From the NCBI RefSeq assembly GCF_004797125.1, contig NZ_CP038810.1:372001-436000 (forward strand): 64,000 nucleotides of DNA. The letters are read 5' to 3'. The notes beneath the pieces are model-generated. The model worked only from the letters and a program-made list of their open reading frames with translations. It did no database searches and was not told the origin of the DNA. Below, piece by piece: positions 1-64,000 of this stretch (position 1 is the stretch's first letter; the number at the start of each line of letters is the position of its first letter). A program made the position numbers and the translations under genes. Source of the DNA: Flavobacterium sangjuense. Its GTDB lineage: Bacteria > Bacteroidota > Bacteroidia > Flavobacteriales > Flavobacteriaceae.

Positions 1-1862
1 TTTACTCCGTTTACCGTAAGTGTTGCATAACTTCCGTTAAGTCCACCGTTAGCAACGATTTTGTTTTCTAATTTTAATGCATCAGCATCCGCTTTTGAAA
101 CTGTTACATAGTTATCCCAAGCTACTCTTGTAATTGGATCAGGAAACTCTTGCAACCATGGATTGTTAGCTTGTTGTCCATCACCCAAACCTGTTTTAGT
201 ATACAATACCAATTCAAATCCGTTTGCCGGTTTTGATTTTGCCAAAGCATTAGCAGCGCCAGCATAATCAGCTGACCCTGAAATTGAAGCAGAAGCTATA
301 CCTAATGCAACACCATCATGAACCGTTTGGTTCCATGATTTTCCATTAGTATAAGCTGCTGAATTTGCTTTTATGTAATCGTAGTAGTCTGCGCTATTTC
401 CATTCCATGATAACAATCCTTCCTGGAATTGTTTAGAGCTGAATAATGGACGGATTGTTGGCTGAGTCAAAGAGTAAGTACCTTTAGTCAACATCAAATC
501 ATTCCATGACTCTAAATAATGAGGAGCCGGAATAGCAATATTTGTGATAGATGCTGTTTCATCTTCTCTTAAAGAGAAAGCAGCTGATAATTTTACTTTT
601 TTCAATCCGCTTACAAAGTTAGCACTGTCTGCTAAAGTGTAAACCGGATTAACACCACTCATAATTAAAGTATGAACATTTCCTTTATTCATATCAACAA
701 TTAACTGAGCTACTTTTTCGTTAGAACCTTTTCTGATTTGACGGGTTGCTGCAGTTGAAAATGCTTCACTGGTTAGAGCTGCATTGATAGCTAAAACTAG
801 CAATTGTGCATTTTTATCCTGAATACCTGAAACCAAAACTCCTTTACTTCCGGCAGCTTTTAATTGTTGAGCAGCCTTTCCAACTTCATCTGTTCCTGCT
901 GCGGCTCCTCCAACAATTACATTATATATTTTAACTAATGCTTGTTTTTGATTGGCAACTGTCATTGGAACACGCTTATCTGCTGCTGCTCCGGATAAAG
1001 TCATATTAGCTTCAAACTGGAAGTGTTTTGACATTTTTCCTGCCTGTGGAACTCTTCCTTTTGCATAACCAGCATCAAAACCTCCACCTTGCCAATCTCC
1101 TAAGAAGTCAGCACCGATAGAAACAATAGTATTTGCTTTTGAGAAATCATAATCAGCCAAAGCTCTTTCGCCATAAGCTGCTTCGAAAGCATCTAATGCA
1201 GCTGATTCAGAAACAGCATCGTAAACAACGTGTTTTGCTGTTGGGTTTTTAGCAATAAATTCAGCGATTAGTTTTTCAGTAGATGGACTTGCTAATGTAT
1301 TTGTCAATAAAACAACTTGTCCGCCTTTTGCTTTTGCATCAGCTAGACTTGCTTTTATTTTTAGATCGGCTTCCTGCCAAGACGCCTCTTTTTGAGCAAC
1401 CTTGGTTATTTTCAAACGCGTATTATCATATAATGACAATACAGAAGCGTGAACTCTTGCATTGGCAGCGAACTTCGCACCGGCAATAGTGTTGTTTTCT
1501 ATTTTAATTGGACGCCCTTCACGTGTTTTTACTAATAAATTAGCAAAATCAAAACCATCAAACATAGAGGTTGCATAGAAATCTGCAACTCCCGGGATGA
1601 CTTGTTCCGGTTGTAAAACATAAGGGATTGATTTGTGTACCGGACCTTCACAAGCTGCTAATGTTGCAGCTGCAGTTGTAAATCCAACGTATTTCAAGAA
1701 ATCACGACGAGTAGTTGAAGAAGATGATAATGCTTCTTTGTCAGATAAAAATTCGTCTGTTGGAATTTCCTCTGCAAATTCATTATTTCTAAGCGCCTCA
1801 ACAATAGAACTATTTTCGTTTAGTTCCTCAACACTTTTCCAGTATTTTTTGTTCGATGACAT
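1..1862 (-). CDS. actB: Alternative complex III molybdopterin-oxidoreductase-like/Fe-S subunit ActB (partial, N-terminal part)
   Basis: The open frame reads on the minus strand from an ATG at 1862 to the window edge, about 620 residues without a stop, so the C-terminal part lies outside. A twin-arginine motif TRRDFLKYVG sits at about residues 51-60, followed by a hydrophobic Ala-rich stretch and a Cys (AACEGP, about 69-74), typical of the 'TAT-variant-translocated' molybdopterin oxidoreductase family. Then come stretches such as IPYV and REGRPIKIENN that are usual near the start of the molybdopterin-like fold. In alternative complex III ActB is a periplasmic subunit that lacks the Mo cofactor in its large domain and carries Fe-S clusters in its C-terminal domain, which is outside this window. 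It lies 33 bp downstream of actA on the same strand, the known act gene order. The family call is firm; cofactor content cannot be judged here. Confidence 0.88.
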   Translation of the reverse strand, partial: MSSNKKYWKSVEELNENSSIVEALRNNEFAEEIPTDEFLSDKEALSSSSTTRRDFLKYVGFTTAAATLAACEGPVHKSIPYVLQPEQVIPGVADFYATSMFDGFDFANLLVKTREGRPIKIENNTIAGAKFAANARVHASVLSLYDNTRLKITKVAQKEASWQEADLKIKASLADAKAKGGQVVLLTNTLASPSTEKLIAEFIAKNPTAKHVVYDAVSESAALDAFEAAYGERALADYDFSKANTIVSIGADFLGDWQGGGFDAGYAKGRVPQAGKMSKHFQFEANMTLSGAAADKRVPMTVANQKQALVKIYNVIVGGAAAGTDEVGKAAQQLKAAGSKGVLVSGIQDKNAQLLVLAINAALTSEAFSTAATRQIRKGSNEKVAQLIVDMNKGNVHTLIMSGVNPVYTLADSANFVSGLKKVKLSAAFSLREDETASITNIAIPAPHYLESWNDLMLTKGTYSLTQPTIRPLFSSKQFQEGLLSWNGNSADYYDYIKANSAAYTNGKSWNQTVHDGVALGIASASISGSADYAGAANALAKSKPANGFELVLYTKTGLGDGQQANNPWLQEFPDPITRVAWDNYVTVSKADADALKLENKIVANGGLNGSYATLTVNGV

Positions 1863-1895
1863 CGTATATAAATATTAGCTTCTTAAATTATTTTA

Positions 1896-3236
1896 TTAAT
1901 AGTGGCACTTACCACATTCAGTTCCTCCCATTTGTGCAGCAGTCAATTTGTCTACTCCATATCGTTTAGAAAGTTCTTCGTGAATTTTAGTGTAATAAGC
2001 ATTTCCTTCCATTTTCACATCTGTCTCGCGGTGACATTTAATACACCAACCCATAGTCAATGGAGCAAATTGTTTTTGGATTTCATACTCTTGAACCGGA
2101 CCGTGACATTTTTGACATTCAATACCAGCAACCGTTACGTGTTGTGAGTGATTGAAATAAGCAAAGTCAGGTAAGTTGTGAATTCTAACCCATTTCACAG
2201 GACTGGTTTTTCCGGTATATTTTGCACCATCCCAACCAACAGCTGCGTATAATTTTTTGATTTCTCCGTCGTAGAATGCTTTTGAATGCTCAGGAGTAGC
2301 AGTTGTATCCGATACTTCAGAAATATTTTTGTGGCAGTTCATACAAACATTCAAAGAAGGAATACCTGCATTTTTACTAACACGTGCTGCCGAGTGGCAA
2401 TATTTACAATCGATACCGTTGCTTCCGGCGTGAATTCTGTGAGAGTAATGGATTGGCTGAATTGGAGCGTAATCCTGATCAATACCAATTTGCATTAAGT
2501 AACCATACACAAAGAATCCACTCGCTAATAATAAGAATATAGAAGAAACTAAAACCAAAAATTGGTTTTTAGCAAATGCTTTCCAGATTGGCAATCTTTC
2601 TTCTTTTGCAGCAACTTCAATACCGTTTGCTTTAGCTACTTTGGTCAACACATTGTTTACAAAGAACAACATAATAACCAACATCAATAACACTAAGCAT
2701 AAAGCTCCAAGGATAACGTTGTTTGAAATTCCTCCAGCGTTATCTGGTTTTAAGCCGCCATCATCAGTGGTAACTAGTCCTTTTGGCGCTTCCGGTTTTG
2801 GCTCATCTGTATACGCTAAGATATTATCAACATCTTGTTTAGACAATTGAGGAAACGCAGTCATTACTGACTTGTTGTTTTCATTAAACAATTTAACAGC
2901 ATCAGCATCGCCAGCCTTAATCATGGCAGAGCTATTGGCAATCCAAGGATAGAACCAATCTTTGGCATGACGTGCTGTAACACCTCTTAGTGCCGGACCG
3001 GTCATCTTCTTGTCTAAAGCGTGACAAGCTGCACAATTAGCGTTAAACAATGCTTTTCCAGCTACTGCGTCACCTCCAGCGGCTGCAGCTGGTGCTGCCG
3101 TTGCTGTAGCAGCTGCTGGTGTAGCTTCTGCTGGCGGAGTTGCTTGTGAAAATGAAGTGAAGGAGAAAGTTAGCATTAAAGCTAAGCTGTAGATTATTTT
3201 CCTTGAAATCGAATTATGGTTACCCACTTTTTTCAT
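1896..3236 (-). CDS. actA: Alternative complex III multiheme cytochrome c subunit ActA, fused to an N-terminal monoheme cytochrome c
   Basis: The 446-residue protein starts with a signal-like hydrophobic segment (about 13-31) and an Ala/Pro/Thr linker. A monoheme cytochrome c domain follows (CAACH at about 68-72, with a later Met-containing region). Two membrane helices lie near residues 170-195 and 225-248. After them come five CxxCH motifs: CKYCH, CMNCH, CQKCH, CIKCH and CGKCH, the last at the extreme C terminus. The five-heme part is the ActA family; the extra N-terminal heme domain gives six c-type hemes in total. In quinol-oxidising alternative complex III this subunit passes electrons towards downstream acceptors. 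It is the first gene of the operon, followed 33 bp later by actB, and has a clear promoter at 3322-3351. Confidence 0.92.
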   Translation of the reverse strand: MKKVGNHNSISRKIIYSLALMLTFSFTSFSQATPPAEATPAAATATAAPAAAAGGDAVAGKALFNANCAACHALDKKMTGPALRGVTARHAKDWFYPWIANSSAMIKAGDADAVKLFNENNKSVMTAFPQLSKQDVDNILAYTDEPKPEAPKGLVTTDDGGLKPDNAGGISNNVILGALCLVLLMLVIMLFFVNNVLTKVAKANGIEVAAKEERLPIWKAFAKNQFLVLVSSIFLLLASGFFVYGYLMQIGIDQDYAPIQPIHYSHRIHAGSNGIDCKYCHSAARVSKNAGIPSLNVCMNCHKNISEVSDTTATPEHSKAFYDGEIKKLYAAVGWDGAKYTGKTSPVKWVRIHNLPDFAYFNHSQHVTVAGIECQKCHGPVQEYEIQKQFAPLTMGWCIKCHRETDVKMEGNAYYTKIHEELSKRYGVDKLTAAQMGGTECGKCHY

Positions 3237-3321
3237 ATAATAAGTAATTATCGGCTAATGTTGGCATGATTTTTCCTGAGAGATGTTCAGTCAAAATTCG
3301 ACGCTTTATTAAAAACTTGCA

Positions 3322-3351
3322 CAAAAATACGACTTATGAACTATTCTCAAA
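3322..3351 (-). promoter_or_regulatory. Promoter of the actA-actB operon
   Basis: On the minus strand TTTG (3351-3348), 18 bp, then TATTTTTG (3329-3322) match the Bacteroidota -33/-7 consensus. The predicted start near 3315 leaves a leader of about 80 nt before the actA ATG at 3236. Confidence 0.7.
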
Positions 3352-3399
3352 ACCTTAAATATATCTTAAATATCAATTTATATTAATTCTAAATAATGT

Positions 3400-3435
3400 T
3401 TTGGCTGCAGTTTAATTCTATAAGTTTTACATTTG
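3400..3435 (+). promoter_or_regulatory. Promoter of the SPOR-domain gene; decides its start
   Basis: TACATTTG at 3428-3435 is a perfect -7 element, with TTTG at 3400-3403 slightly far away (24 bp). Transcription would begin near 3442. The upstream in-frame TTG at 3433 would then not be in the transcript, which favours the ATG at 3454. Confidence 0.5.
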
Positions 3436-3453
3436 TATAAAAATCAAACAATT

Positions 3454-3843
3454 ATGACCTTTTTAAAAGAAATAAAAATCGCTTTTGCCATTGTAACTCT
3501 TGTGTTTATATCTCAAAAAAGCTATAGTCAAGAGGCTAAAGTAAGTGTAAGTCAAGATCCAAAGTTTGAGCAGCTCTTGAACGAAAAAAGAAAAATAAAC
3601 AGTTCTATTACGATAAACGACCGTTATAAAATTCAGATTTTTAACGGTGATACCGAAAATTCTAAAAAAACTTTGCTTGATTTTAAAAGAGAAAACAAGA
3701 ATATAGATGCGACCATTGTTTTTAGCACGCCATTATATAAAGTTTGGGTCGGGAATTACAAAACCCGAATTGAAGCCGAAAAAAACCTCAACGATTTAAA
3801 GAAAAAATATCCGAATGCGTTTTTGATAAAGCCGAATAAATAA
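3454..3843 (+). CDS. Small exported SPOR-domain-like protein
   Basis: The 129-residue protein starts at ATG 3454; an in-frame TTG at 3433 lies inside the promoter. It has an N-terminal signal-like hydrophobic segment (IAFAIVTLVFIS) ending near SYSQ, a common Bacteroidota cleavage pattern. The second half (YKIQIFNGD, then YKVWVGNYKTRIEAEKNL, then YPNAFLI) has the beta-alpha-beta pattern of SPOR domains, which bind denuded peptidoglycan glycans. It probably acts in the periplasm or outer envelope. The next gene, a lipoprotein, follows after 14 bp and may be co-transcribed. Confidence 0.75.
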   Translation: MTFLKEIKIAFAIVTLVFISQKSYSQEAKVSVSQDPKFEQLLNEKRKINSSITINDRYKIQIFNGDTENSKKTLLDFKRENKNIDATIVFSTPLYKVWVGNYKTRIEAEKNLNDLKKKYPNAFLIKPNK

Positions 3844-3857
3844 ATCTTAAATTAATT

Positions 3858-4235
3858 TTGAAAAAATATCTAATCTTATTAGTAATTTTTACAGCGTGTG
3901 ATTCTAAGAAAATTCCCGATGACAAAGAGAATGTAACCTTAGATTGTAATGATAAATGGAATTTTGAAGGCTCAAATGTTATTGAAAAACAAATTAATGA
4001 CACCGTTACGCAGGAAATAATTGATGGTAAGATTTGGTTTGAAATAATATCTCCAAAAGATATTGGAAAAGGAATCACAAAAGCCTACATAAAGAATTAC
4101 AGAATGGATGGCACTTTACTTTCGGAAGGTTTCGCAGAATACAACGAACATCCAGTCGCTAATTCTAAGGAAAGCGGAAAGTGGAAATTTTATGATTGTA
4201 AAGGAAACTTAATAAGAATTAACGAGTTCAAGTAG
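3858..4235 (+). CDS. Small lipoprotein, MORN-like
   Basis: The 125-residue protein uses a TTG start (TTG AAA AAA TAT), chosen because it gives an intact lipoprotein signal, MKKYLILLVIFTAC, with the lipobox Cys at residue 14. The mature part contains a pattern like 'IKNYRMDGTLLSEGFAEYN ... GKWKFYDCKGNLI', which resembles the toxin_YwqK/MORN-type repeats seen in many Bacteroidota lipoproteins. It is probably lipid-anchored in the envelope. The specific role is unknown. It follows the SPOR gene by 14 bp on the same strand and is followed by a bidirectional terminator shared with infB. Confidence 0.65.
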   Translation: MKKYLILLVIFTACDSKKIPDDKENVTLDCNDKWNFEGSNVIEKQINDTVTQEIIDGKIWFEIISPKDIGKGITKAYIKNYRMDGTLLSEGFAEYNEHPVANSKESGKWKFYDCKGNLIRINEFK

Positions 4236-4284
4236 TTAAAGTAAACAACAGCTGGTTTTATCTTTCTTGCCAACCCTAAAAACA

Positions 4285-4310
4285 AAAAATCCCGATTGCT
4301 CGGGATTTTT
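4285..4310. terminator. Bidirectional rho-independent terminator between the lipoprotein gene and infB
   Basis: The perfect stem AAAAATCCCG (4285-4294) / CGGGATTTTT (4301-4310) has a 6-nt loop. It carries T or A runs on both sides, so it can end transcripts arriving from either direction. Confidence 0.85.
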
Positions 4311-4315
4311 ATTTA

Positions 4316-7078
4316 TTACTTCATCTTTTTCTTTACTTCCACTTCCTGGAAAGCTTCGATTAAATCAAGTTGTTCAATATCGTTGTAATTTTTAATCTGC
4401 ATACCACAATCGTATCCTTTGGCAACTTCTTTTACATCGTCTTTAAAACGTTTCAGCGTAGCCAATTCACCTGTGAAGATAACAACGCCTTCACGGATAA
4501 TTCTGATTTTAGAATTTCTGTAGATTTTACCATCGGTTACCATACATCCTGCAATAGTTCCCACTTTAGATACTTTGAAAATCTCTCTGATTTCTGCTGT
4601 ACCGGTAACTTCTTCCTTCATTTCCGGAGAAAGCATTCCTTCCATCGCGTCTTTCAAATCGTTGATAGCATCGTAAATAATAGAATAACTTCTGATATCG
4701 ATTTCTTCTTTTTGTGCTATCTGACGTGCATTTCCGGCAGGACGAACATTAAATCCAATAATGATAGCATCAGAAGCTGAAGCCAACATTACGTCAGTTT
4801 CGGTAATCGCACCAACACCTTTATGGATAATATTGATTTGGATTTCATCCGTAGACAATTTAGAGAACTCACTCGAAAGTGCTTCTACCGAACCATCCAC
4901 GTCTCCTTTAAGGATAATGTTCAATTCTTTAAACTGACCTAATGCAATACGACGACCAATTTCCGCCAAGGTAATATGACGTTGTGTTCTAACCGATTGC
5001 TCACGCATTAATTGTAAACGTTTTGTTGCAATTTGTTTTGCTTCTCTTTCGTCTTCGAATACGTTGAATTTATCTCCGGCAGTTGACGCACCATCCAAAC
5101 CTAAAATAGATATTGGCGTTGATGGTCCGGCCGTAGTAACACTATGTCCTCTTTCGTCATGCATGGCTTTCACTTTTCCGTGATTTTTTCCTGCCAATAC
5201 ATAATCTCCCACTTTCAAAGTTCCGGATTGTACCAATATCGTTGACACATAACCTCTTCCTTTGTCCAACTGTGCTTCCACAACAGTACCAACAGCAGGT
5301 TTATTAGGATTTGCTTTTAAGTCTAAAATTTCAGCTTCAAGCAATACTTTTTCTAACAATTCTTTTACGCCAGTTCCTTTTTTAGCAGAGATATCATGCG
5401 ATTGGTATTTTCCACCCCAATCTTCTACTAATAAATTCATAGCGGCTAATTTCTCCTTAATCTTTTCAGGATTAGCGCCTTGTTTATCAATCTTGTTAAT
5501 CGCAAATATCATCGGAACATTAGCAGCCTGCGCGTGGCTAATAGCTTCTTTGGTTTGTGGCATGATGTCATCATCCGCAGCCACCACAATGATAGCGATA
5601 TCGGTAACCTGAGCTCCACGGGCACGCATCGCGGTAAACGCTTCGTGACCTGGTGTATCAAGGAAAGTGATTTTTTGTCCGCCTTCAAGCGTAACAGCAT
5701 AAGCACCGATGTGCTGTGTAATTCCACCTGATTCTCCTGCGATTACATTTTCTTTACGGATATAATCCAGCAAGGAGGTTTTACCGTGATCCACGTGACC
5801 CATTACGGTTACGATTGGCGCACGAGATACTAAATCTTCTTCTTTATCTTCAATAATTTCTATCGAATCTTCGATATCTGTTGTGATAAATTCAACATCA
5901 AAACCAAACTCATCAGCAACGATTGATAAAGTTTCTGCATCCAATCTTTGGTTCATGGTTACCATGATTCCAAGTGACATACATGTTCCGATTACTTTTG
6001 TAATAGGCACATCCATCATGGTTGCAACTTCTCCAACAGTAACAAATTCTGTTACTTTGATAGTTTTGCTTCCTTCTTCAAGAGCCTGCATTTCGTCCTC
6101 ACTTCTTTGACGGTGAGTGTCACGCTTGTCTCTTCTGTATTTTGCCGCTTTAGATTTGTTTCCTTTTCCTTGAAGACGCTCTAAAGTTTCTTTAATTTGG
6201 TTTTTAACTTCCTCTTCCGTTGGCTCTACTTTTTGAACTATCGCAGGACGATTTCCTTTTTGGAATCCACCGCCACCTGGTTTTGCTCCACCCGGTTTGT
6301 TTGGTCCAAAAGCATTTCCTCCGCCACCACCACCAACAACAGGTTTGCCTGGTTCTGGTTTGCCCGGAATTCTTTTTCTTTTATTCTTGTTTGCATTTGC
6401 ATTTGCAGCTTGTTGGGCAGTTTGCCCAGGCGCAGCAGCAGCCGGTTTATTAGCATCTTTTTTAAACTCCTCTTTTTTCTTTTTGGGTTTATTAAATTGT
6501 GCTAAATCTATTTTTTGACCCGTTAATACCGGACCGGTAAGAGCTTGGTATTGTGTTGTATGCGTTTCGTCTACTGGTTCTTCAGCAACTGGCGCAGCTA
6601 ATTTTTCTTCTTTCGGAGTAACAACTGGCGCTTCTTCTTTAACTTCTTTTTTCTCAACAACTGGTTTTGCTTCCTGAACCGGTTTTGCCGGTTGAACAGG
6701 AGCTGCTGGTGCTTTTGGTTCTAAATCGATTTTGCCAACTTGCTTTGGAGCAGTAATGGTTGCTTTCGCCTTAATCAACTCTTGTTGTTGCTGACGTTCT
6801 TCGTCTTGCTTGCGTTTGTCTTCGATTTCTTTTTCTCTTTCAATTCGAAGTGCTTCTTTTTCTTTTCTAATTTCTTCACTTACACCTTTTGAAGCTTCTT
6901 TATTCCCTTTGTCGCCGGCAAACTGTCCGCAAAGAATAGAATATACATCATCGGAAACTTTTGTGTTTGGGTTTGCCTCAATGACAATACCCTTATCCTT
7001 AAGATAATCCACAGCTCTTTCCAAAGAAATATTTAATTCCCTTAAAACTTTATTAATTCTAATATTTCCTTCAGACAT
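4316..7078 (-). CDS. infB: Translation initiation factor IF-2
   Basis: The 920-residue protein delivers initiator tRNA to the ribosome in a GTP-dependent step. The N-terminal part (about 1-330) has an IF2_N-like start ([21 protein letters not shown]), then a long low-complexity Lys/Glu/Pro/Ala region with poly-Gly near GGGGGG. The G domain shows G1 [11 protein letters not shown]3 [15 protein letters not shown] and G4 NKID, followed by the usual beta-barrel and C-terminal domains. Length and order are normal for Bacteroidota. It is the last gene of the rimP-nusA-infB operon, 38 bp after nusA, and ends just before a strong terminator. Confidence 0.98.
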
Positions 7079-7116
7079 AAAATTTTATTAATGTTAATCT
7101 ATTTTGCGTTAAAAGA

Positions 7117-8358
7117 CTAGTCCTGAAACTCTTCTTTCAATATTCTTATTACTTCTAAAATGGTTTCTTCTTCTAAATCGGTTCTTCTCACTAAATCGGC
7201 AACATCCTGATTCAAGATACTTCTTGCCGTATCCAATCCGATTTTTGCAAATTCGTCAATTACCCAACCATCGATTTCGTCTGAGAACTCTGTTAATTCA
7301 ACATCATCTTCTTCAATAGCAGCACCTTCTCTGATTACGTCTAATTCGTAACCCGTTAAAAGTCCGGCCAATTTGATGTTGTGTCCTCCACGACCAATAG
7401 CTTTTGAAACTTCTTCTAATTTCAAGAAAACTTCCGCTCTTTTTTTCTCTTCGTCAATTTTAACTGAAGATACTTTTGCAGGGCTTAATGCTCTTGTGAT
7501 ATACAATTGCAAGTTGGTTGTATAGTTGATTACGTCGATATTTTCGTTTCCTAATTCGCGAACAATTCCGTGAATTCTTGAACCTTTCATACCAACACAT
7601 GCTCCAACAGGATCAATTCTGTCATCATAAGAATCCACCGCTACTTTTGCTTTTTCACCCGGAATTCTCACTACGTTTTTAATCATAATCAAACCATCAA
7701 AAACTTCCGGAATTTCTTGCTCGAATAATTTTTCCAGGAATTTATCTGCCGTTCTCGACATGATAATTTGAGGTTTATTTCCTTTCAATTCAACGCTTTC
7801 AATGATTCCGCGAACGTTATCACCTTTACGGAAAAAGTCAGATGGAATTTGTTTTTCTTTTGGCAAAACAATTTCATTTCCTTCGTCATCAATCAAAATT
7901 ACTACTCTTGGACGCACGTGATGTACTTCCGCAGTATAAATTTCGCCAATTAAATCTTTAAATTGTTTGTAAAGATTTGTGTTATCGTGCTCGTGAATTT
8001 TAGAAATCAAGTTTTGACGCAAAGCTAAGATAGCTCTTCTTCCCAAATCAATCAATTTTACTTCTTCGGAAACTTCTTCTCCGATTTCAAAATCGGCTTC
8101 AATTTTTCTTGCTTCTGTTAATGTAATTTCCTCATTTTCCAAATCCAAATCATCATCAGCAACGATAACTCTTCTTCTCCAGATTTCCATATCTCCTTTA
8201 TCAGGATTGATGATAATATCAAAATTATCATCAGAACCGTATTTCTTTTTCAATGCGTTTCTAAATACATCTTCCAAAATCGCCATAAGCGTTACTCTGT
8301 CAATAAGCTTATCGTCTTTAAACTCTGAAAACGAATCGATTAATGCAATATTCTCCAT
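7117..8358 (-). CDS. nusA: Transcription termination/antitermination factor NusA
   Basis: The 413-residue protein has the NusA order: N-terminal RNA-polymerase-binding domain (IALIDSFSEFKD onward), an S1 domain at about 135-205 (containing FRKGDNVRGIIESVELKGNK), and two KH domains (DPVGACVGMKGSRIHGIVREL and GRGGHNIKLAGLLTGYELDVI). It ends in one short helical region (EFAKIGLDTARSIL) and lacks the two C-terminal AR repeats of E. coli NusA. This is the normal short form outside Gammaproteobacteria. It binds RNA polymerase and nascent RNA to modulate pausing and termination. It sits 7 bp after rimP and 38 bp before infB. Confidence 0.97.
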   Translation of the reverse strand: MENIALIDSFSEFKDDKLIDRVTLMAILEDVFRNALKKKYGSDDNFDIIINPDKGDMEIWRRRVIVADDDLDLENEEITLTEARKIEADFEIGEEVSEEVKLIDLGRRAILALRQNLISKIHEHDNTNLYKQFKDLIGEIYTAEVHHVRPRVVILIDDEGNEIVLPKEKQIPSDFFRKGDNVRGIIESVELKGNKPQIIMSRTADKFLEKLFEQEIPEVFDGLIMIKNVVRIPGEKAKVAVDSYDDRIDPVGACVGMKGSRIHGIVRELGNENIDVINYTTNLQLYITRALSPAKVSSVKIDEEKKRAEVFLKLEEVSKAIGRGGHNIKLAGLLTGYELDVIREGAAIEEDDVELTEFSDEIDGWVIDEFAKIGLDTARSILNQDVADLVRRTDLEEETILEVIRILKEEFQD

Positions 8359-8365
8359 GCCTAAT

Positions 8366-8833
8366 TTAATTAAATATTATTGTAACAATTGCTTCTTTTA
8401 TATCTGAATAAGGAATCTCGCGTTTGTGCTCAACCGTTTCTTTTCCTTTTCCAATTTTCTTTGGTTCTCTTGCCGTCCAGGAAAGCGTAATGCTTTCATC
8501 GGAAACCTGCTCTAATAACGCTTCTATAGTTTCGGTGGCGGTTTTTACTTTTAAAGTTCTTCCAATATTTTTTCGATATTGTCTAACCATTTTTAATGGT
8601 GTAGAAACTCCGGCCGAAGCTACTTCCAATGCGTAATCTTGTTCTTCACGGTCTAAATTATTATCGACTGCCCGACTTATATCGATACAATCCTGCAAAT
8701 TTACACCATTATCTCCATCTAAAGTTACAATTACTTTGAATGTTTCGGTAACTGTCAAATCTACCAAAAACAAAGAAGGTTTTTCCTTTAATGCTTCTTC
8801 CAGTAAATCCGAAATTTTATCTTTAAATGCCAT
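8366..8833 (-). CDS. rimP: Ribosome maturation factor RimP
   Basis: The 155-residue protein starts at ATG 8833 ([15 protein letters not shown]). A longer frame reaches 8869 but runs through the leader hairpin at 8847-8867, so it is not used. The N-terminal alpha/beta domain contains [19 protein letters not shown] and [15 protein letters not shown], the conserved RimP core, followed by an SH3-like domain. RimP helps 30S subunit maturation. It is the first gene of the rimP-nusA-infB operon. The ATG lies only about 8 nt after the U-tract of a terminator-like hairpin. Confidence 0.95.
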
Positions 8834-8846
8834 AGTTGTATAAAAA

Positions 8847-8867
8847 GAGGGAAGCATTGCTTCCCTC
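8847..8867 (-). promoter_or_regulatory. Terminator-like hairpin in the rimP-nusA-infB leader
   Basis: The minus strand has 10-bp arms GAGGGAAGCA / TGCTTCCCTC separated by one base, followed directly by TTTTTA. This is the form of an intrinsic terminator. It lies between the promoter at 8899-8927 and the rimP start at 8833, so every operon transcript must pass it. No other gene lies upstream in the same transcript, so it is more likely an attenuator than an ordinary terminator. Confidence 0.7.
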
Positions 8868-8898
8868 ATTATTTAGTTTTGAATAGTAAATAACGGTG

Positions 8899-8927
8899 CA
8901 AATATAGTTATTTTTTTATAAACCAAA
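8899..8927 (-). promoter_or_regulatory. Promoter of rimP-nusA-infB
   Basis: On the minus strand TTTG (8927-8924), 17 bp, then TATATTTG (8906-8899) give a full match to the Bacteroidota consensus. The start is predicted near 8892. Confidence 0.75.
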
Positions 8928-9004
8928 AATGATTGTCGAATCAAAAAAAAATAATACCTTTATTGTGTTAATTAATTTACAATCCAAAATTTACTTTTTA
9001 TATC

Positions 9005-9829
9005 ATGAAAAAAATCTTAGTACCTACGGACTTCTCAGATCACGCTTACTACGCCTTAAAAGTTGCTTCACAAATTGCTAAAAAAAATGGCGGTGAAATC
9101 ATATTACTACATATGTTGGAAATACCTCATCAAGGTAGCGATGCTATTGGAACCGGTCACGATTTACCAGAAATAATGCTTTTTAAAAATGCTGCAATTA
9201 GCAGGCTCGAAGATTTGATGGATGATGAATGTTTAGACGGGTTAAAGGTTTCTGAAATTATTCAATTTGAATTGGCTTTCGAAGGAATACTTAAAGTTAG
9301 CGAAAAAAATGATATCGATTTAATTGTAATGGGTTCGCATGGAGCAAGTGGTTTTAAAGAAATGTTCATTGGATCTAACGCAGAGAAAGTAGTTCGTTAT
9401 TCACCGGTACCTGTTTTAATCATTAAAAAAGATGTTGAAGAATTTAGTGTAGATAAATTTGTTTTTGCTTCTGACTTTACAGATGAAATAAAAAAACCTT
9501 TTGCCAAAGTAGTTGAGTTCGCTAACAAATTTGATGCAGAATTAGAATTGGCCATGATTAATACGCCAAGTACTTTTAAACCTACTCATGTTGCTAAAGA
9601 AATAATGAAGAATTTTGTTTCTAATTTTACTGTAAATAAATATACTATCAATATTTACAACGATGTGAATGTTGAAAACGGAATTTTACATTTCGCTGAC
9701 CATATTAATGCAGATTTAATTGGAGTTAGCACGCACGGCAGAAAAGGACTTTCACACTTTTTTAATGGAAGTATTAGCGAAGATTTAGTAAATCATGCGT
9801 TACGCCCTGTAGTTACTTTCAAAATATAA
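9005..9829 (+). CDS. Universal stress protein, tandem UspA domains
   Basis: The 274-residue protein has two UspA-like domains. The first (about 1-140) begins MKKILVPTDFSDHAYYALKVA and holds the nucleotide-binding signature GSHGASGFKEMFIGSNAEKV. The second (about 145-274) begins FVFASDFTDEIKKPF and ends with STHGRKGLSHFFNGSISEDL. The second half has the G-x2-G-x9-G-type motif only in weakened form. Tandem Usp proteins are cytoplasmic and bind ATP or small ligands under stress; the ligand is not predictable. It is a single-gene unit followed by a terminator. Confidence 0.93.
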   Translation: MKKILVPTDFSDHAYYALKVASQIAKKNGGEIILLHMLEIPHQGSDAIGTGHDLPEIMLFKNAAISRLEDLMDDECLDGLKVSEIIQFELAFEGILKVSEKNDIDLIVMGSHGASGFKEMFIGSNAEKVVRYSPVPVLIIKKDVEEFSVDKFVFASDFTDEIKKPFAKVVEFANKFDAELELAMINTPSTFKPTHVAKEIMKNFVSNFTVNKYTINIYNDVNVENGILHFADHINADLIGVSTHGRKGLSHFFNGSISEDLVNHALRPVVTFKI

Positions 9830-9860
9830 TTGCCATTTCTAAAGTTATAAAAACAAAAAA

Positions 9861-9885
9861 GCCTCTCAAATTGAGAGGCTTTTTC
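9861..9885. terminator. Bidirectional terminator between usp and tRNA-Gln
   Basis: GCCTCTCAA (9861-9869) and TTGAGAGGC (9871-9879) form a perfect stem. A-rich sequence precedes it and TTTTT follows, so it serves the usp gene on the plus strand and the tRNA on the minus strand. Confidence 0.85.
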
Positions 9886-9887
9886 TG

Positions 9888-9958
9888 TTGGTCTACTAGG
9901 ACTCGAACCTAGAAAGACTGCACCAAAAACAGTTGTGTTACCATTACACCATAGACCA
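9888..9958 (-). tRNA. tRNA-Gln (anticodon TTG)
   Basis: The minus strand folds as a complete cloverleaf. The acceptor is TGGTCTA / TAGACCA, the D-arm GTGT/ACAC, the anticodon stem ACTGT/GCAGT with loop TTTTGGT (anticodon TTG), and the T-arm CTAGG / CCTAG with TTCGAGT. The discriminator is A at 9888 and CCA is not encoded. Confidence 0.96.
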
Positions 9959-9977
9959 GCTTTGCTTAACGCGAGTG

Positions 9978-10008
9978 CAAATTTAATACAAATTTTATTT
10001 TACACAAA
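9978..10008 (-). promoter_or_regulatory. Promoter of tRNA-Gln
   Basis: On the minus strand TTTG (10008-10005), 19 bp, then TAAATTTG (9985-9978) lie about 20 nt before the tRNA 5' end. Confidence 0.65.
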
Positions 10009-10179
10009 TAAATAACTATAAAAATAAAAACTAAACCTAAAATCAATCCAATATAAATCACAATAAACTTGATAGTAGTACGTTATCCTATTTGAGAAAT
10101 TTTTGTTAAGGAGCGTTTCCTTGCGTTAAAAAAAATAGTTTCTTTGTACATTAAATAAAAACCTTCATTTCATATCTAT

Positions 10180-13100
10180 ATGATGAACTTTAACTTCAAT
10201 AAGTGGAATACCATTTTAGGATGGACAACATTTACAATTGCCTTAATTACTTACTCGCTAACCGTTGAACCGACCATGAGCTTTTGGGATTGTGGTGAAT
10301 ATATCTCAACAGCCGCGAAATTAGAAGTTGGTCATCCACCCGGAGCACCATTGTTCCAAATTCTGGGAGCTTTCTTCGCCATGTTTGCCACAAGCAAAGA
10401 AACCGTTGCCCTGATGGTAAATATGTTGTCCGTGTTTTCAAGTGCATTTACTATTTTGTTTATGTTTTGGTCATCAACCATATTATTGCGAAAAATAGTT
10501 TCTCAATACACCGAAATTGATAAAAGCAAAGCAATTGTCATTTTGGGGAGTTCTTTGGTTGGTTCATTAGCCTTTACTTTTTCAGATAGTTTTTGGTCAA
10601 GTGCGGTTGAAGCCGAAGTATATGCTATGGCTTCATTATTTATCGCAATATTGTTTTGGCTTGGATTGCGATGGGAACAAGACATGCATACGCCAAGAGG
10701 CAATCGTTGGCTACTTTTAATTTCATTACTTGTCGGACTTTCATTTGGGGTTCACTTTATGGCATTATTGACCATTCCTGCTATTGGGTTTTTGTATTTC
10801 TTTAAAAATTTCAAAACCATCACCATCAAGAATTTCATCATTGCTAACATTATAATCGTTGCCATTTTATTATTCATTTTCAAATTGTTATTGCCTTACA
10901 CTTTGGCTTTCTTTGGAAAAATGGAAATCTTTATGGTTAACAGTTTCGGATTGCCATTCAACTCAGGAACTATAATTGCACTGCTGTTGATTGTTGCGTT
11001 CTTCTATTTTGGATTAAAATACACCCGTGAAAAAGGGCATCCTTTTTATAATACAGGCTTATTATGCGTTCTTTTTGTATTAATCGGTTTTTCTGTTTGG
11101 ATGATGTTGCCGATTCGTGCCAATGCCAATGTAGTTATCAATGAAAACAAACCTTCAGATGCTGCCGAAGTTTTAGCGTATTATAACAGAGAACAATATG
11201 GCGTGAACCCATTATTTTACGGGCCACAATACACCGATACTTTTGCGGGTTTAGATAAAGACGAACCTTATTTAGACAAAGCGCCCAACTATGAAAGAGA
11301 TTATAAAACCGGAAAATATGTTATTGTAAACAATTACAAAAATGCCGAACAAAATAGTGATAATGCCCAAAAAGCAATTCTTCCGCGACTTTGGAGCACA
11401 GAACATATCGACAATTATATTCAGTTTACTGACGTTCCAAAAGTGGAGCTAAATCAAAATTACCCATACGAAGAAGACCTGTCTCAATATGGTGTTAACA
11501 TCGACAGCTTAAGCGAAGAGCAAGTTGCCATGGCAGTTGGTCAGTTAAAAGACGAAATGAGCAAAACTATTGCTGAATTTAAATCGGCTTACGCTCAGAA
11601 AAAAATCGACAACGAAGATTATGTTTCGTTCCTGAAAAAATACAGCGACTATATAATTGTAGAAAAACCATCAACCTGGGACAATTTAAGTTTCATGGTT
11701 GAATACCAATTTGGTTATATGTATGGAAGGTATTTGCTTTGGAATTTTGTAGGAAGACAAAATGATATTCAGGGAAAATATGACAATCTTGATGGCAATT
11801 GGTTAAGTGGAATTAAGTTTATTGACGAAATTCATCTTGGCAAGGGAACACAGGAAAACCTACCTGATGATGTTAAAAATAATAAAGGCAGAAACGTGTA
11901 TTACTTCTTGCCATTCTTAATTGGTTTGATAGGATTAATGTATCATGCCCAAAAAGATTTAAAGAGTTTTTATGTGCTGTTAGCCTTGTTTTTATTCACC
12001 AGCATCGCACTAAAAATATTCCTAAACGAAAGACCTTTTGAGCCTCGTGAACGCGATTATGCCTTGGTTGGTTCGTTCTATGTTTTTGCTATCTGGCTTG
12101 GCTTTGGAGTTTATGCTATTTATGAAATCATAGCCGAGAAATTAAAATCAAAATTAGTTGGGCCAATTGTAATTGGAGCCTGTCTTTTGGCGGCGCCAAT
12201 TTTAATGGCATCTCAAAACTGGGATGATCATACGCGTGCTAAAAAATATACGGCTATTGCCATGGCAAAAAATTACCTCGAGTCTTGTGATCAAAACGCT
12301 ATACTATATACTATTGGTGATAATGATACTTTCCCGCTTTGGTACGCTCAGGAAATCGAAGGTGTCAGAACCGATATTAAAATCGTGAATACGCAATTAT
12401 TCATGACCGATTGGTATATTGACCAAATGAAATTCAAAACCTATAAATCGGATGGTTTACCAATATCATTCAAACACAGTGAGTATGTTGGAGATAAATT
12501 GGATTATGTTGCCCACATTCCGAAAACGGACGCACGCTGGGATATAAAAGCCTGGATTGATTTTATAAAAGATCCAAGATCTACGGTTGAAATGTCCAAC
12601 GGACAGACAATTCATTATTATCCAACGGATAAAATCAGAATTCCAATTGACAAAAACAACATCATCAAAAACAAGGTAGTTAATCCGAAGTATTATGATT
12701 CCATCGTTCCTTACATCGACGTAGATATCAAAGGAACTGCTATGTATAAAAACCGTTTGATGGCTTTTGATGTGTTAGCTAATAACGATTGGAAGCGCCC
12801 AATATATTTTACCGGTGGAAGCTTTGGCGATGACGATTATCTTTGGATGAAAGACTATCTTCAATTGGATGGATTGGTTTATAAATTAGTTCCGATTAAA
12901 ACACCTATCGACAAAGAAAATCCATACGACATGGGCAGTATTGACAGTGATAAAATGTATGATTTAGTTATGAAATGGAATTGGGGTAACGGAGACCTTA
13001 CCACAATCTACCACGATCCTGAAACTCGTAAAAACAGCATTTCGTACAGAACCAACATGGCGCGATTAACGGAACAGTTAATTAACGAAGGTAAAACAGC

Positions 13101-13458
13101 CAAAGCCAAAAAAATAATCGATTTGGCTTTAACCAAAATGCCAATGGATTATTATGGTTATTATACGATGGTAGAACCATTTGCCGGTGGTTATTATGAA
13201 CTTGGCGAAAAAGCAAAAGCCAGAGAATTATTAGAACGATTAATGACGAAATACAAACAAAATTTAACCTATTATTCCAATATTCAGCCGTCTATTCAAA
13301 ACGGAATTGCCTCTGATATTATTACGGATATTGAACGTTACAGAAGTTTGTTACTGGTGATGAAAGAACGTGGTGATGTAGAATTTTACAACAAAAATAA
13401 ACCTGTCTTTAATTCTTTCGTACAAAGATTTACCCGTTTCGGAAGGGATTTGGAATAA
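10180..13458 (+). CDS. DUF2723 / TMEM260-type protein O-mannosyltransferase-like membrane protein
   Basis: The 1092-residue protein has about ten to twelve N-terminal membrane helices. The family signature is at the very start: LTVEPTMSFWDCGEYISTAAKLEVGHPPGAPLF is the conserved DUF2723 block (about residues 25-60). A second conserved stretch near 620-630 includes ERPFEPRERDYALVGSFYVF. The C-terminal soluble half contains DNDTFPLWYAQEIEGVRTDI and ends in TPR-like helices (TAKAKKIIDLALTKMP). The family is related to GT-C glycosyltransferases, and members are implicated in protein O-mannosylation in Bacteroidota. It acts in the inner membrane on exported proteins. It stands alone, after the tRNA and before a terminator. 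The donor and protein targets are inferred only. Confidence 0.88.
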   Translation: MMNFNFNKWNTILGWTTFTIALITYSLTVEPTMSFWDCGEYISTAAKLEVGHPPGAPLFQILGAFFAMFATSKETVALMVNMLSVFSSAFTILFMFWSSTILLRKIVSQYTEIDKSKAIVILGSSLVGSLAFTFSDSFWSSAVEAEVYAMASLFIAILFWLGLRWEQDMHTPRGNRWLLLISLLVGLSFGVHFMALLTIPAIGFLYFFKNFKTITIKNFIIANIIIVAILLFIFKLLLPYTLAFFGKMEIFMVNSFGLPFNSGTIIALLLIVAFFYFGLKYTREKGHPFYNTGLLCVLFVLIGFSVWMMLPIRANANVVINENKPSDAAEVLAYYNREQYGVNPLFYGPQYTDTFAGLDKDEPYLDKAPNYERDYKTGKYVIVNNYKNAEQNSDNAQKAILPRLWSTEHIDNYIQFTDVPKVELNQNYPYEEDLSQYGVNIDSLSEEQVAMAVGQLKDEMSKTIAEFKSAYAQKKIDNEDYVSFLKKYSDYIIVEKPSTWDNLSFMVEYQFGYMYGRYLLWNFVGRQNDIQGKYDNLDGNWLSGIKFIDEIHLGKGTQENLPDDVKNNKGRNVYYFLPFLIGLIGLMYHAQKDLKSFYVLLALFLFTSIALKIFLNERPFEPRERDYALVGSFYVFAIWLGFGVYAIYEIIAEKLKSKLVGPIVIGACLLAAPILMASQNWDDHTRAKKYTAIAMAKNYLESCDQNAILYTIGDNDTFPLWYAQEIEGVRTDIKIVNTQLFMTDWYIDQMKFKTYKSDGLPISFKHSEYVGDKLDYVAHIPKTDARWDIKAWIDFIKDPRSTVEMSNGQTIHYYPTDKIRIPIDKNNIIKNKVVNPKYYDSIVPYIDVDIKGTAMYKNRLMAFDVLANNDWKRPIYFTGGSFGDDDYLWMKDYLQLDGLVYKLVPIKTPIDKENPYDMGSIDSDKMYDLVMKWNWGNGDLTTIYHDPETRKNSISYRTNMARLTEQLINEGKTAKAKKIIDLALTKMPMDYYGYYTMVEPFAGGYYELGEKAKARELLERLMTKYKQNLTYYSNIQPSIQNGIASDIITDIERYRSLLLVMKERGDVEFYNKNKPVFNSFVQRFTRFGRDLE

Positions 13459-13478
13459 TCTAAATTAAAAATTTGAAG

Positions 13479-13518
13479 ATGTGTCAATTTGAAAATTTCT
13501 TATTGGCACATTTTTTTT
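13479..13518 (+). terminator. Terminator after the O-mannosyltransferase-like gene
   Basis: ATGTGTCAAT (13479-13488) pairs with ATTGGCACAT (13502-13511) with one G-T pair, followed by seven or more T residues. Confidence 0.65.
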
Positions 13519-13529
13519 ATATTTAGCGT

Positions 13530-14183
13530 ATGAGTTTCTGGGTAAAAACAAATTATTTTATCAAAAAGATTTTCCCGAATTATGTTTGGGACATTCCTAA
13601 TCATGAAAACAAAGTATACCTGACTTTTGATGATGGTCCAACACCTGAAATTACCGAATGGACATTGGAACAGCTAAAAAAATACGATGCCAAAGCCACT
13701 TTCTTCTGCATCGGAAACAACATTGAAAAACATCCGAAAATTTTTCAAAAAATAATTCAGGAAGAACACGCAATTGGCAATCACACTTTTAATCACTTAA
13801 AAGGTTGGGAAACTGATACTGACGAGTATGTTGAAAATACGAAGAAGTGTTCCTTATTTATCAGAGATAAGGGAAAAGAGATAAGGGATAAGGGTGATGC
13901 TTTTGAGTTGTTTCGCCCTCCATATGGCAAAATCAAACCATCTCAATCAAAAGCTTTGCGTCGATTAGGTTACAAAATAATAATGTGGGATGTGTTGAGC
14001 TGTGATTTTGACCAAACCATTAGTCCGGAAGAATGCCTGGATAATGTTTTAAAAAATGTAGAAAGCGGAAGTATTATCGTTTTTCACGACAGTATAAAAG
14101 CGGAGCGAAACCTAAAATATGCTTTGCCTAAGACTTTAGTATTTCTAAAAGAAAAAGGATTTGTTTGTGCGAAAATTGATTAA
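13530..14183 (+). CDS. Polysaccharide deacetylase (NodB-type)
   Basis: The 217-residue carbohydrate esterase 4 protein has the catalytic motifs TFDDGPTP (motif 1, metal-binding Asp pair, about 31-38), HTFNH (motif 2, metal-binding His pair), RPPYG (motif 3), and a late HDS (motif 5). It has no clear signal peptide, so it may be cytoplasmic or membrane-associated through its N terminus. It probably removes N-acetyl groups from a glycan; the substrate is unknown. An in-frame repetitive insertion (IRDKGKEIRDKGDA, bases 13863-13896) lies between motifs 2 and 3. Its stop overlaps the stop of the convergent thioredoxin-like gene by 4 bp. Confidence 0.92.
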   Translation: MSFWVKTNYFIKKIFPNYVWDIPNHENKVYLTFDDGPTPEITEWTLEQLKKYDAKATFFCIGNNIEKHPKIFQKIIQEEHAIGNHTFNHLKGWETDTDEYVENTKKCSLFIRDKGKEIRDKGDAFELFRPPYGKIKPSQSKALRRLGYKIIMWDVLSCDFDQTISPEECLDNVLKNVESGSIIVFHDSIKAERNLKYALPKTLVFLKEKGFVCAKID

Positions 14184-14476
14184 AGCTGTTCCTGAACAAG
14201 TCCAATAATCGTGTTGGCATCCAGTTCTCCGGATTGTCTCCAAACCATTTGACCTTCTTTGTAAATCATCAGAGTTGGCAATCCTTTGATGCGAAGTGCA
14301 TCGGCCAATTCCTGATTTTTATCTACATCAATTTTTATCACTTTTGCTCTATCACCAAGCGCAGCTGCTACATCTCTGATAACAGGATGCATAGAAACTG
14401 AAGATTCATTCCACTCTGTGTAAAAGTCGATTAACACAGGTACTTGAGCATTGATTAATTCTCCAAATTTTGACAT
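14180..14476 (-). CDS. Thioredoxin-fold protein lacking the CXXC active site
   Basis: The 98-residue protein has the full thioredoxin pattern: VLIDFYTEWNESSVSMHPV (normally a WCGPC site), then KVIKIDVDKNQELADALRIKGLPTLMIY with the cis-Pro loop, then GELDANTI near the end. The redox cysteines are replaced by the residues ESSVS, and the protein contains no Cys at all, so it cannot act as a dithiol oxidoreductase. It probably works as a binding or chaperone-type thioredoxin fold. It overlaps the deacetylase gene by 4 bp, tail to tail. Confidence 0.85.
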   Translation of the reverse strand: MSKFGELINAQVPVLIDFYTEWNESSVSMHPVIRDVAAALGDRAKVIKIDVDKNQELADALRIKGLPTLMIYKEGQMVWRQSGELDANTIIGLVQEQL

Positions 14477-14550
14477 AAAACCAAAATATTTTTAATTCTT
14501 TTTATAGCTTAAAAGAAATAGTAAAGCACAAATGTAGCATTTTTAACTAA

Positions 14551-15783
14551 TTATGCTACTTTTTCCCCTTTTTTTAGTTCAAAAACAGTTATCTCGGGCA
14601 TAATACCAACTCTTCCGGGATAAGCATGAAATCCAAAACCGCGATTTACATACACATATCTTCCAAATTCTTCATACAATCCTGCCCATTGTTTGTACAT
14701 GTATTGCGCCAGACTCCATTTAAAAAAACCTGGGATTTCAATTCCAAACTGCATTCCGTGTGTGTGCCCCGAAAGTGTCAGCTGGATATTTTTTGGATGC
14801 TTTTTTATAATATACTCCCAATGACTTGGGTCGTGACTCATCAGGATTTTAAAATCTGTTGCTGTTAAATTTTCAGTTGCTTTGTTGATATCTCCATTTG
14901 AACCAAAATGCCTTCCCCAATTCTCTACGCCAACCAAGGCTATTTCATCATTCCCCTTTTTGATTTTTACATGCTCGTTCAGCATCAGTTTAAAATCAAT
15001 CTGACGGTGCAAATCTTTTATCGCTACAAAATTATCTTCTTTTGCTTTTTCAGACTTCCAATCTAAATAAGCTCCGTAATCGTGGTTCCCCAAAATGGAA
15101 AATTTCCCGTGTTCGTATTTTTTTAATCCTTTAAAAATATCAATCCACGGATGCATTTCATCGGCTTTGGCATTTACTATATCTCCCGTAAACAATAGCA
15201 AATCGGATTCCTGCTCGTTGATTAAATCAATAGCATATCTTATTTTTTCTTCGTTATCAAAACTACCGCTATGAATATCCGAAATCTGAGTGACTTTAAA
15301 ACCGTCAAAGGCTTCCGGTAAATCCGGGAAAAACAAGGTTTGTCGAATTACTTTGTAATTGTATTTTCCAATCGTCATTCCGTAAATCAAAGAAAGAAAC
15401 GGAACCGCAGCCAATCCGAGTGCAACCTGACTGACAAACTTTCGCCTTTGGGGTAAAAAACTATCCGTATTGTGACCCATGAAATGAGTAACTGTTCCCA
15501 TTAAAAAACGAAAAACATCTTCCAAAAGCATTACAAATGTCAACACTATTTTTGGAAGCAAAACCAAAAGCAACAATCCTAAAGTAATCAAAGTCGTCTT
15601 GGTTTGCCCAACACTTCTATCAAACTTTAGTAATTCATACGTAATAAATACTATGGCTGCGAGTGAAACTACCGCATAACCAATTAAAATCCATTTAGAT
15701 TTAGTAACTGTTTTTATAACTTGAAAAGCATACAGCTCAACTATGGCGATGATTACGAAAAGAATTAAAAAGCGAAAACCCAT
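14551..15783 (-). CDS. Membrane-anchored metallophosphoesterase
   Basis: The 410-residue protein has four hydrophobic segments in the first 145 residues (for example LILFVIIAIVELYAF and LGLLLLVLLPKIVLTFVML). A calcineurin-like phosphoesterase domain follows from about 160. The metal-binding motifs are intact: DIHSG, GDIVN, LGNHDYG, MSHDP and LSGHTHGMQFG. This arrangement matches YkuE/YaeI-like phosphodiesterases, some of which act on lipid headgroups. The substrate is unknown. It is a single-gene unit divergent from polA. Confidence 0.9.
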   Translation of the reverse strand: MGFRFLILFVIIAIVELYAFQVIKTVTKSKWILIGYAVVSLAAIVFITYELLKFDRSVGQTKTTLITLGLLLLVLLPKIVLTFVMLLEDVFRFLMGTVTHFMGHNTDSFLPQRRKFVSQVALGLAAVPFLSLIYGMTIGKYNYKVIRQTLFFPDLPEAFDGFKVTQISDIHSGSFDNEEKIRYAIDLINEQESDLLLFTGDIVNAKADEMHPWIDIFKGLKKYEHGKFSILGNHDYGAYLDWKSEKAKEDNFVAIKDLHRQIDFKLMLNEHVKIKKGNDEIALVGVENWGRHFGSNGDINKATENLTATDFKILMSHDPSHWEYIIKKHPKNIQLTLSGHTHGMQFGIEIPGFFKWSLAQYMYKQWAGLYEEFGRYVYVNRGFGFHAYPGRVGIMPEITVFELKKGEKVA

Positions 15784-15991
15784 TTTTAAATTTTTAACAA
15801 ATTAACAAAGAATGTTGTTTTGAATTTTTGTTTTTGGATAAATTTTAACTATCGCATAAATAAAAAGAGCAATGGAAAATTCCGTCAGCTTTTCAATAAA
15901 TAACAATTTGCTTTAACTACTTTTTTCCAAAAGTTTTTTTGTTGTTTTTTTTGCCAAAAAGTAAACTTCAAATTCCTATTTTTACAACTCG

Positions 15992-16010
15992 ATCCGAATT
16001 TAGTTCGGAT
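15992..16010 (+). promoter_or_regulatory. Hairpin in the polA leader
   Basis: ATCCGAA (15992-15998) and TTCGGAT (16004-16010) form a perfect 7-bp stem with a 5-nt loop, 19 bp before the polA ATG. An upstream TATTTTTA (near 15978) with TTTG 23 bp earlier may be the promoter, which would put this hairpin at the 5' end of the mRNA. No U-tract follows. Confidence 0.45.
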
Positions 16011-16028
16011 TCTAATCCTATTTAAATT

Positions 16029-18887
16029 ATGTCACAAAAACGCCTTTTCCTTCTTGATGCTTACGCCTTAATTTTTCGTGGGTATTATGCTTTTATAAAA
16101 AATCCGCGTATCAATTCAAAAGGAATGGATACATCAGCCATTATGGGATTTATGAACGCCTTAATGGATGTCATCAAACGTGAAAAACCAGACCATTTAG
16201 CCGTTGCTTTTGATAAAGGCGGAAGCGATTATCGTTATGAAATGTACAAGGAATACAAAGCGCATCGTGATGAAACGCCGGAAGCTATCAAAATTGCCGT
16301 TCCGTATATTCAGGAATTGTTGAAAGCGATGCATATACCAATTATTGAAAAAGCAGGTTTTGAAGCCGATGATTTAATTGGAACCTTGGCCAAACAAGCC
16401 GAAAAAGAAAATTTTCTGGTGTTTATGGTCACGCCGGATAAGGATTTTGCGCAATTGGTTTCCGAAAATATTTTTATGTACAAGCCAGCTCGAATGGGTA
16501 ACGACATCGAAATTTGGGGAATTCCTGAAGTCTTAGCCAAATTCGAAATTGATCATCCGGAGCAAGTAATTGATTTCCTCGGAATGATGGGCGATACTGC
16601 CGATAATATTCCGGGATTGCCCGGCGTTGGTGAAGTTACAGCGAAAAAGTTGCTAAAAGAATTTGGTTCGATGGAAAATCTTTTGGCGAATACCGATAAG
16701 CTGAAAGGCGCGATGAAAGACAAAATTGAAGCCAATGCCGAACTCGGAATTTTATCCAAAAAGTTAGCCCGAATTCTATTGGATTGTCCTGTGACTTTTG
16801 ATGCTGCCGATTTTGAAGTATCCAAACCTGATGTAGAAAAAACAGATGCTTTGTTCATGGAATTAGAATTCCGTCAAATGAAAGCACAATTCGATAAATG
16901 GTTCGGAACCGGAAAAGAATTCGATGAAATTGAAACCAACGGGAACGAGACTGAGGTTGCTAACGGAACGCCGAAGCCAGCAAAAAAAGCCGCTCCTAAA
17001 AACGAAAACCAATTCGATTTGTTTGGTTTTTCAGATGATGACAGCGACGAACCAAAACCACATTCGTATTACGCTACACTCGAAACTACTGAGCATGTAT
17101 ACCAAATTGTTCAGGGTGAATTAGGCACAAAATTGTTTTTACAAAATCTGATGAACCAAACTTCGGTTTGCTTTGACACTGAAACGACCGGAATTGATGC
17201 TTTGAATGCCGAACTAGTTGGAATGTCATTTTCTTTTGAAAAAGGAAAAGCATTTTATGTCCCATTTCCGGAAAATCAGGACGAAGCTCAAGCTTTGGTA
17301 GAAAAATTCAAACCATTTTTTGAAAGTGAATCCATCGAAAAGATTGGGCAAAACGTCAAATACGATTTGAAAGTGTTGTCGAAATACGGAATTCATATCA
17401 AAGGAAAATTATTCGATACGATGATTGCGCATTATCTGATTAATCCGGATATGCGTCATAATATGGATGTTTTATCGGAAACGTATTTGAAATATTCGCC
17501 AAAATCGATTGAAACATTAATTGGCAAAAAAGGAAAAAACCAATTGTCAATGCGCGATGTACCGTTAGAAGACATTAAAGAATACGCTGCCGAAGATGCT
17601 GATATTACGCTACAATTAAAAGAAGTTTTTAGCCCGATTTTAGACAAAGCCGAAACCAAAAAACTGTTTGAAGAAATTGAAATTCCACTGATTCCGGTTC
17701 TTGCCGCAATGGAAATGGAAGGCATCAATTTGGATAAAGAGTATCTAAAGAAAATGTCGGTTGACATGCAAAAAGACATCAACGAATTTGAACAGAAAAT
17801 CTACGAAACTGCCGGTGAAAAATTCAATTTAGCTTCACCTAAACAACTCGGAGAGATTCTATTCGACAAACTAAAAATCGGTGGTGCCAAACAAAAGAAA
17901 ACCAAAACCGGTCAATATGCCACTGGCGAAGAAGTGTTGTCTTATTTAGCAAATGATAATCCGATTGTAAAAGACATATTGGAATGGCGTCAAATGGTAA
18001 AATTACAGAGTACTTATATTGAAGCATTGCCAACACAAGTCGATGCCAAAACCAATCGTGTTCACACTGATTATATGCAAACAGTTGCAGCAACAGGTCG
18101 TTTGAGTTCGAATAATCCAAACCTGCAAAACATTCCGATTCGTACCGAACGCGGAAGATTAATCAGAAAAGCATTTATTGCGCGAGACGAAAATTACACC
18201 TTACTTTCTGCCGATTATTCGCAGATAGAACTTCGGATTATCGCAGCCTTATCTGGCGAAGAAAATATGATTAAGGCATTCCAAAACAATGAAGATATTC
18301 ATAAAAGTACAGCCGCAAAAGTCTTTAATGTTCCATTGGAAGAAGTTACCAAAGAGCAACGAAGCAATGCCAAAACGGTAAACTTCGGAATCATCTATGG
18401 TGTTTCTGCTTTTGGTTTGAGTAATCAAACTTCGTTATCCCGTTCTGAAAGCGCCGCTTTGATTGATGCCTATTACAAAACCTATCCAAAGCTAAAATCC
18501 TATATGTCGGAGCAAGTCGATTTTGCCCGTCAAAATGGTTATGTGCAAACCGTTTTAGGAAGACGCCGTTATCTAAAAGATATCAATTCGGCCAATGCCA
18601 TTGTTCGTGGTGCTGCTGAACGAAATGCAGTGAACGCTCCGATTCAGGGTTCGGCTGCTGATATCATCAAAATCGCGATGATTAATATCTACAAAAAACT
18701 TAATTCCGAAAACTGGAAATCAAAAATGCTACTGCAGGTTCATGACGAACTTGTTTTTGATGTGCACCAATCGGAATTAGAAAAAATCCAGCCTATGATT
18801 AAACACGAAATGGAAAACGCTTTCAAAATGGCAGTTCCGTTAGATGTAGAACTTGGTTTAGGAAAAGATTGGCTGGAAGCACATTAG
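16029..18887 (+). CDS. polA: DNA polymerase I
   Basis: The 952-residue protein has all three domains. The 5'-3' exonuclease (about 1-300) shows GFEADDLIGTLAKQAE, TPDKDFAQLV and GDTADNIPGLPGVGEVTAKKLL. The 3'-5' exonuclease (about 345-540) retains its acidic residues in CFDTETTGIDAL, NVKYDLKVL and YAAEDADITL, so proofreading should be active. The polymerase domain has motif A SADYSQIELRIIA, motif B RSNAKTVNFGIIYGVSAFG and motif C QVHDELVF. An acidic linker (about 300-340) joins the first two domains. It acts in Okazaki fragment processing and repair, as a single-gene unit. Confidence 0.98.
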   Translation: MSQKRLFLLDAYALIFRGYYAFIKNPRINSKGMDTSAIMGFMNALMDVIKREKPDHLAVAFDKGGSDYRYEMYKEYKAHRDETPEAIKIAVPYIQELLKAMHIPIIEKAGFEADDLIGTLAKQAEKENFLVFMVTPDKDFAQLVSENIFMYKPARMGNDIEIWGIPEVLAKFEIDHPEQVIDFLGMMGDTADNIPGLPGVGEVTAKKLLKEFGSMENLLANTDKLKGAMKDKIEANAELGILSKKLARILLDCPVTFDAADFEVSKPDVEKTDALFMELEFRQMKAQFDKWFGTGKEFDEIETNGNETEVANGTPKPAKKAAPKNENQFDLFGFSDDDSDEPKPHSYYATLETTEHVYQIVQGELGTKLFLQNLMNQTSVCFDTETTGIDALNAELVGMSFSFEKGKAFYVPFPENQDEAQALVEKFKPFFESESIEKIGQNVKYDLKVLSKYGIHIKGKLFDTMIAHYLINPDMRHNMDVLSETYLKYSPKSIETLIGKKGKNQLSMRDVPLEDIKEYAAEDADITLQLKEVFSPILDKAETKKLFEEIEIPLIPVLAAMEMEGINLDKEYLKKMSVDMQKDINEFEQKIYETAGEKFNLASPKQLGEILFDKLKIGGAKQKKTKTGQYATGEEVLSYLANDNPIVKDILEWRQMVKLQSTYIEALPTQVDAKTNRVHTDYMQTVAATGRLSSNNPNLQNIPIRTERGRLIRKAFIARDENYTLLSADYSQIELRIIAALSGEENMIKAFQNNEDIHKSTAAKVFNVPLEEVTKEQRSNAKTVNFGIIYGVSAFGLSNQTSLSRSESAALIDAYYKTYPKLKSYMSEQVDFARQNGYVQTVLGRRRYLKDINSANAIVRGAAERNAVNAPIQGSAADIIKIAMINIYKKLNSENWKSKMLLQVHDELVFDVHQSELEKIQPMIKHEMENAFKMAVPLDVELGLGKDWLEAH

Positions 18888-18891
18888 TAGT

Positions 18892-18955
18892 AAACAAACA
18901 TTTTATTTTATCGTTTAGAGATAGTAGAAAATATTTTTCTGCAAAATGTTTGTTT
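18892..18955. repeat. Inverted repeat after polA overlapping the sdpR-type promoter
   Basis: Thirteen-base arms AAACAAACATTTT (18892-18904) and AAAATGTTTGTTT (18943-18955) are perfectly complementary across a 38-nt spacer. The right arm contains the TTTG used as the -33 element of the next gene. It may form a weak polA terminator. Confidence 0.5.
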
Positions 18956-18988
18956 GTTTAAAATAATATTTAGACATTTGTCTAAATA
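18949..18988 (+). promoter_or_regulatory. Promoter with overlapping palindromic operator for the ArsR-type regulator
   Basis: A perfect inverted repeat TATTTAGACA-TT-TGTCTAAATA (18967-18988) covers the -7-like element GACATTTG (18973-18980). TTTG copies upstream (18949-18952 or 18953-18956) sit 16-20 bp away. It ends 10 bp before the regulator ATG at 18999. A repressor bound here would block its own promoter. Confidence 0.65.
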
Positions 18989-18998
18989 TATAATTAAT

Positions 18999-19253
18999 AT
19001 GAACGATATCTTCAAAGCATTAAACGATGGAACCAGACGTGACATCCTTGAAATGCTCCGCAAACAGGAAATGACTGCGGGAGATATTGCCGACCAATTT
19101 AATATTTCAAAACCCAGTATTTCGCATCATTTGGACATTTTAAAACGTGCCGATTTGGTCACAAGCGAAAAAAAAGGACAATTTGTTGTCTATTCTTTAA
19201 ACACAACCATCGTAGACGACATTATTAAATGGATTATAACCTTAAAAAAATAA
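18999..19253 (+). CDS. SdpR-like ArsR-family autorepressor
   Basis: The 84-residue protein starts at ATG 18999 (MNDIFKALNDGTRRDILEML); an upstream in-frame extension to 18954 would run through the operator and is rejected. The winged-helix core includes MTAGDIADQFNISKPSISHHLDILKRADLV (helix-turn-helix) and the wing KKGQFVVYSLN. It has no Cys, so it is not a thiol metal sensor. This matches the 'autorepressor SdpR' subfamily. The next gene begins 3 bp after the stop and is an SdpI-type membrane protein, the partner expected for this subfamily. Confidence 0.85.
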   Translation: MNDIFKALNDGTRRDILEMLRKQEMTAGDIADQFNISKPSISHHLDILKRADLVTSEKKGQFVVYSLNTTIVDDIIKWIITLKK

Positions 19254-19255
19254 CC

Positions 19256-19912
19256 ATGGAAAAAATTAAAAAAGAAATCCCGTTTATTGGTATTGCAGTA
19301 TTACCTTTTCTTTATTTAGCGTACATCTGGAACCATTTGCCGGAAAAAGTGCCAATGCATTGGAATGCTTCAGGTGAAATTGATGATTATGGAAATAAAA
19401 GTGAATTATTTTTCGTCCTTCTCCTACTTGTTGGTCTTCCGTATCTTATCTTCTTGGTTATTCCACGTATAGATCCAAAACAAAAATTGCAAAACATGGG
19501 TAACAAATTAAACAATTTGCGTTTTATTCTCAGCCTGTTTATGTCGGCTCTTGCTATTTTTATTTTATATAGTGTGCAACAAAAAACCAGCAGTCCAGGA
19601 TTAATAATTGTTATAATAGGTTTAATGATTGCTTTCTTAGGTAATTATTTCAAAACCATTAAACCCAATTATTTTATTGGAATAAAAACTCCTTGGACAT
19701 TAGAAAATGAAGAAGTTTGGAAAAAAACTCATTTATTGGCAGGCAAAATGTGGTTTGTTGGTGGGCTAATAATGACACTAACTTTTGTAATGCCAGATCC
19801 ATTTCAGGTATATACAGTTTTAGGCATTATTGCCATTATTTCAGTAATCCCAATGATATATTCCTATTTGGAATTTAAAAAGATTAAAAACCAGCAACAG
19901 CACACTTCGTAA
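19256..19912 (+). CDS. SdpI-family membrane protein (DUF1648 plus SdpI domains)
   Basis: The 218-residue protein starts at ATG 19256, directly after the regulator's TAA. It has a DUF1648-type N terminus (IGIAVLPFLYLAYIWNHLPEKVPMHWNASGEIDDYGNKS), then the SdpI core NYFKTIKPNYFIGIKTPWTLENEEVWKKTH, with about six membrane helices. In Bacillus SdpI is the immunity and signalling receptor for the SdpC toxin and sequesters SdpR at the membrane. Whether this pair senses a toxin, envelope stress or something else is unknown, and no SdpC-like toxin gene is next to it. Confidence 0.85.
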   Translation: MEKIKKEIPFIGIAVLPFLYLAYIWNHLPEKVPMHWNASGEIDDYGNKSELFFVLLLLVGLPYLIFLVIPRIDPKQKLQNMGNKLNNLRFILSLFMSALAIFILYSVQQKTSSPGLIIVIIGLMIAFLGNYFKTIKPNYFIGIKTPWTLENEEVWKKTHLLAGKMWFVGGLIMTLTFVMPDPFQVYTVLGIIAIISVIPMIYSYLEFKKIKNQQQHTS

Positions 19913-20033
19913 GCCATTAATGAAATTAAAACCCTTGTTTTAAAATCCCTTTTAGGTAGACAAAGGGTAAACATAGCAACCAATCGAAATTTTGCATCAA
20001 AATTTTTATTACTTTTAAGATGTAAAAAATGCT

Positions 20034-20942
20034 ATGACTTTGGAAACACTAAAGACCATTTTGTATTTTTCTATTTTTAGATATCCTCTTAAAATTGAAG
20101 AAATACATGGTTACACAAACTATGTAGATATCTCAGAAACAGAAAAAGAACTACAGCACTTGATAGATGAAAAAATTCTAATCAGGGTGGATGAATTTTA
20201 TGTGTATGGAAGCGATTTGGATTCCGTTATCAAAAGACTAAGAGGAAACCTCCACGCTAAAAAAGCAATCGTAAAAGCGCAACAAAGAGCGAAATTGATT
20301 GCCAAATTTCCTTATGTTGAAGCGGTTGGGATTTCGGGTTCGTTGTCAAAAGAATATTATGATAACGAAAGTGATATTGACTTTTTTGTCATTACAAAAC
20401 CAAATAAATTGTGGATTTGCAGAACCTTATTAATGCTTTACAAAAAGATATTCCTGCTCAACTCCCGAAAATATTTTTGCGTTAATTACTTCATCTCATC
20501 CAATCAAATGGAAATTCAAGAGAAAAATAGGTTTACTGCTACCGAATTAAAGACTTTGATTCCGATGCATGGCAAGACTATTTTCGAAGAATTTTATCAA
20601 AATAACAAATGGGTAAATGACTATTTTTCAAAGTTTGAACCTCAAATTGACACTATTACAAACACAAACAAACCGGGTTTTTCACGTTTAATTGAATTCG
20701 CTTTTGATACTAAAATTGGGACTATAACTGATGGTGTATTCAAAATGATTACTTTAAAAAAATGGAAGTCCAAATTTCATTACATGAATGAAGAAGATTT
20801 CAAAATCGCACTCAAAACAACCAAATCAGTTTCAAAACACCATCCATCAAACTTTCAAAAAAAAGTTATCTTATCTTTGAATACAAAACTTGAAGAAGTT
20901 CAGTCAAAGTATAATGTAGTTTTACAAAGAGAGCATGTCTAA
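20034..20942 (+). CDS. Winged-helix/nucleotidyltransferase-fold protein, first gene of the radical SAM-glycan operon
   Basis: The 302-residue protein begins with a winged-helix-like segment (about 1-65: TLKTILYFSIFRYPLKIEEIHGYTN). A Pol-beta-type nucleotidyltransferase core follows near residues 100-125: VGISGSLSKEYYDNESDIDFFVI has the G-S-x-(9-13)-D-x-D pattern with two metal-binding Asp. The rest is helical. It could transfer a nucleotide to a sugar, lipid or protein, or act as a regulator; I cannot choose. Its last 8 bases overlap the first radical SAM gene, so they are almost certainly translated together. Confidence 0.7.
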   Translation: MTLETLKTILYFSIFRYPLKIEEIHGYTNYVDISETEKELQHLIDEKILIRVDEFYVYGSDLDSVIKRLRGNLHAKKAIVKAQQRAKLIAKFPYVEAVGISGSLSKEYYDNESDIDFFVITKPNKLWICRTLLMLYKKIFLLNSRKYFCVNYFISSNQMEIQEKNRFTATELKTLIPMHGKTIFEEFYQNNKWVNDYFSKFEPQIDTITNTNKPGFSRLIEFAFDTKIGTITDGVFKMITLKKWKSKFHYMNEEDFKIALKTTKSVSKHHPSNFQKKVILSLNTKLEEVQSKYNVVLQREHV

Positions 20943-22392
20943 TATTCTTTTTTCGCATTCCTATTATTACAAACTTGACCCAAAACAATGGAAAAACAAA
21001 AACCCTTTTCCTCCTTTGGGAACTTTGTATGCGGCTTCTTTATTGCGAAAAAATGGTTTTGAAGTTTCCCTTTTTGACACCAATTTATTGGATTCACCAA
21101 AATCAATCCAACCTATTTTACACAAAACAAAACCGAATTATCTTGTAATTTTTGACGATGGGTTTAATTATCTGACCAAAATGTGCCTGACGAATATGCG
21201 TGAAGCCTGTTTTGAAATGATACGATATGGCAAAAACCACAATTGCACCGTTATTGTCTGCAGTTCAGATTCTACCGATCATTACAAAGAGTATATTGAA
21301 AAAGGCGCTGATTTTATTTTGCAGGGCGAAGGCGAAATCACACTTTTAGAGCTTCTAAAATCAATTGAAGAAAACAAGAACTTTGATGACCTACAAGGAA
21401 TAGTTTTCCAAAAAAATGATGCTATTCAGGTCAATAAAAAAAGAGACGTTCAGCAAGTTTTAGATGAATTTCCTTTACCGGCTTGGGATTTGGTTGATAT
21501 CGAAAGTTATCGCAAAATCTGGAAACAAAGCGGACAGGAATTCACATTAAATATTGCCACCACTCGCGGTTGTCCGTATAAATGTAACTGGTGCGCCAAA
21601 CCCATTTATGGCAATCGTTACAACGCACATTCACCGGAATATATTGTTAGTGAAATTGCTTTTTTGAAAGCCAATTTTGGTGTGACACGTTTTTGGATGT
21701 GTGATGATATTTTTGGCTTAAAGCCAAATTGGGTTCAGGAATTCAACGCCAAATTAAAAGAACAAAATCTAAAAATAAGCTATTATATCCAAAGCCGCGT
21801 TGATTTATTATTGAAAGAAGATACCATTGATTGCCTGGCTGAATCCGGTTTGGAAGAAGTTTGGGTTGGTGCCGAAAGTGCTTCGCAGAAAATTCTGGAT
21901 GCTATGGATAAAGGCACAACGGTTGAACAAATTTATCAGGCAACTGCTATTTTAAAATCTAAAAAAATCAGGGTTGCTTTCTTTTTGCAATTTGGTTATT
22001 TAGACGAAAATCAGGAAGACATTGCCAAAACCATTGCAATGGTTAAAGAGCTAATGCCGGATAATATTGGGATTTCTGTTTCCTATCCGTTGCCGGGAAC
22101 CAAGTTTTACGATAAAGTCAAAGACGATTTAAAACTAAAATCGAATTGGACCGATTCTGACGATTTTGACATGATGTTTAACGGAACTTACAACTCCAAT
22201 TACTACCGAAAACTACAACGCTTCGTTCATAAAGAATTCAGAAAACAACAAGGATTTCAGAATTTGAAACTGGCAATTTCGAATCCGTTAAATTTTTCTG
22301 TTGCTCACTTAAAATCCGTTGCCAAATTAGGTTATTACATTCCGAGTGCATTTTTTGATCGCTTTTTTTTAAAATTTCTAATGACTAAATAA
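20935..22392 (+). CDS. B12-binding-domain radical SAM protein (copy 1)
   Basis: The 485-residue protein has an N-terminal Rossmann-type cobalamin-binding-like domain (about 1-150, with PFPPLGTLYAASLLRKNGFEV and GADFILQGEGEITLLELL). A radical SAM barrel follows with the [4Fe-4S] motif CPYKCNWC (CxxxCxxC) near residue 210. A later GAESASQKILDAMDKG block is usual in this class (BchE/HpnR-like, class B when methyltransferases). The classic DxHxxG cobalamin motif is absent, as in many of these enzymes. Possible reactions are C-methylation at an unactivated carbon or a ring rearrangement. It is paralogous to the protein at 24103. Confidence 0.88.
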   Translation: MSNILFSHSYYYKLDPKQWKNKNPFPPLGTLYAASLLRKNGFEVSLFDTNLLDSPKSIQPILHKTKPNYLVIFDDGFNYLTKMCLTNMREACFEMIRYGKNHNCTVIVCSSDSTDHYKEYIEKGADFILQGEGEITLLELLKSIEENKNFDDLQGIVFQKNDAIQVNKKRDVQQVLDEFPLPAWDLVDIESYRKIWKQSGQEFTLNIATTRGCPYKCNWCAKPIYGNRYNAHSPEYIVSEIAFLKANFGVTRFWMCDDIFGLKPNWVQEFNAKLKEQNLKISYYIQSRVDLLLKEDTIDCLAESGLEEVWVGAESASQKILDAMDKGTTVEQIYQATAILKSKKIRVAFFLQFGYLDENQEDIAKTIAMVKELMPDNIGISVSYPLPGTKFYDKVKDDLKLKSNWTDSDDFDMMFNGTYNSNYYRKLQRFVHKEFRKQQGFQNLKLAISNPLNFSVAHLKSVAKLGYYIPSAFFDRFFLKFLMTK

Positions 22393-22397
22393 ATAGT

Positions 22398-23336
22398 ATG
22401 AATTGGAAAATAAAGGCTGGATTGCAAAAACTACTGGCGCTGACAAAAATTGGCGACCGCTTGAATCATATTCCAGCTACACTTGACAAAAAATACCATT
22501 CAAATGTTGTTTTGTATCAAACCCATGAATGCATCAGACAATTCAGTTATAGTAATATTGATTTATCAAGCCCTAAAACCGCTCTGGAAATTGGGACGGG
22601 ATATTCATTAATTTCTACAGTTGTTTTATCATTATTAGGTTTCCAAAAAATAATTACCGTTGACATCACTAATGATTTAAAATTTTCGACTTTTAAAAAA
22701 CAAGTTCAACATCTTGAAAACCCGGAAAACTTAGAAAAAATTGTTGCCAAAAGTATTTTCCCCGTGGATGTTATTAAACATAAAATCAAACTGATTAAAG
22801 AGGCAAAATCATTCTCAGCGCTTTTTGATTTGTTAAATATAACTTATGTCGCTCCCTATACTTTTGAAGCCATTGAAAACGAATCGGCTGCATTTGATTA
22901 TATAACTTCTTTGGTTGTGCTTGAACATGTTCCACCAAAAATTTTGGAAACCCTATTTGAAAAGACTAAGAAATGGCTGTCCAAAGATGGATTTTGCGTA
23001 CACACCATAAATTTTATTGACCATTTTGCCAATCCGGGATTTTTTCAGGACAGAAGCATTTCTGAATTTAATTTTTTAAAATATTCCGATAGTTACTGGA
23101 ATTCCTGGTCTGGGAATCCTATAGCATACACTAATAGACTTTCTTATCTGTTTTATTTAGAACTTTGTGATAAACACGAATTGAATGTTGTCGATTTTAT
23201 TGGAGAAAATTATCGAGAAAGGAAAGATTTAGATTTGAATCTGATTCACAACGATATCCTGAGAAAATATCGAACATTACCTCAAAAAGAGGATTTGGTA
23301 AAATTTCAAAGAGGCACTTTAATTAGCAAGGCATAA
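22398..23336 (+). CDS. Class I SAM-dependent methyltransferase (copy 1)
   Basis: The 312-residue protein has motif I near residues 62-75 (ALEIGTGYSLISTVV), an acidic end of beta-2 in ITVDIT, and a post-II block SLVVLEHVPPKILETLFEKTKKWL, all features of class I methyltransferases. The insert between beta-2 and the catalytic region is longer than in small-molecule methyltransferases (about 90 residues). It follows the radical SAM gene by 5 bp and precedes another methyltransferase by 2 bp. The acceptor is unknown, probably a sugar or lipid-linked glycan. Confidence 0.8.
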   Translation: MNWKIKAGLQKLLALTKIGDRLNHIPATLDKKYHSNVVLYQTHECIRQFSYSNIDLSSPKTALEIGTGYSLISTVVLSLLGFQKIITVDITNDLKFSTFKKQVQHLENPENLEKIVAKSIFPVDVIKHKIKLIKEAKSFSALFDLLNITYVAPYTFEAIENESAAFDYITSLVVLEHVPPKILETLFEKTKKWLSKDGFCVHTINFIDHFANPGFFQDRSISEFNFLKYSDSYWNSWSGNPIAYTNRLSYLFYLELCDKHELNVVDFIGENYRERKDLDLNLIHNDILRKYRTLPQKEDLVKFQRGTLISKA

Positions 23337-23338
23337 AT

Positions 23339-24106
23339 ATGGAGAACCGTTTTGACAAAGCAGCACTCAATTATGACGCAACATTTACCAATTCTGAAAT
23401 TGGGAAAATGCAACGAAACTTGGTGTACAATCAGCTTTCAAAACAGTTAGATTCAATTCAAAATGTTTTAGAAATCAATTGCGGAACTGGTGAAGATGCG
23501 ATTTGGTTTGCCAAACAAAATTACAAAATTACAGCTACAGATATTTCGCCAAAAATGATTGAAGTCGCTAAAAGTAAAGCAAACCTCAACTTCAAAACGG
23601 CCGATATAAATTCAATTTCTTCCATTTTTGAAGGCGAAAAATTTGATTTGATTTTTTCCAATTTTGGTGGTTTGAATTGTTTGTCGAAATCGGAATTGGA
23701 AAAATTCTTTGCGAATAGCAATTCGATACTTTCTGAAAAAGGAAAATTGGCTTTGGTAATTATGCCGAAGCATACTCTTTGGGAGCAATTTTACTTTTTG
23801 GCGAAAGCCCAATTTTCATCAATATTCAGACGAAAAAAAGAATTCGTTTTAGCCGATGTCGATGGAGAAAAAGTACCAACATATTACTACAACCCAAAAG
23901 ATATCGTAAATTTAGCAAAGCATTATTTTGAACTGGTTGACCAAAAACCAATTGGTTTTTTTGTACCGCCATCCTATTTGGAGTTATTTTTCAAAAACAA
24001 AAAAGGATTATTAGGGTTTTTAAATTCATTTGAAAATAGAATTAAAAACTGGTCTTTCCTGTCAAAATATGCCGATCATTACATCATAATATTGCAAAAA
24101 AGATGA
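23339..24106 (+). CDS. Class I SAM-dependent methyltransferase (copy 2)
   Basis: The 255-residue protein begins MENRFDKAALNYDATF, the N-terminal helix common in UbiE-type methyltransferases. Motif I is VLEINCGTGEDAIWFA (about 40-55), motif II is TATDISPKMIEVAKSKA, and post-II is LIFSNFGGLNCLSKSELEKFF. A C-terminal region with several aromatic residues may shape an acceptor pocket. Its end overlaps the next radical SAM gene by 4 bases (ATGA). The domain layout resembles the protein at 30060, so the operon contains two related enzymes. Confidence 0.85.
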   Translation: MENRFDKAALNYDATFTNSEIGKMQRNLVYNQLSKQLDSIQNVLEINCGTGEDAIWFAKQNYKITATDISPKMIEVAKSKANLNFKTADINSISSIFEGEKFDLIFSNFGGLNCLSKSELEKFFANSNSILSEKGKLALVIMPKHTLWEQFYFLAKAQFSSIFRRKKEFVLADVDGEKVPTYYYNPKDIVNLAKHYFELVDQKPIGFFVPPSYLELFFKNKKGLLGFLNSFENRIKNWSFLSKYADHYIIILQKR

Positions 24107-25473
24107 GTTTGCTTTTTACACATGCCTATTATTTATCTGATGATCCAAAGGAGCAAAAGATAATGAAACCCTATCCACCGTTAGGGTTACTTTATGTTTC
24201 GGGCTATTTGAAAAGCAAAAATATTGCTAATGATGTTTTTGACACGACATTTTCTTCCCAAAAAGAACAACTCGATTTTATAGCTGAAAAAAATCCAAAA
24301 GTCATTTGCATTTACACCAATCTGATGACTAAAATTGAAGTCATCAAACTGATTAAAATTCTGAAAAGCGAAACTTTTGGTTTCCCAAAAATCATTCTTG
24401 GCGGACCGGATGTTACATACAATATTGCCAATTATTTAAAAGCCGGTGCTGATTTTTTAGTCATTGGCGAAGGCGAAGAAACCACGTTTGAATTGTATGA
24501 TGCGATTATGGCAAATGCCGCTTTTCATCAGGTTGACGGCATCGCTTTTTTGGAAAACAATCAAATCATACAAACTACAGCGCGAACCAAATTCAAAGAA
24601 CTGGATGAATTGCCGTTGCCAAATCGCGAAGCCATTAACATGCACAACTATTTGGAAACCTGGAAAACCAATCACGGACAAAGTTCGATGACAATTTCTA
24701 CCCAGCGTGGTTGTCCTTATACCTGCAAATGGTGCAGCACGGCGGTTTATGGACAAAGTTATCGCCGTCGCCCTGCAAATCAAGTGGCGGAAGAAATGAA
24801 AATGCTGAAAGAACAATACAATCCTGATGCGCTTTGGTTTGTGGATGATGTTTTTACAGTAAGTCATAAATGGTTAATCGCTTTCAGAGACGAAGTGTTG
24901 AAACAGGATGCTGTGATTCCTTTTGAATGTATCACAAGAGCCGAACGGTTGAATGAAGAAATTCTGCAACTGCTAAAAGATATTGGTTGTTTCCGAATCT
25001 GGATTGGTGCCGAAAGCGGTTCACAAACCATCATTGATGCAATGGACAGACGTGTTGATGTAAATCAGGTGAAGAAAATAATTCAGGACACGAATGCTAT
25101 GGGAATTGAAACAGGAACATTCATCATGCTTGGTTATCCGGGAGAAACCGAAGAAGACATTACAGAAACGATTCAGTATTTAAAAGATGCTAATCCGACT
25201 TTGTATACGATAACAGTGGCATATCCTATTAAAGGAACTTCATTATATGATGAAATTGAATCTAAAATTACAAGCCAGCCGGAATGGGAAACTTCCACCG
25301 ACCGCGACATCGATTTTGAGCGAACGTATTCCCGAAAATATTACAAATATGCCGTGAGCAAAGTGGTGAATGAAGTCGAATTTCATAAAACCATTTCGAA
25401 AACGAGTTTAAAAGCTTTGAAGTTAAAAACCAAATCTATTTTAGCAACAGGGTTAATGAAATTAAACAAATAA
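24103..25473 (+). CDS. B12-binding-domain radical SAM protein (copy 2)
   Basis: The 456-residue protein is a clear paralog of the product of 20935-22392. The N-terminal B12-type domain includes KPYPPLGLLYVSGYLKSK, GGPDVTYNIANYLKAGADF and GEGEETTFELYDAI. The Fe-S motif is CPYTCKWC near residue 205, within STQRGCPYTCKWCSTAVYG. The later blocks WIGAESGSQTIIDAMDRR and FIMLGYPGETEEDI are standard for the family. Two paralogs in one operon suggest two related modifications of one product. It is ATGA-coupled to the upstream methyltransferase and sits 3 bp before the lipoprotein gene. Confidence 0.88.
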   Translation: MSLLFTHAYYLSDDPKEQKIMKPYPPLGLLYVSGYLKSKNIANDVFDTTFSSQKEQLDFIAEKNPKVICIYTNLMTKIEVIKLIKILKSETFGFPKIILGGPDVTYNIANYLKAGADFLVIGEGEETTFELYDAIMANAAFHQVDGIAFLENNQIIQTTARTKFKELDELPLPNREAINMHNYLETWKTNHGQSSMTISTQRGCPYTCKWCSTAVYGQSYRRRPANQVAEEMKMLKEQYNPDALWFVDDVFTVSHKWLIAFRDEVLKQDAVIPFECITRAERLNEEILQLLKDIGCFRIWIGAESGSQTIIDAMDRRVDVNQVKKIIQDTNAMGIETGTFIMLGYPGETEEDITETIQYLKDANPTLYTITVAYPIKGTSLYDEIESKITSQPEWETSTDRDIDFERTYSRKYYKYAVSKVVNEVEFHKTISKTSLKALKLKTKSILATGLMKLNK

Positions 25474-25476
25474 ATC

Positions 25477-26598
25477 ATGAAAAAAATACTTTTGTTTTTC
25501 TTTTTCATATTGTCCGTTTCCTGTGAAAGAGATTCTTATTCTGATTTAATCGAAACCAAAACCACCATCAATCTCAAATGGAACAAAGCCTATTCTGATG
25601 ACACGATTGACAAATCTTTAATCGGTTTGAAATGGGCACTTTCTTATGTTGGCGCTACCTTACCAAGCTCTAACAGCGGATTTTCAAATACTGAAACTAC
25701 GATTACAATTAATATTAAAAAATTAGGTTTTACCGAAATCGCACAACAAAATCTTTTAAGATTAGCAGAAAAAATAAAAGCCTCTCCCGAGTATCAAACC
25801 AATAATGCTGTTGATTTAGGAAGATTTGTCACGCAGCTGATTGGCGCTTCCGAGCATTATTACAAAATCATTGGAACGCCAAAAACACTTACGGAAGTTA
25901 TGAATCAATACACGCTTTTACCTCAAAAAGGCTATGTTAACAATTCGGGCGTTTCATTGGAACACCGCATCATTCAGTTTTCGGAGCAAAATGGTTTCAA
26001 TCAAGTGTTTCTTTCCGAAGAAGTTGATCCGGTTACGGGTGAGATTTATGAATACGAAACCATCGAATTACTGCCAAATGGTCAATTGCGGTTTGGTATT
26101 TTTGACATTGAAGGCAACCGAAAAAACAATGCTGATTCATCTCATTCTAACGCCGGAAAACCAGCCAAATGTATGTGGTGCCATGAGTCAACCATTCAGC
26201 CGTTATTTTATCCGAACAATGATTATGCAGGATTTTTGAGCGCTGCCGATTTGGGAACTACATTATTGGGTTACCGGGAAAGCCATCGGAACCAAAAATT
26301 AGCCTTAACCAATGGTGTTGATTTTTCACAAACTCAACAACACACCTTAACCGAGTTACTCTATATTTCATTTATGGAACCATCGGCAGAACGGTTGAGT
26401 TTAGAATGGAATTTATCCATAGTACAAGTTCAAAATTTGCTTTCCGGATTGCCAACGCATGTATATGCTGAATTTCCGTTTTTGGGAACTTTATACAATC
26501 GGGAAGATGTCGAAACTTTAGCGCCTTTTCAGGGATTATCCGTTTCGAGTCATGTTAGAGAAGAATCAACTATAGAGGTAAACCATTTAAATGATTAA
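25477..26598 (+). CDS. Lipoprotein with a single CxxCH motif, function unknown
   Basis: The 373-residue protein has a lipoprotein signal (MKKILLFFFFILSVSC, lipobox Cys at residue 16). It contains a single heme-like motif KCMWCHESTIQPLF near residue 228 and is otherwise not recognisable. The CMWCH motif could bind heme c or a metal, but no cytochrome c fold is evident around it. The C-terminal part has a WNLSIVQVQNLLSG block. It is embedded in the glycan operon, 3 bp after one gene and overlapping the next by 8 bp, so it probably serves the same product at the outer envelope. Confidence 0.55.
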   Translation: MKKILLFFFFILSVSCERDSYSDLIETKTTINLKWNKAYSDDTIDKSLIGLKWALSYVGATLPSSNSGFSNTETTITINIKKLGFTEIAQQNLLRLAEKIKASPEYQTNNAVDLGRFVTQLIGASEHYYKIIGTPKTLTEVMNQYTLLPQKGYVNNSGVSLEHRIIQFSEQNGFNQVFLSEEVDPVTGEIYEYETIELLPNGQLRFGIFDIEGNRKNNADSSHSNAGKPAKCMWCHESTIQPLFYPNNDYAGFLSAADLGTTLLGYRESHRNQKLALTNGVDFSQTQQHTLTELLYISFMEPSAERLSLEWNLSIVQVQNLLSGLPTHVYAEFPFLGTLYNREDVETLAPFQGLSVSSHVREESTIEVNHLND

Positions 26599-27337
26599 CA
26601 ACAAAAAAATAATCGTTGTACTTCCTGCTTACAACGCCGGGAAAACACTTCAAAAAACCTTTGAAGAAATTCCGTTTGACGTTGTTGATGATTTGATTTT
26701 GACTGATGATTTTAGTAATGACGAAACGATAGAAGTTGCGAAAAAAATCGGCATCAAAAACATCATTGCCCATGATAAAAACAAAGGCTATGGCGCGAAT
26801 CAGAAATCGTGTTACCAAAAAGCGTTTGAACTCAATGCCGATATTATCGTAATGCTTCATCCGGATTATCAATATACACCAAAGCTAATTCCGGCGATGT
26901 GCTCGTTGGTTGCAAACGATTTGTACGATGTTGTTTTGGGTTCCCGAATTTTAAGTAAAGGAGCGCTGAAAGGCGGAATGCCTTTGTATAAATACATTTC
27001 GAATAGGATTTTGACTTTCATTCAGAATGTTTTGATGAATCAAAAACTATCCGAATATCATACGGGTTATCGCTGTTTCGATGCGCAATTGTTACAGAAA
27101 ATTGACTTCGAAAACAACTCGGATGATTTTGTTTTTGACAATGAAATCATTGCACAATGTTGCTTTTTGAATGCAAAAATTGGTGAGATATCCTGCCCGG
27201 CAAATTATTTTGAAGAAGCTAGTTCTATTAATTTTAGTAGAAGTATAACCTATGGCTTAGGCGTTTTGAGAGTTTCTATTTCATATTTTTTACAGAAAAT
27301 TAAATTGGGTTCGTTTCCTGTTTTTAAGAATTTATGA
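26591..27337 (+). CDS. Glycosyltransferase family 2 (DPM-like)
   Basis: The 248-residue protein has the GT2 fold: IIVVLPAYNAGKTL at the N terminus, LILTDDFSNDETIEVAKK (donor binding), NKGYGANQKSCYQKAF, and the metal-site region MLHPDYQYTPKLI, where HPDYQ replaces a classical DxD. The block GSRILSKGALKGGMPLYKYISNRILTF matches dolichyl/polyprenyl-phosphate mannosyltransferase-like enzymes, and there is no C-terminal membrane pair. It probably makes a polyprenyl-phosphate sugar used by a membrane GT-C enzyme. That fits the GT87-like gene that overlaps it by 4 bases. Confidence 0.85.
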   Translation: MINNKKIIVVLPAYNAGKTLQKTFEEIPFDVVDDLILTDDFSNDETIEVAKKIGIKNIIAHDKNKGYGANQKSCYQKAFELNADIIVMLHPDYQYTPKLIPAMCSLVANDLYDVVLGSRILSKGALKGGMPLYKYISNRILTFIQNVLMNQKLSEYHTGYRCFDAQLLQKIDFENNSDDFVFDNEIIAQCCFLNAKIGEISCPANYFEEASSINFSRSITYGLGVLRVSISYFLQKIKLGSFPVFKNL

Positions 27338-28884
27338 AAAATGTCATTCTGAAATATTATCCTTTGCTTCCTTTGCTTTTGCTTTGTGTTTTCTATGGAT
27401 ATAAATCTTTGGAATTTCCAATTCACGATTTTAGCAATTATTACTTTGGCGGAAAGTTTTTGGCTGAAGGACATTTCACTTCCGATATTTATTTTCCATA
27501 CGAATTCAACAAAGCCATTTCTGATTTAGGACATCACAATATTTTTGCGAGTTATGCTCCGAACACACCATTTTTGGCATTCTTTTTTTCGCCTTTGTCC
27601 TTTATTTATGTCGAAGCTGCGAAACTGTTTTTCAATTGTATTTCGATAAGTTTGTTTGTATTTAGCATTTACAGATTGTTTTCGCATTATAAAATAAATC
27701 TGAAATATGCGTTGCTGATTCCAGTCTTATTTTTGGTTCCGATAAAAAACAATTTGCTGTTTGGGCAAGTTTATTTCTTATTGTTTTTCCTGTTGACAGA
27801 AGGTTGGTTTTCGTATGAAAAAAAGCGTTGGAAATCGATGGCATTCTTTTGGAGTTTGGCAGTTTTACTCAAGGTCTTTCCCGTATTGCTTATTGTTCTT
27901 TTTGTGTTTAAAAAACAATGGAAAGCCTTACTCTATTTAGCGGGTTCCTGTATTTTACTTTTTGGAATTTCTTTACTCTTTACTGGAACTGATATTTGGA
28001 TTTTTTATCTCAAAGAAGTTTTGCCAAAAGCTTCCAACGGAGAGATTGCTACGGCTTTTGTGCCCAATTATCAGTCGGTTTTTATGTTCCTGAAAGAACT
28101 TTTGGTGTTCGATGCTACGGATAATCAGTACTCCAGTTTTAATTATCCTGTTTTATTTTCTGCTCTGATGCTGGCTTTCAAAATAGGAATTTTAGGTATT
28201 GGTTATTTTATTTCCAAAAAAACTTCAAATGCGTTATTTGCTTTTTCCTATTGGATTTTGGCAATGATTTTACTTTCGCCATACGGAAGTACTTATACAA
28301 TTATTTTGCTGATATTCCCTTTTCTGGCTTTGCTAAAAAGCGAGATTTCAAATGTCAAAAAAATTATCCTATTTATCGTCTTGTTTTTAATAAGCAATCT
28401 TTCTTTATCATTTTTTATTGAGAAAGCGTTTCCTTTTTCATATCCAAGATTGTTCTTGTTGTTGCTGCTGTTTGCCTTGTTTTTGTTCGAATTTCAGCAA
28501 AAAATCAATTGGAAAATTGTGGTTGCCTGTTCTTTACTTCCAATGATTTTAGTGTTGATTTTCAAAAAGAATAACGTTGTTAAATCGACTATACTGCTTA
28601 AAGACGGACCAATATTAGTATATGATTACGAAATCGAAAACAAACAGCTAACCGGTTATTTTTGGGATGGACAAGATAAGGTAGTATTATGGAACACTCC
28701 TATTCAAAATGTTGAATCGCTGAGTTTGAAAAACAATCAGGTTTTTTACCGTAACCAACAGCTTACGTTTGACAAAAGCCATAAGTTGAAACCAATGTTA
28801 ATTGACAATAAAACAGTGTTATATCTTTCAGATTATGGTAGAGGCATTGGGTTTTATACCTTAAGAAAAATGGAATTGAAATGA
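27334..28884 (+). CDS. GT87-like integral membrane glycosyltransferase (DUF2029)
   Basis: The 516-residue protein has ten or more membrane helices over residues 1-425. Near the N terminus the periplasmic loop contains FPIHDFSNYYFGGKFLAEG, resembling the catalytic loop of GT-C/DUF2029 enzymes. Further typical pieces are NNLLFGQVYFLLFFLL and ALLKVFPVLL. A soluble tail of about 90 residues (from about 425) is unusual and unassigned. The family adds a sugar from a polyprenyl-phosphate donor on the periplasmic face. It overlaps neighbours by 4 bases on both sides, next to the GT2 that may supply the donor. Confidence 0.75.
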   Translation: MKNVILKYYPLLPLLLLCVFYGYKSLEFPIHDFSNYYFGGKFLAEGHFTSDIYFPYEFNKAISDLGHHNIFASYAPNTPFLAFFFSPLSFIYVEAAKLFFNCISISLFVFSIYRLFSHYKINLKYALLIPVLFLVPIKNNLLFGQVYFLLFFLLTEGWFSYEKKRWKSMAFFWSLAVLLKVFPVLLIVLFVFKKQWKALLYLAGSCILLFGISLLFTGTDIWIFYLKEVLPKASNGEIATAFVPNYQSVFMFLKELLVFDATDNQYSSFNYPVLFSALMLAFKIGILGIGYFISKKTSNALFAFSYWILAMILLSPYGSTYTIILLIFPFLALLKSEISNVKKIILFIVLFLISNLSLSFFIEKAFPFSYPRLFLLLLLFALFLFEFQQKINWKIVVACSLLPMILVLIFKKNNVVKSTILLKDGPILVYDYEIENKQLTGYFWDGQDKVVLWNTPIQNVESLSLKNNQVFYRNQQLTFDKSHKLKPMLIDNKTVLYLSDYGRGIGFYTLRKMELK

Positions 28885-30053
28885 ATCTAAAAAAGACATT
28901 CGACAGGATAAAACTTGTTTTGATCAACATCCTCAAGCAAGTATTGGGTCAGGTGCTAACCCTGATTCTGTCGGTCATTATATTCAAATGGGATTCAAAA
29001 GAATTATGGGGCGAATTTGCCGCCTATTTTATTTATGTCAATATCCTAATTACAATCATCAGCTGGGGAAATAAGGAATTCTTGATTCGGGAATTCAGTA
29101 AAGCGCCAAACAAAATAATAGAGAATTTCTATCTGGTTTTTAATTCGCGCTTGCCGCTATTAGTCCTTGCCGTTGTAGCGGCTTTGTTTGTTTTCCCAAT
29201 CAGCTGTTTCTGGTTTTTTGCCCTTTGGATAATCAGCGTTTATATTTCACAATCACTTGAAGTTTTTTGGATTTACAAAAGAGATTATGCCAAATCAATT
29301 CTCCTGGAAATACTGTCGTTTTCAGGGCTGGTTTTGTTGCTTTTTTATAATAAAATAAATAGTGACAAGCTTATCGAATATTATTCCTATTACCAATTGA
29401 TGCGTGCTATTTTATATATCATTCTTTATGCTTCGGAATTAAAAAAACTTCATTTTGCCATAGACAAAAAATATTTTGTCACTGCTGTTTCCTTCTTTTT
29501 GCTGGGTTTGGTTGGATTTCTTCAATCGCGAATGGATTTTGTAATAATCACTTTTTTCGAATCTGATCAGAACGTAGCGGTTTACCAAATCATCACCACT
29601 TTTTTCATATTGATTCATGCTTTGGGAACCTTTTTAATTTTTCCTTATATGAAGAACATCTATCGATTGCAAAAGAGTTCAGTGAGTGTTTTTCAACGGT
29701 TTATTGCTGTCATCTCGCCTTTGGTAGTGTGCTTCTGTTTGGCGGTTTTGTTTTTGATTATGCATTATGTTTATAACATTAGCCTTGATTACCATTACTA
29801 TTTATTGGGGTTTTTAATCACTTTCCCACCCTATTTATACACGGTCAAAATATTGATTTTATATAAAGAAAACAAGCAGGGTTTTATTCTAAAGACCGGA
29901 ATTATAGCCATCGTAATTAACAGTTTAGCTTCTATTCTTTTGCTTTATCTTGGTTATGGATTAAAAGGTGCTTTGATGGGTTCGGCTATTGCTCATCTAT
30001 TTACAGCCTATCAATATCTCACCCATTTTTCAACTCAAACTCAAAAAGCATAA
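28881..30053 (+). CDS. Wzx-like polysaccharide flippase (MOP superfamily)
   Basis: The 390-residue protein has about eleven to twelve membrane helices (for example VLTLILSVIIFKW, LLVLAVVAALFVFPISCFWFF and LLGFLITFPPYLYTVKIL). The pattern of Wzx/RfbX-type flippases appears in YAAYF-like helix 2, SRMDFVIITFF (helix 7 start) and a later ALMGSAIAHLFTAYQYL. It is slightly short for the family (usually 400-480). It would flip a lipid-linked glycan across the inner membrane. Its presence argues that the operon makes a lipid-linked, exported molecule. Confidence 0.75.
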   Translation: MNLKKTFDRIKLVLINILKQVLGQVLTLILSVIIFKWDSKELWGEFAAYFIYVNILITIISWGNKEFLIREFSKAPNKIIENFYLVFNSRLPLLVLAVVAALFVFPISCFWFFALWIISVYISQSLEVFWIYKRDYAKSILLEILSFSGLVLLLFYNKINSDKLIEYYSYYQLMRAILYIILYASELKKLHFAIDKKYFVTAVSFFLLGLVGFLQSRMDFVIITFFESDQNVAVYQIITTFFILIHALGTFLIFPYMKNIYRLQKSSVSVFQRFIAVISPLVVCFCLAVLFLIMHYVYNISLDYHYYLLGFLITFPPYLYTVKILILYKENKQGFILKTGIIAIVINSLASILLLYLGYGLKGALMGSAIAHLFTAYQYLTHFSTQTQKA

Positions 30054-30059
30054 CGCGAA

Positions 30060-30758
30060 ATGAAGCCCAATCAAAAACATATCAGCAAACAAAATAACCG
30101 CTATTATGATAAAATAGCAGCGGATTATGATGCCATGCTGAGCCATAATACCCAAGAGGATTTTCTGCGTAAAAAAGTAGCTGAGAAATTAACTTCCTTT
30201 TTGAAAGAAGGCACTGTTTTAGATTTTGGAGGAGGAACGGGAGAAGATTTAAAATGGTTATTGGAACATCATTACAAAGTGATTTTTTGCGAACCTTCAT
30301 CCGGTATGCGAAAGATGGCGATGGACAAATTCCCGGAAGCCGGAATTGTGTTTTTGGAAAACAGTCAAACCGATTTTACAAGTTGGGATGAAACGCTTCC
30401 GTTTCAAGAGAAAGTCAATGGTGTAATAGCCAATTTTGCTGTGCTGAATTGTATTTTAGATCTGGATTTATTCTTTAAGAAATTGACTTTGATAACCGCT
30501 GAAAAGGCTGAAATTGTGTTGCTGGTTTTACATTACAATCTGAAAAAAAGAATGCAAATGAACTTTTTCGGAGCACTAAAATCGCTAAACGGAGCTAAGC
30601 CTATGAACGTAAAAGTGGCTTTTCAGGGTGAAAAACAATTGGTTTATCTTCATTCGGTGAAATCAATTCGGAAAGCGACTGCAGAATATTTTGAATTCCA
30701 AAGTTGTGAGTTGTTAAAAGAAGAAGGTTTTTCATTAATCCATTTGACAAAAAAATGA
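30060..30758 (+). CDS. Class I SAM-dependent methyltransferase (copy 3)
   Basis: The 232-residue protein begins with the helix NNRYYDKIAADYDAML. Motif I is VLDFGGGTGEDLKWLLEHHY (about 53-72), and motif II is VIFCEPSSGMRKMAMDKFPEAG. The post-II region is GVIANFAVLNCILDLDLFFKKL. The overall layout resembles the methyltransferase at 23339. It follows the flippase by 6 bp and overlaps the next gene by 4 (ATGA). The acceptor is unknown. Confidence 0.85.
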   Translation: MKPNQKHISKQNNRYYDKIAADYDAMLSHNTQEDFLRKKVAEKLTSFLKEGTVLDFGGGTGEDLKWLLEHHYKVIFCEPSSGMRKMAMDKFPEAGIVFLENSQTDFTSWDETLPFQEKVNGVIANFAVLNCILDLDLFFKKLTLITAEKAEIVLLVLHYNLKKRMQMNFFGALKSLNGAKPMNVKVAFQGEKQLVYLHSVKSIRKATAEYFEFQSCELLKEEGFSLIHLTKK

Positions 30759-31663
30759 AAAAACTGCTCAACATATTACTATTTGGAAATACTTTCTTTA
30801 AAGAATATCCGGCTGTCTCGATTGATGAAAATGAGATAAAAGAAAGGGTATTCTTTGAGGTTGACGGAAAACAAATCGATGTTTCCCAAAGGCATTGGTT
30901 GCTCTCATTGGAACCTATGGTTTTTGGAATTTGGTTTGAAAATGTACCAAATTTTGATAAAAAAACCAAGGGAAAATTGTATTTCAAGTCGGGTCAAAAT
31001 AAAACACTAGCAATCGTAGAATTAAATCTAACCGAAAGCATCACTGAAAAAGAAGGCATTTTGCTTTTGTTTACCGTTGAAGAAAGCAACTTGTTTTATA
31101 TAAGTCCGTTTAAAACAAAACTGATTTACGAACTGTATTATAAAAAGCCAAACCTGTCGTACATTCTATTCAAAAACCTTGCGGCTGCTTTTAGTTATCC
31201 GCGAAAAGTGCGGTTGGTTTCCTTTAAAAAAGACGATTATTTCAATATTTTCCCGATGGATTTGGCTGGCAATATTCCGAACACGAATTATTTTGTTTTT
31301 GGATTACGGCATACCAACAACACACTCGATAAAATTATAGAAGAAAAGAAAATCGTTGTGGCGGAATTTCCATCGACTTTAAAGGAGGAAATTTATCAAT
31401 TGGCCAAGCATCATTCCGGAAATCCGCCAAGTGTTGACGCCTTGCCCTTTTCAATTTTGGAAACTAATTCATATCAATTTCCTATTCCCGAATCGGTCAT
31501 ACAATATGACGAAATCGAAATTTTAAAAACGCTGAATTTAGGAAGCCATATGTTGCTCTTTGGGAAAACCATCAACACGATTGTTGTAAATGAAAATGCG
31601 GCCAATTTGTATCACATCCATTTTTTAAACCATCTAAATCAAAACCAATATGAACCAACTTAA
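30755..31663 (+). CDS. Unassigned protein, possible flavin-reductase-like split barrel
   Basis: This 302-residue soluble protein is not confidently recognised. The middle part (PRKVRLVSFKKDDYFNIFPMDLAGN, then YFVFGLRHTNNTLDKIIEEKKIVVAEF) resembles the FMN-binding split-barrel fold of flavin-reductase-like proteins. The N-terminal third has a separate beta-rich segment (KGKLYFKSGQNKTLAIVELN). If the split barrel is real, it could bind FMN or act as a non-enzymatic partner of a radical SAM protein. It is the last gene of the 11-gene operon and its stop overlaps the stop of the reverse FkbM gene. Confidence 0.4.
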   Translation: MKKLLNILLFGNTFFKEYPAVSIDENEIKERVFFEVDGKQIDVSQRHWLLSLEPMVFGIWFENVPNFDKKTKGKLYFKSGQNKTLAIVELNLTESITEKEGILLLFTVEESNLFYISPFKTKLIYELYYKKPNLSYILFKNLAAAFSYPRKVRLVSFKKDDYFNIFPMDLAGNIPNTNYFVFGLRHTNNTLDKIIEEKKIVVAEFPSTLKEEIYQLAKHHSGNPPSVDALPFSILETNSYQFPIPESVIQYDEIEILKTLNLGSHMLLFGKTINTIVVNENAANLYHIHFLNHLNQNQYEPT

Positions 31664-32595
31664 AGTTTTTTAACCCATTGCAACACCATTGGCGGACACA
31701 GATTGATGATGAGTTGTTTAATTTTTTTTCTAAAAGAAATAAAATTATGATTCGTAAAAACCTTTTGCTCTTCCATTGATAAACTGGAAGTATTGAGTAA
31801 GTAGGAACCTAAACTATAGTAACCTAACCAAAGTAAGAGAAAACCTGATTTTATTTTGTTTTCATTGCTTAAAAATTCAGAATCCAGAACATAAATAGCA
31901 TCGCCGCAAGGTGCATAATGACAATTTTTATCATGACTATTAGCCAAAACCGGAGTGTAATTTTCTCTGTAAGTAATAAAATCAACCAGTACATAACCTT
32001 TATCCCTTAAATAGATGTCGATATCCGAAAACAACACCTGATTTTGATAAACTGCTATGGTTGACACTTCAACTTTTAGAATATTTATTCGTTTTTCGTT
32101 GAGCAACTTTTCTGCACCATGCAAAATTTTCAATTCTGAACCTTGCGTGTCAATTTTTAAATAATCAATTGTCTCATCTTTGTCTTTTATGAAATTATCC
32201 AGTGTAACCGCCGAAGTCTTAATTACATTTTCAATGGCAATGTTTGACTTCCAATTGTCAAAGTTTTTATATAAACCAAAATGCTTTTGATAGTTGCCCA
32301 AATCTGTTTCAAGCAGACTGCTCATAGAGCTGTGCTTTGTAACATTAAAGGAAACTTCGCCTTCACAATCCGACAAACAATCACCAATTAAAGCTAATGA
32401 CTTAAAATTATGTTGAATGTATTTTTCTTTAAGTATTTCCAATTCGATTGGATTGGGTTCGAAGCCGATAATATTGGTTATTGTCGACAAGTCTTCCAAA
32501 AAATCAAGCTTGTCTTTGGCGCCAACATCGATAAAAAACAAAGATTCAATGTTTTTCCTCTTTAAGATTTGAACTAAATCGTTTGTTTTATTCAT
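31660..32595 (-). CDS. FkbM-family methyltransferase
   Basis: The 311-residue protein has the FkbM signature: LFFIDVGAKDKLDFL, then IIGFEPNPIELEILKEK, LIGDCLSDCEGEVSFN, then TLDNFIKDKDETIDYLKIDTQGSELKILHGAEKLL. The SLLETDL stretch is also typical. FkbM enzymes usually O-methylate sugars or polyketides. It is the only gene of the cluster on the minus strand and overlaps the last operon gene by 4 bp, tail to tail. Its promoter region (32596-32664) is shared divergently with the acyltransferase gene. Confidence 0.9.
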   Translation of the reverse strand: MNKTNDLVQILKRKNIESLFFIDVGAKDKLDFLEDLSTITNIIGFEPNPIELEILKEKYIQHNFKSLALIGDCLSDCEGEVSFNVTKHSSMSSLLETDLGNYQKHFGLYKNFDNWKSNIAIENVIKTSAVTLDNFIKDKDETIDYLKIDTQGSELKILHGAEKLLNEKRINILKVEVSTIAVYQNQVLFSDIDIYLRDKGYVLVDFITYRENYTPVLANSHDKNCHYAPCGDAIYVLDSEFLSNENKIKSGFLLLWLGYYSLGSYLLNTSSLSMEEQKVFTNHNFISFRKKIKQLIINLCPPMVLQWVKKL

Positions 32596-32664
32596 TGTAC
32601 AAAAGAAGTGATTGGATTAATTATCAAATTTATAAATTTATAGCTTACAAAAAACGAAACCCTG

Positions 32665-33735
32665 ATGGACACCACGATGCATAAAAGAATTCCCGGACTC
32701 GATGTACTTCGAACCCTGTGCCTTTTCTTCGTGTTAACGCAGCATTCTTTTATGTTTACGGATGCCTATTTTCCTGAGTTTCGGATAATGTGGATAATGT
32801 CTCATTACGCACTTGATTTGTTCTGTATCTTAAGTGGTTTTTTGATTGCGGGAATAATTGAAAAACGGTACCGTGAAACCAACAAAATAACTTTTTCGGA
32901 CATGCTCACTTTTTACAAAAGAAGGAGTTTTAAGATCCTTCCGATGTATTATATAGTCATTGCTATCTGCTTGTTTTTATCAAACATTGGATGGTATTAC
33001 CCAAAGGATTTTTCCTGGAAATTTCTGGTGTTTCTTCAAAATTTGCATCGTGGTGATTTTCATTTTTTGCCCCATACCCATTCGTTAACTATTCAGGAAT
33101 GGTTTTGCCTGCTTTTCCCTTTAACCATTTTATTTTTATTTAAGTTTTTGCCGAAGTCCGAATACAATCCCATTCTTATTGGCGCATTTATTTGGATGGC
33201 TGTTGGATTTGTCAATCGTTGGATTGTGCACTCTCATGGAGTCGAAAGTTGGGATATTGAAATCCGTAAAACAATACTAACCCGAATAGATGCGGTCATT
33301 TATGGCGTTTTGTTTTACTTCATTCAATTGCATTTTTCGGAGTTTTTGAAAAAGAACAAATTGAAATTATTGCTCGTTAGTTTTACTCTTTATCTGTTGG
33401 CTACATATATTCTGGCGCAAAAATATTCGCCTTTTTTCAATAATGTGGTTTATTATTCGTTGGTCACTTTTATTGTCAGTTTCGCGTTGCCGTATTTTAT
33501 ACATTTAAAGCTTCCTGAGCAGCCACAAAAAATCTTTACTTTTATTGGATTGTCATCTTATTCGATTTATCTGATTCACTTACCTTTACTCTACATTATT
33601 TTTGATCGCATTCAGGCAACCAACAAATGCGAATCATTATTGTTTTTGGTTGGAATGCTGTTGCTTACGAATATTGTTGGAATGCTGTTTTATATATTCG
33701 TAGAAAACCCAATTATGAAATTAAGAGATAAATAA
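32665..33735 (+). CDS. Acyltransferase 3 family (OafA/YrhL-like) membrane protein
   Basis: The 356-residue protein has about ten membrane helices. It starts with RIPGLDVLRTLCLFFVLTQHSFMF (the R...H block of AT3 proteins). Then come YALDLFCILSGFLIAGII, FYKRRSFKILPMYYIVIAICLFL, and SLTIQEWFCLLFPLTILFLF, where the usual W-[ST]-L-x-x-E is altered to S-L-T-I-Q-E-W. The end is FIGLSSYSIYLIHLPLLYIIF. The family O-acylates surface glycans or lipids at the inner membrane. It is the first gene of a three-gene unit, 3 bp before the third radical SAM gene. Confidence 0.9.
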   Translation: MDTTMHKRIPGLDVLRTLCLFFVLTQHSFMFTDAYFPEFRIMWIMSHYALDLFCILSGFLIAGIIEKRYRETNKITFSDMLTFYKRRSFKILPMYYIVIAICLFLSNIGWYYPKDFSWKFLVFLQNLHRGDFHFLPHTHSLTIQEWFCLLFPLTILFLFKFLPKSEYNPILIGAFIWMAVGFVNRWIVHSHGVESWDIEIRKTILTRIDAVIYGVLFYFIQLHFSEFLKKNKLKLLLVSFTLYLLATYILAQKYSPFFNNVVYYSLVTFIVSFALPYFIHLKLPEQPQKIFTFIGLSSYSIYLIHLPLLYIIFDRIQATNKCESLLFLVGMLLLTNIVGMLFYIFVENPIMKLRDK

Positions 33736-33737
33736 AA

Positions 33738-35261
33738 ATGCCAACGAACAAAATAATCATATTCAATCCAAAAAGTGCTAACGGAAAACATCGGATTCCC
33801 AATTCGATATTGCAGGTTGGAGCCGCTGTTCATGGCAAATATGAGTATGTTTTTGTGGATGGCAATTTGGAGAAAAATCCCTGGGAAACCATTGAAAATT
33901 ATTTAAAATCGGGTGATTATAAATACTTTGGTTCAACCGTGATGCCTGGTCCGCAACTGCGTCAGGCGATTCCGTTTACCAAAAAAATAAAAGAATTATT
34001 TCCCGAAACCGTTACGGTTTGGGGCGGTTATTTTGCGGCCAATCAGTATAAAGTTTCCTTGGAATCTGGTGTTGTTGATTATGTTATTAACGGTCCGGGC
34101 GATGTAGCTTTTCCTTCTTTAATTGAGGCTTTGGAAAATAATGAAAAAGAAAAAATCTTCTTAATCAAAAACTTAATTTATAAAAACGATAAAGGAGAAA
34201 TCGTTAAAACCGCTGTCGAAGCTTTACTCGACCAAGATACGCTGCCTAAGTTTCCTTATGAGTATTTGAATTCGTTTTATCCAGTCAAAAATTATTTGGC
34301 CAAAACCTTTATGGGTAACAAAACCCTATCATATCATTCGAGTATGGGCTGTCCTTTTTCATGTTCGTTTTGCGCTGTGGTTCCAATTTATAATGCCAAA
34401 TGGAAAGGAATGTCAGCCACCAGAATTTATGAAGATGTCAAATATTTTAAAGACAAATACAACATTGACGCAGTCGAATTCCACGATAATAATTTCTTTA
34501 CTTCCAAAAAAAGAGTTTTAGAATTTTCGGAATTAATAATGAATGATGGAATCAGTTATTGGGGCGAAGGCCGCATCGATACTATTAATATGTATAGTGA
34601 TGATGAACTAAAACTGATGCGAAAAGCCGGTTGCAAAATGATTTTTCTTGGTGCTGAAACCGGAAATGATGCCGTCCTGAAACAAATGAACAAAGGCGGA
34701 ACGCAAACCGGACAAATGATTAAAGATTTTGTCCTGCGGATGAAAAATGCCGATATCATTCCGGAATTGTCTTTTGTTCTTGGAATGCCTGCCAAAACTG
34801 AGAAGGAAGTCTATGAGCAAATTTTGTGGGACATCAATTTCATCAAAGAAATAAAAGAAATCAATCCGAATGCGGAGATTATCATTTATCTTTTTAGTCC
34901 CGTGCCAACAGAAGGTTCCGACTTATACAAGCAAATTCTCGATGCCGGTTTTTCGTTTCCTAAACATTTGGAAAACTGGATTTCACCGAGTTGGGAAAAC
35001 TTCGATTTGCGGAAAAATCCACTAACGCCTTGGTTAAAACCTTACATGATTGACACCATTAAAAATTTTGAAACCGTTTTGAATGGTTATTATCCAACGG
35101 TTTCCGATTTCAGGGTTCGTGGTTTTAAAAGAACCGTTTTGACAACAGTCGCAAGTTGGCGTTATAAAACCGGAGTTTATAATTATCCATATGAAATAAA
35201 GGCTTTACATAAACTTTGGAAGTATCGCCAACCGGAGATTGAAGGATTCTATTCAGAATAG
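33738..35261 (+). CDS. B12-binding-domain radical SAM protein (copy 3, divergent)
   Basis: The 507-residue protein is more distant from the two other radical SAM proteins. The N-terminal B12-type domain includes SILQVGAAVHGKYEYVFVDGN, TVWGGYFAANQYKVSLESG and VDYVINGPGDVAFPSL. The Fe-S site is CPFSCSFC near residue 207, within SSMGCPFSCSFCAVVPIYN, followed by VEFHDNNFFTSKKRV and FLGAETGNDAVLKQMNKGG. The C-terminal region is rich in Trp and Tyr. The length and block pattern match class B methyltransferase-like proteins. It abuts the HemK-like gene downstream (stop followed at once by ATG). Confidence 0.87.
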   Translation: MPTNKIIIFNPKSANGKHRIPNSILQVGAAVHGKYEYVFVDGNLEKNPWETIENYLKSGDYKYFGSTVMPGPQLRQAIPFTKKIKELFPETVTVWGGYFAANQYKVSLESGVVDYVINGPGDVAFPSLIEALENNEKEKIFLIKNLIYKNDKGEIVKTAVEALLDQDTLPKFPYEYLNSFYPVKNYLAKTFMGNKTLSYHSSMGCPFSCSFCAVVPIYNAKWKGMSATRIYEDVKYFKDKYNIDAVEFHDNNFFTSKKRVLEFSELIMNDGISYWGEGRIDTINMYSDDELKLMRKAGCKMIFLGAETGNDAVLKQMNKGGTQTGQMIKDFVLRMKNADIIPELSFVLGMPAKTEKEVYEQILWDINFIKEIKEINPNAEIIIYLFSPVPTEGSDLYKQILDAGFSFPKHLENWISPSWENFDLRKNPLTPWLKPYMIDTIKNFETVLNGYYPTVSDFRVRGFKRTVLTTVASWRYKTGVYNYPYEIKALHKLWKYRQPEIEGFYSE

Positions 35262-35921
35262 ATGAGAAATTTTATTAAAAAAATATCGCATCCTTTTTTG
35301 AAACTTGGTTTACGATTTTATTATTGGAAGCCGAGGACTTTTTGCTACGACAATATTTGCATCAAAGTGCATTCTGAAGTCTTTCCGCCTAAAATGACAT
35401 TCAGCACTAATATTCTTTTGGACTTTGTCAAAAAATTAGATTTACAAAACAAATCCTTTTTGGAGCTTGGCTGTGGTAGTGGCATTATTTCGCTTTTGGC
35501 AGCAAAAAATGGCGCAGCTGTAACTGCTTCGGATGTGAATCAAATTGCTTTGGATTTTCTGGAAACCAATGCTTCAAAAAATAAGCTGAAGCTAAAAATC
35601 ATTTATTCTGATTTGTTTGACAATCTGAAAAATCAAACTTTTGATTATATAATTATCAATCCACCATATTATCCAAAAACTCCAAAAAACATAAAAGAAC
35701 ATGCTTGGTTTTGTGGTGAAAACTTTGAGTATTTTGAAAAACTATTTGTTCAGCTACCCAATTATTTGGCAGCGGGTGATTGTTATATGATTTTGTCACA
35801 AGATTGTGATATTGAAAAAATAAAAGCCATAGCATTGAGGAACGCTCTGGCTTTTGAACTTGTTTTCGAAAAGAAAAATTTGGTTGAAACCAATTATCTA
35901 TTTAAAGTAGCTTCCTTGTAG
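35262..35921 (+). CDS. HemK/PrmC-like class I methyltransferase
   Basis: The 219-residue protein has motif I SFLELGCGSGIISLLAAKNGA (about 68-88), then TASDVNQIALDFLETNASKN, then the catalytic YIIINPPYYPKTPKN. The NPPY motif is used by N-methyltransferases acting on amide or exocyclic amino groups (PrmC, TaqI-like, RsmC-like). It may therefore methylate a nitrogen of an amino sugar or of a protein rather than an oxygen. It is the last gene of the second unit. Its end overlaps the convergent LacI-type gene by 20 bp. Confidence 0.82.
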   Translation: MRNFIKKISHPFLKLGLRFYYWKPRTFCYDNICIKVHSEVFPPKMTFSTNILLDFVKKLDLQNKSFLELGCGSGIISLLAAKNGAAVTASDVNQIALDFLETNASKNKLKLKIIYSDLFDNLKNQTFDYIIINPPYYPKTPKNIKEHAWFCGENFEYFEKLFVQLPNYLAAGDCYMILSQDCDIEKIKAIALRNALAFELVFEKKNLVETNYLFKVASL

Positions 35922-36927
35922 AATCTCTTTGACGCAATTCTGTTTTGATTGTTGTGGTTGAAAAAACCAGCGCTTCTTCATTGCTTTCCAATTTATCTAT
36001 CAGCAGTTGCGTTGCTACTTCACCTATTTCAGGTCCGTGCTGGCTAACCGTTGACAAACTCGGTGTCAATCGACGCGACCAAACTCCATCTGCAAAACCA
36101 ATTACAGAAAGTTCTTCCGGGATTTTCATTCCTTTTTTCAATCCCATTTTCATAGCTATAGTCGCTGCGTGTTCATCTAAAGCAAAAACAGCATCTACAT
36201 CATTTTTATCAAAAAAATCTTTAACCAAGATATCAAACTCATCAATATTATCTGTCTGGATTATTAGTTTCTCATTAACCTTTAGTCCTTTTTGTTCAAA
36301 TGCTTTATAAAAACCCTGGGCACGCAAATTTGCAACGCTTAATTGTTTAATGGTTGTAAACAAAGCAATGTTTTTGCATCCTGTATTTATTAAATGATTT
36401 GTAGCATTGATGGCACTTTCATAATCGTCAACAATTACCTTATCGCATTGAACTTCATCGGCAATACGATCAAACATTACCATTGGAGTTCCATCATTAA
36501 TGATTGCCTTAAAATGATCAAATTGCTGTAGTTTTTGGGCTTCTTTTGAAATTGAAAGAATAAAACCGTCTATAGTTCCGTTGCTTAACATTTCGAGTAT
36601 GTTAATTTCTTTTTCAAGACTTTCATTGGATATACAGGTAATAACCTTGTACCCTTTTGCATCGGCCACTTTTTCAATTCCGGTAAAAACTTTGGCAAAA
36701 AAAGAATTCAATATATTAGGAATAACAACACCAATCGTTTTTGTTCTTCTGTTTTTTAAATTTAATCCAATAACATTTGGTTTGTAATTTTTCAGCTTGG
36801 CATATTCCTGGACACGTTGCTTTGTTGGTTCGCTTATTTCAGGGCTTCCATTCAATGCTTTAGAAACTGTAGAAACAGAAACTCCTAACTCTTTTGCAAT
36901 TTGTTTTAATGTGGCTTTCGATCTCAT
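35902..36927 (-). CDS. LacI/GalR-family transcription regulator
   Basis: The 341-residue protein has the N-terminal helix-turn-helix ATLKQIAKELGVSVSTVSKALNGSPEIS (about 4-31), followed by the hinge region (KLKNYKPNVIGLNLKNRRTKTIGVVIPNI). The periplasmic-binding-protein-like sensor fold has NGTIDGFILSIS and DAVFALDEHAATIAMKMGLKKG, and ends PSLSTVSQHGPEIGEVATQLL. The effector is unknown, probably a sugar. It overlaps the methyltransferase gene tail to tail, so proximity does not show that it controls the glycan cluster. Confidence 0.93.
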   Translation of the reverse strand: MRSKATLKQIAKELGVSVSTVSKALNGSPEISEPTKQRVQEYAKLKNYKPNVIGLNLKNRRTKTIGVVIPNILNSFFAKVFTGIEKVADAKGYKVITCISNESLEKEINILEMLSNGTIDGFILSISKEAQKLQQFDHFKAIINDGTPMVMFDRIADEVQCDKVIVDDYESAINATNHLINTGCKNIALFTTIKQLSVANLRAQGFYKAFEQKGLKVNEKLIIQTDNIDEFDILVKDFFDKNDVDAVFALDEHAATIAMKMGLKKGMKIPEELSVIGFADGVWSRRLTPSLSTVSQHGPEIGEVATQLLIDKLESNEEALVFSTTTIKTELRQRDSTRKLL

Positions 36928-37123
36928 TTTTGTTGTCTTAAGATGTAAAAATAGTGAAATTTATTCTGCTACATAATATTGACGGACCAAAGTTATCCAT
37001 AAAATATAGGAAATGCTATGTTTTTTTATCCGATGATTCGATTCTGTTTTGCTTGTTAAGTCCATTCATTAAAAGGATTTTACACAAAAAATCGCGTTTT
37101 ATAAAAATATTTAAAAAATGCTA

Positions 37124-37154
37124 TTTGCTTTATTAATAAATAATTGTACTTTTG
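37124..37154 (+). promoter_or_regulatory. Promoter of the rplM-rpsI ribosomal protein operon
   Basis: TTTG (37124-37127), 19 bp, then TACTTTTG (37147-37154) match the consensus fully. The leader would be only about 36 nt. It contains a small CCC-TTTATT-GGG hairpin (37160-37171) near the predicted start, a possible autoregulatory site. Confidence 0.75.
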
Positions 37155-37197
37155 CACTCCCTTTATTGGGAATGGAATGTTTAATTAAAATAAAATT

Positions 37198-37653
37198 ATG
37201 GACGCATTAAGCTACAAGACACAATCTACAACCAAAGCCACTGCTCAAAAAGAGTGGATCATTGTAGATGCTGATGGTCATAACTTAGGTCGTTTTGCTT
37301 CAAAAGTTGCGATGCTTTTAAGAGGTAAATACAAGCCAAGTTACACACCTCACGTCGACTGTGGAGATAACGTAATTGTTATCAACGCAGAGAAAATCAA
37401 CCTTACAGGAAACAAACTTGACGAGAAAACGTACATCCGTCACACAGGTTACCCAGGAGGACAAAGAAGTTTGACTGCTAAAGTTATGCAACAAAAGAAT
37501 CCTGCATTACTAGTAGAAAAAGCTGTTAAAGGAATGTTACCTAAAAATAAATTAGGTGCTGAACTTTTCAGAAATTTAAATGTTGTTGTAGGTACAGAGC
37601 ACAAACAAGGCGCTCAAAAACCTAAAACAGTTAACCTTAACGATCTTAAATAA
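37198..37653 (+). CDS. rplM: 50S ribosomal protein L13
   Basis: The 151-residue protein contains WIIVDADGHNLGRFASKVAMLLRGK, YTPHVDCGDNVIVINAEKI and YIRHTGYPGGQR, the characteristic L13 blocks, and ends near VGTEHKQGAQKP. Length is normal. Its TAA overlaps the ATG of rpsI by one base. It is the first gene of the rplM-rpsI-rpsB-tsf cluster, transcribed from a strong promoter. Confidence 0.98.
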   Translation: MDALSYKTQSTTKATAQKEWIIVDADGHNLGRFASKVAMLLRGKYKPSYTPHVDCGDNVIVINAEKINLTGNKLDEKTYIRHTGYPGGQRSLTAKVMQQKNPALLVEKAVKGMLPKNKLGAELFRNLNVVVGTEHKQGAQKPKTVNLNDLK

Positions 37654-38039
37654 TGGGAGTTATTCACAAAATCGGTAGAAGAAAATGTGCAGTAGCACGT
37701 GTTTATGTTTCAGAAGGAACTGGAAAAATTACCGTAAACAAAAGAGAATTTAACAACTACTTCCCAACAGCTACTTTACAGTACAAAGTATTGCAACCAA
37801 TGTCTATGACAGAAAACGCAACTAACTTTGACGTAAAAGTAAATGTATATGGTGGTGGTTCTACAGGGCAGGCAGAAGCTGTGAGAATGGCAATTGCAAG
37901 AGCAATGTGTGAAGTGGAAGCTGAAAACAGAGCTATCCTAAAACCAGAAGGATTACTAACAAGAGATCCAAGAATGGTAGAACGTAAAAAATTCGGTCAG
38001 AAAAAAGCACGTAAGAGATTCCAATTCTCGAAACGTTAA
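37653..38039 (+). CDS. rpsI: 30S ribosomal protein S9
   Basis: The 128-residue protein begins GVIHKIGRRKCAVARVYVSEGTGKITVN and ends with the conserved basic tail KKFGQKKARKRFQFSKR that reaches the P-site tRNA. GGGSTGQAEAVRMAIARA is the central S9 block. Its start overlaps the rplM stop by one base (TAATG), so translation is coupled. Confidence 0.98.
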   Translation: MGVIHKIGRRKCAVARVYVSEGTGKITVNKREFNNYFPTATLQYKVLQPMSMTENATNFDVKVNVYGGGSTGQAEAVRMAIARAMCEVEAENRAILKPEGLLTRDPRMVERKKFGQKKARKRFQFSKR

Positions 38040-38213
38040 TATTTTCAGATTATTTTTTACAATTAAATTAGAATTTAAAACACAGTTGTCGATATTCCTT
38101 TTAAAAAGGGAATTAGTTTAGCATCGAAATGCAGTCCAAAGTCTAAAAGTCAGAAGACTTAAAGCGAAAAAGGTGACGCATTGCTAATCAAACGGAACGT
38201 AAACTATTACACA
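38040..38213 (+). promoter_or_regulatory. Structured leader upstream of rpsB
   Basis: The 174-nt space before rpsB contains an ATTCCTTTT...AAAAGGGAAT hairpin (about 38093-38112). A second hairpin is AAGTCT / AGACTT with a 10-nt loop (about 38139-38160). No good TAnnTTTG element is visible here. The layout fits a ribosomal-protein autoregulatory leader, inferred from structure only. Confidence 0.4.
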
Positions 38214-39047
38214 ATGGCAAACAAAATTGAAGTTAAAGATTTATTAGAAGCAGGTGTTCACTTCGGACACATGACTCGTAAGTGGGATCCAAACATGGCT
38301 CCTTACATATATATGGAGCGTAATGGAATTCACATTATCAACCTATATAAAACTGCTGCAAAAATTGAAGAAGCTAACGAAGCTTTGAAAAAAATCGCAG
38401 CATCAGGTAGAAAAATACTTTTCGTAGCTACCAAAAAACAAGCAAAAGATATCGTTGCAGAAAAAGCTGTAGCTTGTAACATGCCGTACATCACTGAAAG
38501 ATGGCCAGGTGGTATGTTAACAAACTTCGTTACTATCCGTAAAGCCGTTAAAAAAATGGCTACTATTGATAAAATGAAGAAAGACGGAACTTTTATGACA
38601 TTGTCTAAAAAAGAGCGTCTTCAGGTAGATCGTCTTCGTGCAAAATTAGAGAAGAACTTAGGTTCTATCGCTGATATGTCAAGATTACCTGCTGCATTAT
38701 TTGTTGTAGATATCAAAGCTGAACACATCGCAATAAAAGAAGCACAAAAATTAAACATTCCAGTTTTCGCAATGGTTGATACTAACTCTGATCCACGTGA
38801 AGTAGATTACGTTATCCCAGCCAATGATGATGCTTCAAAATCAATTGAGAAAATTTTATCTTTAGTAACTGCTGCAGTTATTGACGGATTGGCTAACAGA
38901 ACTTCTGATAAAGAAGATGTTGACGCTCCGGAAGTAGAAGAAGAAGTAGTTGCTGTAGAAGCTGCTCCAGAAGTGGAAGCAGTTGTAGAAGTAGAAGCTG
39001 CTCCTGAAGTAGAAGCTGAAGCTACAGAAACTAAGACTGAAGAGTAA
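38214..39047 (+). CDS. rpsB: 30S ribosomal protein S2 with acidic C-terminal tail
   Basis: Translation starts at ATG 38214 (MANKIEVKDLLEAGVHFGHMTRKWDP); an upstream in-frame extension to 38181 lacks S2 similarity and is rejected. The protein is 277 residues. Further S2 blocks are KKQAKDIVAEKA, ERWPGGMLTNF and FAMVDTNSDPREVDYVIPANDDA. The last 45 or so residues are a repeated acidic tail (PEVEEEVVAVEAAPEVEAVVEV). The tail is common in Bacteroidota and its role is unknown. tsf follows. Confidence 0.97.
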   Translation: MANKIEVKDLLEAGVHFGHMTRKWDPNMAPYIYMERNGIHIINLYKTAAKIEEANEALKKIAASGRKILFVATKKQAKDIVAEKAVACNMPYITERWPGGMLTNFVTIRKAVKKMATIDKMKKDGTFMTLSKKERLQVDRLRAKLEKNLGSIADMSRLPAALFVVDIKAEHIAIKEAQKLNIPVFAMVDTNSDPREVDYVIPANDDASKSIEKILSLVTAAVIDGLANRTSDKEDVDAPEVEEEVVAVEAAPEVEAVVEVEAAPEVEAEATETKTEE

Positions 39048-39057
39048 AACAAAATAA

Positions 39058-39124
39058 TTACGAATTATGAATTAAGAATTACGAATTGTTTTCACTCGTA
39101 ATTTCAAATTTGTAATTCGTAATT
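39058..39124. repeat. AT-rich inverted repeat between rpsB and tsf
   Basis: GAATTACGAATT (39076-39087) pairs with AATTCGTAATT (39114-39124). A further direct copy of ATTACGAATTATGAATT lies at the left (39058-39074). A related TTATGAGTTATGAATT run occurs at 53419-53440, so it belongs to a dispersed class. Confidence 0.55.
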
Positions 39125-39164
39125 TCTTTTAAAAGAATTTTTAAACTTAAAATAAAAAAACATT

Positions 39165-39992
39165 ATGTCAACAATCACAATTACTGCTGCAGACGTAAAT
39201 AAATTAAGAACAATTACCGGTGCAGGAATGATGGACTGTAAAAAAGCTTTAGTAGAAGCTGAAGGAGATTTTGATTTAGCAATTGAAAACCTTAGAAAAA
39301 AAGGTCAAAAAGTTGCTGCAAACCGTTCAGACAGAGAATCTACTGAAGGAGCTGCTGTTGCTGCTGTTAATGCTGACAAGACTTCTGGTGTTGTTATTAC
39401 ATTAAACTGCGAAACTGACTTCGTTGGGAAAAATGAAGGTTTCGTAAAATTGGCTAACGATTTCGCTAATCAGGCATTAAACTATGCTACTAAAGAAGAA
39501 TTTTTAGCTTCTGACTTCAACGGAATTACTGTTGCTGAGAAATTAATCGAGCAAACTGGAGTTATCGGAGAAAAAATTGAAATCGCTTCTTTTGAGAAAT
39601 TGAGTGGAGCTTTCGTTGGTTCTTATGTTCACTCTGGAAAAATTGCCGTTCTTGTTGCACTTTCTGCTAACGTTGCCGGAGCTGATGAAGCTGCTAAAAA
39701 CGTAGCAATGCAAGCTGCTGCTATGTCTCCAATTGCTTTGGACGAAGCTGGAGTTGATGCAGACATCATCGCTAAAGAAATTGAAATCGCTAAAGATTTA
39801 TTACGTCAGGAAGGAAAACCAGAGGCAATGATTGAAAATATCGCTAAAGGTAAACTTGGTCGTTTCTTTAAAGACAATACTTTGGTAAACCAAGATTATA
39901 TTAAAGATAGCTCTATGAGCGTTGCTGCTTACATTAAATCTGTTGATGCAGGTTTGACTGTAACTGGTTTCAGAAGAGTCGCTTTAGGATAA
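39165..39992 (+). CDS. tsf: Translation elongation factor Ts
   Basis: The 275-residue protein starts with the UBA-like helix region VNKLRTITGAGMMDCKKALVEAEGDFDLAIENLRKKG. The exchange motif is TLNCETDFVGKNEGFVKLA. The C-terminal EF-Ts region includes EGKPEAMIENIAKGKLGRFFKDNTLVNQDYIKD. It acts as the EF-Tu nucleotide exchange factor. It comes after rpsB and before a strong terminator, the usual rpsB-tsf pair. Confidence 0.98.
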   Translation: MSTITITAADVNKLRTITGAGMMDCKKALVEAEGDFDLAIENLRKKGQKVAANRSDRESTEGAAVAAVNADKTSGVVITLNCETDFVGKNEGFVKLANDFANQALNYATKEEFLASDFNGITVAEKLIEQTGVIGEKIEIASFEKLSGAFVGSYVHSGKIAVLVALSANVAGADEAAKNVAMQAAAMSPIALDEAGVDADIIAKEIEIAKDLLRQEGKPEAMIENIAKGKLGRFFKDNTLVNQDYIKDSSMSVAAYIKSVDAGLTVTGFRRVALG

Positions 39993-40016
39993 TCCTTATT
40001 TTATAAAGCTTATAAA

Positions 40017-40053
40017 GAAACCCGAGCCATTTGGTTCGGGTTTCTTTTTTTTT
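40017..40053 (+). terminator. Terminator of the ribosomal protein/tsf operon
   Basis: GAAACCCGAGCC (40017-40028) pairs with GGTTCGGGTTTC (40033-40044), with one G-T pair, and is followed by nine T residues. Confidence 0.9.
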
Positions 40054-40099
40054 AGGAGCACACGTTTAGTTTTCTTCTCACTTCTCTTCCCGCTGTCCG

Positions 40100-40261
40100 T
40101 TGCAATCTGTCATTGCGAGGAACGAAGCAATCTCATCATAATTGTTCAACGCAATGTCAGGATTTCCACTTCCATCGGGGCTAGAATAGACTTCTGCAAA
40201 ATACCTGACAGCCACTGGCTGTCCTCCTCTTAATATCAAATCATCGGGGCTAAAGACACGC
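40100..40261. repeat. Mosaic of short repeats in a gene-free stretch
   Basis: This part of the 40045-40561 gap contains a CATTGCGAGGAACGAAGCAATC stretch, of a type often dispersed in bacterial intergenic regions. It also has a perfect GACAGCC/GGCTGTC hairpin (40207-40223) and two direct copies of ATCGGGGCTA (about 40174-40183 and 40243-40252). No gene is supported. Confidence 0.45.
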
Positions 40262-40278
40262 AAGGTTTTCACAAGAAA

Positions 40279-40348
40279 AATCCCGGTAGGGATTTGATAT
40301 TGGTAGAAAAATTTAGCAAAGCAATAAAATCCCTTTAGGGATGATATA
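40279..40348 (-). repeat. Double-palindrome repeat element, copy 1 (reverse orientation)
   Basis: It contains the palindrome ATCCCGGTAGGGAT (40280-40293), then GGTAGAAA, then the palindrome ATCCCTTTAGGGAT (40329-40342), followed by GATATA. The same parts in the same order appear in the opposite orientation at 40391-40461. It overlaps a short spurious frame (40078-40389, minus). Confidence 0.75.
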
Positions 40349-40390
40349 ATTTTCATTGGTTCAACGAAATCAAAACATTCTTCTGGCAAG

Positions 40391-40461
40391 ATATCATCCC
40401 TAAAGGGATTGCTTTAATTACGCCATCCAATTTCTACCCGAATTTAATCCCTAACGGGATC
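40391..40461 (+). repeat. Double-palindrome repeat element, copy 2
   Basis: ATATC, then ATCCCTAAAGGGAT (40396-40409), then TTTCTACC (40431-40438), then ATCCCTAACGGGAT (40447-40460). It is the inverted partner of copy 1, about 42 bp away, and matches copy 3 at 60.6 kb. Confidence 0.75.
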
Positions 40462-40491
40462 TGACTGGTTACATTATACCAAGTTGAAAAC

Positions 40492-40523
40492 AAAAAACCC
40501 GATTCAAATGAATCGGGTTTTTT
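40492..40523. terminator. Terminator downstream of the M3 peptidase gene (also works on the plus strand)
   Basis: AAAAAACCCGATTCA pairs with TGAATCGGGTTTTTT across a 2-nt loop. It sits about 40 bp after the M3 peptidase stop. Confidence 0.85.
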
Positions 40524-40524
40524 G

Positions 40525-40560
40525 TTTAGCTTCGCTCCGTTCGCCTTCGGCTCGGGTTTT
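40525..40560. repeat. TTCGCTCCGTTCG-type intergenic repeat, copy 1
   Basis: A stretch starting TAGCTTCGCTCCGTTCG and ending CTCGGGT lies between the terminator and the M3 peptidase stop. A near-identical copy lies inside the start of the TonB receptor gene at about 53101-53133. Confidence 0.7.
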
Positions 40561-40561
40561 A

Positions 40562-42679
40562 TTATTTCTTCTGAACTTCAAATCCTCTTGCACGCATCAA
40601 AGCATCCGTATTCACATCTCTGCCGCGGAATTTTTTATACGCAATGGCAGGATCAATCGTGTTTCCAATACTGAACACATAATCATGTAATCTTTTGGCA
40701 ACTGCTTTATCATACAAACCGTCTTTGGTTTCGGTAAAGGCTTCTGTCGCATCCGCACTGATAGCATCAGCCCACAAATAACCATAATAACCAGCAGCAT
40801 AAGCATCGTCAGAAAAGATATGGCCAAACTGTGGAATACGGTGACGCATCACTATTTCTTTTGGCATCTTGAGTTCTGTCAAGGTTATTTTTTCAAATTC
40901 TTTTGGATTAATATCCGGGTTTTCTAACAAGTGTAATTTCATATCAACCAAAGCACTTGCAATCGTTTCTACAGTAGAAAACGCTTCGTTAAAAGTTGAA
41001 GCTCTGTCATTTCTTTCTACCAAAGCCATTGGCATTGGTTCGCCAGTTTTGTAATGCAAAGCAAATTGATTCAATACTTGTGGTGTACTCAACCAACGTT
41101 CCATAACCTGTGAAGGAAACTCAACATAATCTCTCGGCGTGTTGGTTCCCGATAAACTTGGATACGTCACATCCGAATTCAACCCGTGTAAAGCATGCCC
41201 GAATTCATGGAATAAGGTACTGGCATCTTCCCATGAAATCAATATTGGCTCGCCATCTTTTCCTTTAATGAAATTGCAGTTGTTGGATACAATTGTAATC
41301 ACATCTCCATTCACTCTGCTTTGCTCTCTGGTAGCATTCATCCATGCGCCGGAACGTTTTCCTTTACGCGCATAAGGGTCGAAGTACCAAAGACCAACAA
41401 TTTTTTTGGTGTCCTTATTATAAACTTCCCAAACTCTCACATCTGAATGGAAAACAGGAACATTGCTAATTTGTTTAAATCCTAAATGAAAAATCTCTCC
41501 GGCAACCCAAAACATTCCTTCACGCAATTTCTCCAATTGCAAATAAGGTTTTAAATCATTTTGGTCTAAATCGTATTTTGCTTTTCTAACTTTTTCTGAA
41601 TAATAACGATAATCCCAGGCAGCAATTTTGAAATTTCCTCCTTCGATATCAACCATGTTTTGCATATCGGCAACATCCGTATGCACTTTTTCAACTGCCG
41701 GTGTCCAAACAGACATCATTAAATCTAGCGTTTTTTGAGGTTTCTGCGCCATAGTGTTTGACAAACTCCAATCAGCAAAAGTTTTAAAGCCCAATAATTT
41801 GGTTTTCTCTGCACGCAGTTTTAAAATTTGAACTAAAGTAGCATTATTATTATTGGCATTATCATTATCGCCACGACTGGTAAATATCTGAAACGCTTTT
41901 TGTCTTAAATCTCTACGGTTTGAAAACGTCAAAAACGGCTCTATAGACGAACGCGTATTTGCAATACAACCCATAACGTTAAGCTTTCTGTCTTTAGCAT
42001 CAGCTATCGCAGCATTTTTCAATTCTTCCGGCAAACCATCAAAATCAGCTTCAGTTTTTAATTCCAAATAATAATTGCTCTCGTCTGCCAATTGATTTTG
42101 GCTAAATTTGGTAAACAAACCAGCTAATTCCTGATTGATTGCAGCAATTCTTGTTTTGCTTTTTGCAGTTGCTTTGGCACCTTCGCGAACAAAATTGGAG
42201 TAATAAAACCAAACCAATCGTTGTTGTTCTTTGGTTAGTTTTTTCTTATTTGGAGAATTGTAAACTTTTGATATTCTGTCGAACAATTTCGCGTTTTGAT
42301 AAATTTTATTGTTGAGTTCATACATCTTAGGCGTCATTTCGGTTTCGATAGGCTCAAATTCCGGACTGTTCATATTGGAACTGTAAATTCCAAAAACAGC
42401 ATAAATCTGACTATACCTTTTACCTGCTTTTTCCAATGCCACAATGGTGTTAGTAAACGTTGCCGGTTTTGGATTGTTGGCGATTTTTTTAATTTCATTC
42501 AATTTATCCTGAATGGCAAATTCAAGTGCAGGCTTTAAATCCTGTAGTTTATAATCTGTAAATGCAGGAACACCACCATAAGGTCCGGTCCAATCGTTTA
42601 AAAAGGAATTTCGATTTGTTTGTGCATTTACCATAACTGTCGGGGCAATCATAATCAATGTTAAAATTATTTTTTTCAT
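40562..42679 (-). CDS. dcp: M3-family zinc metallopeptidase (peptidyl-dipeptidase Dcp-like)
   Basis: The 705-residue protein has a signal peptide (MKKIILTLIMIAPTVMVNA, then QTNRNS), so it is exported. The M3 zinc motif HEFGHALHGL lies near residue 495, with the downstream glutamate and conserved block TPRDYVEFPSQVMERWL. Other family blocks are WYFDPYARKGKRSGAWM, HRIPQFGHIFSDDAYAAGYYGYLWADAISADA and, at the end, FRGRDVNTDALMRARGF. Length is normal for Dcp (about 680-720). It cleaves dipeptides from peptide C termini, probably in the periplasm. A -7 element TACTTTTG is present at 42708-42701. Confidence 0.93.
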   Translation of the reverse strand: MKKIILTLIMIAPTVMVNAQTNRNSFLNDWTGPYGGVPAFTDYKLQDLKPALEFAIQDKLNEIKKIANNPKPATFTNTIVALEKAGKRYSQIYAVFGIYSSNMNSPEFEPIETEMTPKMYELNNKIYQNAKLFDRISKVYNSPNKKKLTKEQQRLVWFYYSNFVREGAKATAKSKTRIAAINQELAGLFTKFSQNQLADESNYYLELKTEADFDGLPEELKNAAIADAKDRKLNVMGCIANTRSSIEPFLTFSNRRDLRQKAFQIFTSRGDNDNANNNNATLVQILKLRAEKTKLLGFKTFADWSLSNTMAQKPQKTLDLMMSVWTPAVEKVHTDVADMQNMVDIEGGNFKIAAWDYRYYSEKVRKAKYDLDQNDLKPYLQLEKLREGMFWVAGEIFHLGFKQISNVPVFHSDVRVWEVYNKDTKKIVGLWYFDPYARKGKRSGAWMNATREQSRVNGDVITIVSNNCNFIKGKDGEPILISWEDASTLFHEFGHALHGLNSDVTYPSLSGTNTPRDYVEFPSQVMERWLSTPQVLNQFALHYKTGEPMPMALVERNDRASTFNEAFSTVETIASALVDMKLHLLENPDINPKEFEKITLTELKMPKEIVMRHRIPQFGHIFSDDAYAAGYYGYLWADAISADATEAFTETKDGLYDKAVAKRLHDYVFSIGNTIDPAIAYKKFRGRDVNTDALMRARGFEVQKK

Positions 42680-42700
42680 TATTTATTTGTTTGTTTCCAC

Positions 42701-42708
42701 CAAAAGTA
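42701..42708 (-). promoter_or_regulatory. -7 promoter element of the M3 peptidase gene
   Basis: TACTTTTG on the minus strand, 22 bp before the ATG at 42679. No matching TTTG at the right distance was found. Confidence 0.45.
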
Positions 42709-42758
42709 GTGAAAAAACAATTCATCTCTTTACATAATAATCATTAACCAAAATTGCA

Positions 42759-42766
42759 TAAATTTG
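42759..42766 (+). promoter_or_regulatory. -7 promoter element of the queuosine-precursor transporter gene
   Basis: TAAATTTG at 42759-42766, 16 bp before the ATG at 42783, would leave a leader of about 10 nt. The -33 element is weak. Confidence 0.45.
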
Positions 42767-42782
42767 AGAAAAAAGCAAGCCT

Positions 42783-43427
42783 ATGTTTCAATCCAGAAAA
42801 GACATTGTGTATGTCATTCTTGCCGGAATATTTATTACCAATGCTGTCGTGGCCGAACTTATAGGCGGAAAGCTAATTGATGTTGGGCCAGCCGTAATGA
42901 GTATCGGCATTTTACCGTGGCCAATTGTTTTTGTCACTACCGATTTAATCAATGAATATTTTGGTGAAAAAGGCGTTCGCAAACTTTCGATAATCACGGC
43001 CTGTTTGATTGCCTATACTTTTATCGTTTTGTTTTTTGCGATGAAAATTCCATCAACAGGCATAAGTACGGTTTCAACTTCACAGTTTAATGCCGTTTTT
43101 GGACAAAGCCAATTGATAATTGTGGGAAGCATTACAGCCTTTTTGATTTCACAATTGATTGACGTCAGCATTTTTCATTTTTTCAAAAGGAAAACGGGAC
43201 AAAAAATGATTTGGCTGCGAAGTACCGGTTCAACAGTGATTTCACAATTGTTTGATAGTTTTATTGTTTTGGGAATTGCGTTTTGGTTACCAGGAATTAT
43301 GGATACAAAAACATTTTTCCTTTCGGCAATGACGGGCTATAGTGTAAAATTGGCGATTGCAGTTTTAATGACACCGATGATTTATTTAGGACATTCACTG
43401 ATTGAAAAATACATACGCGAAAAATAA
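42783..43427 (+). CDS. yhhQ: Queuosine precursor transporter (YhhQ family)
   Basis: The 214-residue protein has about six membrane helices. Family blocks are ILAGIFITNAVVAELIGGKLIDVG, ILPWPIVFVTTDLINEYFGEKGVRKLS, and QLIDVSIFHFFKRKTGQKMIWLRSTGSTVISQLFDSFIVLGIAFW. It imports a 7-deazaguanine precursor (preQ0 or preQ1) for tRNA queuosine. No queuosine riboswitch is visible in the short leader. It is a single-gene unit. Confidence 0.9.
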   Translation: MFQSRKDIVYVILAGIFITNAVVAELIGGKLIDVGPAVMSIGILPWPIVFVTTDLINEYFGEKGVRKLSIITACLIAYTFIVLFFAMKIPSTGISTVSTSQFNAVFGQSQLIIVGSITAFLISQLIDVSIFHFFKRKTGQKMIWLRSTGSTVISQLFDSFIVLGIAFWLPGIMDTKTFFLSAMTGYSVKLAIAVLMTPMIYLGHSLIEKYIREK

Positions 43428-43541
43428 ACAATATTGTAATTTGTCAGATTTATGAACTATTTATCGAGTGTCTGTTTTTGATAAACAATTTTAAACTAGA
43501 TTTATACAATATTAGACTGAGCCAAAATCTACTCTTGTGAC

Positions 43542-44318
43542 ATGAAAAAACCTGCTTCCGACTTCTACCTCACTGCTAAAAAAATATGGGGAACCGTTGT
43601 AAAAACAGATAGCCCCAACACAAAAGAGCTAGAACTGTCACTTGAACTTCATAAAAGACTACTAAATATTTTTCAGGCTGGCCGGCATTATTACATGGTT
43701 TTTAACGTTTTTGACTTGGAGCTGGAATTTGTAAGTCCCGAAATATTGAGTGTTTTAGAATATGAACCTCACGAGATAAATACTATGTTTTTTCTGGATA
43801 GGATTCATCCTGACGACAAGATTTATTTTTTGAATTTTGAGAATAGATTAGCTGAGTTTTTCAACCAATTACCTGTAGAAAAAAGAGGCAACTACAAGTA
43901 CCAGCATGATTATAGAGTAAAAACTAAAAGCAATAAATATGTACGGCTGTTGCATCAAATTGTCCCTTTAGAATACGATGAGAACAATTATTACAGAAGC
44001 CTTGTACTGCATACTGACATATCCCACATCAAACGTGATGGCATTCCCAGCTTTTCAATCATAGGTCTGGATGACGAACCTTCTTATTATAACATTCAGG
44101 ATACGGAAGTCTTCACTAAATCATACAGCCTATTTACAAAAAGGGAGCGTGAGATTATGAAGCTTATCATTGAAGGCAAGACAACCAAGGAGATTGCCCT
44201 GGAATTATATATAAGTCCATACACTGTAAATTCTCACCGAAAAAACATCCTCCGGAAGGCTGATGCCAAAACGACACTCGATCTGGCGGGAAAAGTCATT
44301 AAAGAAGGTTGGATATAA
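43542..44318 (+). CDS. PAS-domain LuxR-type transcription regulator
   Basis: The 258-residue protein has an N-terminal PAS-like sensor (about 50-165: YYMVFNVFDLELEFVSPEILSVLEYEPHEI, DRIHPDDKIYF, then RVKTKSNKYVRLLHQIVPLEYD). A GerE/LuxR helix-turn-helix follows at about 195-250: SLFTKREREIMKLIIEGKTTKEIALELYISPYTVNSHRKNILRKADAKTTLDL. There is no receiver domain, so it is probably a one-component regulator. Its ligand and targets are unknown. It lies alone. Confidence 0.87.
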   Translation: MKKPASDFYLTAKKIWGTVVKTDSPNTKELELSLELHKRLLNIFQAGRHYYMVFNVFDLELEFVSPEILSVLEYEPHEINTMFFLDRIHPDDKIYFLNFENRLAEFFNQLPVEKRGNYKYQHDYRVKTKSNKYVRLLHQIVPLEYDENNYYRSLVLHTDISHIKRDGIPSFSIIGLDDEPSYYNIQDTEVFTKSYSLFTKREREIMKLIIEGKTTKEIALELYISPYTVNSHRKNILRKADAKTTLDLAGKVIKEGWI

Positions 44319-44401
44319 ATCTTATTTTTTAGTTTTAAGCGCTCGCTATGTTCAAACAGTGGAAGCGTTTTTTTTATAAATTTGAAAAGAAAATTAACAG
44401 C

Positions 44402-44962
44402 ATGGAAAATAAAATACGTTGCGCCTGGTGCGAAAAAGACGATTTATATAGAGATTACCACGATAACGAATGGGGAAATCCGGTTTATGACGATGACAAA
44501 CTGTTTGAATTTTTGGTTTTAGAGACTTTTCAGGCTGGACTGAGTTGGTATACGATTTTGAAAAAAAGAGATAACTTTCGTAACGCTTTTGATCATTTCG
44601 ATTATAAGAAAGTTGCCCAATATGGTGATAAAGAAGTTGAAAAATTAATGCAGGATGCAGGCATAATTCGCAACGGCTTAAAAATAAAAGCGACGATTTC
44701 TAATGCTGTTGCTTTTATGGAAGTGCAGAAAGAATTTGGAAGTTTCTCCAAATACATTTGGGGTTTTACAGGCGGAAAACCTATTGATAATAACATCCAA
44801 AAAATGAGTGATATTAAAGCTACGACGCCACTTTCGGATGAAATTAGCAAAGATTTAAAAAAACGCGGATTTAAATTTGTGGGCTCAACTGTTGTTTATG
44901 CACATATGCAGGCAACCGGAATGGTTAATGACCATGTTTCAGCTTGTTGGAAGCGAAATTAA
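44402..44962 (+). CDS. tag: DNA-3-methyladenine glycosylase I
   Basis: The 186-residue protein starts at ATG 44402 (MENKIRCAWCEKDDLYRDYHDNEWG); the longer frame from 44348 adds an unrelated basic segment. The Tag motifs are RCAWC (zinc Cys), DYHDNEWGNPVYDDDKLFEFLVLETFQAGLSWYTIL (base-binding pocket), and near the end STVVYAHMQATGMVNDHVSACW (zinc His/Cys). It removes 3-methyladenine from DNA. Its last 38 bp overlap the end of the convergent aat gene. Confidence 0.96.
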   Translation: MENKIRCAWCEKDDLYRDYHDNEWGNPVYDDDKLFEFLVLETFQAGLSWYTILKKRDNFRNAFDHFDYKKVAQYGDKEVEKLMQDAGIIRNGLKIKATISNAVAFMEVQKEFGSFSKYIWGFTGGKPIDNNIQKMSDIKATTPLSDEISKDLKKRGFKFVGSTVVYAHMQATGMVNDHVSACWKRN

Positions 44963-45602
44963 TTTCCTCAGATTTCAATACCTTCATAAACGTTTCTCTC
45001 GAAACCTCAAAAGCACCAAGTTTTTCAAGATGGTCATTGTGAACCTGGCAATCCAAGAGTTTATAATTGTTTTCTTTTAAATAATTAATCAACGTTACAA
45101 ACGCAACTTTACTCGCATTAGGTACTTTGGAGAACATGCTTTCCCCACAGAAAATATGTCCTAAATCAACACCGTATAAACCGCCAACGAGTTCTTCATT
45201 TTGCCAAACCTCAACCGATTTTGCGATTCCCATTTCATGGAGTTTGGAATACGATTCCACAAAATCATCAGAAAGCCATGTTCCTTCCTGACCTGGACGT
45301 TCAATTTGCTGACAGCCTAGAATTACTTCATTGAAGTTTTGATTAAAAGTAACCTGAAATTTATTTTGATTGAGCAGATTCCGGATGCTTTTCGAAACTT
45401 TATAAATAGACGGAGCAACCACCATTCTTTCCGGAGGCGACCACCACAATATGGGATCATCTTCATTAAACCAAGGGAAAATTCCACTTCGGTAAGCAAG
45501 TAACAATCGCTCAACAGACAAATCGCCACCAATAGCAAGAACGCCTTCTATGGAAGTTTCGTCAACAGATGGGAAATAGAGTTCTTTAGTTAAAAAATAC
45601 AT
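44925..45602 (-). CDS. aat: Leucyl/phenylalanyl-tRNA-protein transferase
   Basis: The 225-residue protein starts at ATG 45602 (MYFLTKELYFPSVDETS). An upstream extension to 45662 is encoded by a low-complexity repeat and is rejected. Aat blocks are GVLAIGGDLSVERLLLAYRSGIFPWFNEDDPILWWSPPERMVV, then EGTWLSDDFVESYSKLHEMGIAKSVEVW, GGLYGVDLGHIFCGESMFSKVPNASKVAF and LLDCQVHNDHLEKLGAFEVSRETF. It adds Leu or Phe to protein N termini for the N-degron pathway. It overlaps the convergent tag gene by 38 bp. Confidence 0.96.
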   Translation of the reverse strand: MYFLTKELYFPSVDETSIEGVLAIGGDLSVERLLLAYRSGIFPWFNEDDPILWWSPPERMVVAPSIYKVSKSIRNLLNQNKFQVTFNQNFNEVILGCQQIERPGQEGTWLSDDFVESYSKLHEMGIAKSVEVWQNEELVGGLYGVDLGHIFCGESMFSKVPNASKVAFVTLINYLKENNYKLLDCQVHNDHLEKLGAFEVSRETFMKVLKSEEINFASNKLKHGH

Positions 45603-45610
45603 TTTTAGAA

Positions 45611-45645
45611 AATTAGAGAAAAGAAGCAAGAAGCAAGAGAAAAGA
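45611..45645. repeat. AGAAGCAAGAAGCAAGAG-type low-complexity repeat upstream of aat
   Basis: The run on the plus strand (GAGAAAAGAAGCAAGAAGCAAGAG) is nearly the reverse complement of TCTTGCTTCTTGCTTCTTG at 53133-53152. It is therefore a dispersed repeat class. Confidence 0.5.
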
Positions 45646-45713
45646 TTAAATGAAAAAACCATTCATACAATTAAATGTTAGAATGGTCTTTCTTCTTTTT
45701 CTTTCTTCTTTTT

Positions 45714-46088
45714 CTAGAAAGGTAAATCGTCGTGCTCTTCTTCGTTGAAGTTGGTTGCCGGTGCAAATGCTTCAGCTGGTGGCATTGGAGCCATTCCTGC
45801 TGCTGGTGCTTCTGCTTGTAGTTTTTCAACTCTCCAGCCCTGAATATCGTTGAAATATTTGGTTTCTCCTTGTGGGTTTACCCATTCTCTTCCTCTTAAA
45901 TTGATTGACACTTTTACTGTATCACCCACATTGTAATTGTTCAACAAATCACATTTATCCTGCACAAAGTTGATGCTGATAAATTGTGGATACTGCTCTT
46001 CTGTTGCTACAACCAATTCTCTTTTTTTGAATGAAGCCGAAACTTGTTGCTCTGCATTGATTACCTTAATTTTTCCTGTAACTTCCAT
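45714..46088 (-). CDS. DUF3127 OB-fold protein with SSB-like acidic tail
   Basis: The 124-residue protein starts at ATG 46088 (MEVTGKIKVINAEQQVSASFKKRELVVATEEQYPQFISINF). It has a beta-rich OB-fold-like N-terminal part and a C-terminal Ala/Pro/Met linker ending EEEHDDLPF, very like the DDxPF tip of single-stranded DNA-binding proteins that recruits partner proteins. DUF3127 is mainly a Bacteroidota and phage family, and single-strand DNA binding is inferred from the fold and tail. It starts 2 bp after the stop of the flavin reductase gene, so the two form one operon. Confidence 0.85.
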   Translation of the reverse strand: MEVTGKIKVINAEQQVSASFKKRELVVATEEQYPQFISINFVQDKCDLLNNYNVGDTVKVSINLRGREWVNPQGETKYFNDIQGWRVEKLQAEAPAAGMAPMPPAEAFAPATNFNEEEHDDLPF

Positions 46089-46090
46089 AA

Positions 46091-46966
46091 TTATTGTTTT
46101 GCTAAAAGCACTTTCCAAGCCGAAAGTGCGTCATTATTGTTTAAATATTCTTTTGCTTTTTGGTGGATTTTCATTTCATCATCCGAACTCAAAACACCTT
46201 TGACCGCAAAATTTTGCTTTACAAATATAGTAATTTCTTCTTGTGTTGGCAATGCTTCTACGTTACCTAATTTACCCAAATCATTCCCATCAAAAACAGG
46301 ACTTTTTTTGATAAATTCGGGAATTTCATCTACTCCGATTCCCAGTGTTGTCAAGGGTTTTTCGACTTCAAACAAACCTTGATTGGAACGCGAATACCAA
46401 TTACCGCCCAGACGGGAAACCAAATCAATTTTGCTTTGGTCTATCATATTTTTGTCATCCAATATGTTTTCGTGAATGTGAATTTTTAAGACTTCACAAA
46501 TAATTAAATTTCCGGCACCGCCTTGATTTCCGAGAGCAATAATTTCGTTGACTTTGCATTCTAATTGCACCGGACTTTCAGCCACACGATAAGGCTTTAC
46601 CATATCCGAAGGCAACATCGTCAAACCTGATTTCAGAAATTCATTTACTCCATCCGGATATTCGGTACTCGATAATGAGGCTTGTTGCACTATGTCATAA
46701 TTCACCACATTTATGACAACCTGTTTGGTTGCCTGGCAGTTTTCGAGTGTATGTTTAGTTGTATTATTTCTAACGCGTCGTGCAGGCGAAAAAACCAAAA
46801 TTGGCGGATTAGAACTAAACACATTAAAGAAACTAAAAGGCGACAAATTGGGCTTTCCATGCTTATCCATCGTACTCGCAAAAGCAATTGGTCTTGGTGC
46901 TACCGCGCTTTGTAAATAGCTTTGTAATTGCACGGGAGAAAGTGTGTGAGGTTCGAAACTGAGCAT
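46091..46966 (-). CDS. Flavin reductase-like / DIM6-NTAB family protein
   Basis: The 291-residue protein has the split-barrel FMN-binding core: AVAPRPIAFASTMDKHGKPNLSPFSFFNVFSSNPPILVFSPAR, followed by KQVVINVVNY and the block QGGAGNLIICEVLKIHIHE. The C-terminal 100 residues include a segment NDALSAWKVLLAKQ. It probably binds FMN and may act as an oxidoreductase or flavin carrier; the substrate is unknown. It is the first gene of a pair with DUF3127. Confidence 0.88.
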   Translation of the reverse strand: MLSFEPHTLSPVQLQSYLQSAVAPRPIAFASTMDKHGKPNLSPFSFFNVFSSNPPILVFSPARRVRNNTTKHTLENCQATKQVVINVVNYDIVQQASLSSTEYPDGVNEFLKSGLTMLPSDMVKPYRVAESPVQLECKVNEIIALGNQGGAGNLIICEVLKIHIHENILDDKNMIDQSKIDLVSRLGGNWYSRSNQGLFEVEKPLTTLGIGVDEIPEFIKKSPVFDGNDLGKLGNVEALPTQEEITIFVKQNFAVKGVLSSDDEMKIHQKAKEYLNNNDALSAWKVLLAKQ

Positions 46967-47042
46967 TGTGTTTTGCTGTTTTTTACAAATGTAATAAGTT
47001 TAATCTTTAATAGTTTTAATTATATTTATAAAAAATTTGTCA

Positions 47043-48191
47043 ATGCAGTTTTCCGAAAAACGAAACCTTACCCGTTGGATTATCATTATGGCTTCCTTTG
47101 TCATTGTGATTTTAATATTGTGGAATACCTATTCTTTTTTTCAAATCTTTAAAAACGATGAACGTGTAAAAATGGAAGTTTGGGCTGAAAGCTTAAAGAC
47201 TTTGCTCAACGCTGATCCTTTACAGGATGATGTAGAACTTCCCAGACAAGTGATCAGTAATAACAAAACCATTCCTATCATCTTAACCGAAAAAAATGTC
47301 ATTATCAATACCGCCAATATTGATGAGAGCATTATAAAGGAGAAAGCTAAACTGGCTGATTTTTTGGAAAAATTAAAAAAACAGAATGATCCTATTGTTA
47401 TAAGAATTGGACCTGAACAAGTTCAGTATTTATACTATGGCAACTCATCGTTACTCAATAAACTAAAATATTATCCTATAGCCTTACTATTGATTATTTT
47501 CCTCTTTGGCGCTTTGGTTTACAACTTTTACCGTAGCACCAAAATGGCAACCCAAAACAAACTTTGGGCTGGAATGGCGAAAGAAACCGCACACCAGATT
47601 GGGACGCCATTATCATCCTTAATTGGTTGGTTGGAAATCATGAAAGCCGATAACGTAGACGAAACAACTATAGCCGAAATTGAAAAAGACGTCAACCGAT
47701 TGCAGACCATCACGGATCGATTTTCAAAAATTGGCTCTGAACCTATTTTGGAACGCCTGAATATTATTGCTGAAACAGAACAATCTTTTGATTATCTAAA
47801 ATCGCGGTTTTCAAAACAAGTCGAATTTTCCTTTAATGCTCCCAAAAGACCTATTATGGTTTCTGTAAATCCGGCACTTCATAGTTGGACCGTAGAAAAC
47901 TTAGTCAAAAACGCTATTGATGCTATGAAAGGCAAAGGCAAAATATCGGTAGTGATTGAAAATGAAAATAATTTGGTTAAAATTTTAGTTTCCGATACCG
48001 GAAAAGGCATTCCGAAAAACCAATTCAAACGCATCTTTGAACCTGGATTTACTACAAAAAAGCGTGGTTGGGGATTGGGTTTGTCTCTGACGAAACGTAT
48101 CGTGGAAGAATACCACAAAGGAAAAATAAAAGTCCTGCATTCTGAAATTGGAAAAGGAACAACGATACAGATTTCTTTTAAAAAAGGATAA
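47043..48191 (+). CDS. Membrane sensor histidine kinase, orphan
   Basis: The 382-residue protein starts at ATG 47043 (an in-frame TTG at 47037 lies just before it). One membrane helix is near residues 9-33 and a second near 136-158. A short periplasmic domain lies between them, and there is no HAMP domain. The H box is WAGMAKETAHQIGTPLSSL (His near residue 183). The catalytic part has N box NLVKNAIDAM, G1 DTGKGIP, F box and G2 GWGLGLSLTKRIVEEYH. No response regulator is adjacent. Its stop is directly against the stop of the convergent transglutaminase-like gene. Confidence 0.93.
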   Translation: MQFSEKRNLTRWIIIMASFVIVILILWNTYSFFQIFKNDERVKMEVWAESLKTLLNADPLQDDVELPRQVISNNKTIPIILTEKNVIINTANIDESIIKEKAKLADFLEKLKKQNDPIVIRIGPEQVQYLYYGNSSLLNKLKYYPIALLLIIFLFGALVYNFYRSTKMATQNKLWAGMAKETAHQIGTPLSSLIGWLEIMKADNVDETTIAEIEKDVNRLQTITDRFSKIGSEPILERLNIIAETEQSFDYLKSRFSKQVEFSFNAPKRPIMVSVNPALHSWTVENLVKNAIDAMKGKGKISVVIENENNLVKILVSDTGKGIPKNQFKRIFEPGFTTKKRGWGLGLSLTKRIVEEYHKGKIKVLHSEIGKGTTIQISFKKG

Positions 48192-49343
48192 CTATTTGAA
48201 GTTCGTAAACATCATTTTTCTTCCCAAAGAGCCTTTACTCAAATACTCTTTAAGGAAATCTTCATTTTCTTTGGTTTTTTCCAGTCCAGCCAAAATAGCT
48301 CTTTTCAGGCTGTTCAAATTGTTCGCGTTTTCGGGACTTACTGAACCAACTTTGTAAACATCGTCTTGGCATTTGTTCATTTTGTCCCGGACATCCTGCA
48401 TCATTTTTTTTAGTGTCTCATCGGATTGAGTTGGTTTAAATCTTTTATTTCTAAAATATATAAAATCATTTAAATCCCGTATTGCTTCATTAAAATTAGC
48501 CGTAATTTCAATCAGTTTTTCGACACTTTTATTTTGGTTTAAAACAGTGAACTCTTTCTTTTTTAAATCGTAATAATCCCGAATCACACTGTTTAAAAGA
48601 CCATTTTTTTCTACTCTTTTGTAGGTTTCAAAAGCTTTATCAGTATCAGATAGTTTTTCGTATTTTTCAATTTCCGCGTTGTAATCAAAATTTATCTTAG
48701 GCTTTCCGGCATCTGATTTTCCGCTTATAAATTCACTATTAGTCAAAGGCTCATTCAGAAGCTGCCATAAATAATCAAACGGCATGTGATTAACAATCAT
48801 TCTGTCAGGAGTTTTTTTAAAATACGTGTTGCTTTGTTTCTTTGCGAATTTTTTGCCCTCAATAAATCCGGCGCCCCAAGTTGCATCAAACAAAAACCAT
48901 TTCCCATCTATTTGCGATACATTCCATGCGTGGGATATACTTACGACTTCGTCAAGCTGTTTAGTGTAGCCACCTACGATATAGCTTTTGATACCAACTT
49001 TAGTAGCAATCTCATTAAAAACTTCGGCATAATGAATACAGACTCCTTTTCGGGTTTTTAAGGTGTTGGCAATTTTTACCTCTGGTGAATCCAAATTATT
49101 TGGCGCATACATATTCGGAACATCATAACTTATGTTTGTTGTTATCCAATAATATATAGCTCTTATTTTTTCATCCTGAGCGGTAAAATTTGAATTAATA
49201 TAATCAGCAATTCCGGATGTCGTTGCGGTTAAATTTTCCGGAATAGCTGCCATTTTGTTGTCAACATTGGAATAGTTTGGAGCAGTTTGCCCAATCGAAA
49301 TTTGTGCAAGGAAAAACAGTATGAGAAATAAATATTTTTTCAT
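48192..49343 (-). CDS. Exported transglutaminase-like protein
   Basis: The 383-residue protein starts at ATG 49343 (MKKYLFLILFFLAQISIGQTAPNYSNV), with a signal peptide cut near IGQ. The transglutaminase-like triad is visible: Cys in RKGVCIHYAEVFNEIATKVG, His in SISHAWNVSQIDGKWF and Asp in LFDATWGAG. The C-terminal half is helical and unassigned. It is likely a periplasmic cysteine protease-like or cross-linking enzyme. Its stop abuts the histidine kinase stop. Confidence 0.88.
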   Translation of the reverse strand: MKKYLFLILFFLAQISIGQTAPNYSNVDNKMAAIPENLTATTSGIADYINSNFTAQDEKIRAIYYWITTNISYDVPNMYAPNNLDSPEVKIANTLKTRKGVCIHYAEVFNEIATKVGIKSYIVGGYTKQLDEVVSISHAWNVSQIDGKWFLFDATWGAGFIEGKKFAKKQSNTYFKKTPDRMIVNHMPFDYLWQLLNEPLTNSEFISGKSDAGKPKINFDYNAEIEKYEKLSDTDKAFETYKRVEKNGLLNSVIRDYYDLKKKEFTVLNQNKSVEKLIEITANFNEAIRDLNDFIYFRNKRFKPTQSDETLKKMMQDVRDKMNKCQDDVYKVGSVSPENANNLNSLKRAILAGLEKTKENEDFLKEYLSKGSLGRKMMFTNFK

Positions 49344-49362
49344 GGTTTTTTTACCTATAAAA

Positions 49363-49394
49363 AACCCTGCCAAATTTTAAAAAGTCGCAGGGTT
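49363..49394 (-). terminator. Terminator after greA-HIT
   Basis: On the minus strand AACCCTGC (49394-49387) pairs with GCAGGGTT (49370-49363), and TTTT follows. It lies between the HIT stop and the transglutaminase-like start. Confidence 0.75.
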
Positions 49395-49418
49395 CTCTTA
49401 TTTTTATGTGAATTTTGA

Positions 49419-49808
49419 CTACAAATTAGCACTTATGTCCGAAGCCAATTGCTCAAATTCTTCTTTGGTTAGCGATACTTTTCTTTGAAAACGCATATCG
49501 TCCATATCGTGTAACGGAATTAAATGCACGTGTGTATGGGGTACTTCAAGTCCGACAACAGCAACACCAATGCGTTTACAAGCCACAGTTTTTTCAACCG
49601 CTTTGGCAACGTTTCTGGAAAATTTCATTAAGCCCAAATACAATGCCTCATCCATATCAAAAATCTTATCGATTTCCTGTTTCGGAATACAAAGCGTGTG
49701 TCCTTTCGCATTCGGATTTACATCCAAAAAAGCCAAATAGTTTTCATCCTCTGCTATTTTATAACAAGGTATTTCTCCGTTAACTATTTTGGTGAAAATG
49801 CTACTCAT
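49419..49808 (-). CDS. HIT-family nucleotide hydrolase
   Basis: The 129-residue protein is a complete HIT protein: SIFTKIVNGEIPCYKIAEDENYLAFLDVNPNAKGHTLCIPK at the N terminus and the HxHxH active site VPHTHVHLIPL near residue 96. It hydrolyses nucleoside phosphoramidates or dinucleoside polyphosphates (Hint-like). It follows greA by 2 bp and shares its transcript, ending at the terminator at 49363-49394. Confidence 0.95.
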   Translation of the reverse strand: MSSIFTKIVNGEIPCYKIAEDENYLAFLDVNPNAKGHTLCIPKQEIDKIFDMDEALYLGLMKFSRNVAKAVEKTVACKRIGVAVVGLEVPHTHVHLIPLHDMDDMRFQRKVSLTKEEFEQLASDISANL

Positions 49809-49810
49809 CC

Positions 49811-50287
49811 TTAATCTCGTGAAATCTCCAAAACTTCAAAGTTTAATTTCCCGTTTGGAACGGTAATTTCAGCAACCTGTCCAACCGATTTTCCTAATAA
49901 TCCTTTACCAATTGGTGAGGTAACAGAAATTTTTCCGGATTTTAAATCCGCTTCGCTTTCTGCAACTAAAGTATATTTCAACTCCATTCCATTAGCCTGG
50001 TTTTTAATTTTTACATTAGATAAAACCAAAACTTTTGAAACATCAAGATGTGTTTCGTCTATTAATCTGGCGTTTGAATGTACTTCTTCCAGCTTAGCAA
50101 TTCTCATTTCAAGCATTCCCTGCGCTTCTTTTGCTGCGTCATATTCTGCATTTTCAGACAAGTCGCCTTTGTCTCTTGCCTCTGCAATAGCCTGTGAAGC
50201 TTTAGGTCTTTCTATGCTTTTTAATTGATCTAATTCTTCTCTTAATTTCTTTAATCCTTCTGCTGTGTAATACGATACTGTACTCAT
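49811..50287 (-). CDS. greA: Transcription elongation factor GreA
   Basis: The 158-residue protein starts at ATG 50287 (MSTVSYYTAEGLKKLREELDQLKSIERPKASQAIAEARDKGDLSENAEYDAAKEAQG). This is the GreA coiled coil with the conserved acidic tip DLSENAEY. The C-terminal globular domain has SPIGKGLLGKSVGQVAEITVPNGKLNFEVLEI. The longer frame to 50338 runs through a leader hairpin and is rejected. It rescues backtracked RNA polymerase by transcript cleavage and lies in one operon with the HIT gene. Confidence 0.97.
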   Translation of the reverse strand: MSTVSYYTAEGLKKLREELDQLKSIERPKASQAIAEARDKGDLSENAEYDAAKEAQGMLEMRIAKLEEVHSNARLIDETHLDVSKVLVLSNVKIKNQANGMELKYTLVAESEADLKSGKISVTSPIGKGLLGKSVGQVAEITVPNGKLNFEVLEISRD

Positions 50288-50310
50288 GATTTCCTTTTTT
50301 ATATAAACAG

Positions 50311-50335
50311 AAAAAATCCCATCGCAACGGGATTT
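50311..50335 (-). promoter_or_regulatory. Terminator-like hairpin at the 5' end of the greA transcript
   Basis: On the minus strand AAATCCC (50335-50329), 8-nt loop, GGGATTT (50320-50314) then three more T. It starts only a few nt after the predicted start site (about 50337) and ends 24 nt before the greA ATG. It may act as an attenuator. Confidence 0.65.
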
Positions 50336-50342
50336 CATCTTG

Positions 50343-50371
50343 CAAAGATATTATTTTAATTTTATTTCAAA
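50343..50371 (-). promoter_or_regulatory. Promoter of greA-HIT
   Basis: On the minus strand TTTG (50371-50368), 17 bp, then TATCTTTG (50350-50343) fit the consensus fully. Confidence 0.75.
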
Positions 50372-50393
50372 ATTGTTGGCGTTTTTTTAACGC

Positions 50394-50420
50394 TTGTCAA
50401 AGTTAATTAATTTAAATTTG
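50394..50420 (+). promoter_or_regulatory. Promoter of the Rieske-like lipoprotein gene, divergent from greA
   Basis: TAAATTTG at 50413-50420 with TTG (50394-50396) 16 bp upstream. The start near 50427 would lie about 23 nt before the ATG at 50450. Confidence 0.5.
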
Positions 50421-50449
50421 TTTCGCTATGTATTTTAAATAATTTTAAT

Positions 50450-50923
50450 ATGAAATCGAAGATTCACGAATTCCAAAAAAACAAACTACTGCGCATGAGT
50501 AATAAGATTTTAGTTTTGTTGGCGTTTTTCCCTTTTATCTTCGCTTGTGATGGTGGAAGCATCAATAACAACAATCCAAATATCCCAAATTATCAGGTGA
50601 ATTTAATACTGAATTTGAGCTTACCTGCTTATAGCAATTTACAATTTGCCAGCAATCATATCGTAGATTATTCACCGGGTTCAGGCGCAAGAGGCGTTGT
50701 AGTTTTTAATGCCGGCGGTAACTTTCTTGCTTTTGATTTGGCTTGTCCGAACCAACCCTATAACACTTGCACTTCGCCAATGACTATTACAGGCATTGAA
50801 GCAAAATGTTTGTGTGATAATACAACTTACAATTTATTTTCAGGGCAATCTCCTGGACAGCATTATCCAATGAAACAATACCGTGTAGAAGTTAGCGGCG
50901 GTTATTTATATGTAACCAATTAA
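50450..50923 (+). CDS. Lipoprotein with degenerate Rieske-like domain
   Basis: The 157-residue protein has a lipoprotein signal ending FIFAC (Cys near residue 33). A shorter start at 50495 (MSNKILVLLAFF) is also possible and would be more typical for a signal peptide. The C-terminal part has the spacing of a Rieske fold: FLAFDLACPNQPY, then about 20 residues, then KCLCDNTTYNLFSGQSPGQHYPMKQYRVEVSGGYLYV. The two His ligands of a [2Fe-2S] Rieske centre (CxH and CxxH) are not there, since the sites read CPN and CLCD. It probably does not hold a cluster of the normal kind. Function is unknown. Confidence 0.6.
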   Translation: MKSKIHEFQKNKLLRMSNKILVLLAFFPFIFACDGGSINNNNPNIPNYQVNLILNLSLPAYSNLQFASNHIVDYSPGSGARGVVVFNAGGNFLAFDLACPNQPYNTCTSPMTITGIEAKCLCDNTTYNLFSGQSPGQHYPMKQYRVEVSGGYLYVTN

Positions 50924-50924
50924 T

Positions 50925-50953
50925 AAAAAGCCCCGATAAATCAGGGCTTTTTT
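50925..50953. terminator. Terminator between the Rieske-like gene and the TonB receptor gene
   Basis: AAAAAGCCCCGAT pairs with ATCAGGGCTTTTTT (one C-A mismatch), with A and T runs on the two sides so it can serve both convergent genes. Confidence 0.8.
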
Positions 50954-50956
50954 GTT

Positions 50957-53176
50957 TTAAAACTTCAGTGTTGCTCCGGCTAAAAAATTAATTCCTGCCT
51001 GTGGATAATATCCTGTTCCTTCAATAGTTGTTATAACTCCGGGCGTTGAAAAATCATCATCATAGGTATAGAAATACCCATTCGATTCGTATTTGTAATC
51101 AAAAATATTGTTTACCAATCCTGAAAAAAGAATCGATTTTATTCCCTTATTGATATTCCATAAATAAGTTACATTCAAATCGTGCACATTGTAAGCTTTC
51201 AAAACAGATGCCTGTGAATCAATATTTCCCATGAATTGTTTTCCTACAAACTTATTCAACAAAGTCAGATTCAGATTTTTTATAGGCGAATAGGTTGTGG
51301 CATTTCCAAAAACAATATCCGGAGAAAATGCAATGTTGGTATTTCCTAAATTCTGCAAAACGCCATCACGCTGAAAATAAAAATCTTTATTCTTATTCTG
51401 ACTTAAAGTAATATTCGGCTGAAAAGTCAGTTTTTTTATTGCTTTAATTACCGATTCGATTTCGATTCCGTAACGATAACTGTGACCGCTATTAGTGAAA
51501 ATAGGCGAACCTACATCGTTTAATGCGCCGGTTAAAACCAACTGATTTTTGTACTGCATATAAAACGCGTTCGTATTTACCGTTACTTTTTTAGCATTGT
51601 ATTTCCATCCCAATTCATAATCGAACAGACGCTCAGGCTTGATGCTTCCGTTTTCGTAATCATCGCGTCGTGGTTCTTTATTGGCAATTCCGGCGTAAAC
51701 ATAAATTGCATTTTTGGAATTTAATTGATACGTTGCACCCGCTTTTGGATTAAAAAATCGGAACGTATCGTTTACATCGGCAAAGTCTTCACTGATTGCT
51801 TTGTAAAAGACCATTCGATACTGCAAATCTGCAAAGAAGTTTATCTTTCCGAATGTTTGCGATGCTTTTGCATAGAAATTTACATCGTCCTTATTTCCGT
51901 AATTGTCATAATACTTATTTGCGTTTGGAACATAAAACTGTGTCCAAACCACTTCTCCAAAATGCTTTCCTAAGTATCGGTTAGCTGCACCTCCAAACAA
52001 AATATCGGTTTTGTTATGCTTATAATTCAAAGAAAATGTTGTCCCGAAAAAGTCATTCTTCAACCATTTCTGTCTTACTAAATCCGCAACGGAATTTCCC
52101 TCAAAATCAGGTAAATTATAATCGGCTAAATCGGCATCTTCTCTGTATTGTTCGTAATATCCTTTTCCTAAAGTATAATGAAGTGCTACATTCGACGTCC
52201 ATTTTTCAGACCATTTTTCAGACCAATGCAATTGAAAATGATGTTGCCAATAATTATCGGTTTCATCGTCATAGAATTTTGTATTTCCGTTTTCATCCGT
52301 ATACATTCCGACCGAATTAAATGTTCGATTATTTTCTAATAGATAAGGATCTTCTAGCCCGTTCCAGGCTTGATAGGTTTTTTCCTTTCCACCAAAAGTG
52401 ATAAACTGTAATGAGGTTGATTTTTTTACATAATTAATATTGAAAAAGTAACCAAACATATTTGTTGAAGCTCTGTCGATATAACCATCAGATGCGATTT
52501 GTGAAATTCTACCGTTGATTTCGAGGTTATCGTGCAAGCCGGTTCCGAAAGCTAAAGTGTGTTTTCGGGTTCCGAAACTTCCGCCTGAACTTGAGATTTC
52601 CGCATACGCTTTTTCCTGAAATGATTTGGTCTGCATATTTAAACTCGCGCCAAAAGCACCAGCGCCATTTGTTGAAGTTCCAACGCCTCGCTGCAACTGA
52701 ACACTTTCTAAAGAACTGGCAAAATCGGGCAAATCGACAAAATAAGTTCCCTGACTTTCACTGTCATTAAACGGAACTCCGTTCAGCGTTACGTTAATTC
52801 TCGAACCATCAGCGCCACGAACACGCATATAGGTGTAACCAACGCCATTTCCGGCATCCGTTGTGGTCACAACCGAAGGCAAATAGTTTAATAAAATTGG
52901 AATGTCCTGCCCCAGATTTCGCGGAGCGATTTCTTCTTTGGTCACATTGGTATACGTAACCGGATTTTTTTTGTTGGCCCGAACTCCGGAAACCAAAACT
53001 TCATCGAGTTGGTTGACTTTTGTTGTGTCTTGTACTTTTTCCTGTGAATAAGAGGCATGAGAAAAGAGAAAAGAGAAAAGACAATAGAATGCAATCTTGT
53101 TTAGCTTCGCTCCGTTCGGCTTCGCCTCGGGTCTTGCTTCTTGCTTCTTGTTTCTCTTGTTGAATAAAATTTCCAT
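50957..53176 (-). CDS. TonB-dependent outer-membrane receptor, probably for thiamin
   Basis: The 739-residue protein has a plug domain (about 55-180: QLDEVLVSGVRANKKNPVTYTNVTKEEIAPRN, then VVTTTDAGNGVGYTYMRVRGADGSRINVTLNGVPFND) and a 22-strand-type barrel ending with the aromatic C terminus GATLKF. A TPP riboswitch lies directly upstream, so the substrate is probably thiamin or a derivative (the Omr1 type). The N terminus is odd: residues 6-27 are encoded by a dispersed intergenic repeat and the signal-peptide core by TCTTTTC repeats (see findings). No start other than 53176 gives a signal peptide. Confidence 0.9.
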   Translation of the reverse strand: MEILFNKRNKKQEARPEAKPNGAKLNKIAFYCLFSFLFSHASYSQEKVQDTTKVNQLDEVLVSGVRANKKNPVTYTNVTKEEIAPRNLGQDIPILLNYLPSVVTTTDAGNGVGYTYMRVRGADGSRINVTLNGVPFNDSESQGTYFVDLPDFASSLESVQLQRGVGTSTNGAGAFGASLNMQTKSFQEKAYAEISSSGGSFGTRKHTLAFGTGLHDNLEINGRISQIASDGYIDRASTNMFGYFFNINYVKKSTSLQFITFGGKEKTYQAWNGLEDPYLLENNRTFNSVGMYTDENGNTKFYDDETDNYWQHHFQLHWSEKWSEKWTSNVALHYTLGKGYYEQYREDADLADYNLPDFEGNSVADLVRQKWLKNDFFGTTFSLNYKHNKTDILFGGAANRYLGKHFGEVVWTQFYVPNANKYYDNYGNKDDVNFYAKASQTFGKINFFADLQYRMVFYKAISEDFADVNDTFRFFNPKAGATYQLNSKNAIYVYAGIANKEPRRDDYENGSIKPERLFDYELGWKYNAKKVTVNTNAFYMQYKNQLVLTGALNDVGSPIFTNSGHSYRYGIEIESVIKAIKKLTFQPNITLSQNKNKDFYFQRDGVLQNLGNTNIAFSPDIVFGNATTYSPIKNLNLTLLNKFVGKQFMGNIDSQASVLKAYNVHDLNVTYLWNINKGIKSILFSGLVNNIFDYKYESNGYFYTYDDDFSTPGVITTIEGTGYYPQAGINFLAGATLKF
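53101..53155. repeat. TTCGCTCCGTTCG-type plus CTTGCTTCTTG repeat inside the TonB receptor gene
   Basis: TTAGCTTCGCTCCGTTCG...CTCGGGT at 53101-53133 is a near copy of 40525-40557. It is followed by TCTTGCTTCTTGCTTCTTG, matching the run at 45611-45645. The gene reads through both in frame. Confidence 0.75.
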
Positions 53177-53284
53177 TCGTAAATTGTTTACGAATAAAAA
53201 GAGGTAATTATTCTTTGTTAAAAATTAAATGATACTCTTGCTTAACGTTGAAAAAGTCCGCGGCGCCTGCTCGCTCTTTCGCTA

Positions 53285-53305
53285 AAAATGTCCACTGGAC
53301 ATTTT
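53285..53305 (-). promoter_or_regulatory. Hairpin in the expression platform of the TPP riboswitch
   Basis: The perfect palindrome AAAATGTCCA / TGGACATTTT (53285-53294 / 53296-53305) is followed on the minus strand by a short T run. It lies directly after the aptamer, so it may be the switchable terminator. Confidence 0.6.
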
Positions 53306-53310
53306 CTTAA

Positions 53311-53397
53311 CGCTCAGCCGTCCTTAAACAGCATTACCTGTTCTAAGTTCATTGGGTATAATCTCAGCTCGTTATTTAGAGCACCCCTTTTGAGACG
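53311..53397 (-). ncRNA. TPP riboswitch (THI element) upstream of the TonB receptor gene
   Basis: On the minus strand the conserved order is present: AGGGGTGC, then GCTGAGA, ACCC, GAACT...AACAGGTAATGCTG, then GGA and a closing CTGAG. The outer stem is CG-CTCA (5', with a bulged T) with TGAG-CG (3', 53316-53311). The GCTGAGA and CAGGTAATGC-type blocks are specific to thiamin pyrophosphate aptamers. It begins almost at the predicted transcription start. Confidence 0.93.
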
Positions 53398-53400
53398 AGG

Positions 53401-53408
53401 CAAAAATA
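53401..53408 (-). promoter_or_regulatory. -7 promoter element of the TPP riboswitch-TonB receptor transcript
   Basis: TATTTTTG on the minus strand, directly before the aptamer. The -33 region is taken up by an AT-rich TTATGAGTTATGAGT repeat (53412-53440) and has no TTTG. Confidence 0.5.
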
Positions 53409-53439
53409 ATTATAAATTATGAGTTATGAGTTATGAATT

Positions 53440-53841
53440 TTAAAGTTTTGGCTTTTTTCTGTTTTCTTTAATTTCTGAAACAGCAGATTTGTCTTTCAGC
53501 CTTTTTTCTACAACCGCTTTTGGAACTTTGGTTGCCTTTCTTTTTTTAGGAATAATCAAAGCTTTTTCTATTAAGTCTAAAAAACGCTTTGTGACGATAG
53601 CTTTGTTTTTAAGTTGACTTCTGTCTTCGTCGCAGTTTAAAATCAACAGATTTTCGGAAGTTAGTTTGGCCGCTAATTTGGTTTCAATCAATGTTTTTTC
53701 TTCATCGTTTAACGCTTGAGAAGCATTCAAATCAAAAGTGAGCACTATTTTGGAAGAAACTTTATTTACATTTTGTCCGCCTGGGCCAGAGCTTCTGACA
53801 GCTTTAAAATTTAGTTCCGCTACGATTTTTTCAGTTTCCAT
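53440..53841 (-). CDS. arfB: ArfB-type peptidyl-tRNA hydrolase (alternative ribosome rescue)
   Basis: The 133-residue protein contains the release-factor GGQ loop in RSSGPGGQNVNKVSSKIVLTFD (about 16-37). It ends with a basic tail (KKRKATKVPKAVVEKRLKDKSAVSEIKENRKKPKL), the part that enters the empty mRNA channel in this family. It hydrolyses peptidyl-tRNA on stalled ribosomes. It overlaps the DUF4301 gene by 11 bp and is the last gene before the riboswitch. Confidence 0.93.
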   Translation of the reverse strand: METEKIVAELNFKAVRSSGPGGQNVNKVSSKIVLTFDLNASQALNDEEKTLIETKLAAKLTSENLLILNCDEDRSQLKNKAIVTKRFLDLIEKALIIPKKRKATKVPKAVVEKRLKDKSAVSEIKENRKKPKL

Positions 53842-55432
53842 TTTGGGGTTGATGTGCAGGTTTTAGCAAATCGTTTACGGTTTTCACTGGATTAAAAGTA
53901 ACCAACGGAACTTCAACAAAAACGGTAATCCATTTTGCCATGGCGCCATTCCAAAGTCCGGGTAATTCATAGCCTTTTAAGTCTTTTCCTTTATTGTTTT
54001 TATGAACTATAAAGCCAGTACTCGTGTCGATAAATTGCGTTAAATCAAATTTTTGCCCTCGATAATTTTTAGTCGCACAAACCAAATCCACCGGGTTAAA
54101 ATGAGTGGCTTTTGCCAAAATTGCTGCCTGCTCGGCATTATGAGTATCAACCTGCGAACTTTCAACAATTTGCAGCGAAACATTGCCTTTATAACTTCTC
54201 ACCCAAAATGGTCCGCCACCAGGTTCGCCTTCGTTTTTCACCATGCCGCAAACTCTAATCGGACGGTTTAATTTGTTTTTTATAAACTCTAATTTGTTCT
54301 CAATAGTATATTTATGGAAATCTTCCAGAACATCAATGTTCAGTTTTTGCTCCATGAACACAATGATTTCAGGGATGTGTCTCTCAGCTATTTCATCATT
54401 TTCCACTGCTTTCAGAATTTTGAAAATCTGCTGCTGCAAATCGAGTAAAATGCCCGCCAATCCTTTTTTATACAAGGTTATTTCCTGAATATGATTCTGA
54501 ATTACATTGTCTATATTTTTGATAAAAAGCACATCAGCGTCAAGATTATTCAGATTATTAATCAAGGCGCCATGACCTCCGGGACGAAAGACCAACTCAT
54601 TATTTTCATTGCGAAATGGCTCATTGCCTGGTGTAACCGCAATAGTATCTGTGCTTTTATCCTGATACGAATAGCTTACGTTAAGTTTTGTATTTGATTT
54701 ATTTTCAACTTTCTGTTTAACATCATTTATTATTTTTTGGAATAAATTTTCATGGTTTTCAGAAACCGTAAAATGCAAATGCGAAACTGAATTGGCACTG
54801 GCATAAAAAGCACATTCGTTCAAATGTTCTTCAACCGGCGTTACAATTTCTGTTTCGTATTTGTGAAAATCTAAAACGCCTTTGGGTTTATTCGCAAAAT
54901 CGAAATAGTTGGATGACAACATGGCTTTGATAAAAAGATAACTTTTCTCATGACTTTCCAAAGAATAGTAATCTTTGTATAATTCTTTTAATTTGGTTTT
55001 TACTGCTTCATAAAATGGGAATTTTTCAATTCCGGCAAGAAATATTGGTAAATTTTTGTCCTTTTTTCTGTTGATATAAGCGTTTATTGTTTCGTTTTCA
55101 TGGTCAAAATCAATCAAAAACTCACTTAAAAATTTAAACATTCTACTTGCTGCACCTGAAGCGGGAACAAACTTTTTGAGCTTTAACGTATCCTTTTTTG
55201 TATCAAAAAAATTGGCATAGTGTTGAAATTCTTCATTTGATAATTTTACAATTCCATCATTTATCGTTGCCGGTTTTTCGAGTGTAATCTTTGGAATTCC
55301 CAATTGAAACAACAAAAGTTCGCCTTCGATTTTATCCAAAGAAATACCCAAGGCTCTGATTTGTGCAAAATCAGCTTCCGTAAAACCGTGTTGTTTTACT
55401 AAACTATCTTCTGTTGTAACGTTTTCTTCCAT
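53831..55432 (-). CDS. DUF4301 protein, nucleotidyltransferase-like fold
   Basis: The 533-residue protein belongs to a Bacteroidota family. It has an N-terminal helical part and a core with LKKFVPASGAASRMFKFLSEFL, which resembles the sugar-nucleotide pyrophosphorylase signature. Then come FRPGGHGALINNLNNLDADVLFIKNIDNV and VCGMVKNEGEPGGGPFWV, patterns shared with UDP-sugar pyrophosphorylase-like folds. No activity is established from what I can see. Its start overlaps the end of the PnuC-type gene by 34 bp, and its end overlaps arfB by 11 bp, so the genes are coupled. Confidence 0.8.
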   Translation of the reverse strand: MEENVTTEDSLVKQHGFTEADFAQIRALGISLDKIEGELLLFQLGIPKITLEKPATINDGIVKLSNEEFQHYANFFDTKKDTLKLKKFVPASGAASRMFKFLSEFLIDFDHENETINAYINRKKDKNLPIFLAGIEKFPFYEAVKTKLKELYKDYYSLESHEKSYLFIKAMLSSNYFDFANKPKGVLDFHKYETEIVTPVEEHLNECAFYASANSVSHLHFTVSENHENLFQKIINDVKQKVENKSNTKLNVSYSYQDKSTDTIAVTPGNEPFRNENNELVFRPGGHGALINNLNNLDADVLFIKNIDNVIQNHIQEITLYKKGLAGILLDLQQQIFKILKAVENDEIAERHIPEIIVFMEQKLNIDVLEDFHKYTIENKLEFIKNKLNRPIRVCGMVKNEGEPGGGPFWVRSYKGNVSLQIVESSQVDTHNAEQAAILAKATHFNPVDLVCATKNYRGQKFDLTQFIDTSTGFIVHKNNKGKDLKGYELPGLWNGAMAKWITVFVEVPLVTFNPVKTVNDLLKPAHQPQNGN

Positions 55433-56016
55433 TCTAAATAACCAAAAATGGCAATTATTGTAAAAATTAAATATTGAATACTCGTAAACGAATATCCTTT
55501 GACAAAATACATCGGAATGGATATGATATCACCAATAATCCATAAAATCCAGTTCTCAATTTTCCTTCTTGCCATCAGCCACATTCCAACAAAGAAAATT
55601 CCGGTAACCAAAGTATCGACGTAGGATGTCCAGTGGGTAAATTTACCAAAAAATCTATAAACCGCGACCACAAAAACTATCGTTAACACAAAAATGAGCA
55701 CTGATACTTTCTTTTCATAAGCATTCATTCTCGAAATCGGGAATTCGACTACATCATCTTTCTTTCGTGTCCAATGATACCAGCCATAAATGCTCATCAC
55801 CACATAGTAAAAATTAATCATCATGTCGCCCAGTAACGTCCATTTCCAGAGCAAATACACATAAATCGCCGTGTTGATTATTCCTGTTGGAAAAACCCAA
55901 ATGTTATCTTTTTTGGCATACCAAACACTTAGCAATCCAAAAATTATCGCAGTAATTTCCAGTACGATTTCGTAGGTTGGATAATCTTTATATTGATTGA
56001 ATAAGAATTCGAACAT
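55399..56016 (-). CDS. pnuT: PnuC/PnuT-family vitamin transporter, probably thiamin
   Basis: The 205-residue protein has about seven membrane helices and the PnuC fold: LEITAIIFGLLSVWYAKKDNIWVFPTGIINTAIYVYLLWKWTLLGDMMINFYYVVMSIYGWYHW, then DTLVTGIFFVGMWLMARRKIENWILWIIGDIISIPMYF. PnuC imports nicotinamide riboside; PnuT homologues import thiamin. The TPP-controlled receptor downstream favours thiamin, but the protein sequence alone does not settle it. Its ATG overlaps the stop of the GGGP synthase gene by one base (TAATG), and its end overlaps DUF4301 by 34 bp. Confidence 0.78.
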   Translation of the reverse strand: MFEFLFNQYKDYPTYEIVLEITAIIFGLLSVWYAKKDNIWVFPTGIINTAIYVYLLWKWTLLGDMMINFYYVVMSIYGWYHWTRKKDDVVEFPISRMNAYEKKVSVLIFVLTIVFVVAVYRFFGKFTHWTSYVDTLVTGIFFVGMWLMARRKIENWILWIIGDIISIPMYFVKGYSFTSIQYLIFTIIAIFGYLEWKKTLQQKIV

Positions 56017-56723
56017 TAGTCAAAAAAGTTTATATCATTTTCAAACGCCGTTCCGATAACAACTAAATCGGCACCGGAAGTATAAGCTTCATCGATTTGT
56101 TTTTTGGAACGGATTCCGCCACCAACAATTAATGGGACAGCTATTCTATTCGAAACTTCTTTTATGATTTCCATCGGAACTGCATTTTGTGCGCCGCTTC
56201 CCGCTTCGAGATAAAGCATTTTGTTACCAATTAACTCGCCGGCTTTTGCAGTTTGAGCAACATATTCGGCATTGGCTTTTGACAATGGTTTGGTTTTGCT
56301 CACGCGTTCAACGGCTGTTTCGCCACCGCTTTCTATTAAAATATAACCTGTAGAAATGATTTCGAGATTGGTTTTTTCCAATATCGGAACCGCATTAATT
56401 TGATGCTCCACCAAATAATCCGGATTTCTTCCCGAGAGCAGCATCAGAAATAAAATACCATCAGCTGCAGCCGAAATCTGTGATGGATTTCCCGGGAAAA
56501 GCAAAATTGGTAAATCTGTTTTTGATTTTAATTCAATAATAATCTCATCCAAATGATGACCATCAAACGAACTTCCTCCAACAAAAATATGAGTAGCCGG
56601 TGATTGCTTTATTTTTTTTGCCAAAACCGAAATGCTTTCCACAGCTACTTTATCAGGATCGATTAAAATGGCGAGTAGTTTTTTGCTTTCTTTTTTTGCC
56701 GATAAAATTTGGTCATACAACAT
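56016..56723 (-). CDS. Geranylgeranylglyceryl phosphate synthase-family protein (PcrB/GGGPS type)
   Basis: The 235-residue protein has the TIM-barrel signature LLAILIDPDKV, FVGGSSFDGHHLDEI, LPILLFPGNPSQISAAADGILFLMLLSGRNPDYL, GYILIESGGETAVERVSKTKPL, LYLEAGSGAQNAVP and PLIVGGGIRSKKQIDEAYTSGADLVVIGTAFEND. It joins a polyprenyl diphosphate to glycerol-1-phosphate, forming an archaeal-type ether lipid precursor. The prenyl length cannot be read by eye. It is the first gene of a four-gene unit with the PnuC-type gene, DUF4301 and arfB. Confidence 0.93.
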   Translation of the reverse strand: MLYDQILSAKKESKKLLAILIDPDKVAVESISVLAKKIKQSPATHIFVGGSSFDGHHLDEIIIELKSKTDLPILLFPGNPSQISAAADGILFLMLLSGRNPDYLVEHQINAVPILEKTNLEIISTGYILIESGGETAVERVSKTKPLSKANAEYVAQTAKAGELIGNKMLYLEAGSGAQNAVPMEIIKEVSNRIAVPLIVGGGIRSKKQIDEAYTSGADLVVIGTAFENDINFFD

Positions 56724-56827
56724 AAACGTTGTTTTTGGTTTAAGGTTCGTAAATGTAAGCCTTTTTTAAAATACGGAAAACTTTCCAAAACATGATTTAT
56801 ATCATTTTTTACCGATAAGAAGCGGAG

Positions 56828-56835
56828 TAATTTTG
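56828..56835 (+). promoter_or_regulatory. -7 promoter element of the small membrane protein gene at 56865
   Basis: TAATTTTG, 29 bp before the ATG at 56865; the -33 box is a T-rich run rather than a clear TTTG. Confidence 0.45.
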
Positions 56836-56864
56836 TACTATAAAATCATAAATATCATAATATC

Positions 56865-57152
56865 ATGACACTATATCAAAAAACACTTGGAGATTTTCAA
56901 CAAAGTTATGTAGGTTTTGCAGCCTTGGTTATTATTGGGCAAAGCTGTTTGGGCGGAGCCGCAGCAATGTATATTCTTGAAAACGGCAACTCAATTCCAC
57001 AAATGATTCAATTGGGAATGGTTGTAATAACATGTACATTGGTAAACGTTGGGATTTTGGCTCAGCTTACACCAAAAACGGTTTTTAACATGACCATTTT
57101 CAGCGTAATATTGAGTCTGCTGGCAATTGTACTGAATGTGTTGGTTATTTAA
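56865..57152 (+). CDS. Small membrane protein, family not recognised
   Basis: The 95-residue protein has three hydrophobic stretches: FAALVIIGQSCLGGAAAMYIL, MIQLGMVVITCTLVNVGILAQL and MTIFSVILSLLAIVLNVLVI. It is of the three-helix inner-membrane kind. It contains no catalytic motif I can recognise. The promoter-like box upstream and the good frame make it a real gene. The next gene, a smaller single-helix protein, follows after 81 bp on the same strand. Confidence 0.7.
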   Translation: MTLYQKTLGDFQQSYVGFAALVIIGQSCLGGAAAMYILENGNSIPQMIQLGMVVITCTLVNVGILAQLTPKTVFNMTIFSVILSLLAIVLNVLVI

Positions 57153-57233
57153 GACTTACATAACGATTTAATAATGTGCTGTTTATAAGAAATCCATAAA
57201 TTTATCTTAACTTCAATTAAAAATATTTAAGAG

Positions 57234-57401
57234 ATGGAAACAAATTGGATTATTATTGGTGTAGTGGTTATTATTGGATTGGCTTTAGTTATCTATTTAA
57301 TTTGGAAAAATCAAAAAGATGAAGAAGATGTGGTTGAATATTTCAATAATGAATCTTCAAATTTTCATGAAGAAGAATCGGAATTGAATGACGAAAAGTA
57401 A
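57234..57401 (+). CDS. Single-helix small membrane protein (55 residues)
   Basis: An intact short frame reads METNWIIIGVVVIIGLALVI, then YLIWKNQK and an acidic tail (DEEDVVEYFNNESSNFHEEESELNDEK). It has one N-terminal helix (about 4-24) with positive residues after it, so the acidic tail is likely cytoplasmic. Codon usage fits neighbours. No homologous family is recognised. It may regulate or stabilise a membrane partner. Confidence 0.65.
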   Translation: METNWIIIGVVVIIGLALVIYLIWKNQKDEEDVVEYFNNESSNFHEEESELNDEK

Positions 57402-57426
57402 AATTAGTTAGTATTTCCTGCCTTCT

Positions 57427-58074
57427 TTATTTTTTACTCTTATCCAATGTAGAGTTAAACGCACAAACAAAAACATAATTTTCAATAAAGTCGAATACAA
57501 TATCAAAGTATTCGACTTTGTTGTTAAATCGCAGTTCGACTCCGCATTTTTTATCTGCCAAATTAAAATCATCCTCAAAAATGTGATCTTTAAAACTAAT
57601 ACCGATTTCGTTTTTGATTTTAAAAACCGATTCCTTTACGCCCCAAACTACGGTGGCTTTTATCAATTCGTCTTCCTTTGAGAGATTTTCCAAATGCGAA
57701 ACATCCATAAAACGCGGCGCCAGTTTTAAGGTTTTGTCTTTTAGGATTTCTAAATCGGCACCAATATTAACATTGCTCAACACAATCACCGAAAAGTCAT
57801 TCGAATGTGATATTGAAATGTGTTTGCCATCTTTTAAATGTGGTTTACCAAACTCATCATAGTACAAATCAAAATCGGTGTAACCGGCTTCCATCAATAA
57901 TCTTCTGACACTCAAAAAACCATTTTGATGGCTTTCGGCTTTCATGCCTTCAACTCTTGCCAGCGAAACATCTTTCAACGCAACACTCTGAAAAAGTTCG
58001 TCAAAGGTTTCGGTTATTTTCCAAACCAACAATTGAGTGTAATCATTTAACGCTATGATTTTTAGTAATGGCAT
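57427..58074 (-). CDS. 4'-phosphopantetheinyl transferase superfamily protein
   Basis: The 215-residue protein has the Sfp-type core: GKPHLKDGKHISISHSNDFSVIVLSNVNIGADLEILKDKTLKLAPRF, with the magnesium-binding GADLE (usually GxDxE), and later VVWGVKESVFKIKNEIGISFKDHIFEDDF, with the WxxKE-type motif altered to WGVKES. It transfers phosphopantetheine to acyl- or peptidyl-carrier proteins. No carrier protein is adjacent. It is a single-gene unit convergent with the 55-residue gene. Confidence 0.9.
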   Translation of the reverse strand: MPLLKIIALNDYTQLLVWKITETFDELFQSVALKDVSLARVEGMKAESHQNGFLSVRRLLMEAGYTDFDLYYDEFGKPHLKDGKHISISHSNDFSVIVLSNVNIGADLEILKDKTLKLAPRFMDVSHLENLSKEDELIKATVVWGVKESVFKIKNEIGISFKDHIFEDDFNLADKKCGVELRFNNKVEYFDIVFDFIENYVFVCAFNSTLDKSKK

Positions 58075-58171
58075 TCGGGTTTTAAATTATCTGTTTGTAT
58101 TTCAGAAAATTAAGTGCTTCAACAATTCATAAAAAAACAGAAAACGCTTTTTTAATTCTAACCTATGTTGT

Positions 58172-58179
58172 AATTTTGC
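58172..58179 (+). promoter_or_regulatory. -7 promoter element of ahcY
   Basis: TAATTTTG, 32 bp before the ATG at 58212. A T-run about 18 bp upstream stands in for TTTG. Confidence 0.5.
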
Positions 58180-58211
58180 ACCGAAATTAAAAAAACAAAT
58201 ATACATAATAG

Positions 58212-59528
58212 ATGAGTACACAAACATTACCTTATGTAGCTTTTAAAGTGAAAGATATTTCACTTGCAGCTTGGGGAAGAAAAGAAATTGAATTGGCAGA
58301 AGCTGAAATGCCGGGATTAATGGCGCTTCGTGCTGAATATGGTGCAAGCCAACCTTTAAAAGGAGCTCGTATTGCAGGATGTCTTCACATGACAATTCAA
58401 ACGGCTGTTCTTATTGAAACATTAATTGCTCTTGGAGCTGAAGTTACCTGGTCTTCTTGTAACATTTTCTCTACTCAGGATCAGGCTGCTGCTGCTATTG
58501 CTGCTGCAGGAATTCAGGTTTATGCTTGGAAAGGTCTTGACGAAGAGTCTTTTGACTGGTGTATTGAGCAAACATTATTCTTTGGTGAAGACAGAAAACC
58601 ATTGAACATGATATTAGATGATGGTGGTGATTTGACAAATATGGTATTCGACCGTTACCCTGAATTGATTCCTGGAATCAAAGGTCTTTCAGAAGAAACT
58701 ACAACTGGTGTTCACCGTTTATACGAAAGAATGAAAAACGGAACTTTATTCATGCCGGCTATCAACGTAAACGACTCAGTTACTAAATCTAAATTCGATA
58801 ACAAATACGGTTGTAAAGAATCAGCTGTTGATGCTATCAGAAGAGCTACCGATGTAATGTTGGCTGGTAAAAGAGTAGTAGTTTGCGGATATGGTGACGT
58901 TGGTAAAGGAACTGCGGCTTCTTTCCGTGGTGCCGGTTCTATCGTAACGGTAACTGAAATCGATCCAATCTGTGCTTTACAAGCTGCTATGGATGGTTTT
59001 GAAGTTAAAAAATTAAACACTGTTGTTGGAAATGCTGATATCATCATCACAACTACAGGAAACAAAGATATCGTTATGGGAAGCCACTTCGAGCAAATGA
59101 AAGATAAAACTATCGTTTGTAACATTGGTCACTTTGATAACGAAATCGACATGGCTTGGTTAAACAAAAACCATGGTGCTTCTAAAATAGAAATCAAACC
59201 ACAAGTTGATAAATATACTATCGCAGGAAAAGACATCCTTATCCTTGCCGAAGGTCGTTTGGTTAACTTAGGTTGTGCTACTGGTCACCCAAGTTTTGTA
59301 ATGAGTAACTCATTTACAAACCAAACTTTAGCTCAATTAGAATTGTGGACTAACTCTGCAGCTTACAAAAACGAAGTGTATATGTTACCAAAACACTTAG
59401 ATGAAAAAGTAGCAGCTTTACACTTAGCTAAATTAGGTGTTGAATTAGAAACATTAAATGATGAGCAGGCTGCTTACATTGGTGTAGAAGTTCAAGGGCC
59501 ATTTAAGCCTGAGTATTACAGATACTAA
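58212..59528 (+). CDS. ahcY: Adenosylhomocysteinase (S-adenosylhomocysteine hydrolase)
   Basis: The 438-residue protein has clear family blocks: [45 protein letters not shown], then [15 protein letters not shown] [12 protein letters not shown]. The NAD-binding motif is [43 protein letters not shown], followed by [15 protein letters not shown]. The end is [35 protein letters not shown]. It recycles SAH from methylation reactions, relevant because the window is rich in SAM-dependent enzymes. It is a single-gene unit with a terminator. Confidence 0.98.
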
Positions 59529-59550
59529 TCGTTTGAACGATTTAAATATA

Positions 59551-59580
59551 AAAACCCTTACAGTGATGTGAGGGTTTTTT
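59551..59580 (+). terminator. Terminator after ahcY
   Basis: AAAACCCTTAC pairs with GTGAGGGTTTT (one mismatch-tolerant G-T) across a 6-nt loop, and a T run follows. Confidence 0.85.
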
Positions 59581-59660
59581 GTTTGGCCCTTATTCATGTA
59601 TTTTGAGTTATGATGTTTCGTAACTTAGCAAAACGCTTACTCAATTAAAAAACCAATACA

Positions 59661-60128
59661 ATGACTAAAAACACCATCTTCCAAATACTACTACTTCTAA
59701 TTATTCTTGAACCTTCGATAACTGCTCAAAATGTTTATGAGAGTCCGGACTTAAAAGAGCAAATAAAAAAATTGGATCTTGCTCATGCCCGTGCCATATT
59801 CGAAAGTGATGTAATTGCACTCGACAGTTTGATGAATGATGATGTAATGGTCAACCATCCCACCAACAGGATTCTTAAAGAGAAAAAGGAATTACTTGAT
59901 TTAATCAAAAAAGGCACTATCAAATACACTTCATTTGAAAGGACTCCCGAACAATTCATATTTTTCAAGGATATGGTAGTAGTAATGGGAAGTGAGATTG
60001 TGATTCCCGCCAATGGAGCTCCAAATGCCAACAAAAAACTTAACCGCAGGTATACTAATGTATGGATGAAACAGGAGAATGGCAAATGGCAATTGATGGT
60101 TCGGCATGCAAATAATGTATGTCCCTAG
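59661..60128 (+). CDS. Exported NTF2-like protein (DUF4440/SnoaL type)
   Basis: The 155-residue protein has a signal peptide (FQILLLLIILEPSITAQ). The NTF2-like fold includes KLDLAHARAIFESDVIALDSLMNDDVMVNHPTNRILKEKKELLDLI, then FKDMVVVMGSEIVI, and ends RRYTNVWMKQENGKWQLMVRHANNV. It could be a small-molecule enzyme or a binding protein; no catalytic set is certain. The VOC gene follows after 27 bp, and the pair is bordered downstream by repeat element copy 3. Confidence 0.8.
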   Translation: MTKNTIFQILLLLIILEPSITAQNVYESPDLKEQIKKLDLAHARAIFESDVIALDSLMNDDVMVNHPTNRILKEKKELLDLIKKGTIKYTSFERTPEQFIFFKDMVVVMGSEIVIPANGAPNANKKLNRRYTNVWMKQENGKWQLMVRHANNVCP

Positions 60129-60155
60129 TAATAATTACATTAAATAGATAATACT

Positions 60156-60620
60156 ATGGCAAAAAGTAAAGTAACACGAATGGACAATGTCGGTATCGTG
60201 GTAGAATCCCTTGATAATGCTATTGCCTTTTTTGAAGAACTTGGACTAACCCTTGAAGGACGCGCCACAATTGAAGGAGAATGGGCAGGACGTGTCACCG
60301 GATTGGGAAATCAGAATGTCGAGATTGCCATGATGGTCACTCCGGATGGTCATAGCCGACTCGAAATCTCAAAATTCAACAGTCCAGCTGTAATAGCCGA
60401 CCATCGTACTGCGCCTGTGAATGCTCTTGGTTATCTTCGCGTCATGTTTGCCGTAGAAGACCTTGACGAAACCCTTGCGGGATTGAAGAAACACAAGGCT
60501 GAACTAGTTGGCGATGTTGTTAATTATCAGGACTTGTATAGACTCTGTTATATTCGTGGGCCGGAAGGAATCCTAATTGGATTGGCTGAGCAGCTTACTA
60601 GTAAAAGGAGTACATTGTAG
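60156..60620 (+). CDS. VOC-family (glyoxalase/dioxygenase-type) protein
   Basis: The 154-residue protein has two beta-alpha-beta-beta-beta units. The first begins TRMDNVGIVVESLDNAIAFFEELGLTLEGRA, the second LGYLRVMFAVEDLDETLAGLKKHKAELVG. It ends with LCYIRGPEGILIGLAEQL, where the metal-binding Glu of the fold is usual. The first metal His is replaced by Asn-Val near the start (MDNVGIV), so metal binding is uncertain. It is 27 bp after the NTF2-like gene. Confidence 0.85.
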   Translation: MAKSKVTRMDNVGIVVESLDNAIAFFEELGLTLEGRATIEGEWAGRVTGLGNQNVEIAMMVTPDGHSRLEISKFNSPAVIADHRTAPVNALGYLRVMFAVEDLDETLAGLKKHKAELVGDVVNYQDLYRLCYIRGPEGILIGLAEQLTSKRSTL

Positions 60621-60624
60621 AAGT

Positions 60625-60728
60625 ATCATCCCTAAAGGGATTTCCCCTTTTGAATTTGTTTTTCTACCTGTATAGAATCCCCACGGGATTCTATACTGAT
60701 GCAATCCCGTAGGGATGGAATATTGGTA
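60625..60728 (+). repeat. Double-palindrome repeat element, copy 3
   Basis: It contains ATCCCTAAAGGGAT (60628-60641), TTTCTACC (60661-60668), then a perfect 12-bp-arm palindrome GTATAGAATCCC-CAC-GGGATTCTATAC (60670-60696), then an ATCCCGTAGGGAT half copy (60704-60716). The first three parts are in the order and orientation of copy 2 at 40.4 kb. Confidence 0.75.
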
Positions 60729-60733
60729 ACAAA

Positions 60734-60763
60734 AAAACCCGACTCATTACTGAATCGGGTTTT
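60734..60763. terminator. Terminator between the VOC gene and rpmA
   Basis: AAAACCCGA-C-TC pairs with GA-A-TCGGGTTTT; A and T runs on the two sides let it serve both genes. Confidence 0.75.
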
Positions 60764-60784
60764 GTATATAATAAGAGTTTGTTC

Positions 60785-61045
60785 TTATGCTTCGAATGGA
60801 ACTACAGATACAAATGATTTGTTATCACCTTTTTTCTGGAATTTCACTACACCAGCAACCTTTGCATGTAAAGTATGATCTTTACCCATGTAAACGTTTT
60901 CTCCTGGATTGTGTTTAGAACCTCTTTGTCTAACGATAATGTTCCCAGCAATTGCAGCTTGACCACCATAAATCTTAACGCCTAAACGTTTTGATTCTGA
61001 TTCTCTACCATTCTTCGAACTACCGACACCTTTTTTGTGAGCCAT
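60785..61045 (-). CDS. rpmA: 50S ribosomal protein L27
   Basis: The 86-residue protein starts [64 protein letters not shown], the standard L27 sequence. It has no N-terminal Firmicutes-type cleavage extension. It is 21 bp after rplU in the same operon, the conserved order. Confidence 0.98.
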
Positions 61046-61066
61046 GACGTATGAGTTATATTGTTA

Positions 61067-61543
61067 TTATTCTTGAGTATCTTCTTTTTTTGCTTTAGGA
61101 GCTGCTTTTTTTGGAGCTGCTTCTGCTGTTTTTTCTGCTTTAGGAGCTTTTGCTTTTTTAGGAGCTTCTACTTCTTCAGTTGCTGCTACCGCTTTTGGAG
61201 CTGCTTCTGCTTTTGCTGCTTTCTTTCCACCTGTCGCTGAAATTCCTTCTACAAGAATTTGAGTTAAGTACTGACGGTGACCGTTTCTCTTTTTGAATCC
61301 TTTTCTTCTTTTCTTCTTGAAAACGATTACTTTATCTCCTTTTAAGTGTGATAACACTTTGGCTTCTACTGAAGCACCTTCTATAGCTGGGGCGCCTAAA
61401 GTAATGTTACCATTATCATCTAATAAAAGAACTTTGTCAAAAGAAACTTTTGAACCTTCTTCATTAGCCAAACGGTGAACATAAACCTTTAAGTCTTTGC
61501 TTACTTTGAATTGTTGCCCTGCTATCTCTACGATTGCATACAT
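61067..61543 (-). CDS. rplU: 50S ribosomal protein L21 with Ala/Lys-rich C-terminal tail
   Basis: The L21 core is residues 1-105: MYAIVEIAGQQFKVSKDLKVYVHRL, then KVLLLDDNGNITLGAPAIEGASVEAKVL, then VFKKKRRKGFKKRNGHRQYLTQILVEGI. A tail of about 50 residues follows (KAAKAEAAPKAVAATEEVEAPKKAKAP), which is absent from most L21 proteins but frequent in Flavobacteriaceae. Its role is unknown. It is the first gene of the rplU-rpmA operon, with a strong promoter. Confidence 0.97.
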   Translation of the reverse strand: MYAIVEIAGQQFKVSKDLKVYVHRLANEEGSKVSFDKVLLLDDNGNITLGAPAIEGASVEAKVLSHLKGDKVIVFKKKRRKGFKKRNGHRQYLTQILVEGISATGGKKAAKAEAAPKAVAATEEVEAPKKAKAPKAEKTAEAAPKKAAPKAKKEDTQE

Positions 61544-61571
61544 ATTGTTATTATTTAATTTTTTAAGTGTG

Positions 61572-61601
61572 CAAATATACGACTATTTTCCACACACACA
61601 A
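61572..61601 (-). promoter_or_regulatory. Promoter of rplU-rpmA
   Basis: On the minus strand TTG (61601-61599), 19 bp, then TATATTTG (61579-61572) lie 29 bp before the rplU ATG. Confidence 0.7.
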
Positions 61602-61682
61602 CCCTTATGCAAAAAAAGTTTAGCATTTAAAATCAAGCCTTTATGACTTGGAAATATTTTTATGGAAATAAATAAAAAAAGA

Positions 61683-61690
61683 TACCTTTG
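61683..61690 (+). promoter_or_regulatory. -7 promoter element of the M16 peptidase pair
   Basis: TACCTTTG, 63 bp before the ATG at 61754; a clear TTTG is missing at -33. Confidence 0.45.
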
Positions 61691-61753
61691 GTGTAACAAA
61701 TTAAACGGTTAGGCAACTAACTGAACAATCAACTGAAAAAATTTAAATTTTTT

Positions 61754-63082
61754 ATGAAAAATTCATTAATCGCTTTAAGTTCAATGCTTATGCTTGGAGG
61801 AACAGCTCAGGCCCAAAAGGTCACTTTTGAGGAGTACGATTTGCCAAATGGTCTTCATGTAATTCTACACAATGATCCATCGGCACCTGTTGTAATTACC
61901 TCTGTTATGTATCACGTAGGTGCAAAAGACGAAAATCCGGAAAGAACAGGATTTGCTCACTTTTTTGAACATTTATTGTTCGAAGGAACCGAAAACATCA
62001 AACGTGGTGAATGGTTTAAAATGGTAACTTCAAACGGAGGAACTAACAACGCTAACACTACAGAAGACAGAACCTATTATTTCGAAGTTTTCCCTTCGAA
62101 CAATACAGAATTAGGTTTGTGGATGGAATCAGAAAGATTGATGCATCCGGTTATCAACCAAATTGGTGTTGATACGCAAAACGAAGTAGTAAAAGAAGAA
62201 AAAAGACTTCGTGTTGACAATCAGCCTTATGGTCAATTGATTGCCGAAGTAAAGAAAAACATGTTTAAAGTGCACCCTTACCGTTGGGCAACTATCGGTT
62301 CTATGGAGCATTTAGATGCTGCAACTTTAAAAGAGTTTCAGGATTTTAACAAAAAATTCTATTCTCCAAACAATGCGGTTTTAGTAGTTGCGGGTCAAAT
62401 TGACATTGCACAAACTAAGGCGTGGATTCAAAAATATTTTGGGCCAATTCCAAGAGGTGTTGAAATCAAAAAACAAACTTTCACAGAAGCCCCGATTACA
62501 GAAACAATCAGAGCAACTTACGAAGATCCAAACATCCAAAAACCAATGGTAGTTGCTGCATATAGAATTCCATCTATGAAAACTCGTGATGCGAGAGTTT
62601 TAGATATGATTTCTACATATTTAAGCAACGGTAAAAGTTCTAAATTGTACAAAAAAATCGTTGACGATAAGAAAATGGCTTTGCAAGTCGGAGCGTTCAA
62701 TTATGCACAAGAAGATTACGGACAATACATTCTTTACGGAATGCCACAAGGTGATTTTACTTCAGCTGACTTAATCAAAGAAGTTGATGAAGAAATTGTG
62801 AAATTACAAACTGATTTAATTTCTGAAAAAGATTTCCAAAAATTGCAAAACATCAACGAAAGCAATTATGTAAACGAAAATTCAGGGATTGAAGGTGTTG
62901 CCGAAAACTTAGCTACATACTATTTATTGTATGGAGATGTTAATTTGGTTAATACAAATATCGACATCTTACGCTCTGTAACTCGTGAGGAAATGAGAGA
63001 GGCTGCTAAAAAATACCTTAATCCAAACCAACGTTTGATTTTGGATTATGTACCTGCAAAAGACAAAGCTGAAAATAAATAA
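61754..63082 (+). CDS. M16-family zinc metallopeptidase, catalytic partner
   Basis: The 442-residue protein has a signal peptide (SLIALSSMLMLGGTAQAQ). The inverted zinc motif is HFFEHLLFEGTEN (HxxEH) near residues 67-71, within TGFAHFFEHLLFEG, with the downstream Glu in EVVKEEKRL (usual second Glu region). It is a single-domain pair of M16 folds. Downstream sits a second M16 gene without the zinc motif, so the two probably form a heterodimer in the periplasm. The substrate is not predictable. Confidence 0.95.
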   Translation: MKNSLIALSSMLMLGGTAQAQKVTFEEYDLPNGLHVILHNDPSAPVVITSVMYHVGAKDENPERTGFAHFFEHLLFEGTENIKRGEWFKMVTSNGGTNNANTTEDRTYYFEVFPSNNTELGLWMESERLMHPVINQIGVDTQNEVVKEEKRLRVDNQPYGQLIAEVKKNMFKVHPYRWATIGSMEHLDAATLKEFQDFNKKFYSPNNAVLVVAGQIDIAQTKAWIQKYFGPIPRGVEIKKQTFTEAPITETIRATYEDPNIQKPMVVAAYRIPSMKTRDARVLDMISTYLSNGKSSKLYKKIVDDKKMALQVGAFNYAQEDYGQYILYGMPQGDFTSADLIKEVDEEIVKLQTDLISEKDFQKLQNINESNYVNENSGIEGVAENLATYYLLYGDVNLVNTNIDILRSVTREEMREAAKKYLNPNQRLILDYVPAKDKAENK

Positions 63083-63096
63083 TAAACCGTAAGACA

Positions 63097-64000
63097 ATGA
63101 AAAAATCAATTATACTATTATCAAGCTTGTTTTTAACTTTAACTATGCAAGCACAAGACAGATCACAGCCAAAACCTGGTCCATCGCCAGTTTTAAACAT
63201 AAAAAAACCTGAAACTTTTGCGTTACCAAACGGATTAAAAGTTTTGGTAGTTGAAAACCACAAACTTCCAAGAGTTTCATTCAATTTAACTATTGACAAT
63301 GCTCCTTATGCTGAAGGAAACAAAAAAGGTGTTGATGATTTAACCAGCAGCTTAATCGGAAACGGTTCAACAAAAACTACAAAAGATGCTTTTAACGAAG
63401 AAGTAGATTTCCTTGGAGCTGATATCAGTTTCTTTTCTTCAGGAGCTGCTGCCAACGGATTGTCTAAGTATTCCAAAAGAATTTTAGAGTTGATGGCTGA
63501 AGGTGCTTTATCACCAAACTTCACTCAGGAAGAATTTGATAAAGAAAAAGAAAAACTTATCGACGGATTAAAAGCACAGGAAAAAAGTGTTACTGTAGTT
63601 GCCGGAAGAGTTGAAAATGTTTTGGCTTATGGTAAAAATCATCCTGCCGGAGAATATTTGTCTGAAGAAACTATTAATAACGTTACTCTGGCTGATGTAA
63701 AAGCAAATTATGCAACTTACTTCGTTCCTGAACGTGCTTATTTAGTTATCGTTGGTGATGTGAAAACAAAAGATGTGAAAAAAATGGTTGAGAAACTATT
63801 TGGTTCATGGGTAAAAGCTACAGCACCAAGATTAACATATTCTAATCCAAGCAACGTTCAGTATACACAAATCAATTTTGTGGATATGCCAAATGCGGTT
63901 CAGTCTGAAATCTCATTGATTAATACTGTAAATCTAAAAATGTCAGATGCTGATTATTTCCCTGTGATTTTAGCTAATCAGGTTTTTGGTGGCGATTTCA
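63097..64000 (+). CDS. M16-family protein, non-catalytic partner (partial)
   Basis: It starts at ATG 63097, 14 bp after the first M16 gene, and stays open to the window edge (about 301 residues). It has a signal peptide (KKSIILLSSLFLTLTMQAQ) and the M16 N-terminal pattern ETFALPNGLKVLVVENHKLPRVSFNLTI. At the place of HxxEH it reads KKGVDDLTSSLIGNGSTKTT, with no His, so zinc is not bound. The pairing with an active M16 protein is a known arrangement. Confidence 0.9.
   Translation, partial: MKKSIILLSSLFLTLTMQAQDRSQPKPGPSPVLNIKKPETFALPNGLKVLVVENHKLPRVSFNLTIDNAPYAEGNKKGVDDLTSSLIGNGSTKTTKDAFNEEVDFLGADISFFSSGAAANGLSKYSKRILELMAEGALSPNFTQEEFDKEKEKLIDGLKAQEKSVTVVAGRVENVLAYGKNHPAGEYLSEETINNVTLADVKANYATYFVPERAYLVIVGDVKTKDVKKMVEKLFGSWVKATAPRLTYSNPSNVQYTQINFVDMPNAVQSEISLINTVNLKMSDADYFPVILANQVFGGDF

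Follow-up and report, generated by a model that had tools for sequence, protein, structure and literature searches.

What is made by the ~16 kb block of genes that forms an island between polA and the genes for a LacI-family regulator and rplM in Flavobacterium sangjuense? The block was analysed in a window of 64,000 nucleotides, which is the whole stretch of DNA under study. All 15 genes of the block (20034..35921) are present at the coordinates below, which also include the flanking genes. The term module is used here for NTase, rSAM1 and MT2, often accompanied by rSAM3 and MT4.

16029..18887, + strand: polA, left flank (NF004397 above cut-off)
20034..20942, + strand: NTase, nucleotidyltransferase fold, module core at the left end (PF01909, 22.7 bits, marginal against the cut-off of 21)
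20935..22392, + strand: rSAM1, B12-type radical SAM protein, core (PF04055, 67.5 bits; PF02310 below cut-off)
22398..23336, + strand: MT1, accessory methyltransferase (PF13489, 29.1 bits)
23339..24106, + strand: MT2, class I methyltransferase, core (PF13649, 65.4 bits)
24103..25473, + strand: rSAM2, B12-type radical SAM protein, a core gene chiefly in Flavobacteriaceae (PF04055, 88.8 bits; PF02310, 43.8 bits)
25477..26598, + strand: lipoprotein with one CxxCH motif, common central cassette (lipobox-like start)
26591..27337, + strand: GT2, resembling polyprenyl-phosphate sugar synthases (PF00535, 61 bits)
27334..28884, + strand: GT87 family GT-C glycosyltransferase (PF09594, 90 bits; 11 hydrophobic stretches)
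28881..30053, + strand: Wzx-like putative flippase (10 hydrophobic stretches)
30060..30758, + strand: MT3, accessory methyltransferase (PF13489, 37.2 bits)
30755..31663, + strand: remote flavin-reductase-like protein (PF01613, 23.4 bits, below the cut-off of 27)
31660..32595, - strand: FkbM methyltransferase, convergent (PF05050, 79.6 bits)
32665..33735, + strand: membrane acyltransferase (Acyl_transf_3), accessory (PF01757, 78.8 bits)
33738..35261, + strand: rSAM3, B12-type radical SAM protein, right end (PF04055, 56.9 bits)
35262..35921, + strand: MT4, MTS/HemK-type methyltransferase, right end (PF05175, 66.6 bits; NPPY motif)
35902..36927, - strand: LacI-family regulator, right flank (PF13377/PF00356), also found at most empty sites
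37198..37653, + strand: rplM, right flank (TIGR01066 above cut-off)

Gene content and site of the island

The 11 genes from 20034 to 31663 are as tightly packed as the first-pass annotation had claimed, with overlaps of 8, 4, 8, 4, 4 and 4 bp and gaps of 5, 2, 3 and 6 bp. As judged from this spacing only, they may form one operon. Promoter and terminator scans of the locus gave no signal beyond shuffled controls, and an Rfam search of positions 15000-39000 returned zero matches. The same site is almost empty in other genomes: polA and rplM are spaced by one to five genes in 17 of 20 Flavobacterium genomes that lack the module, these 20, which also supplied the control stretches, being drawn from 56 module-less genomes. 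A foreign origin was considered on the basis of composition and rejected, as the island genes (GC 0.31-0.38, GC3 0.28-0.39) include no clear outlier; the reference values of the flanks are GC 0.385 and GC3 0.349 for polA, and GC 0.375 and GC3 0.283 for rplM.

The eight SAM-using proteins that had been proposed were all recovered, namely three radical SAM proteins and, with the reverse-strand FkbM included, five class-I methyltransferases. The GT2, the GT87-like enzyme and the acyltransferase named earlier were likewise recognised by Pfam, whereas the NTase was marginal and the Wzx-like flippase (28881..30053) had zero matches in Pfam and zero matches in the PDB at E ≤ 1. A relative of this putative flippase in a homologous locus (L125, 19% identical) matched Polysacc_synt (PF01943) at 21.2 bits, below the cut-off of 28.2. 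For GT2, the best NCBIfam matches, all below cut-off, were AglJ, dolichyl-phosphate hexose transferase and PpgS. Three further functions were searched for by profile: initiating sugar-phosphate transferase (zero PF02397 matches in the 15 block proteins), Wzy polymerase (zero PF04932 matches in the block proteins) and nucleotide-sugar genes (zero matches in the window's locus). Three Bac_transf (PF02397) genes are located elsewhere in the host genome.

In the NTase, residues G102, D114 and D116 were invariant in 53 sequences. Comparison with solved structures yielded no good match for this protein, only weak ones: an MNT-antitoxin (15.1 bits, E 0.13) and matches with 16.1 and 15.3 bits (E 0.053 and 0.099). 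MT2 occurs as a natural fusion with rSAM1 in L145, and in L143 it is fused to a weak GT29 match (20.5 bits, cut-off 23). Among the accessory methyltransferases, MT1 had no counterpart in any of the 20 Flavobacterium stretches compared, and a relative (69%) occupies the same position in L118, which belongs to another genus; MT3 was found only in L041 among the same 20 stretches. This locus, the nearest relative, lacks both MT1 (22398-23336) and the acyltransferase (32665-33735), which lies outside the 11-gene run.

Two genes had not been named in the first-pass annotation, the lipoprotein with its CxxCH motif (25477-26598) and the flavin-reductase-like protein (30755-31663). The cysteines of the CxxCH motif were invariant in 20 aligned lipoprotein sequences and the histidine was kept in 19; a search of the PDB with the lipoprotein gave zero matches at E ≤ 1. 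Relatives of the flavin-reductase-like protein form a cluster found in 14 of 132 loci.

The three radical SAM proteins

Radical_SAM (PF04055) exceeded the Pfam cut-off in rSAM1, rSAM2 and rSAM3, and alignments of 48, 13 and 12 sequences, respectively, showed no exception to the three cysteines of CxxxCxxC. The B12-binding profile PF02310 (cut-off 32.1 bits) matched rSAM2 above the cut-off, and rSAM1 (25.3 bits) and rSAM3 (27.5 bits) below it. Other B12 enzymes, such as MetH, are encoded by the host genome.

The top NCBIfam family for all three proteins was BchE, with 144.8, 162.5 and 115.0 bits for rSAM1 to rSAM3 against a cut-off of 481.35. HpnJ, which is a non-methylase, followed as second family for rSAM1 and rSAM3, and was second or third for all three (121.3, 137.2 and 98.4 bits against 577.6). 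TIGR04295 (B12_rSAM_oligo) reached 94.7, 81.4 and 33.5 bits against 400, and the methylase families PhpK, HpnR and Sden_1168 matched rSAM1 with 112.2, 101.6 and 96.9 bits. Because all of these scores are far under the respective cut-offs, the chemistry of rSAM1-3 is not readable from the sequence. C-methylation, which had been proposed before, is therefore an assumption.

A recurring module in Bacteroidota

When each protein was queried separately against 296 Bacteroidota genomes, rSAM1 was found in 24 genomes spread over 12 families, all of which also have NTase, and rSAM3 was found in 14, all of which also have rSAM1. E-value thresholds of 1e-140 and 1e-120 were set for these searches so as to exclude superfamily paralogs, and the p-values calculated for the co-occurrence take no account of relatedness among the genomes. 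The weakest of the 24 rSAM1 matches was that in G437 (locus L146), and without this genome the co-occurrence with NTase is 23/23. NTase was present in 25 genomes, and in all 20 from which stretches were retrieved a module radical SAM gene was located near it: rSAM1, detected by BLAST, in 19, and rSAM2 (41%) in L146. rSAM2 was found in 18/18, 10/14, 2/15 and 9/52 stretches of four groups, where all but one of the Flavobacterium stretches had been retrieved with rSAM2 itself as query. Within Flavobacterium, 20 other genomes have rSAM1 and/or rSAM2, and stretches were retrieved from 19 of these (G172 was left out).

Related stretches also occur in records of Ignavibacteria, Chlorobi and Chloroflexi. 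At least 550 stretches with an rSAM1 relative exist in named records, 80 of which were examined. Some 21 kb stretches from Anaerolineae (L178, L186) carry rSAM1 with neither NTase nor MT2 nearby.

Conserved ends and an exchanged centre

A search of related genomes for the complete 11-gene order did not bear out a conserved unit of that size. Only NTase, rSAM1, MT2, in part rSAM2, and in part rSAM3 and MT4 recur; the notion of a conserved 11-gene unit was rejected because the centre is replaced between species. The carriers keep the left end, NTase-rSAM1-MT2-rSAM2, and mostly also the right end, rSAM3-MT4, and they differ in the middle, where glycosyltransferases, flippase and lipoprotein are swapped. 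As exceptions at the right end, rSAM3 is absent from G448 and from L042 and L056, the latter being two Flavobacterium loci that were viewed from flank to flank, and the stretch retrieved for L046 continues beyond MT4 with three other genes. The layout is thus of the antigen type, with one chromosomal site, recurring terminal genes and replaced interior genes.

Median pairwise identities in Flavobacterium, calculated from 6 to 20 sequences per gene, were 0.87 for rSAM3 (15 sequences), 0.78 for rSAM2 and 0.74 for rSAM1, as compared to 0.81 and 0.89 (10 sequences) for the flanking polA and rplM. Among the genes compared, the flippase varied most (0.28, 13 sequences), and GT87 had a median of 0.50. 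For GT2, in the loci that have it, the median is 0.85 (6 sequences), and identity is only 0.58-0.59 for the module's own NTase, MT2 and MT4. The variability of the centre is mainly one of gene content.

Two central genes were considered for a wider role and rejected. The lipoprotein was ruled out as a core gene, since only 9 of 150 Flavobacterium genomes have it, each of them belonging to the 21 with rSAM1 and/or rSAM2. GT87 was discarded as a marker of the module, as the sole match in 60 genomes was that of the window's own genome, and the module-carrying genomes G011, G021 and G034 lack it.

Glycan genes in related stretches

Of 132 stretches with rSAM1, the gene counts cover the 99 that are 14 kb or longer, and genes were labelled with custom profiles at hand-set score thresholds. 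Near rSAM1, 88/99 stretches have a glycosyltransferase gene and 62/99 have at least one gene of the flippase, ABC or polymerase type, as compared to 0/20 module-less control stretches with glycan genes; the profiles for glycan genes were derived from the same loci that were later counted, and the control is small (20). When at least 4 kb was required on each side, the counts were 56/65 and 37/65. These counts support the earlier proposal of a glycan or glycolipid export system. Wzy-type profiles matched in 23/99 stretches and Bac_transf-type profiles in 13/99, and Pfam identified representatives of the neighbouring genes as Wzy_C, Bac_transf, Polysacc_synt, Polysacc_deac_1, PMT_2, GT87, GT4, GT2 and GT9. 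NTase, rSAM1 and MT2, in part joined by rSAM2 and by rSAM3/MT4, co-occur tightly across Bacteroidota, mostly among genes for glycan assembly.

An amidohydrolase gene, nearest to the aminofutalosine deaminase family, was found in 31/99 stretches and a nucleoside-phosphorylase-like gene in 7/99. No glycosyltransferase profile matched in 11/99 stretches, including L138 and L143-L145, and the module may have a use of its own.

What the locus may make

The reading that we favour, and that is probably correct, is that the locus is an island for a surface glycan: a common unit would be produced by radical chemistry and then decorated by variable glycosylation. The cytoplasmic module would produce one common, radically modified unit, be it a sugar, a cyclitol or a lipid-linked first residue, and rSAM1 and MT2 may have one intermediate as their shared substrate. 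The unit would be extended by glycosyltransferases and methyltransferases that vary, and could then be flipped by the Wzx-like protein. In the window's version, GT2 would form a polyprenyl-phosphate sugar, and GT87 would use this sugar outside the inner membrane. All carriers would share the recurring part, and the middle would set a species- or strain-specific surface. In favour of this reading are the shared site with recurring ends, the identity medians, the co-occurrence seen in separate queries, the fusions of MT2 with rSAM1 and with the weak GT29 match, the glycan genes of related stretches and the host's other B12 enzymes. Against it stand the 11/99 stretches with zero glycosyltransferase matches, the Anaerolineae stretches in which rSAM1 has neither NTase nor MT2 nearby, the low identity of NTase, MT2 and MT4, the zero matches for an initiating transferase, Wzy or nucleotide-sugar genes in the window's locus, the poor structural matches of NTase and the loci in which rSAM3 is absent. 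A further proposal, which we make tentatively and which is rather more doubtful than secure, is that the cross-phylum module (NTase, rSAM1, MT2, often rSAM3/MT4) employs sequential cobalamin radical chemistry, possibly ring-forming and not methylating. The root on which variable surface glycans are assembled would then be a sugar or lipid-linked unit of a chemically new kind.

The rivals differ in part over the radical chemistry. If rSAM1-3 were all C-methylases, the product would be a lipid-linked glycan whose sugars (then branched) or lipids are C-methylated. Cobalamin-dependent radical SAM enzymes are predominantly methylases according to PMC13142503, and three methylase families are also among the matches; yet the non-methylase BchE comes out on top for each protein with HpnJ close behind it in rank, every listed score is far under its cut-off, and the class-I methyltransferases could provide methyl groups without the radical SAM proteins. 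This makes C-methylation by all three rather improbable. We hold it equally improbable that the radical SAM proteins act on a lipid-linked or nucleotide-activated unit by BchE/HpnJ-like ring-forming or oxidative chemistry, such as the conversion of a sugar ring to a cyclitol, with MT2 protecting or priming the substrate. The ranking of BchE and HpnJ would fit such chemistry, as would the phosphorylase-like and amidohydrolase genes, and PMC13142503 lists BchE as a non-methylase and describes the known non-methylating members as forming or rearranging rings. On the other hand, the scores are low for all families, and the amidohydrolase and phosphorylase may just clear 5'-deoxyadenosine.

The other rivals concern the fate of the product. 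A secreted glycosylated secondary metabolite in place of a surface polymer, with the flippase-like gene encoding an exporter, would account for the window's locus having no match to an initiating transferase or polymerase and for the stretches without a glycosyltransferase match. We nevertheless judge it quite unlikely: the Pfam matches of 20 window proteins include no polyketide or peptide synthetase, related stretches do contain Wzy-type and Bac_transf-type matches, and GT-C enzymes typically use polyprenyl-linked donors. Protein O-glycosylation, in which the oligosaccharide would be moved to periplasmic or outer-membrane proteins, has in its favour that PMT_2-type GT-C enzymes are present in some central cassettes and that general O-glycosylation is known in Bacteroidota. 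It appears very unlikely all the same, as no recognised oligosaccharyltransferase is among the Pfam matches of the window's locus.

If the surface-glycan reading is true, many bacteria would make a surface component via radical chemistry, outside any named pathway that we found, and the locus would add to the few B12-type radical SAM enzymes whose part in glycan or lipid synthesis is known. Surface variation in Flavobacterium and other Bacteroidota could also be traced with it as a marker, and the contrast between recurring and exchanged genes indicates which of them to target first.

Comparison with known systems

In keeping with the first-pass annotation, which knew of no named pathway with this gene set, no named family or pathway was matched in NCBIfam or the open-licence literature, where no description of the gene set was found. 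The O-polysaccharide locus of F. psychrophilum, as described in PMC6519341 and PMC5601056, is similar in that it combines glycosyltransferases, a flippase (only putative in the window's locus) and variable genes in a more conserved frame, and it carries rmlA, rmlB, wbpM, wbuA and wzy. The window's locus differs from it by three B12-type radical SAM genes and by having no match to Wzy, an initiating transferase or nucleotide-sugar genes; the word 'radical' is absent from both main texts. The swf operon of a sponge symbiont also contains a B12-type radical SAM gene in an operon without an assigned product, and, according to PMC3908369, its basis is a mono-modular polyketide/fatty acid synthase, a type of enzyme not seen among the window's Pfam matches.

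At the level of single enzymes, three likenesses stand out. The class-I methyltransferase paired with a BchE-like radical SAM protein resembles the BchM-BchE pair, a methyltransferase and a B12-type radical SAM cyclase of bacteriochlorophyll synthesis, but the Pfam matches include no tetrapyrrole genes and the scores are far below 481.35. Hopanoid HpnJ, which together with HpnI/HpnK acts on a glycosylated lipid, is likewise a B12-type radical SAM protein encoded beside glycan enzymes, whereas in the window's locus the radical SAM proteins come with NTase and several class-I methyltransferases, and the scores are far below 577.6. Lastly, TIGR04295 is a family of B12-binding radical SAM proteins under whose cut-off of 400 all of rSAM1-3 fall, and its short name, 'B12_rSAM_oligo', by itself suggests oligosaccharide loci.

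Gene content of the window

The window corresponds to C1:372001-436000 of a complete 3.13 Mb genome. Gene calling recovered all 15 genes named in the first-pass annotation, with the spacing described there, and Pfam backed the three radical SAM proteins, the five class-I methyltransferases, the GT2, the GT87 and the Acyl_transf_3 protein. The match behind the nucleotidyltransferase (NTase) was marginal, and the B12-type domain, assigned to all three radical SAM proteins (rSAM1 to rSAM3), passed the Pfam cut-off in the middle one (rSAM2) but not in the other two. The region had been read as a glycan or glycolipid system with an 11-gene operon. The genes had been observed correctly, but the unit differs from that reading: it is a small recurring radical-SAM module (NTase, rSAM1, methyltransferase MT2 and, mostly in Flavobacteriaceae, rSAM2 at the left end, often with rSAM3 and methyltransferase MT4 at the right end) that sits at both ends of a probable surface-glycan island, whose content varies. 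Two window genes had not been listed (L-numbers denote genome stretches fetched around the module or an empty site):

25477-26598, lipoprotein with a single CxxCH (haem c-type) motif, within the glycan cassette
30755-31663, remote flavin-reductase-like protein; relatives at L058:9550-10440, L121:7815-8759 and L134:5995-6981

The CxxC cysteines of the lipoprotein are invariant in 20 of 20 aligned relatives and the next His is found in 19. The protein database holds 733 relatives (E≤0.001); no Pfam domain was found among the 120 matches listed, the closest named relative among the matches listed is ‘Flavobacterium sp. AS60’ (97% identical), and no match was found in the PDB. The flavin-reductase-like protein is fast-evolving (21-24% identity among the window, L058, L121 and L134), and its cluster is present in 14 of 132 module loci; it is perhaps a redox partner.

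An island between polA and rplM

The gene block of the window is an island at one chromosomal site. Nineteen other Flavobacterium genomes gave 20 stretches; in 17 of these the left end of the module lies 0-2 genes from polA, and in 14 LacI and/or rplM form the right flank; the rest stop at a contig end, except L046, where MT4 is followed by three other genes within the fetched stretch. From the 56 module-less Flavobacterium genomes, 20 were sampled: in 17, a single 14 kb stretch contained both polA and rplM, separated by 1 to 5 genes (counting those of 100 codons or more), and in the remaining 3 polA was outside the stretch. The core profiles had no match in any of the 20. The site is also occupied by the module in two other genera (L114, L125). 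Proteins alike in size (877-890 aa) are found here in the module-less L251 and L253 and in the carrier L042 (13010-15682); the site may therefore collect other cargo too.

Recurring ends and an exchanged centre

Eighteen Flavobacterium stretches were 14 kb or longer. NTase, rSAM1, MT2 and rSAM2 were each present in all 18 (for rSAM2 by construction, because all but one stretch had been found through the rSAM2 query), while rSAM3 was present in 13 and MT4 in 12, some of the 18 stopping short of the right end. L042 and L056 are covered between both flanks and have no rSAM3, and the rSAM3 search gave no match in genome G448.

Median pairwise identities were 0.89 for rplM (n=10) and 0.81 for polA (n=18) in the flanks, 0.87 for rSAM3 (n=15), 0.78 for rSAM2 and 0.74 for rSAM1, and 0.59, 0.58 and 0.59 for NTase, MT2 and MT4. 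Judged by these alignments, presence is better conserved than sequence for half of the core. In the centre, the values were 0.62 for the lipoprotein (n=9), 0.50 for GT87 (n=9) and 0.28 for the flippase (n=13). However, GT2, where present, reached 0.85 (n=6), which counts against a simple picture and indicates that differences in the centre are mostly differences in gene content. Central genes in other loci include GT4, ABC transporters, SPASM-type radical SAM proteins, arylsulfotransferase lipoproteins, PMT_2-type enzymes and polysaccharide deacetylases.

Gene distances were compared with polA distances by Spearman correlation with 500 permutations. Those of rSAM1 and rSAM2 track polA (0.60 and 0.44, reached by 1 and 0 permutations), those of MT2, MT4 and rSAM3 do so less (0.43, 0.36 and 0.34; 8, 13 and 21 permutations), those of NTase weakly (0.25; 46 permutations), and those of the flippase do not (0.07; 150 permutations). 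The lipoprotein and GT87 gave 0.51 and 0.49 from seven taxa only (66 and 79 permutations). MT1 and the acyltransferase are present in the window's species and not in its nearest relative (L041). Since MT1 had no match in 20 other Flavobacterium stretches and has a relative (69%) at the corresponding position in another genus (L118:5111-6052), its distribution points to cassette exchange.

Distribution and glycan context

Of 150 Flavobacterium genomes, 21 matched the rSAM2 query, and in 19 of these the match was an orthologue with 74% identity or more; rSAM1 was found in 16 of 199 Flavobacteriaceae genomes sampled at almost one per genus. In a set of 296 Bacteroidota genomes, NTase occurred in 25, rSAM1 in 24 (G437 being borderline) and rSAM3 in 14; all rSAM1 genomes had NTase and all rSAM3 genomes had rSAM1. 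The extra NTase genome without rSAM1, G386, has a partial match with an internal stop. NTase and rSAM1 lie within 300 bp in 18 of the 23 genomes with both on one contig (largest gap 4.35 kb). Named genome records hold at least 550 stretches related to rSAM1, and the records behind the best 80, among them many MAGs, are assigned to Bacteroidota, Ignavibacteria, Kapaibacterium, Chlorobi/Chlorobiota and Chloroflexi/Anaerolineae. Of these 80, 65 carry NTase, 63 MT2 and 39 rSAM3 no more than nine genes away from rSAM1, and short contigs account for part of the misses; two 21 kb Anaerolineae stretches (L178, L186) have rSAM1 without nearby NTase or MT2.

Of the 99 stretches that reach 14 kb, 88 matched a glycosyltransferase profile (Flavobacterium 17/18, other Flavobacteriaceae 13/14, other Bacteroidota 11/15, named records 47/52) and 62 matched a profile for a flippase, ABC or polymerase gene (15/18, 8/14, 8/15 and 31/52). 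The profiles had been built from the loci counted, and the gene identities rest on Pfam scans of representative proteins. When rSAM1 had to have 4 kb or more on both sides, the counts were 56/65 and 37/65; the 20 module-less control stretches gave 0 glycan-gene profile matches. An amidohydrolase, nearest to the aminofutalosine deaminase family, occurs in 31 of the 99 stretches and a nucleoside-phosphorylase-like gene in 7; these enzymes could serve to clear 5'-deoxyadenosine, or their substrate could be an intermediate that bears adenosine. Two further features recur:

L043:6432-7907 and L049:2339-3787, arylsulfotransferase with a cadherin-like domain, central cassette; cluster also in L046 and L054
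L177:8942-9994 and relatives, SPASM-type radical SAM protein

The former suggests that some of the products receive sulphate groups outside the cytoplasm. The latter was found in 32 of 132 loci; in 25 of these it occupies offset -1 relative to rSAM1. Every NCBIfam score shown for it was below cut-off.

Clues to mechanism

In L145 (5241-7424), rSAM1 and MT2 are joined in a natural fusion of 727 residues, whose two parts are 51% and 28% identical to their counterparts in the window. That they form one chain suggests that both act on the same intermediate. This fusion sits two genes before a RelA/SpoT-type gene, and no glycosyltransferase profile matched in the stretch. In L143, MT2 is followed in the same chain by a segment with a weak GT29 match, and in L122 it is fused to another methyltransferase. 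MT4 carries an NPPY motif, as is usual in enzymes that N-methylate planar amides or amines. GT-C enzymes typically take sugars from polyprenyl phosphate, and the likeness of GT2 to polyprenyl-phosphate sugar synthases (family scores below cut-off) would fit such a partner.

Cobalamin is probably in use in the host, whose genome encodes the methionine synthase MetH (TIGR02082, above cut-off), an IcmF-like mutase (a partial stretch, below cut-off) and a further B12-type radical SAM protein:

C1:1699701 (L238), fourth B12-type radical SAM protein, 728 aa, outside the island

This protein is closest to the PhpK and RiPP methylase families, at scores far below the cut-offs. Outside this locus, the host genome encodes three sugar-phosphate transferases, so that it probably has at least one polysaccharide locus besides the island.

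For rSAM1, rSAM2 and rSAM3, the best-scoring family is BchE, with scores between roughly one quarter and one third of its cut-off, followed by HpnJ or methylase families. According to a 2026 preprint (PMC13142503), cobalamin-dependent radical SAM enzymes are mostly methylases, and the known members that do not methylate form or rearrange rings; C-methylation by these proteins is therefore possible. Against solved structures, the rSAM1 profile matched 9ccb, 6fd2, OxsB, TokK and CysS, with scores from 75 down to 34 bits. No description of the radical-SAM core and its product was found in the openly licensed literature searched; the island type itself, with conserved ends and a variable centre, is known in kind.
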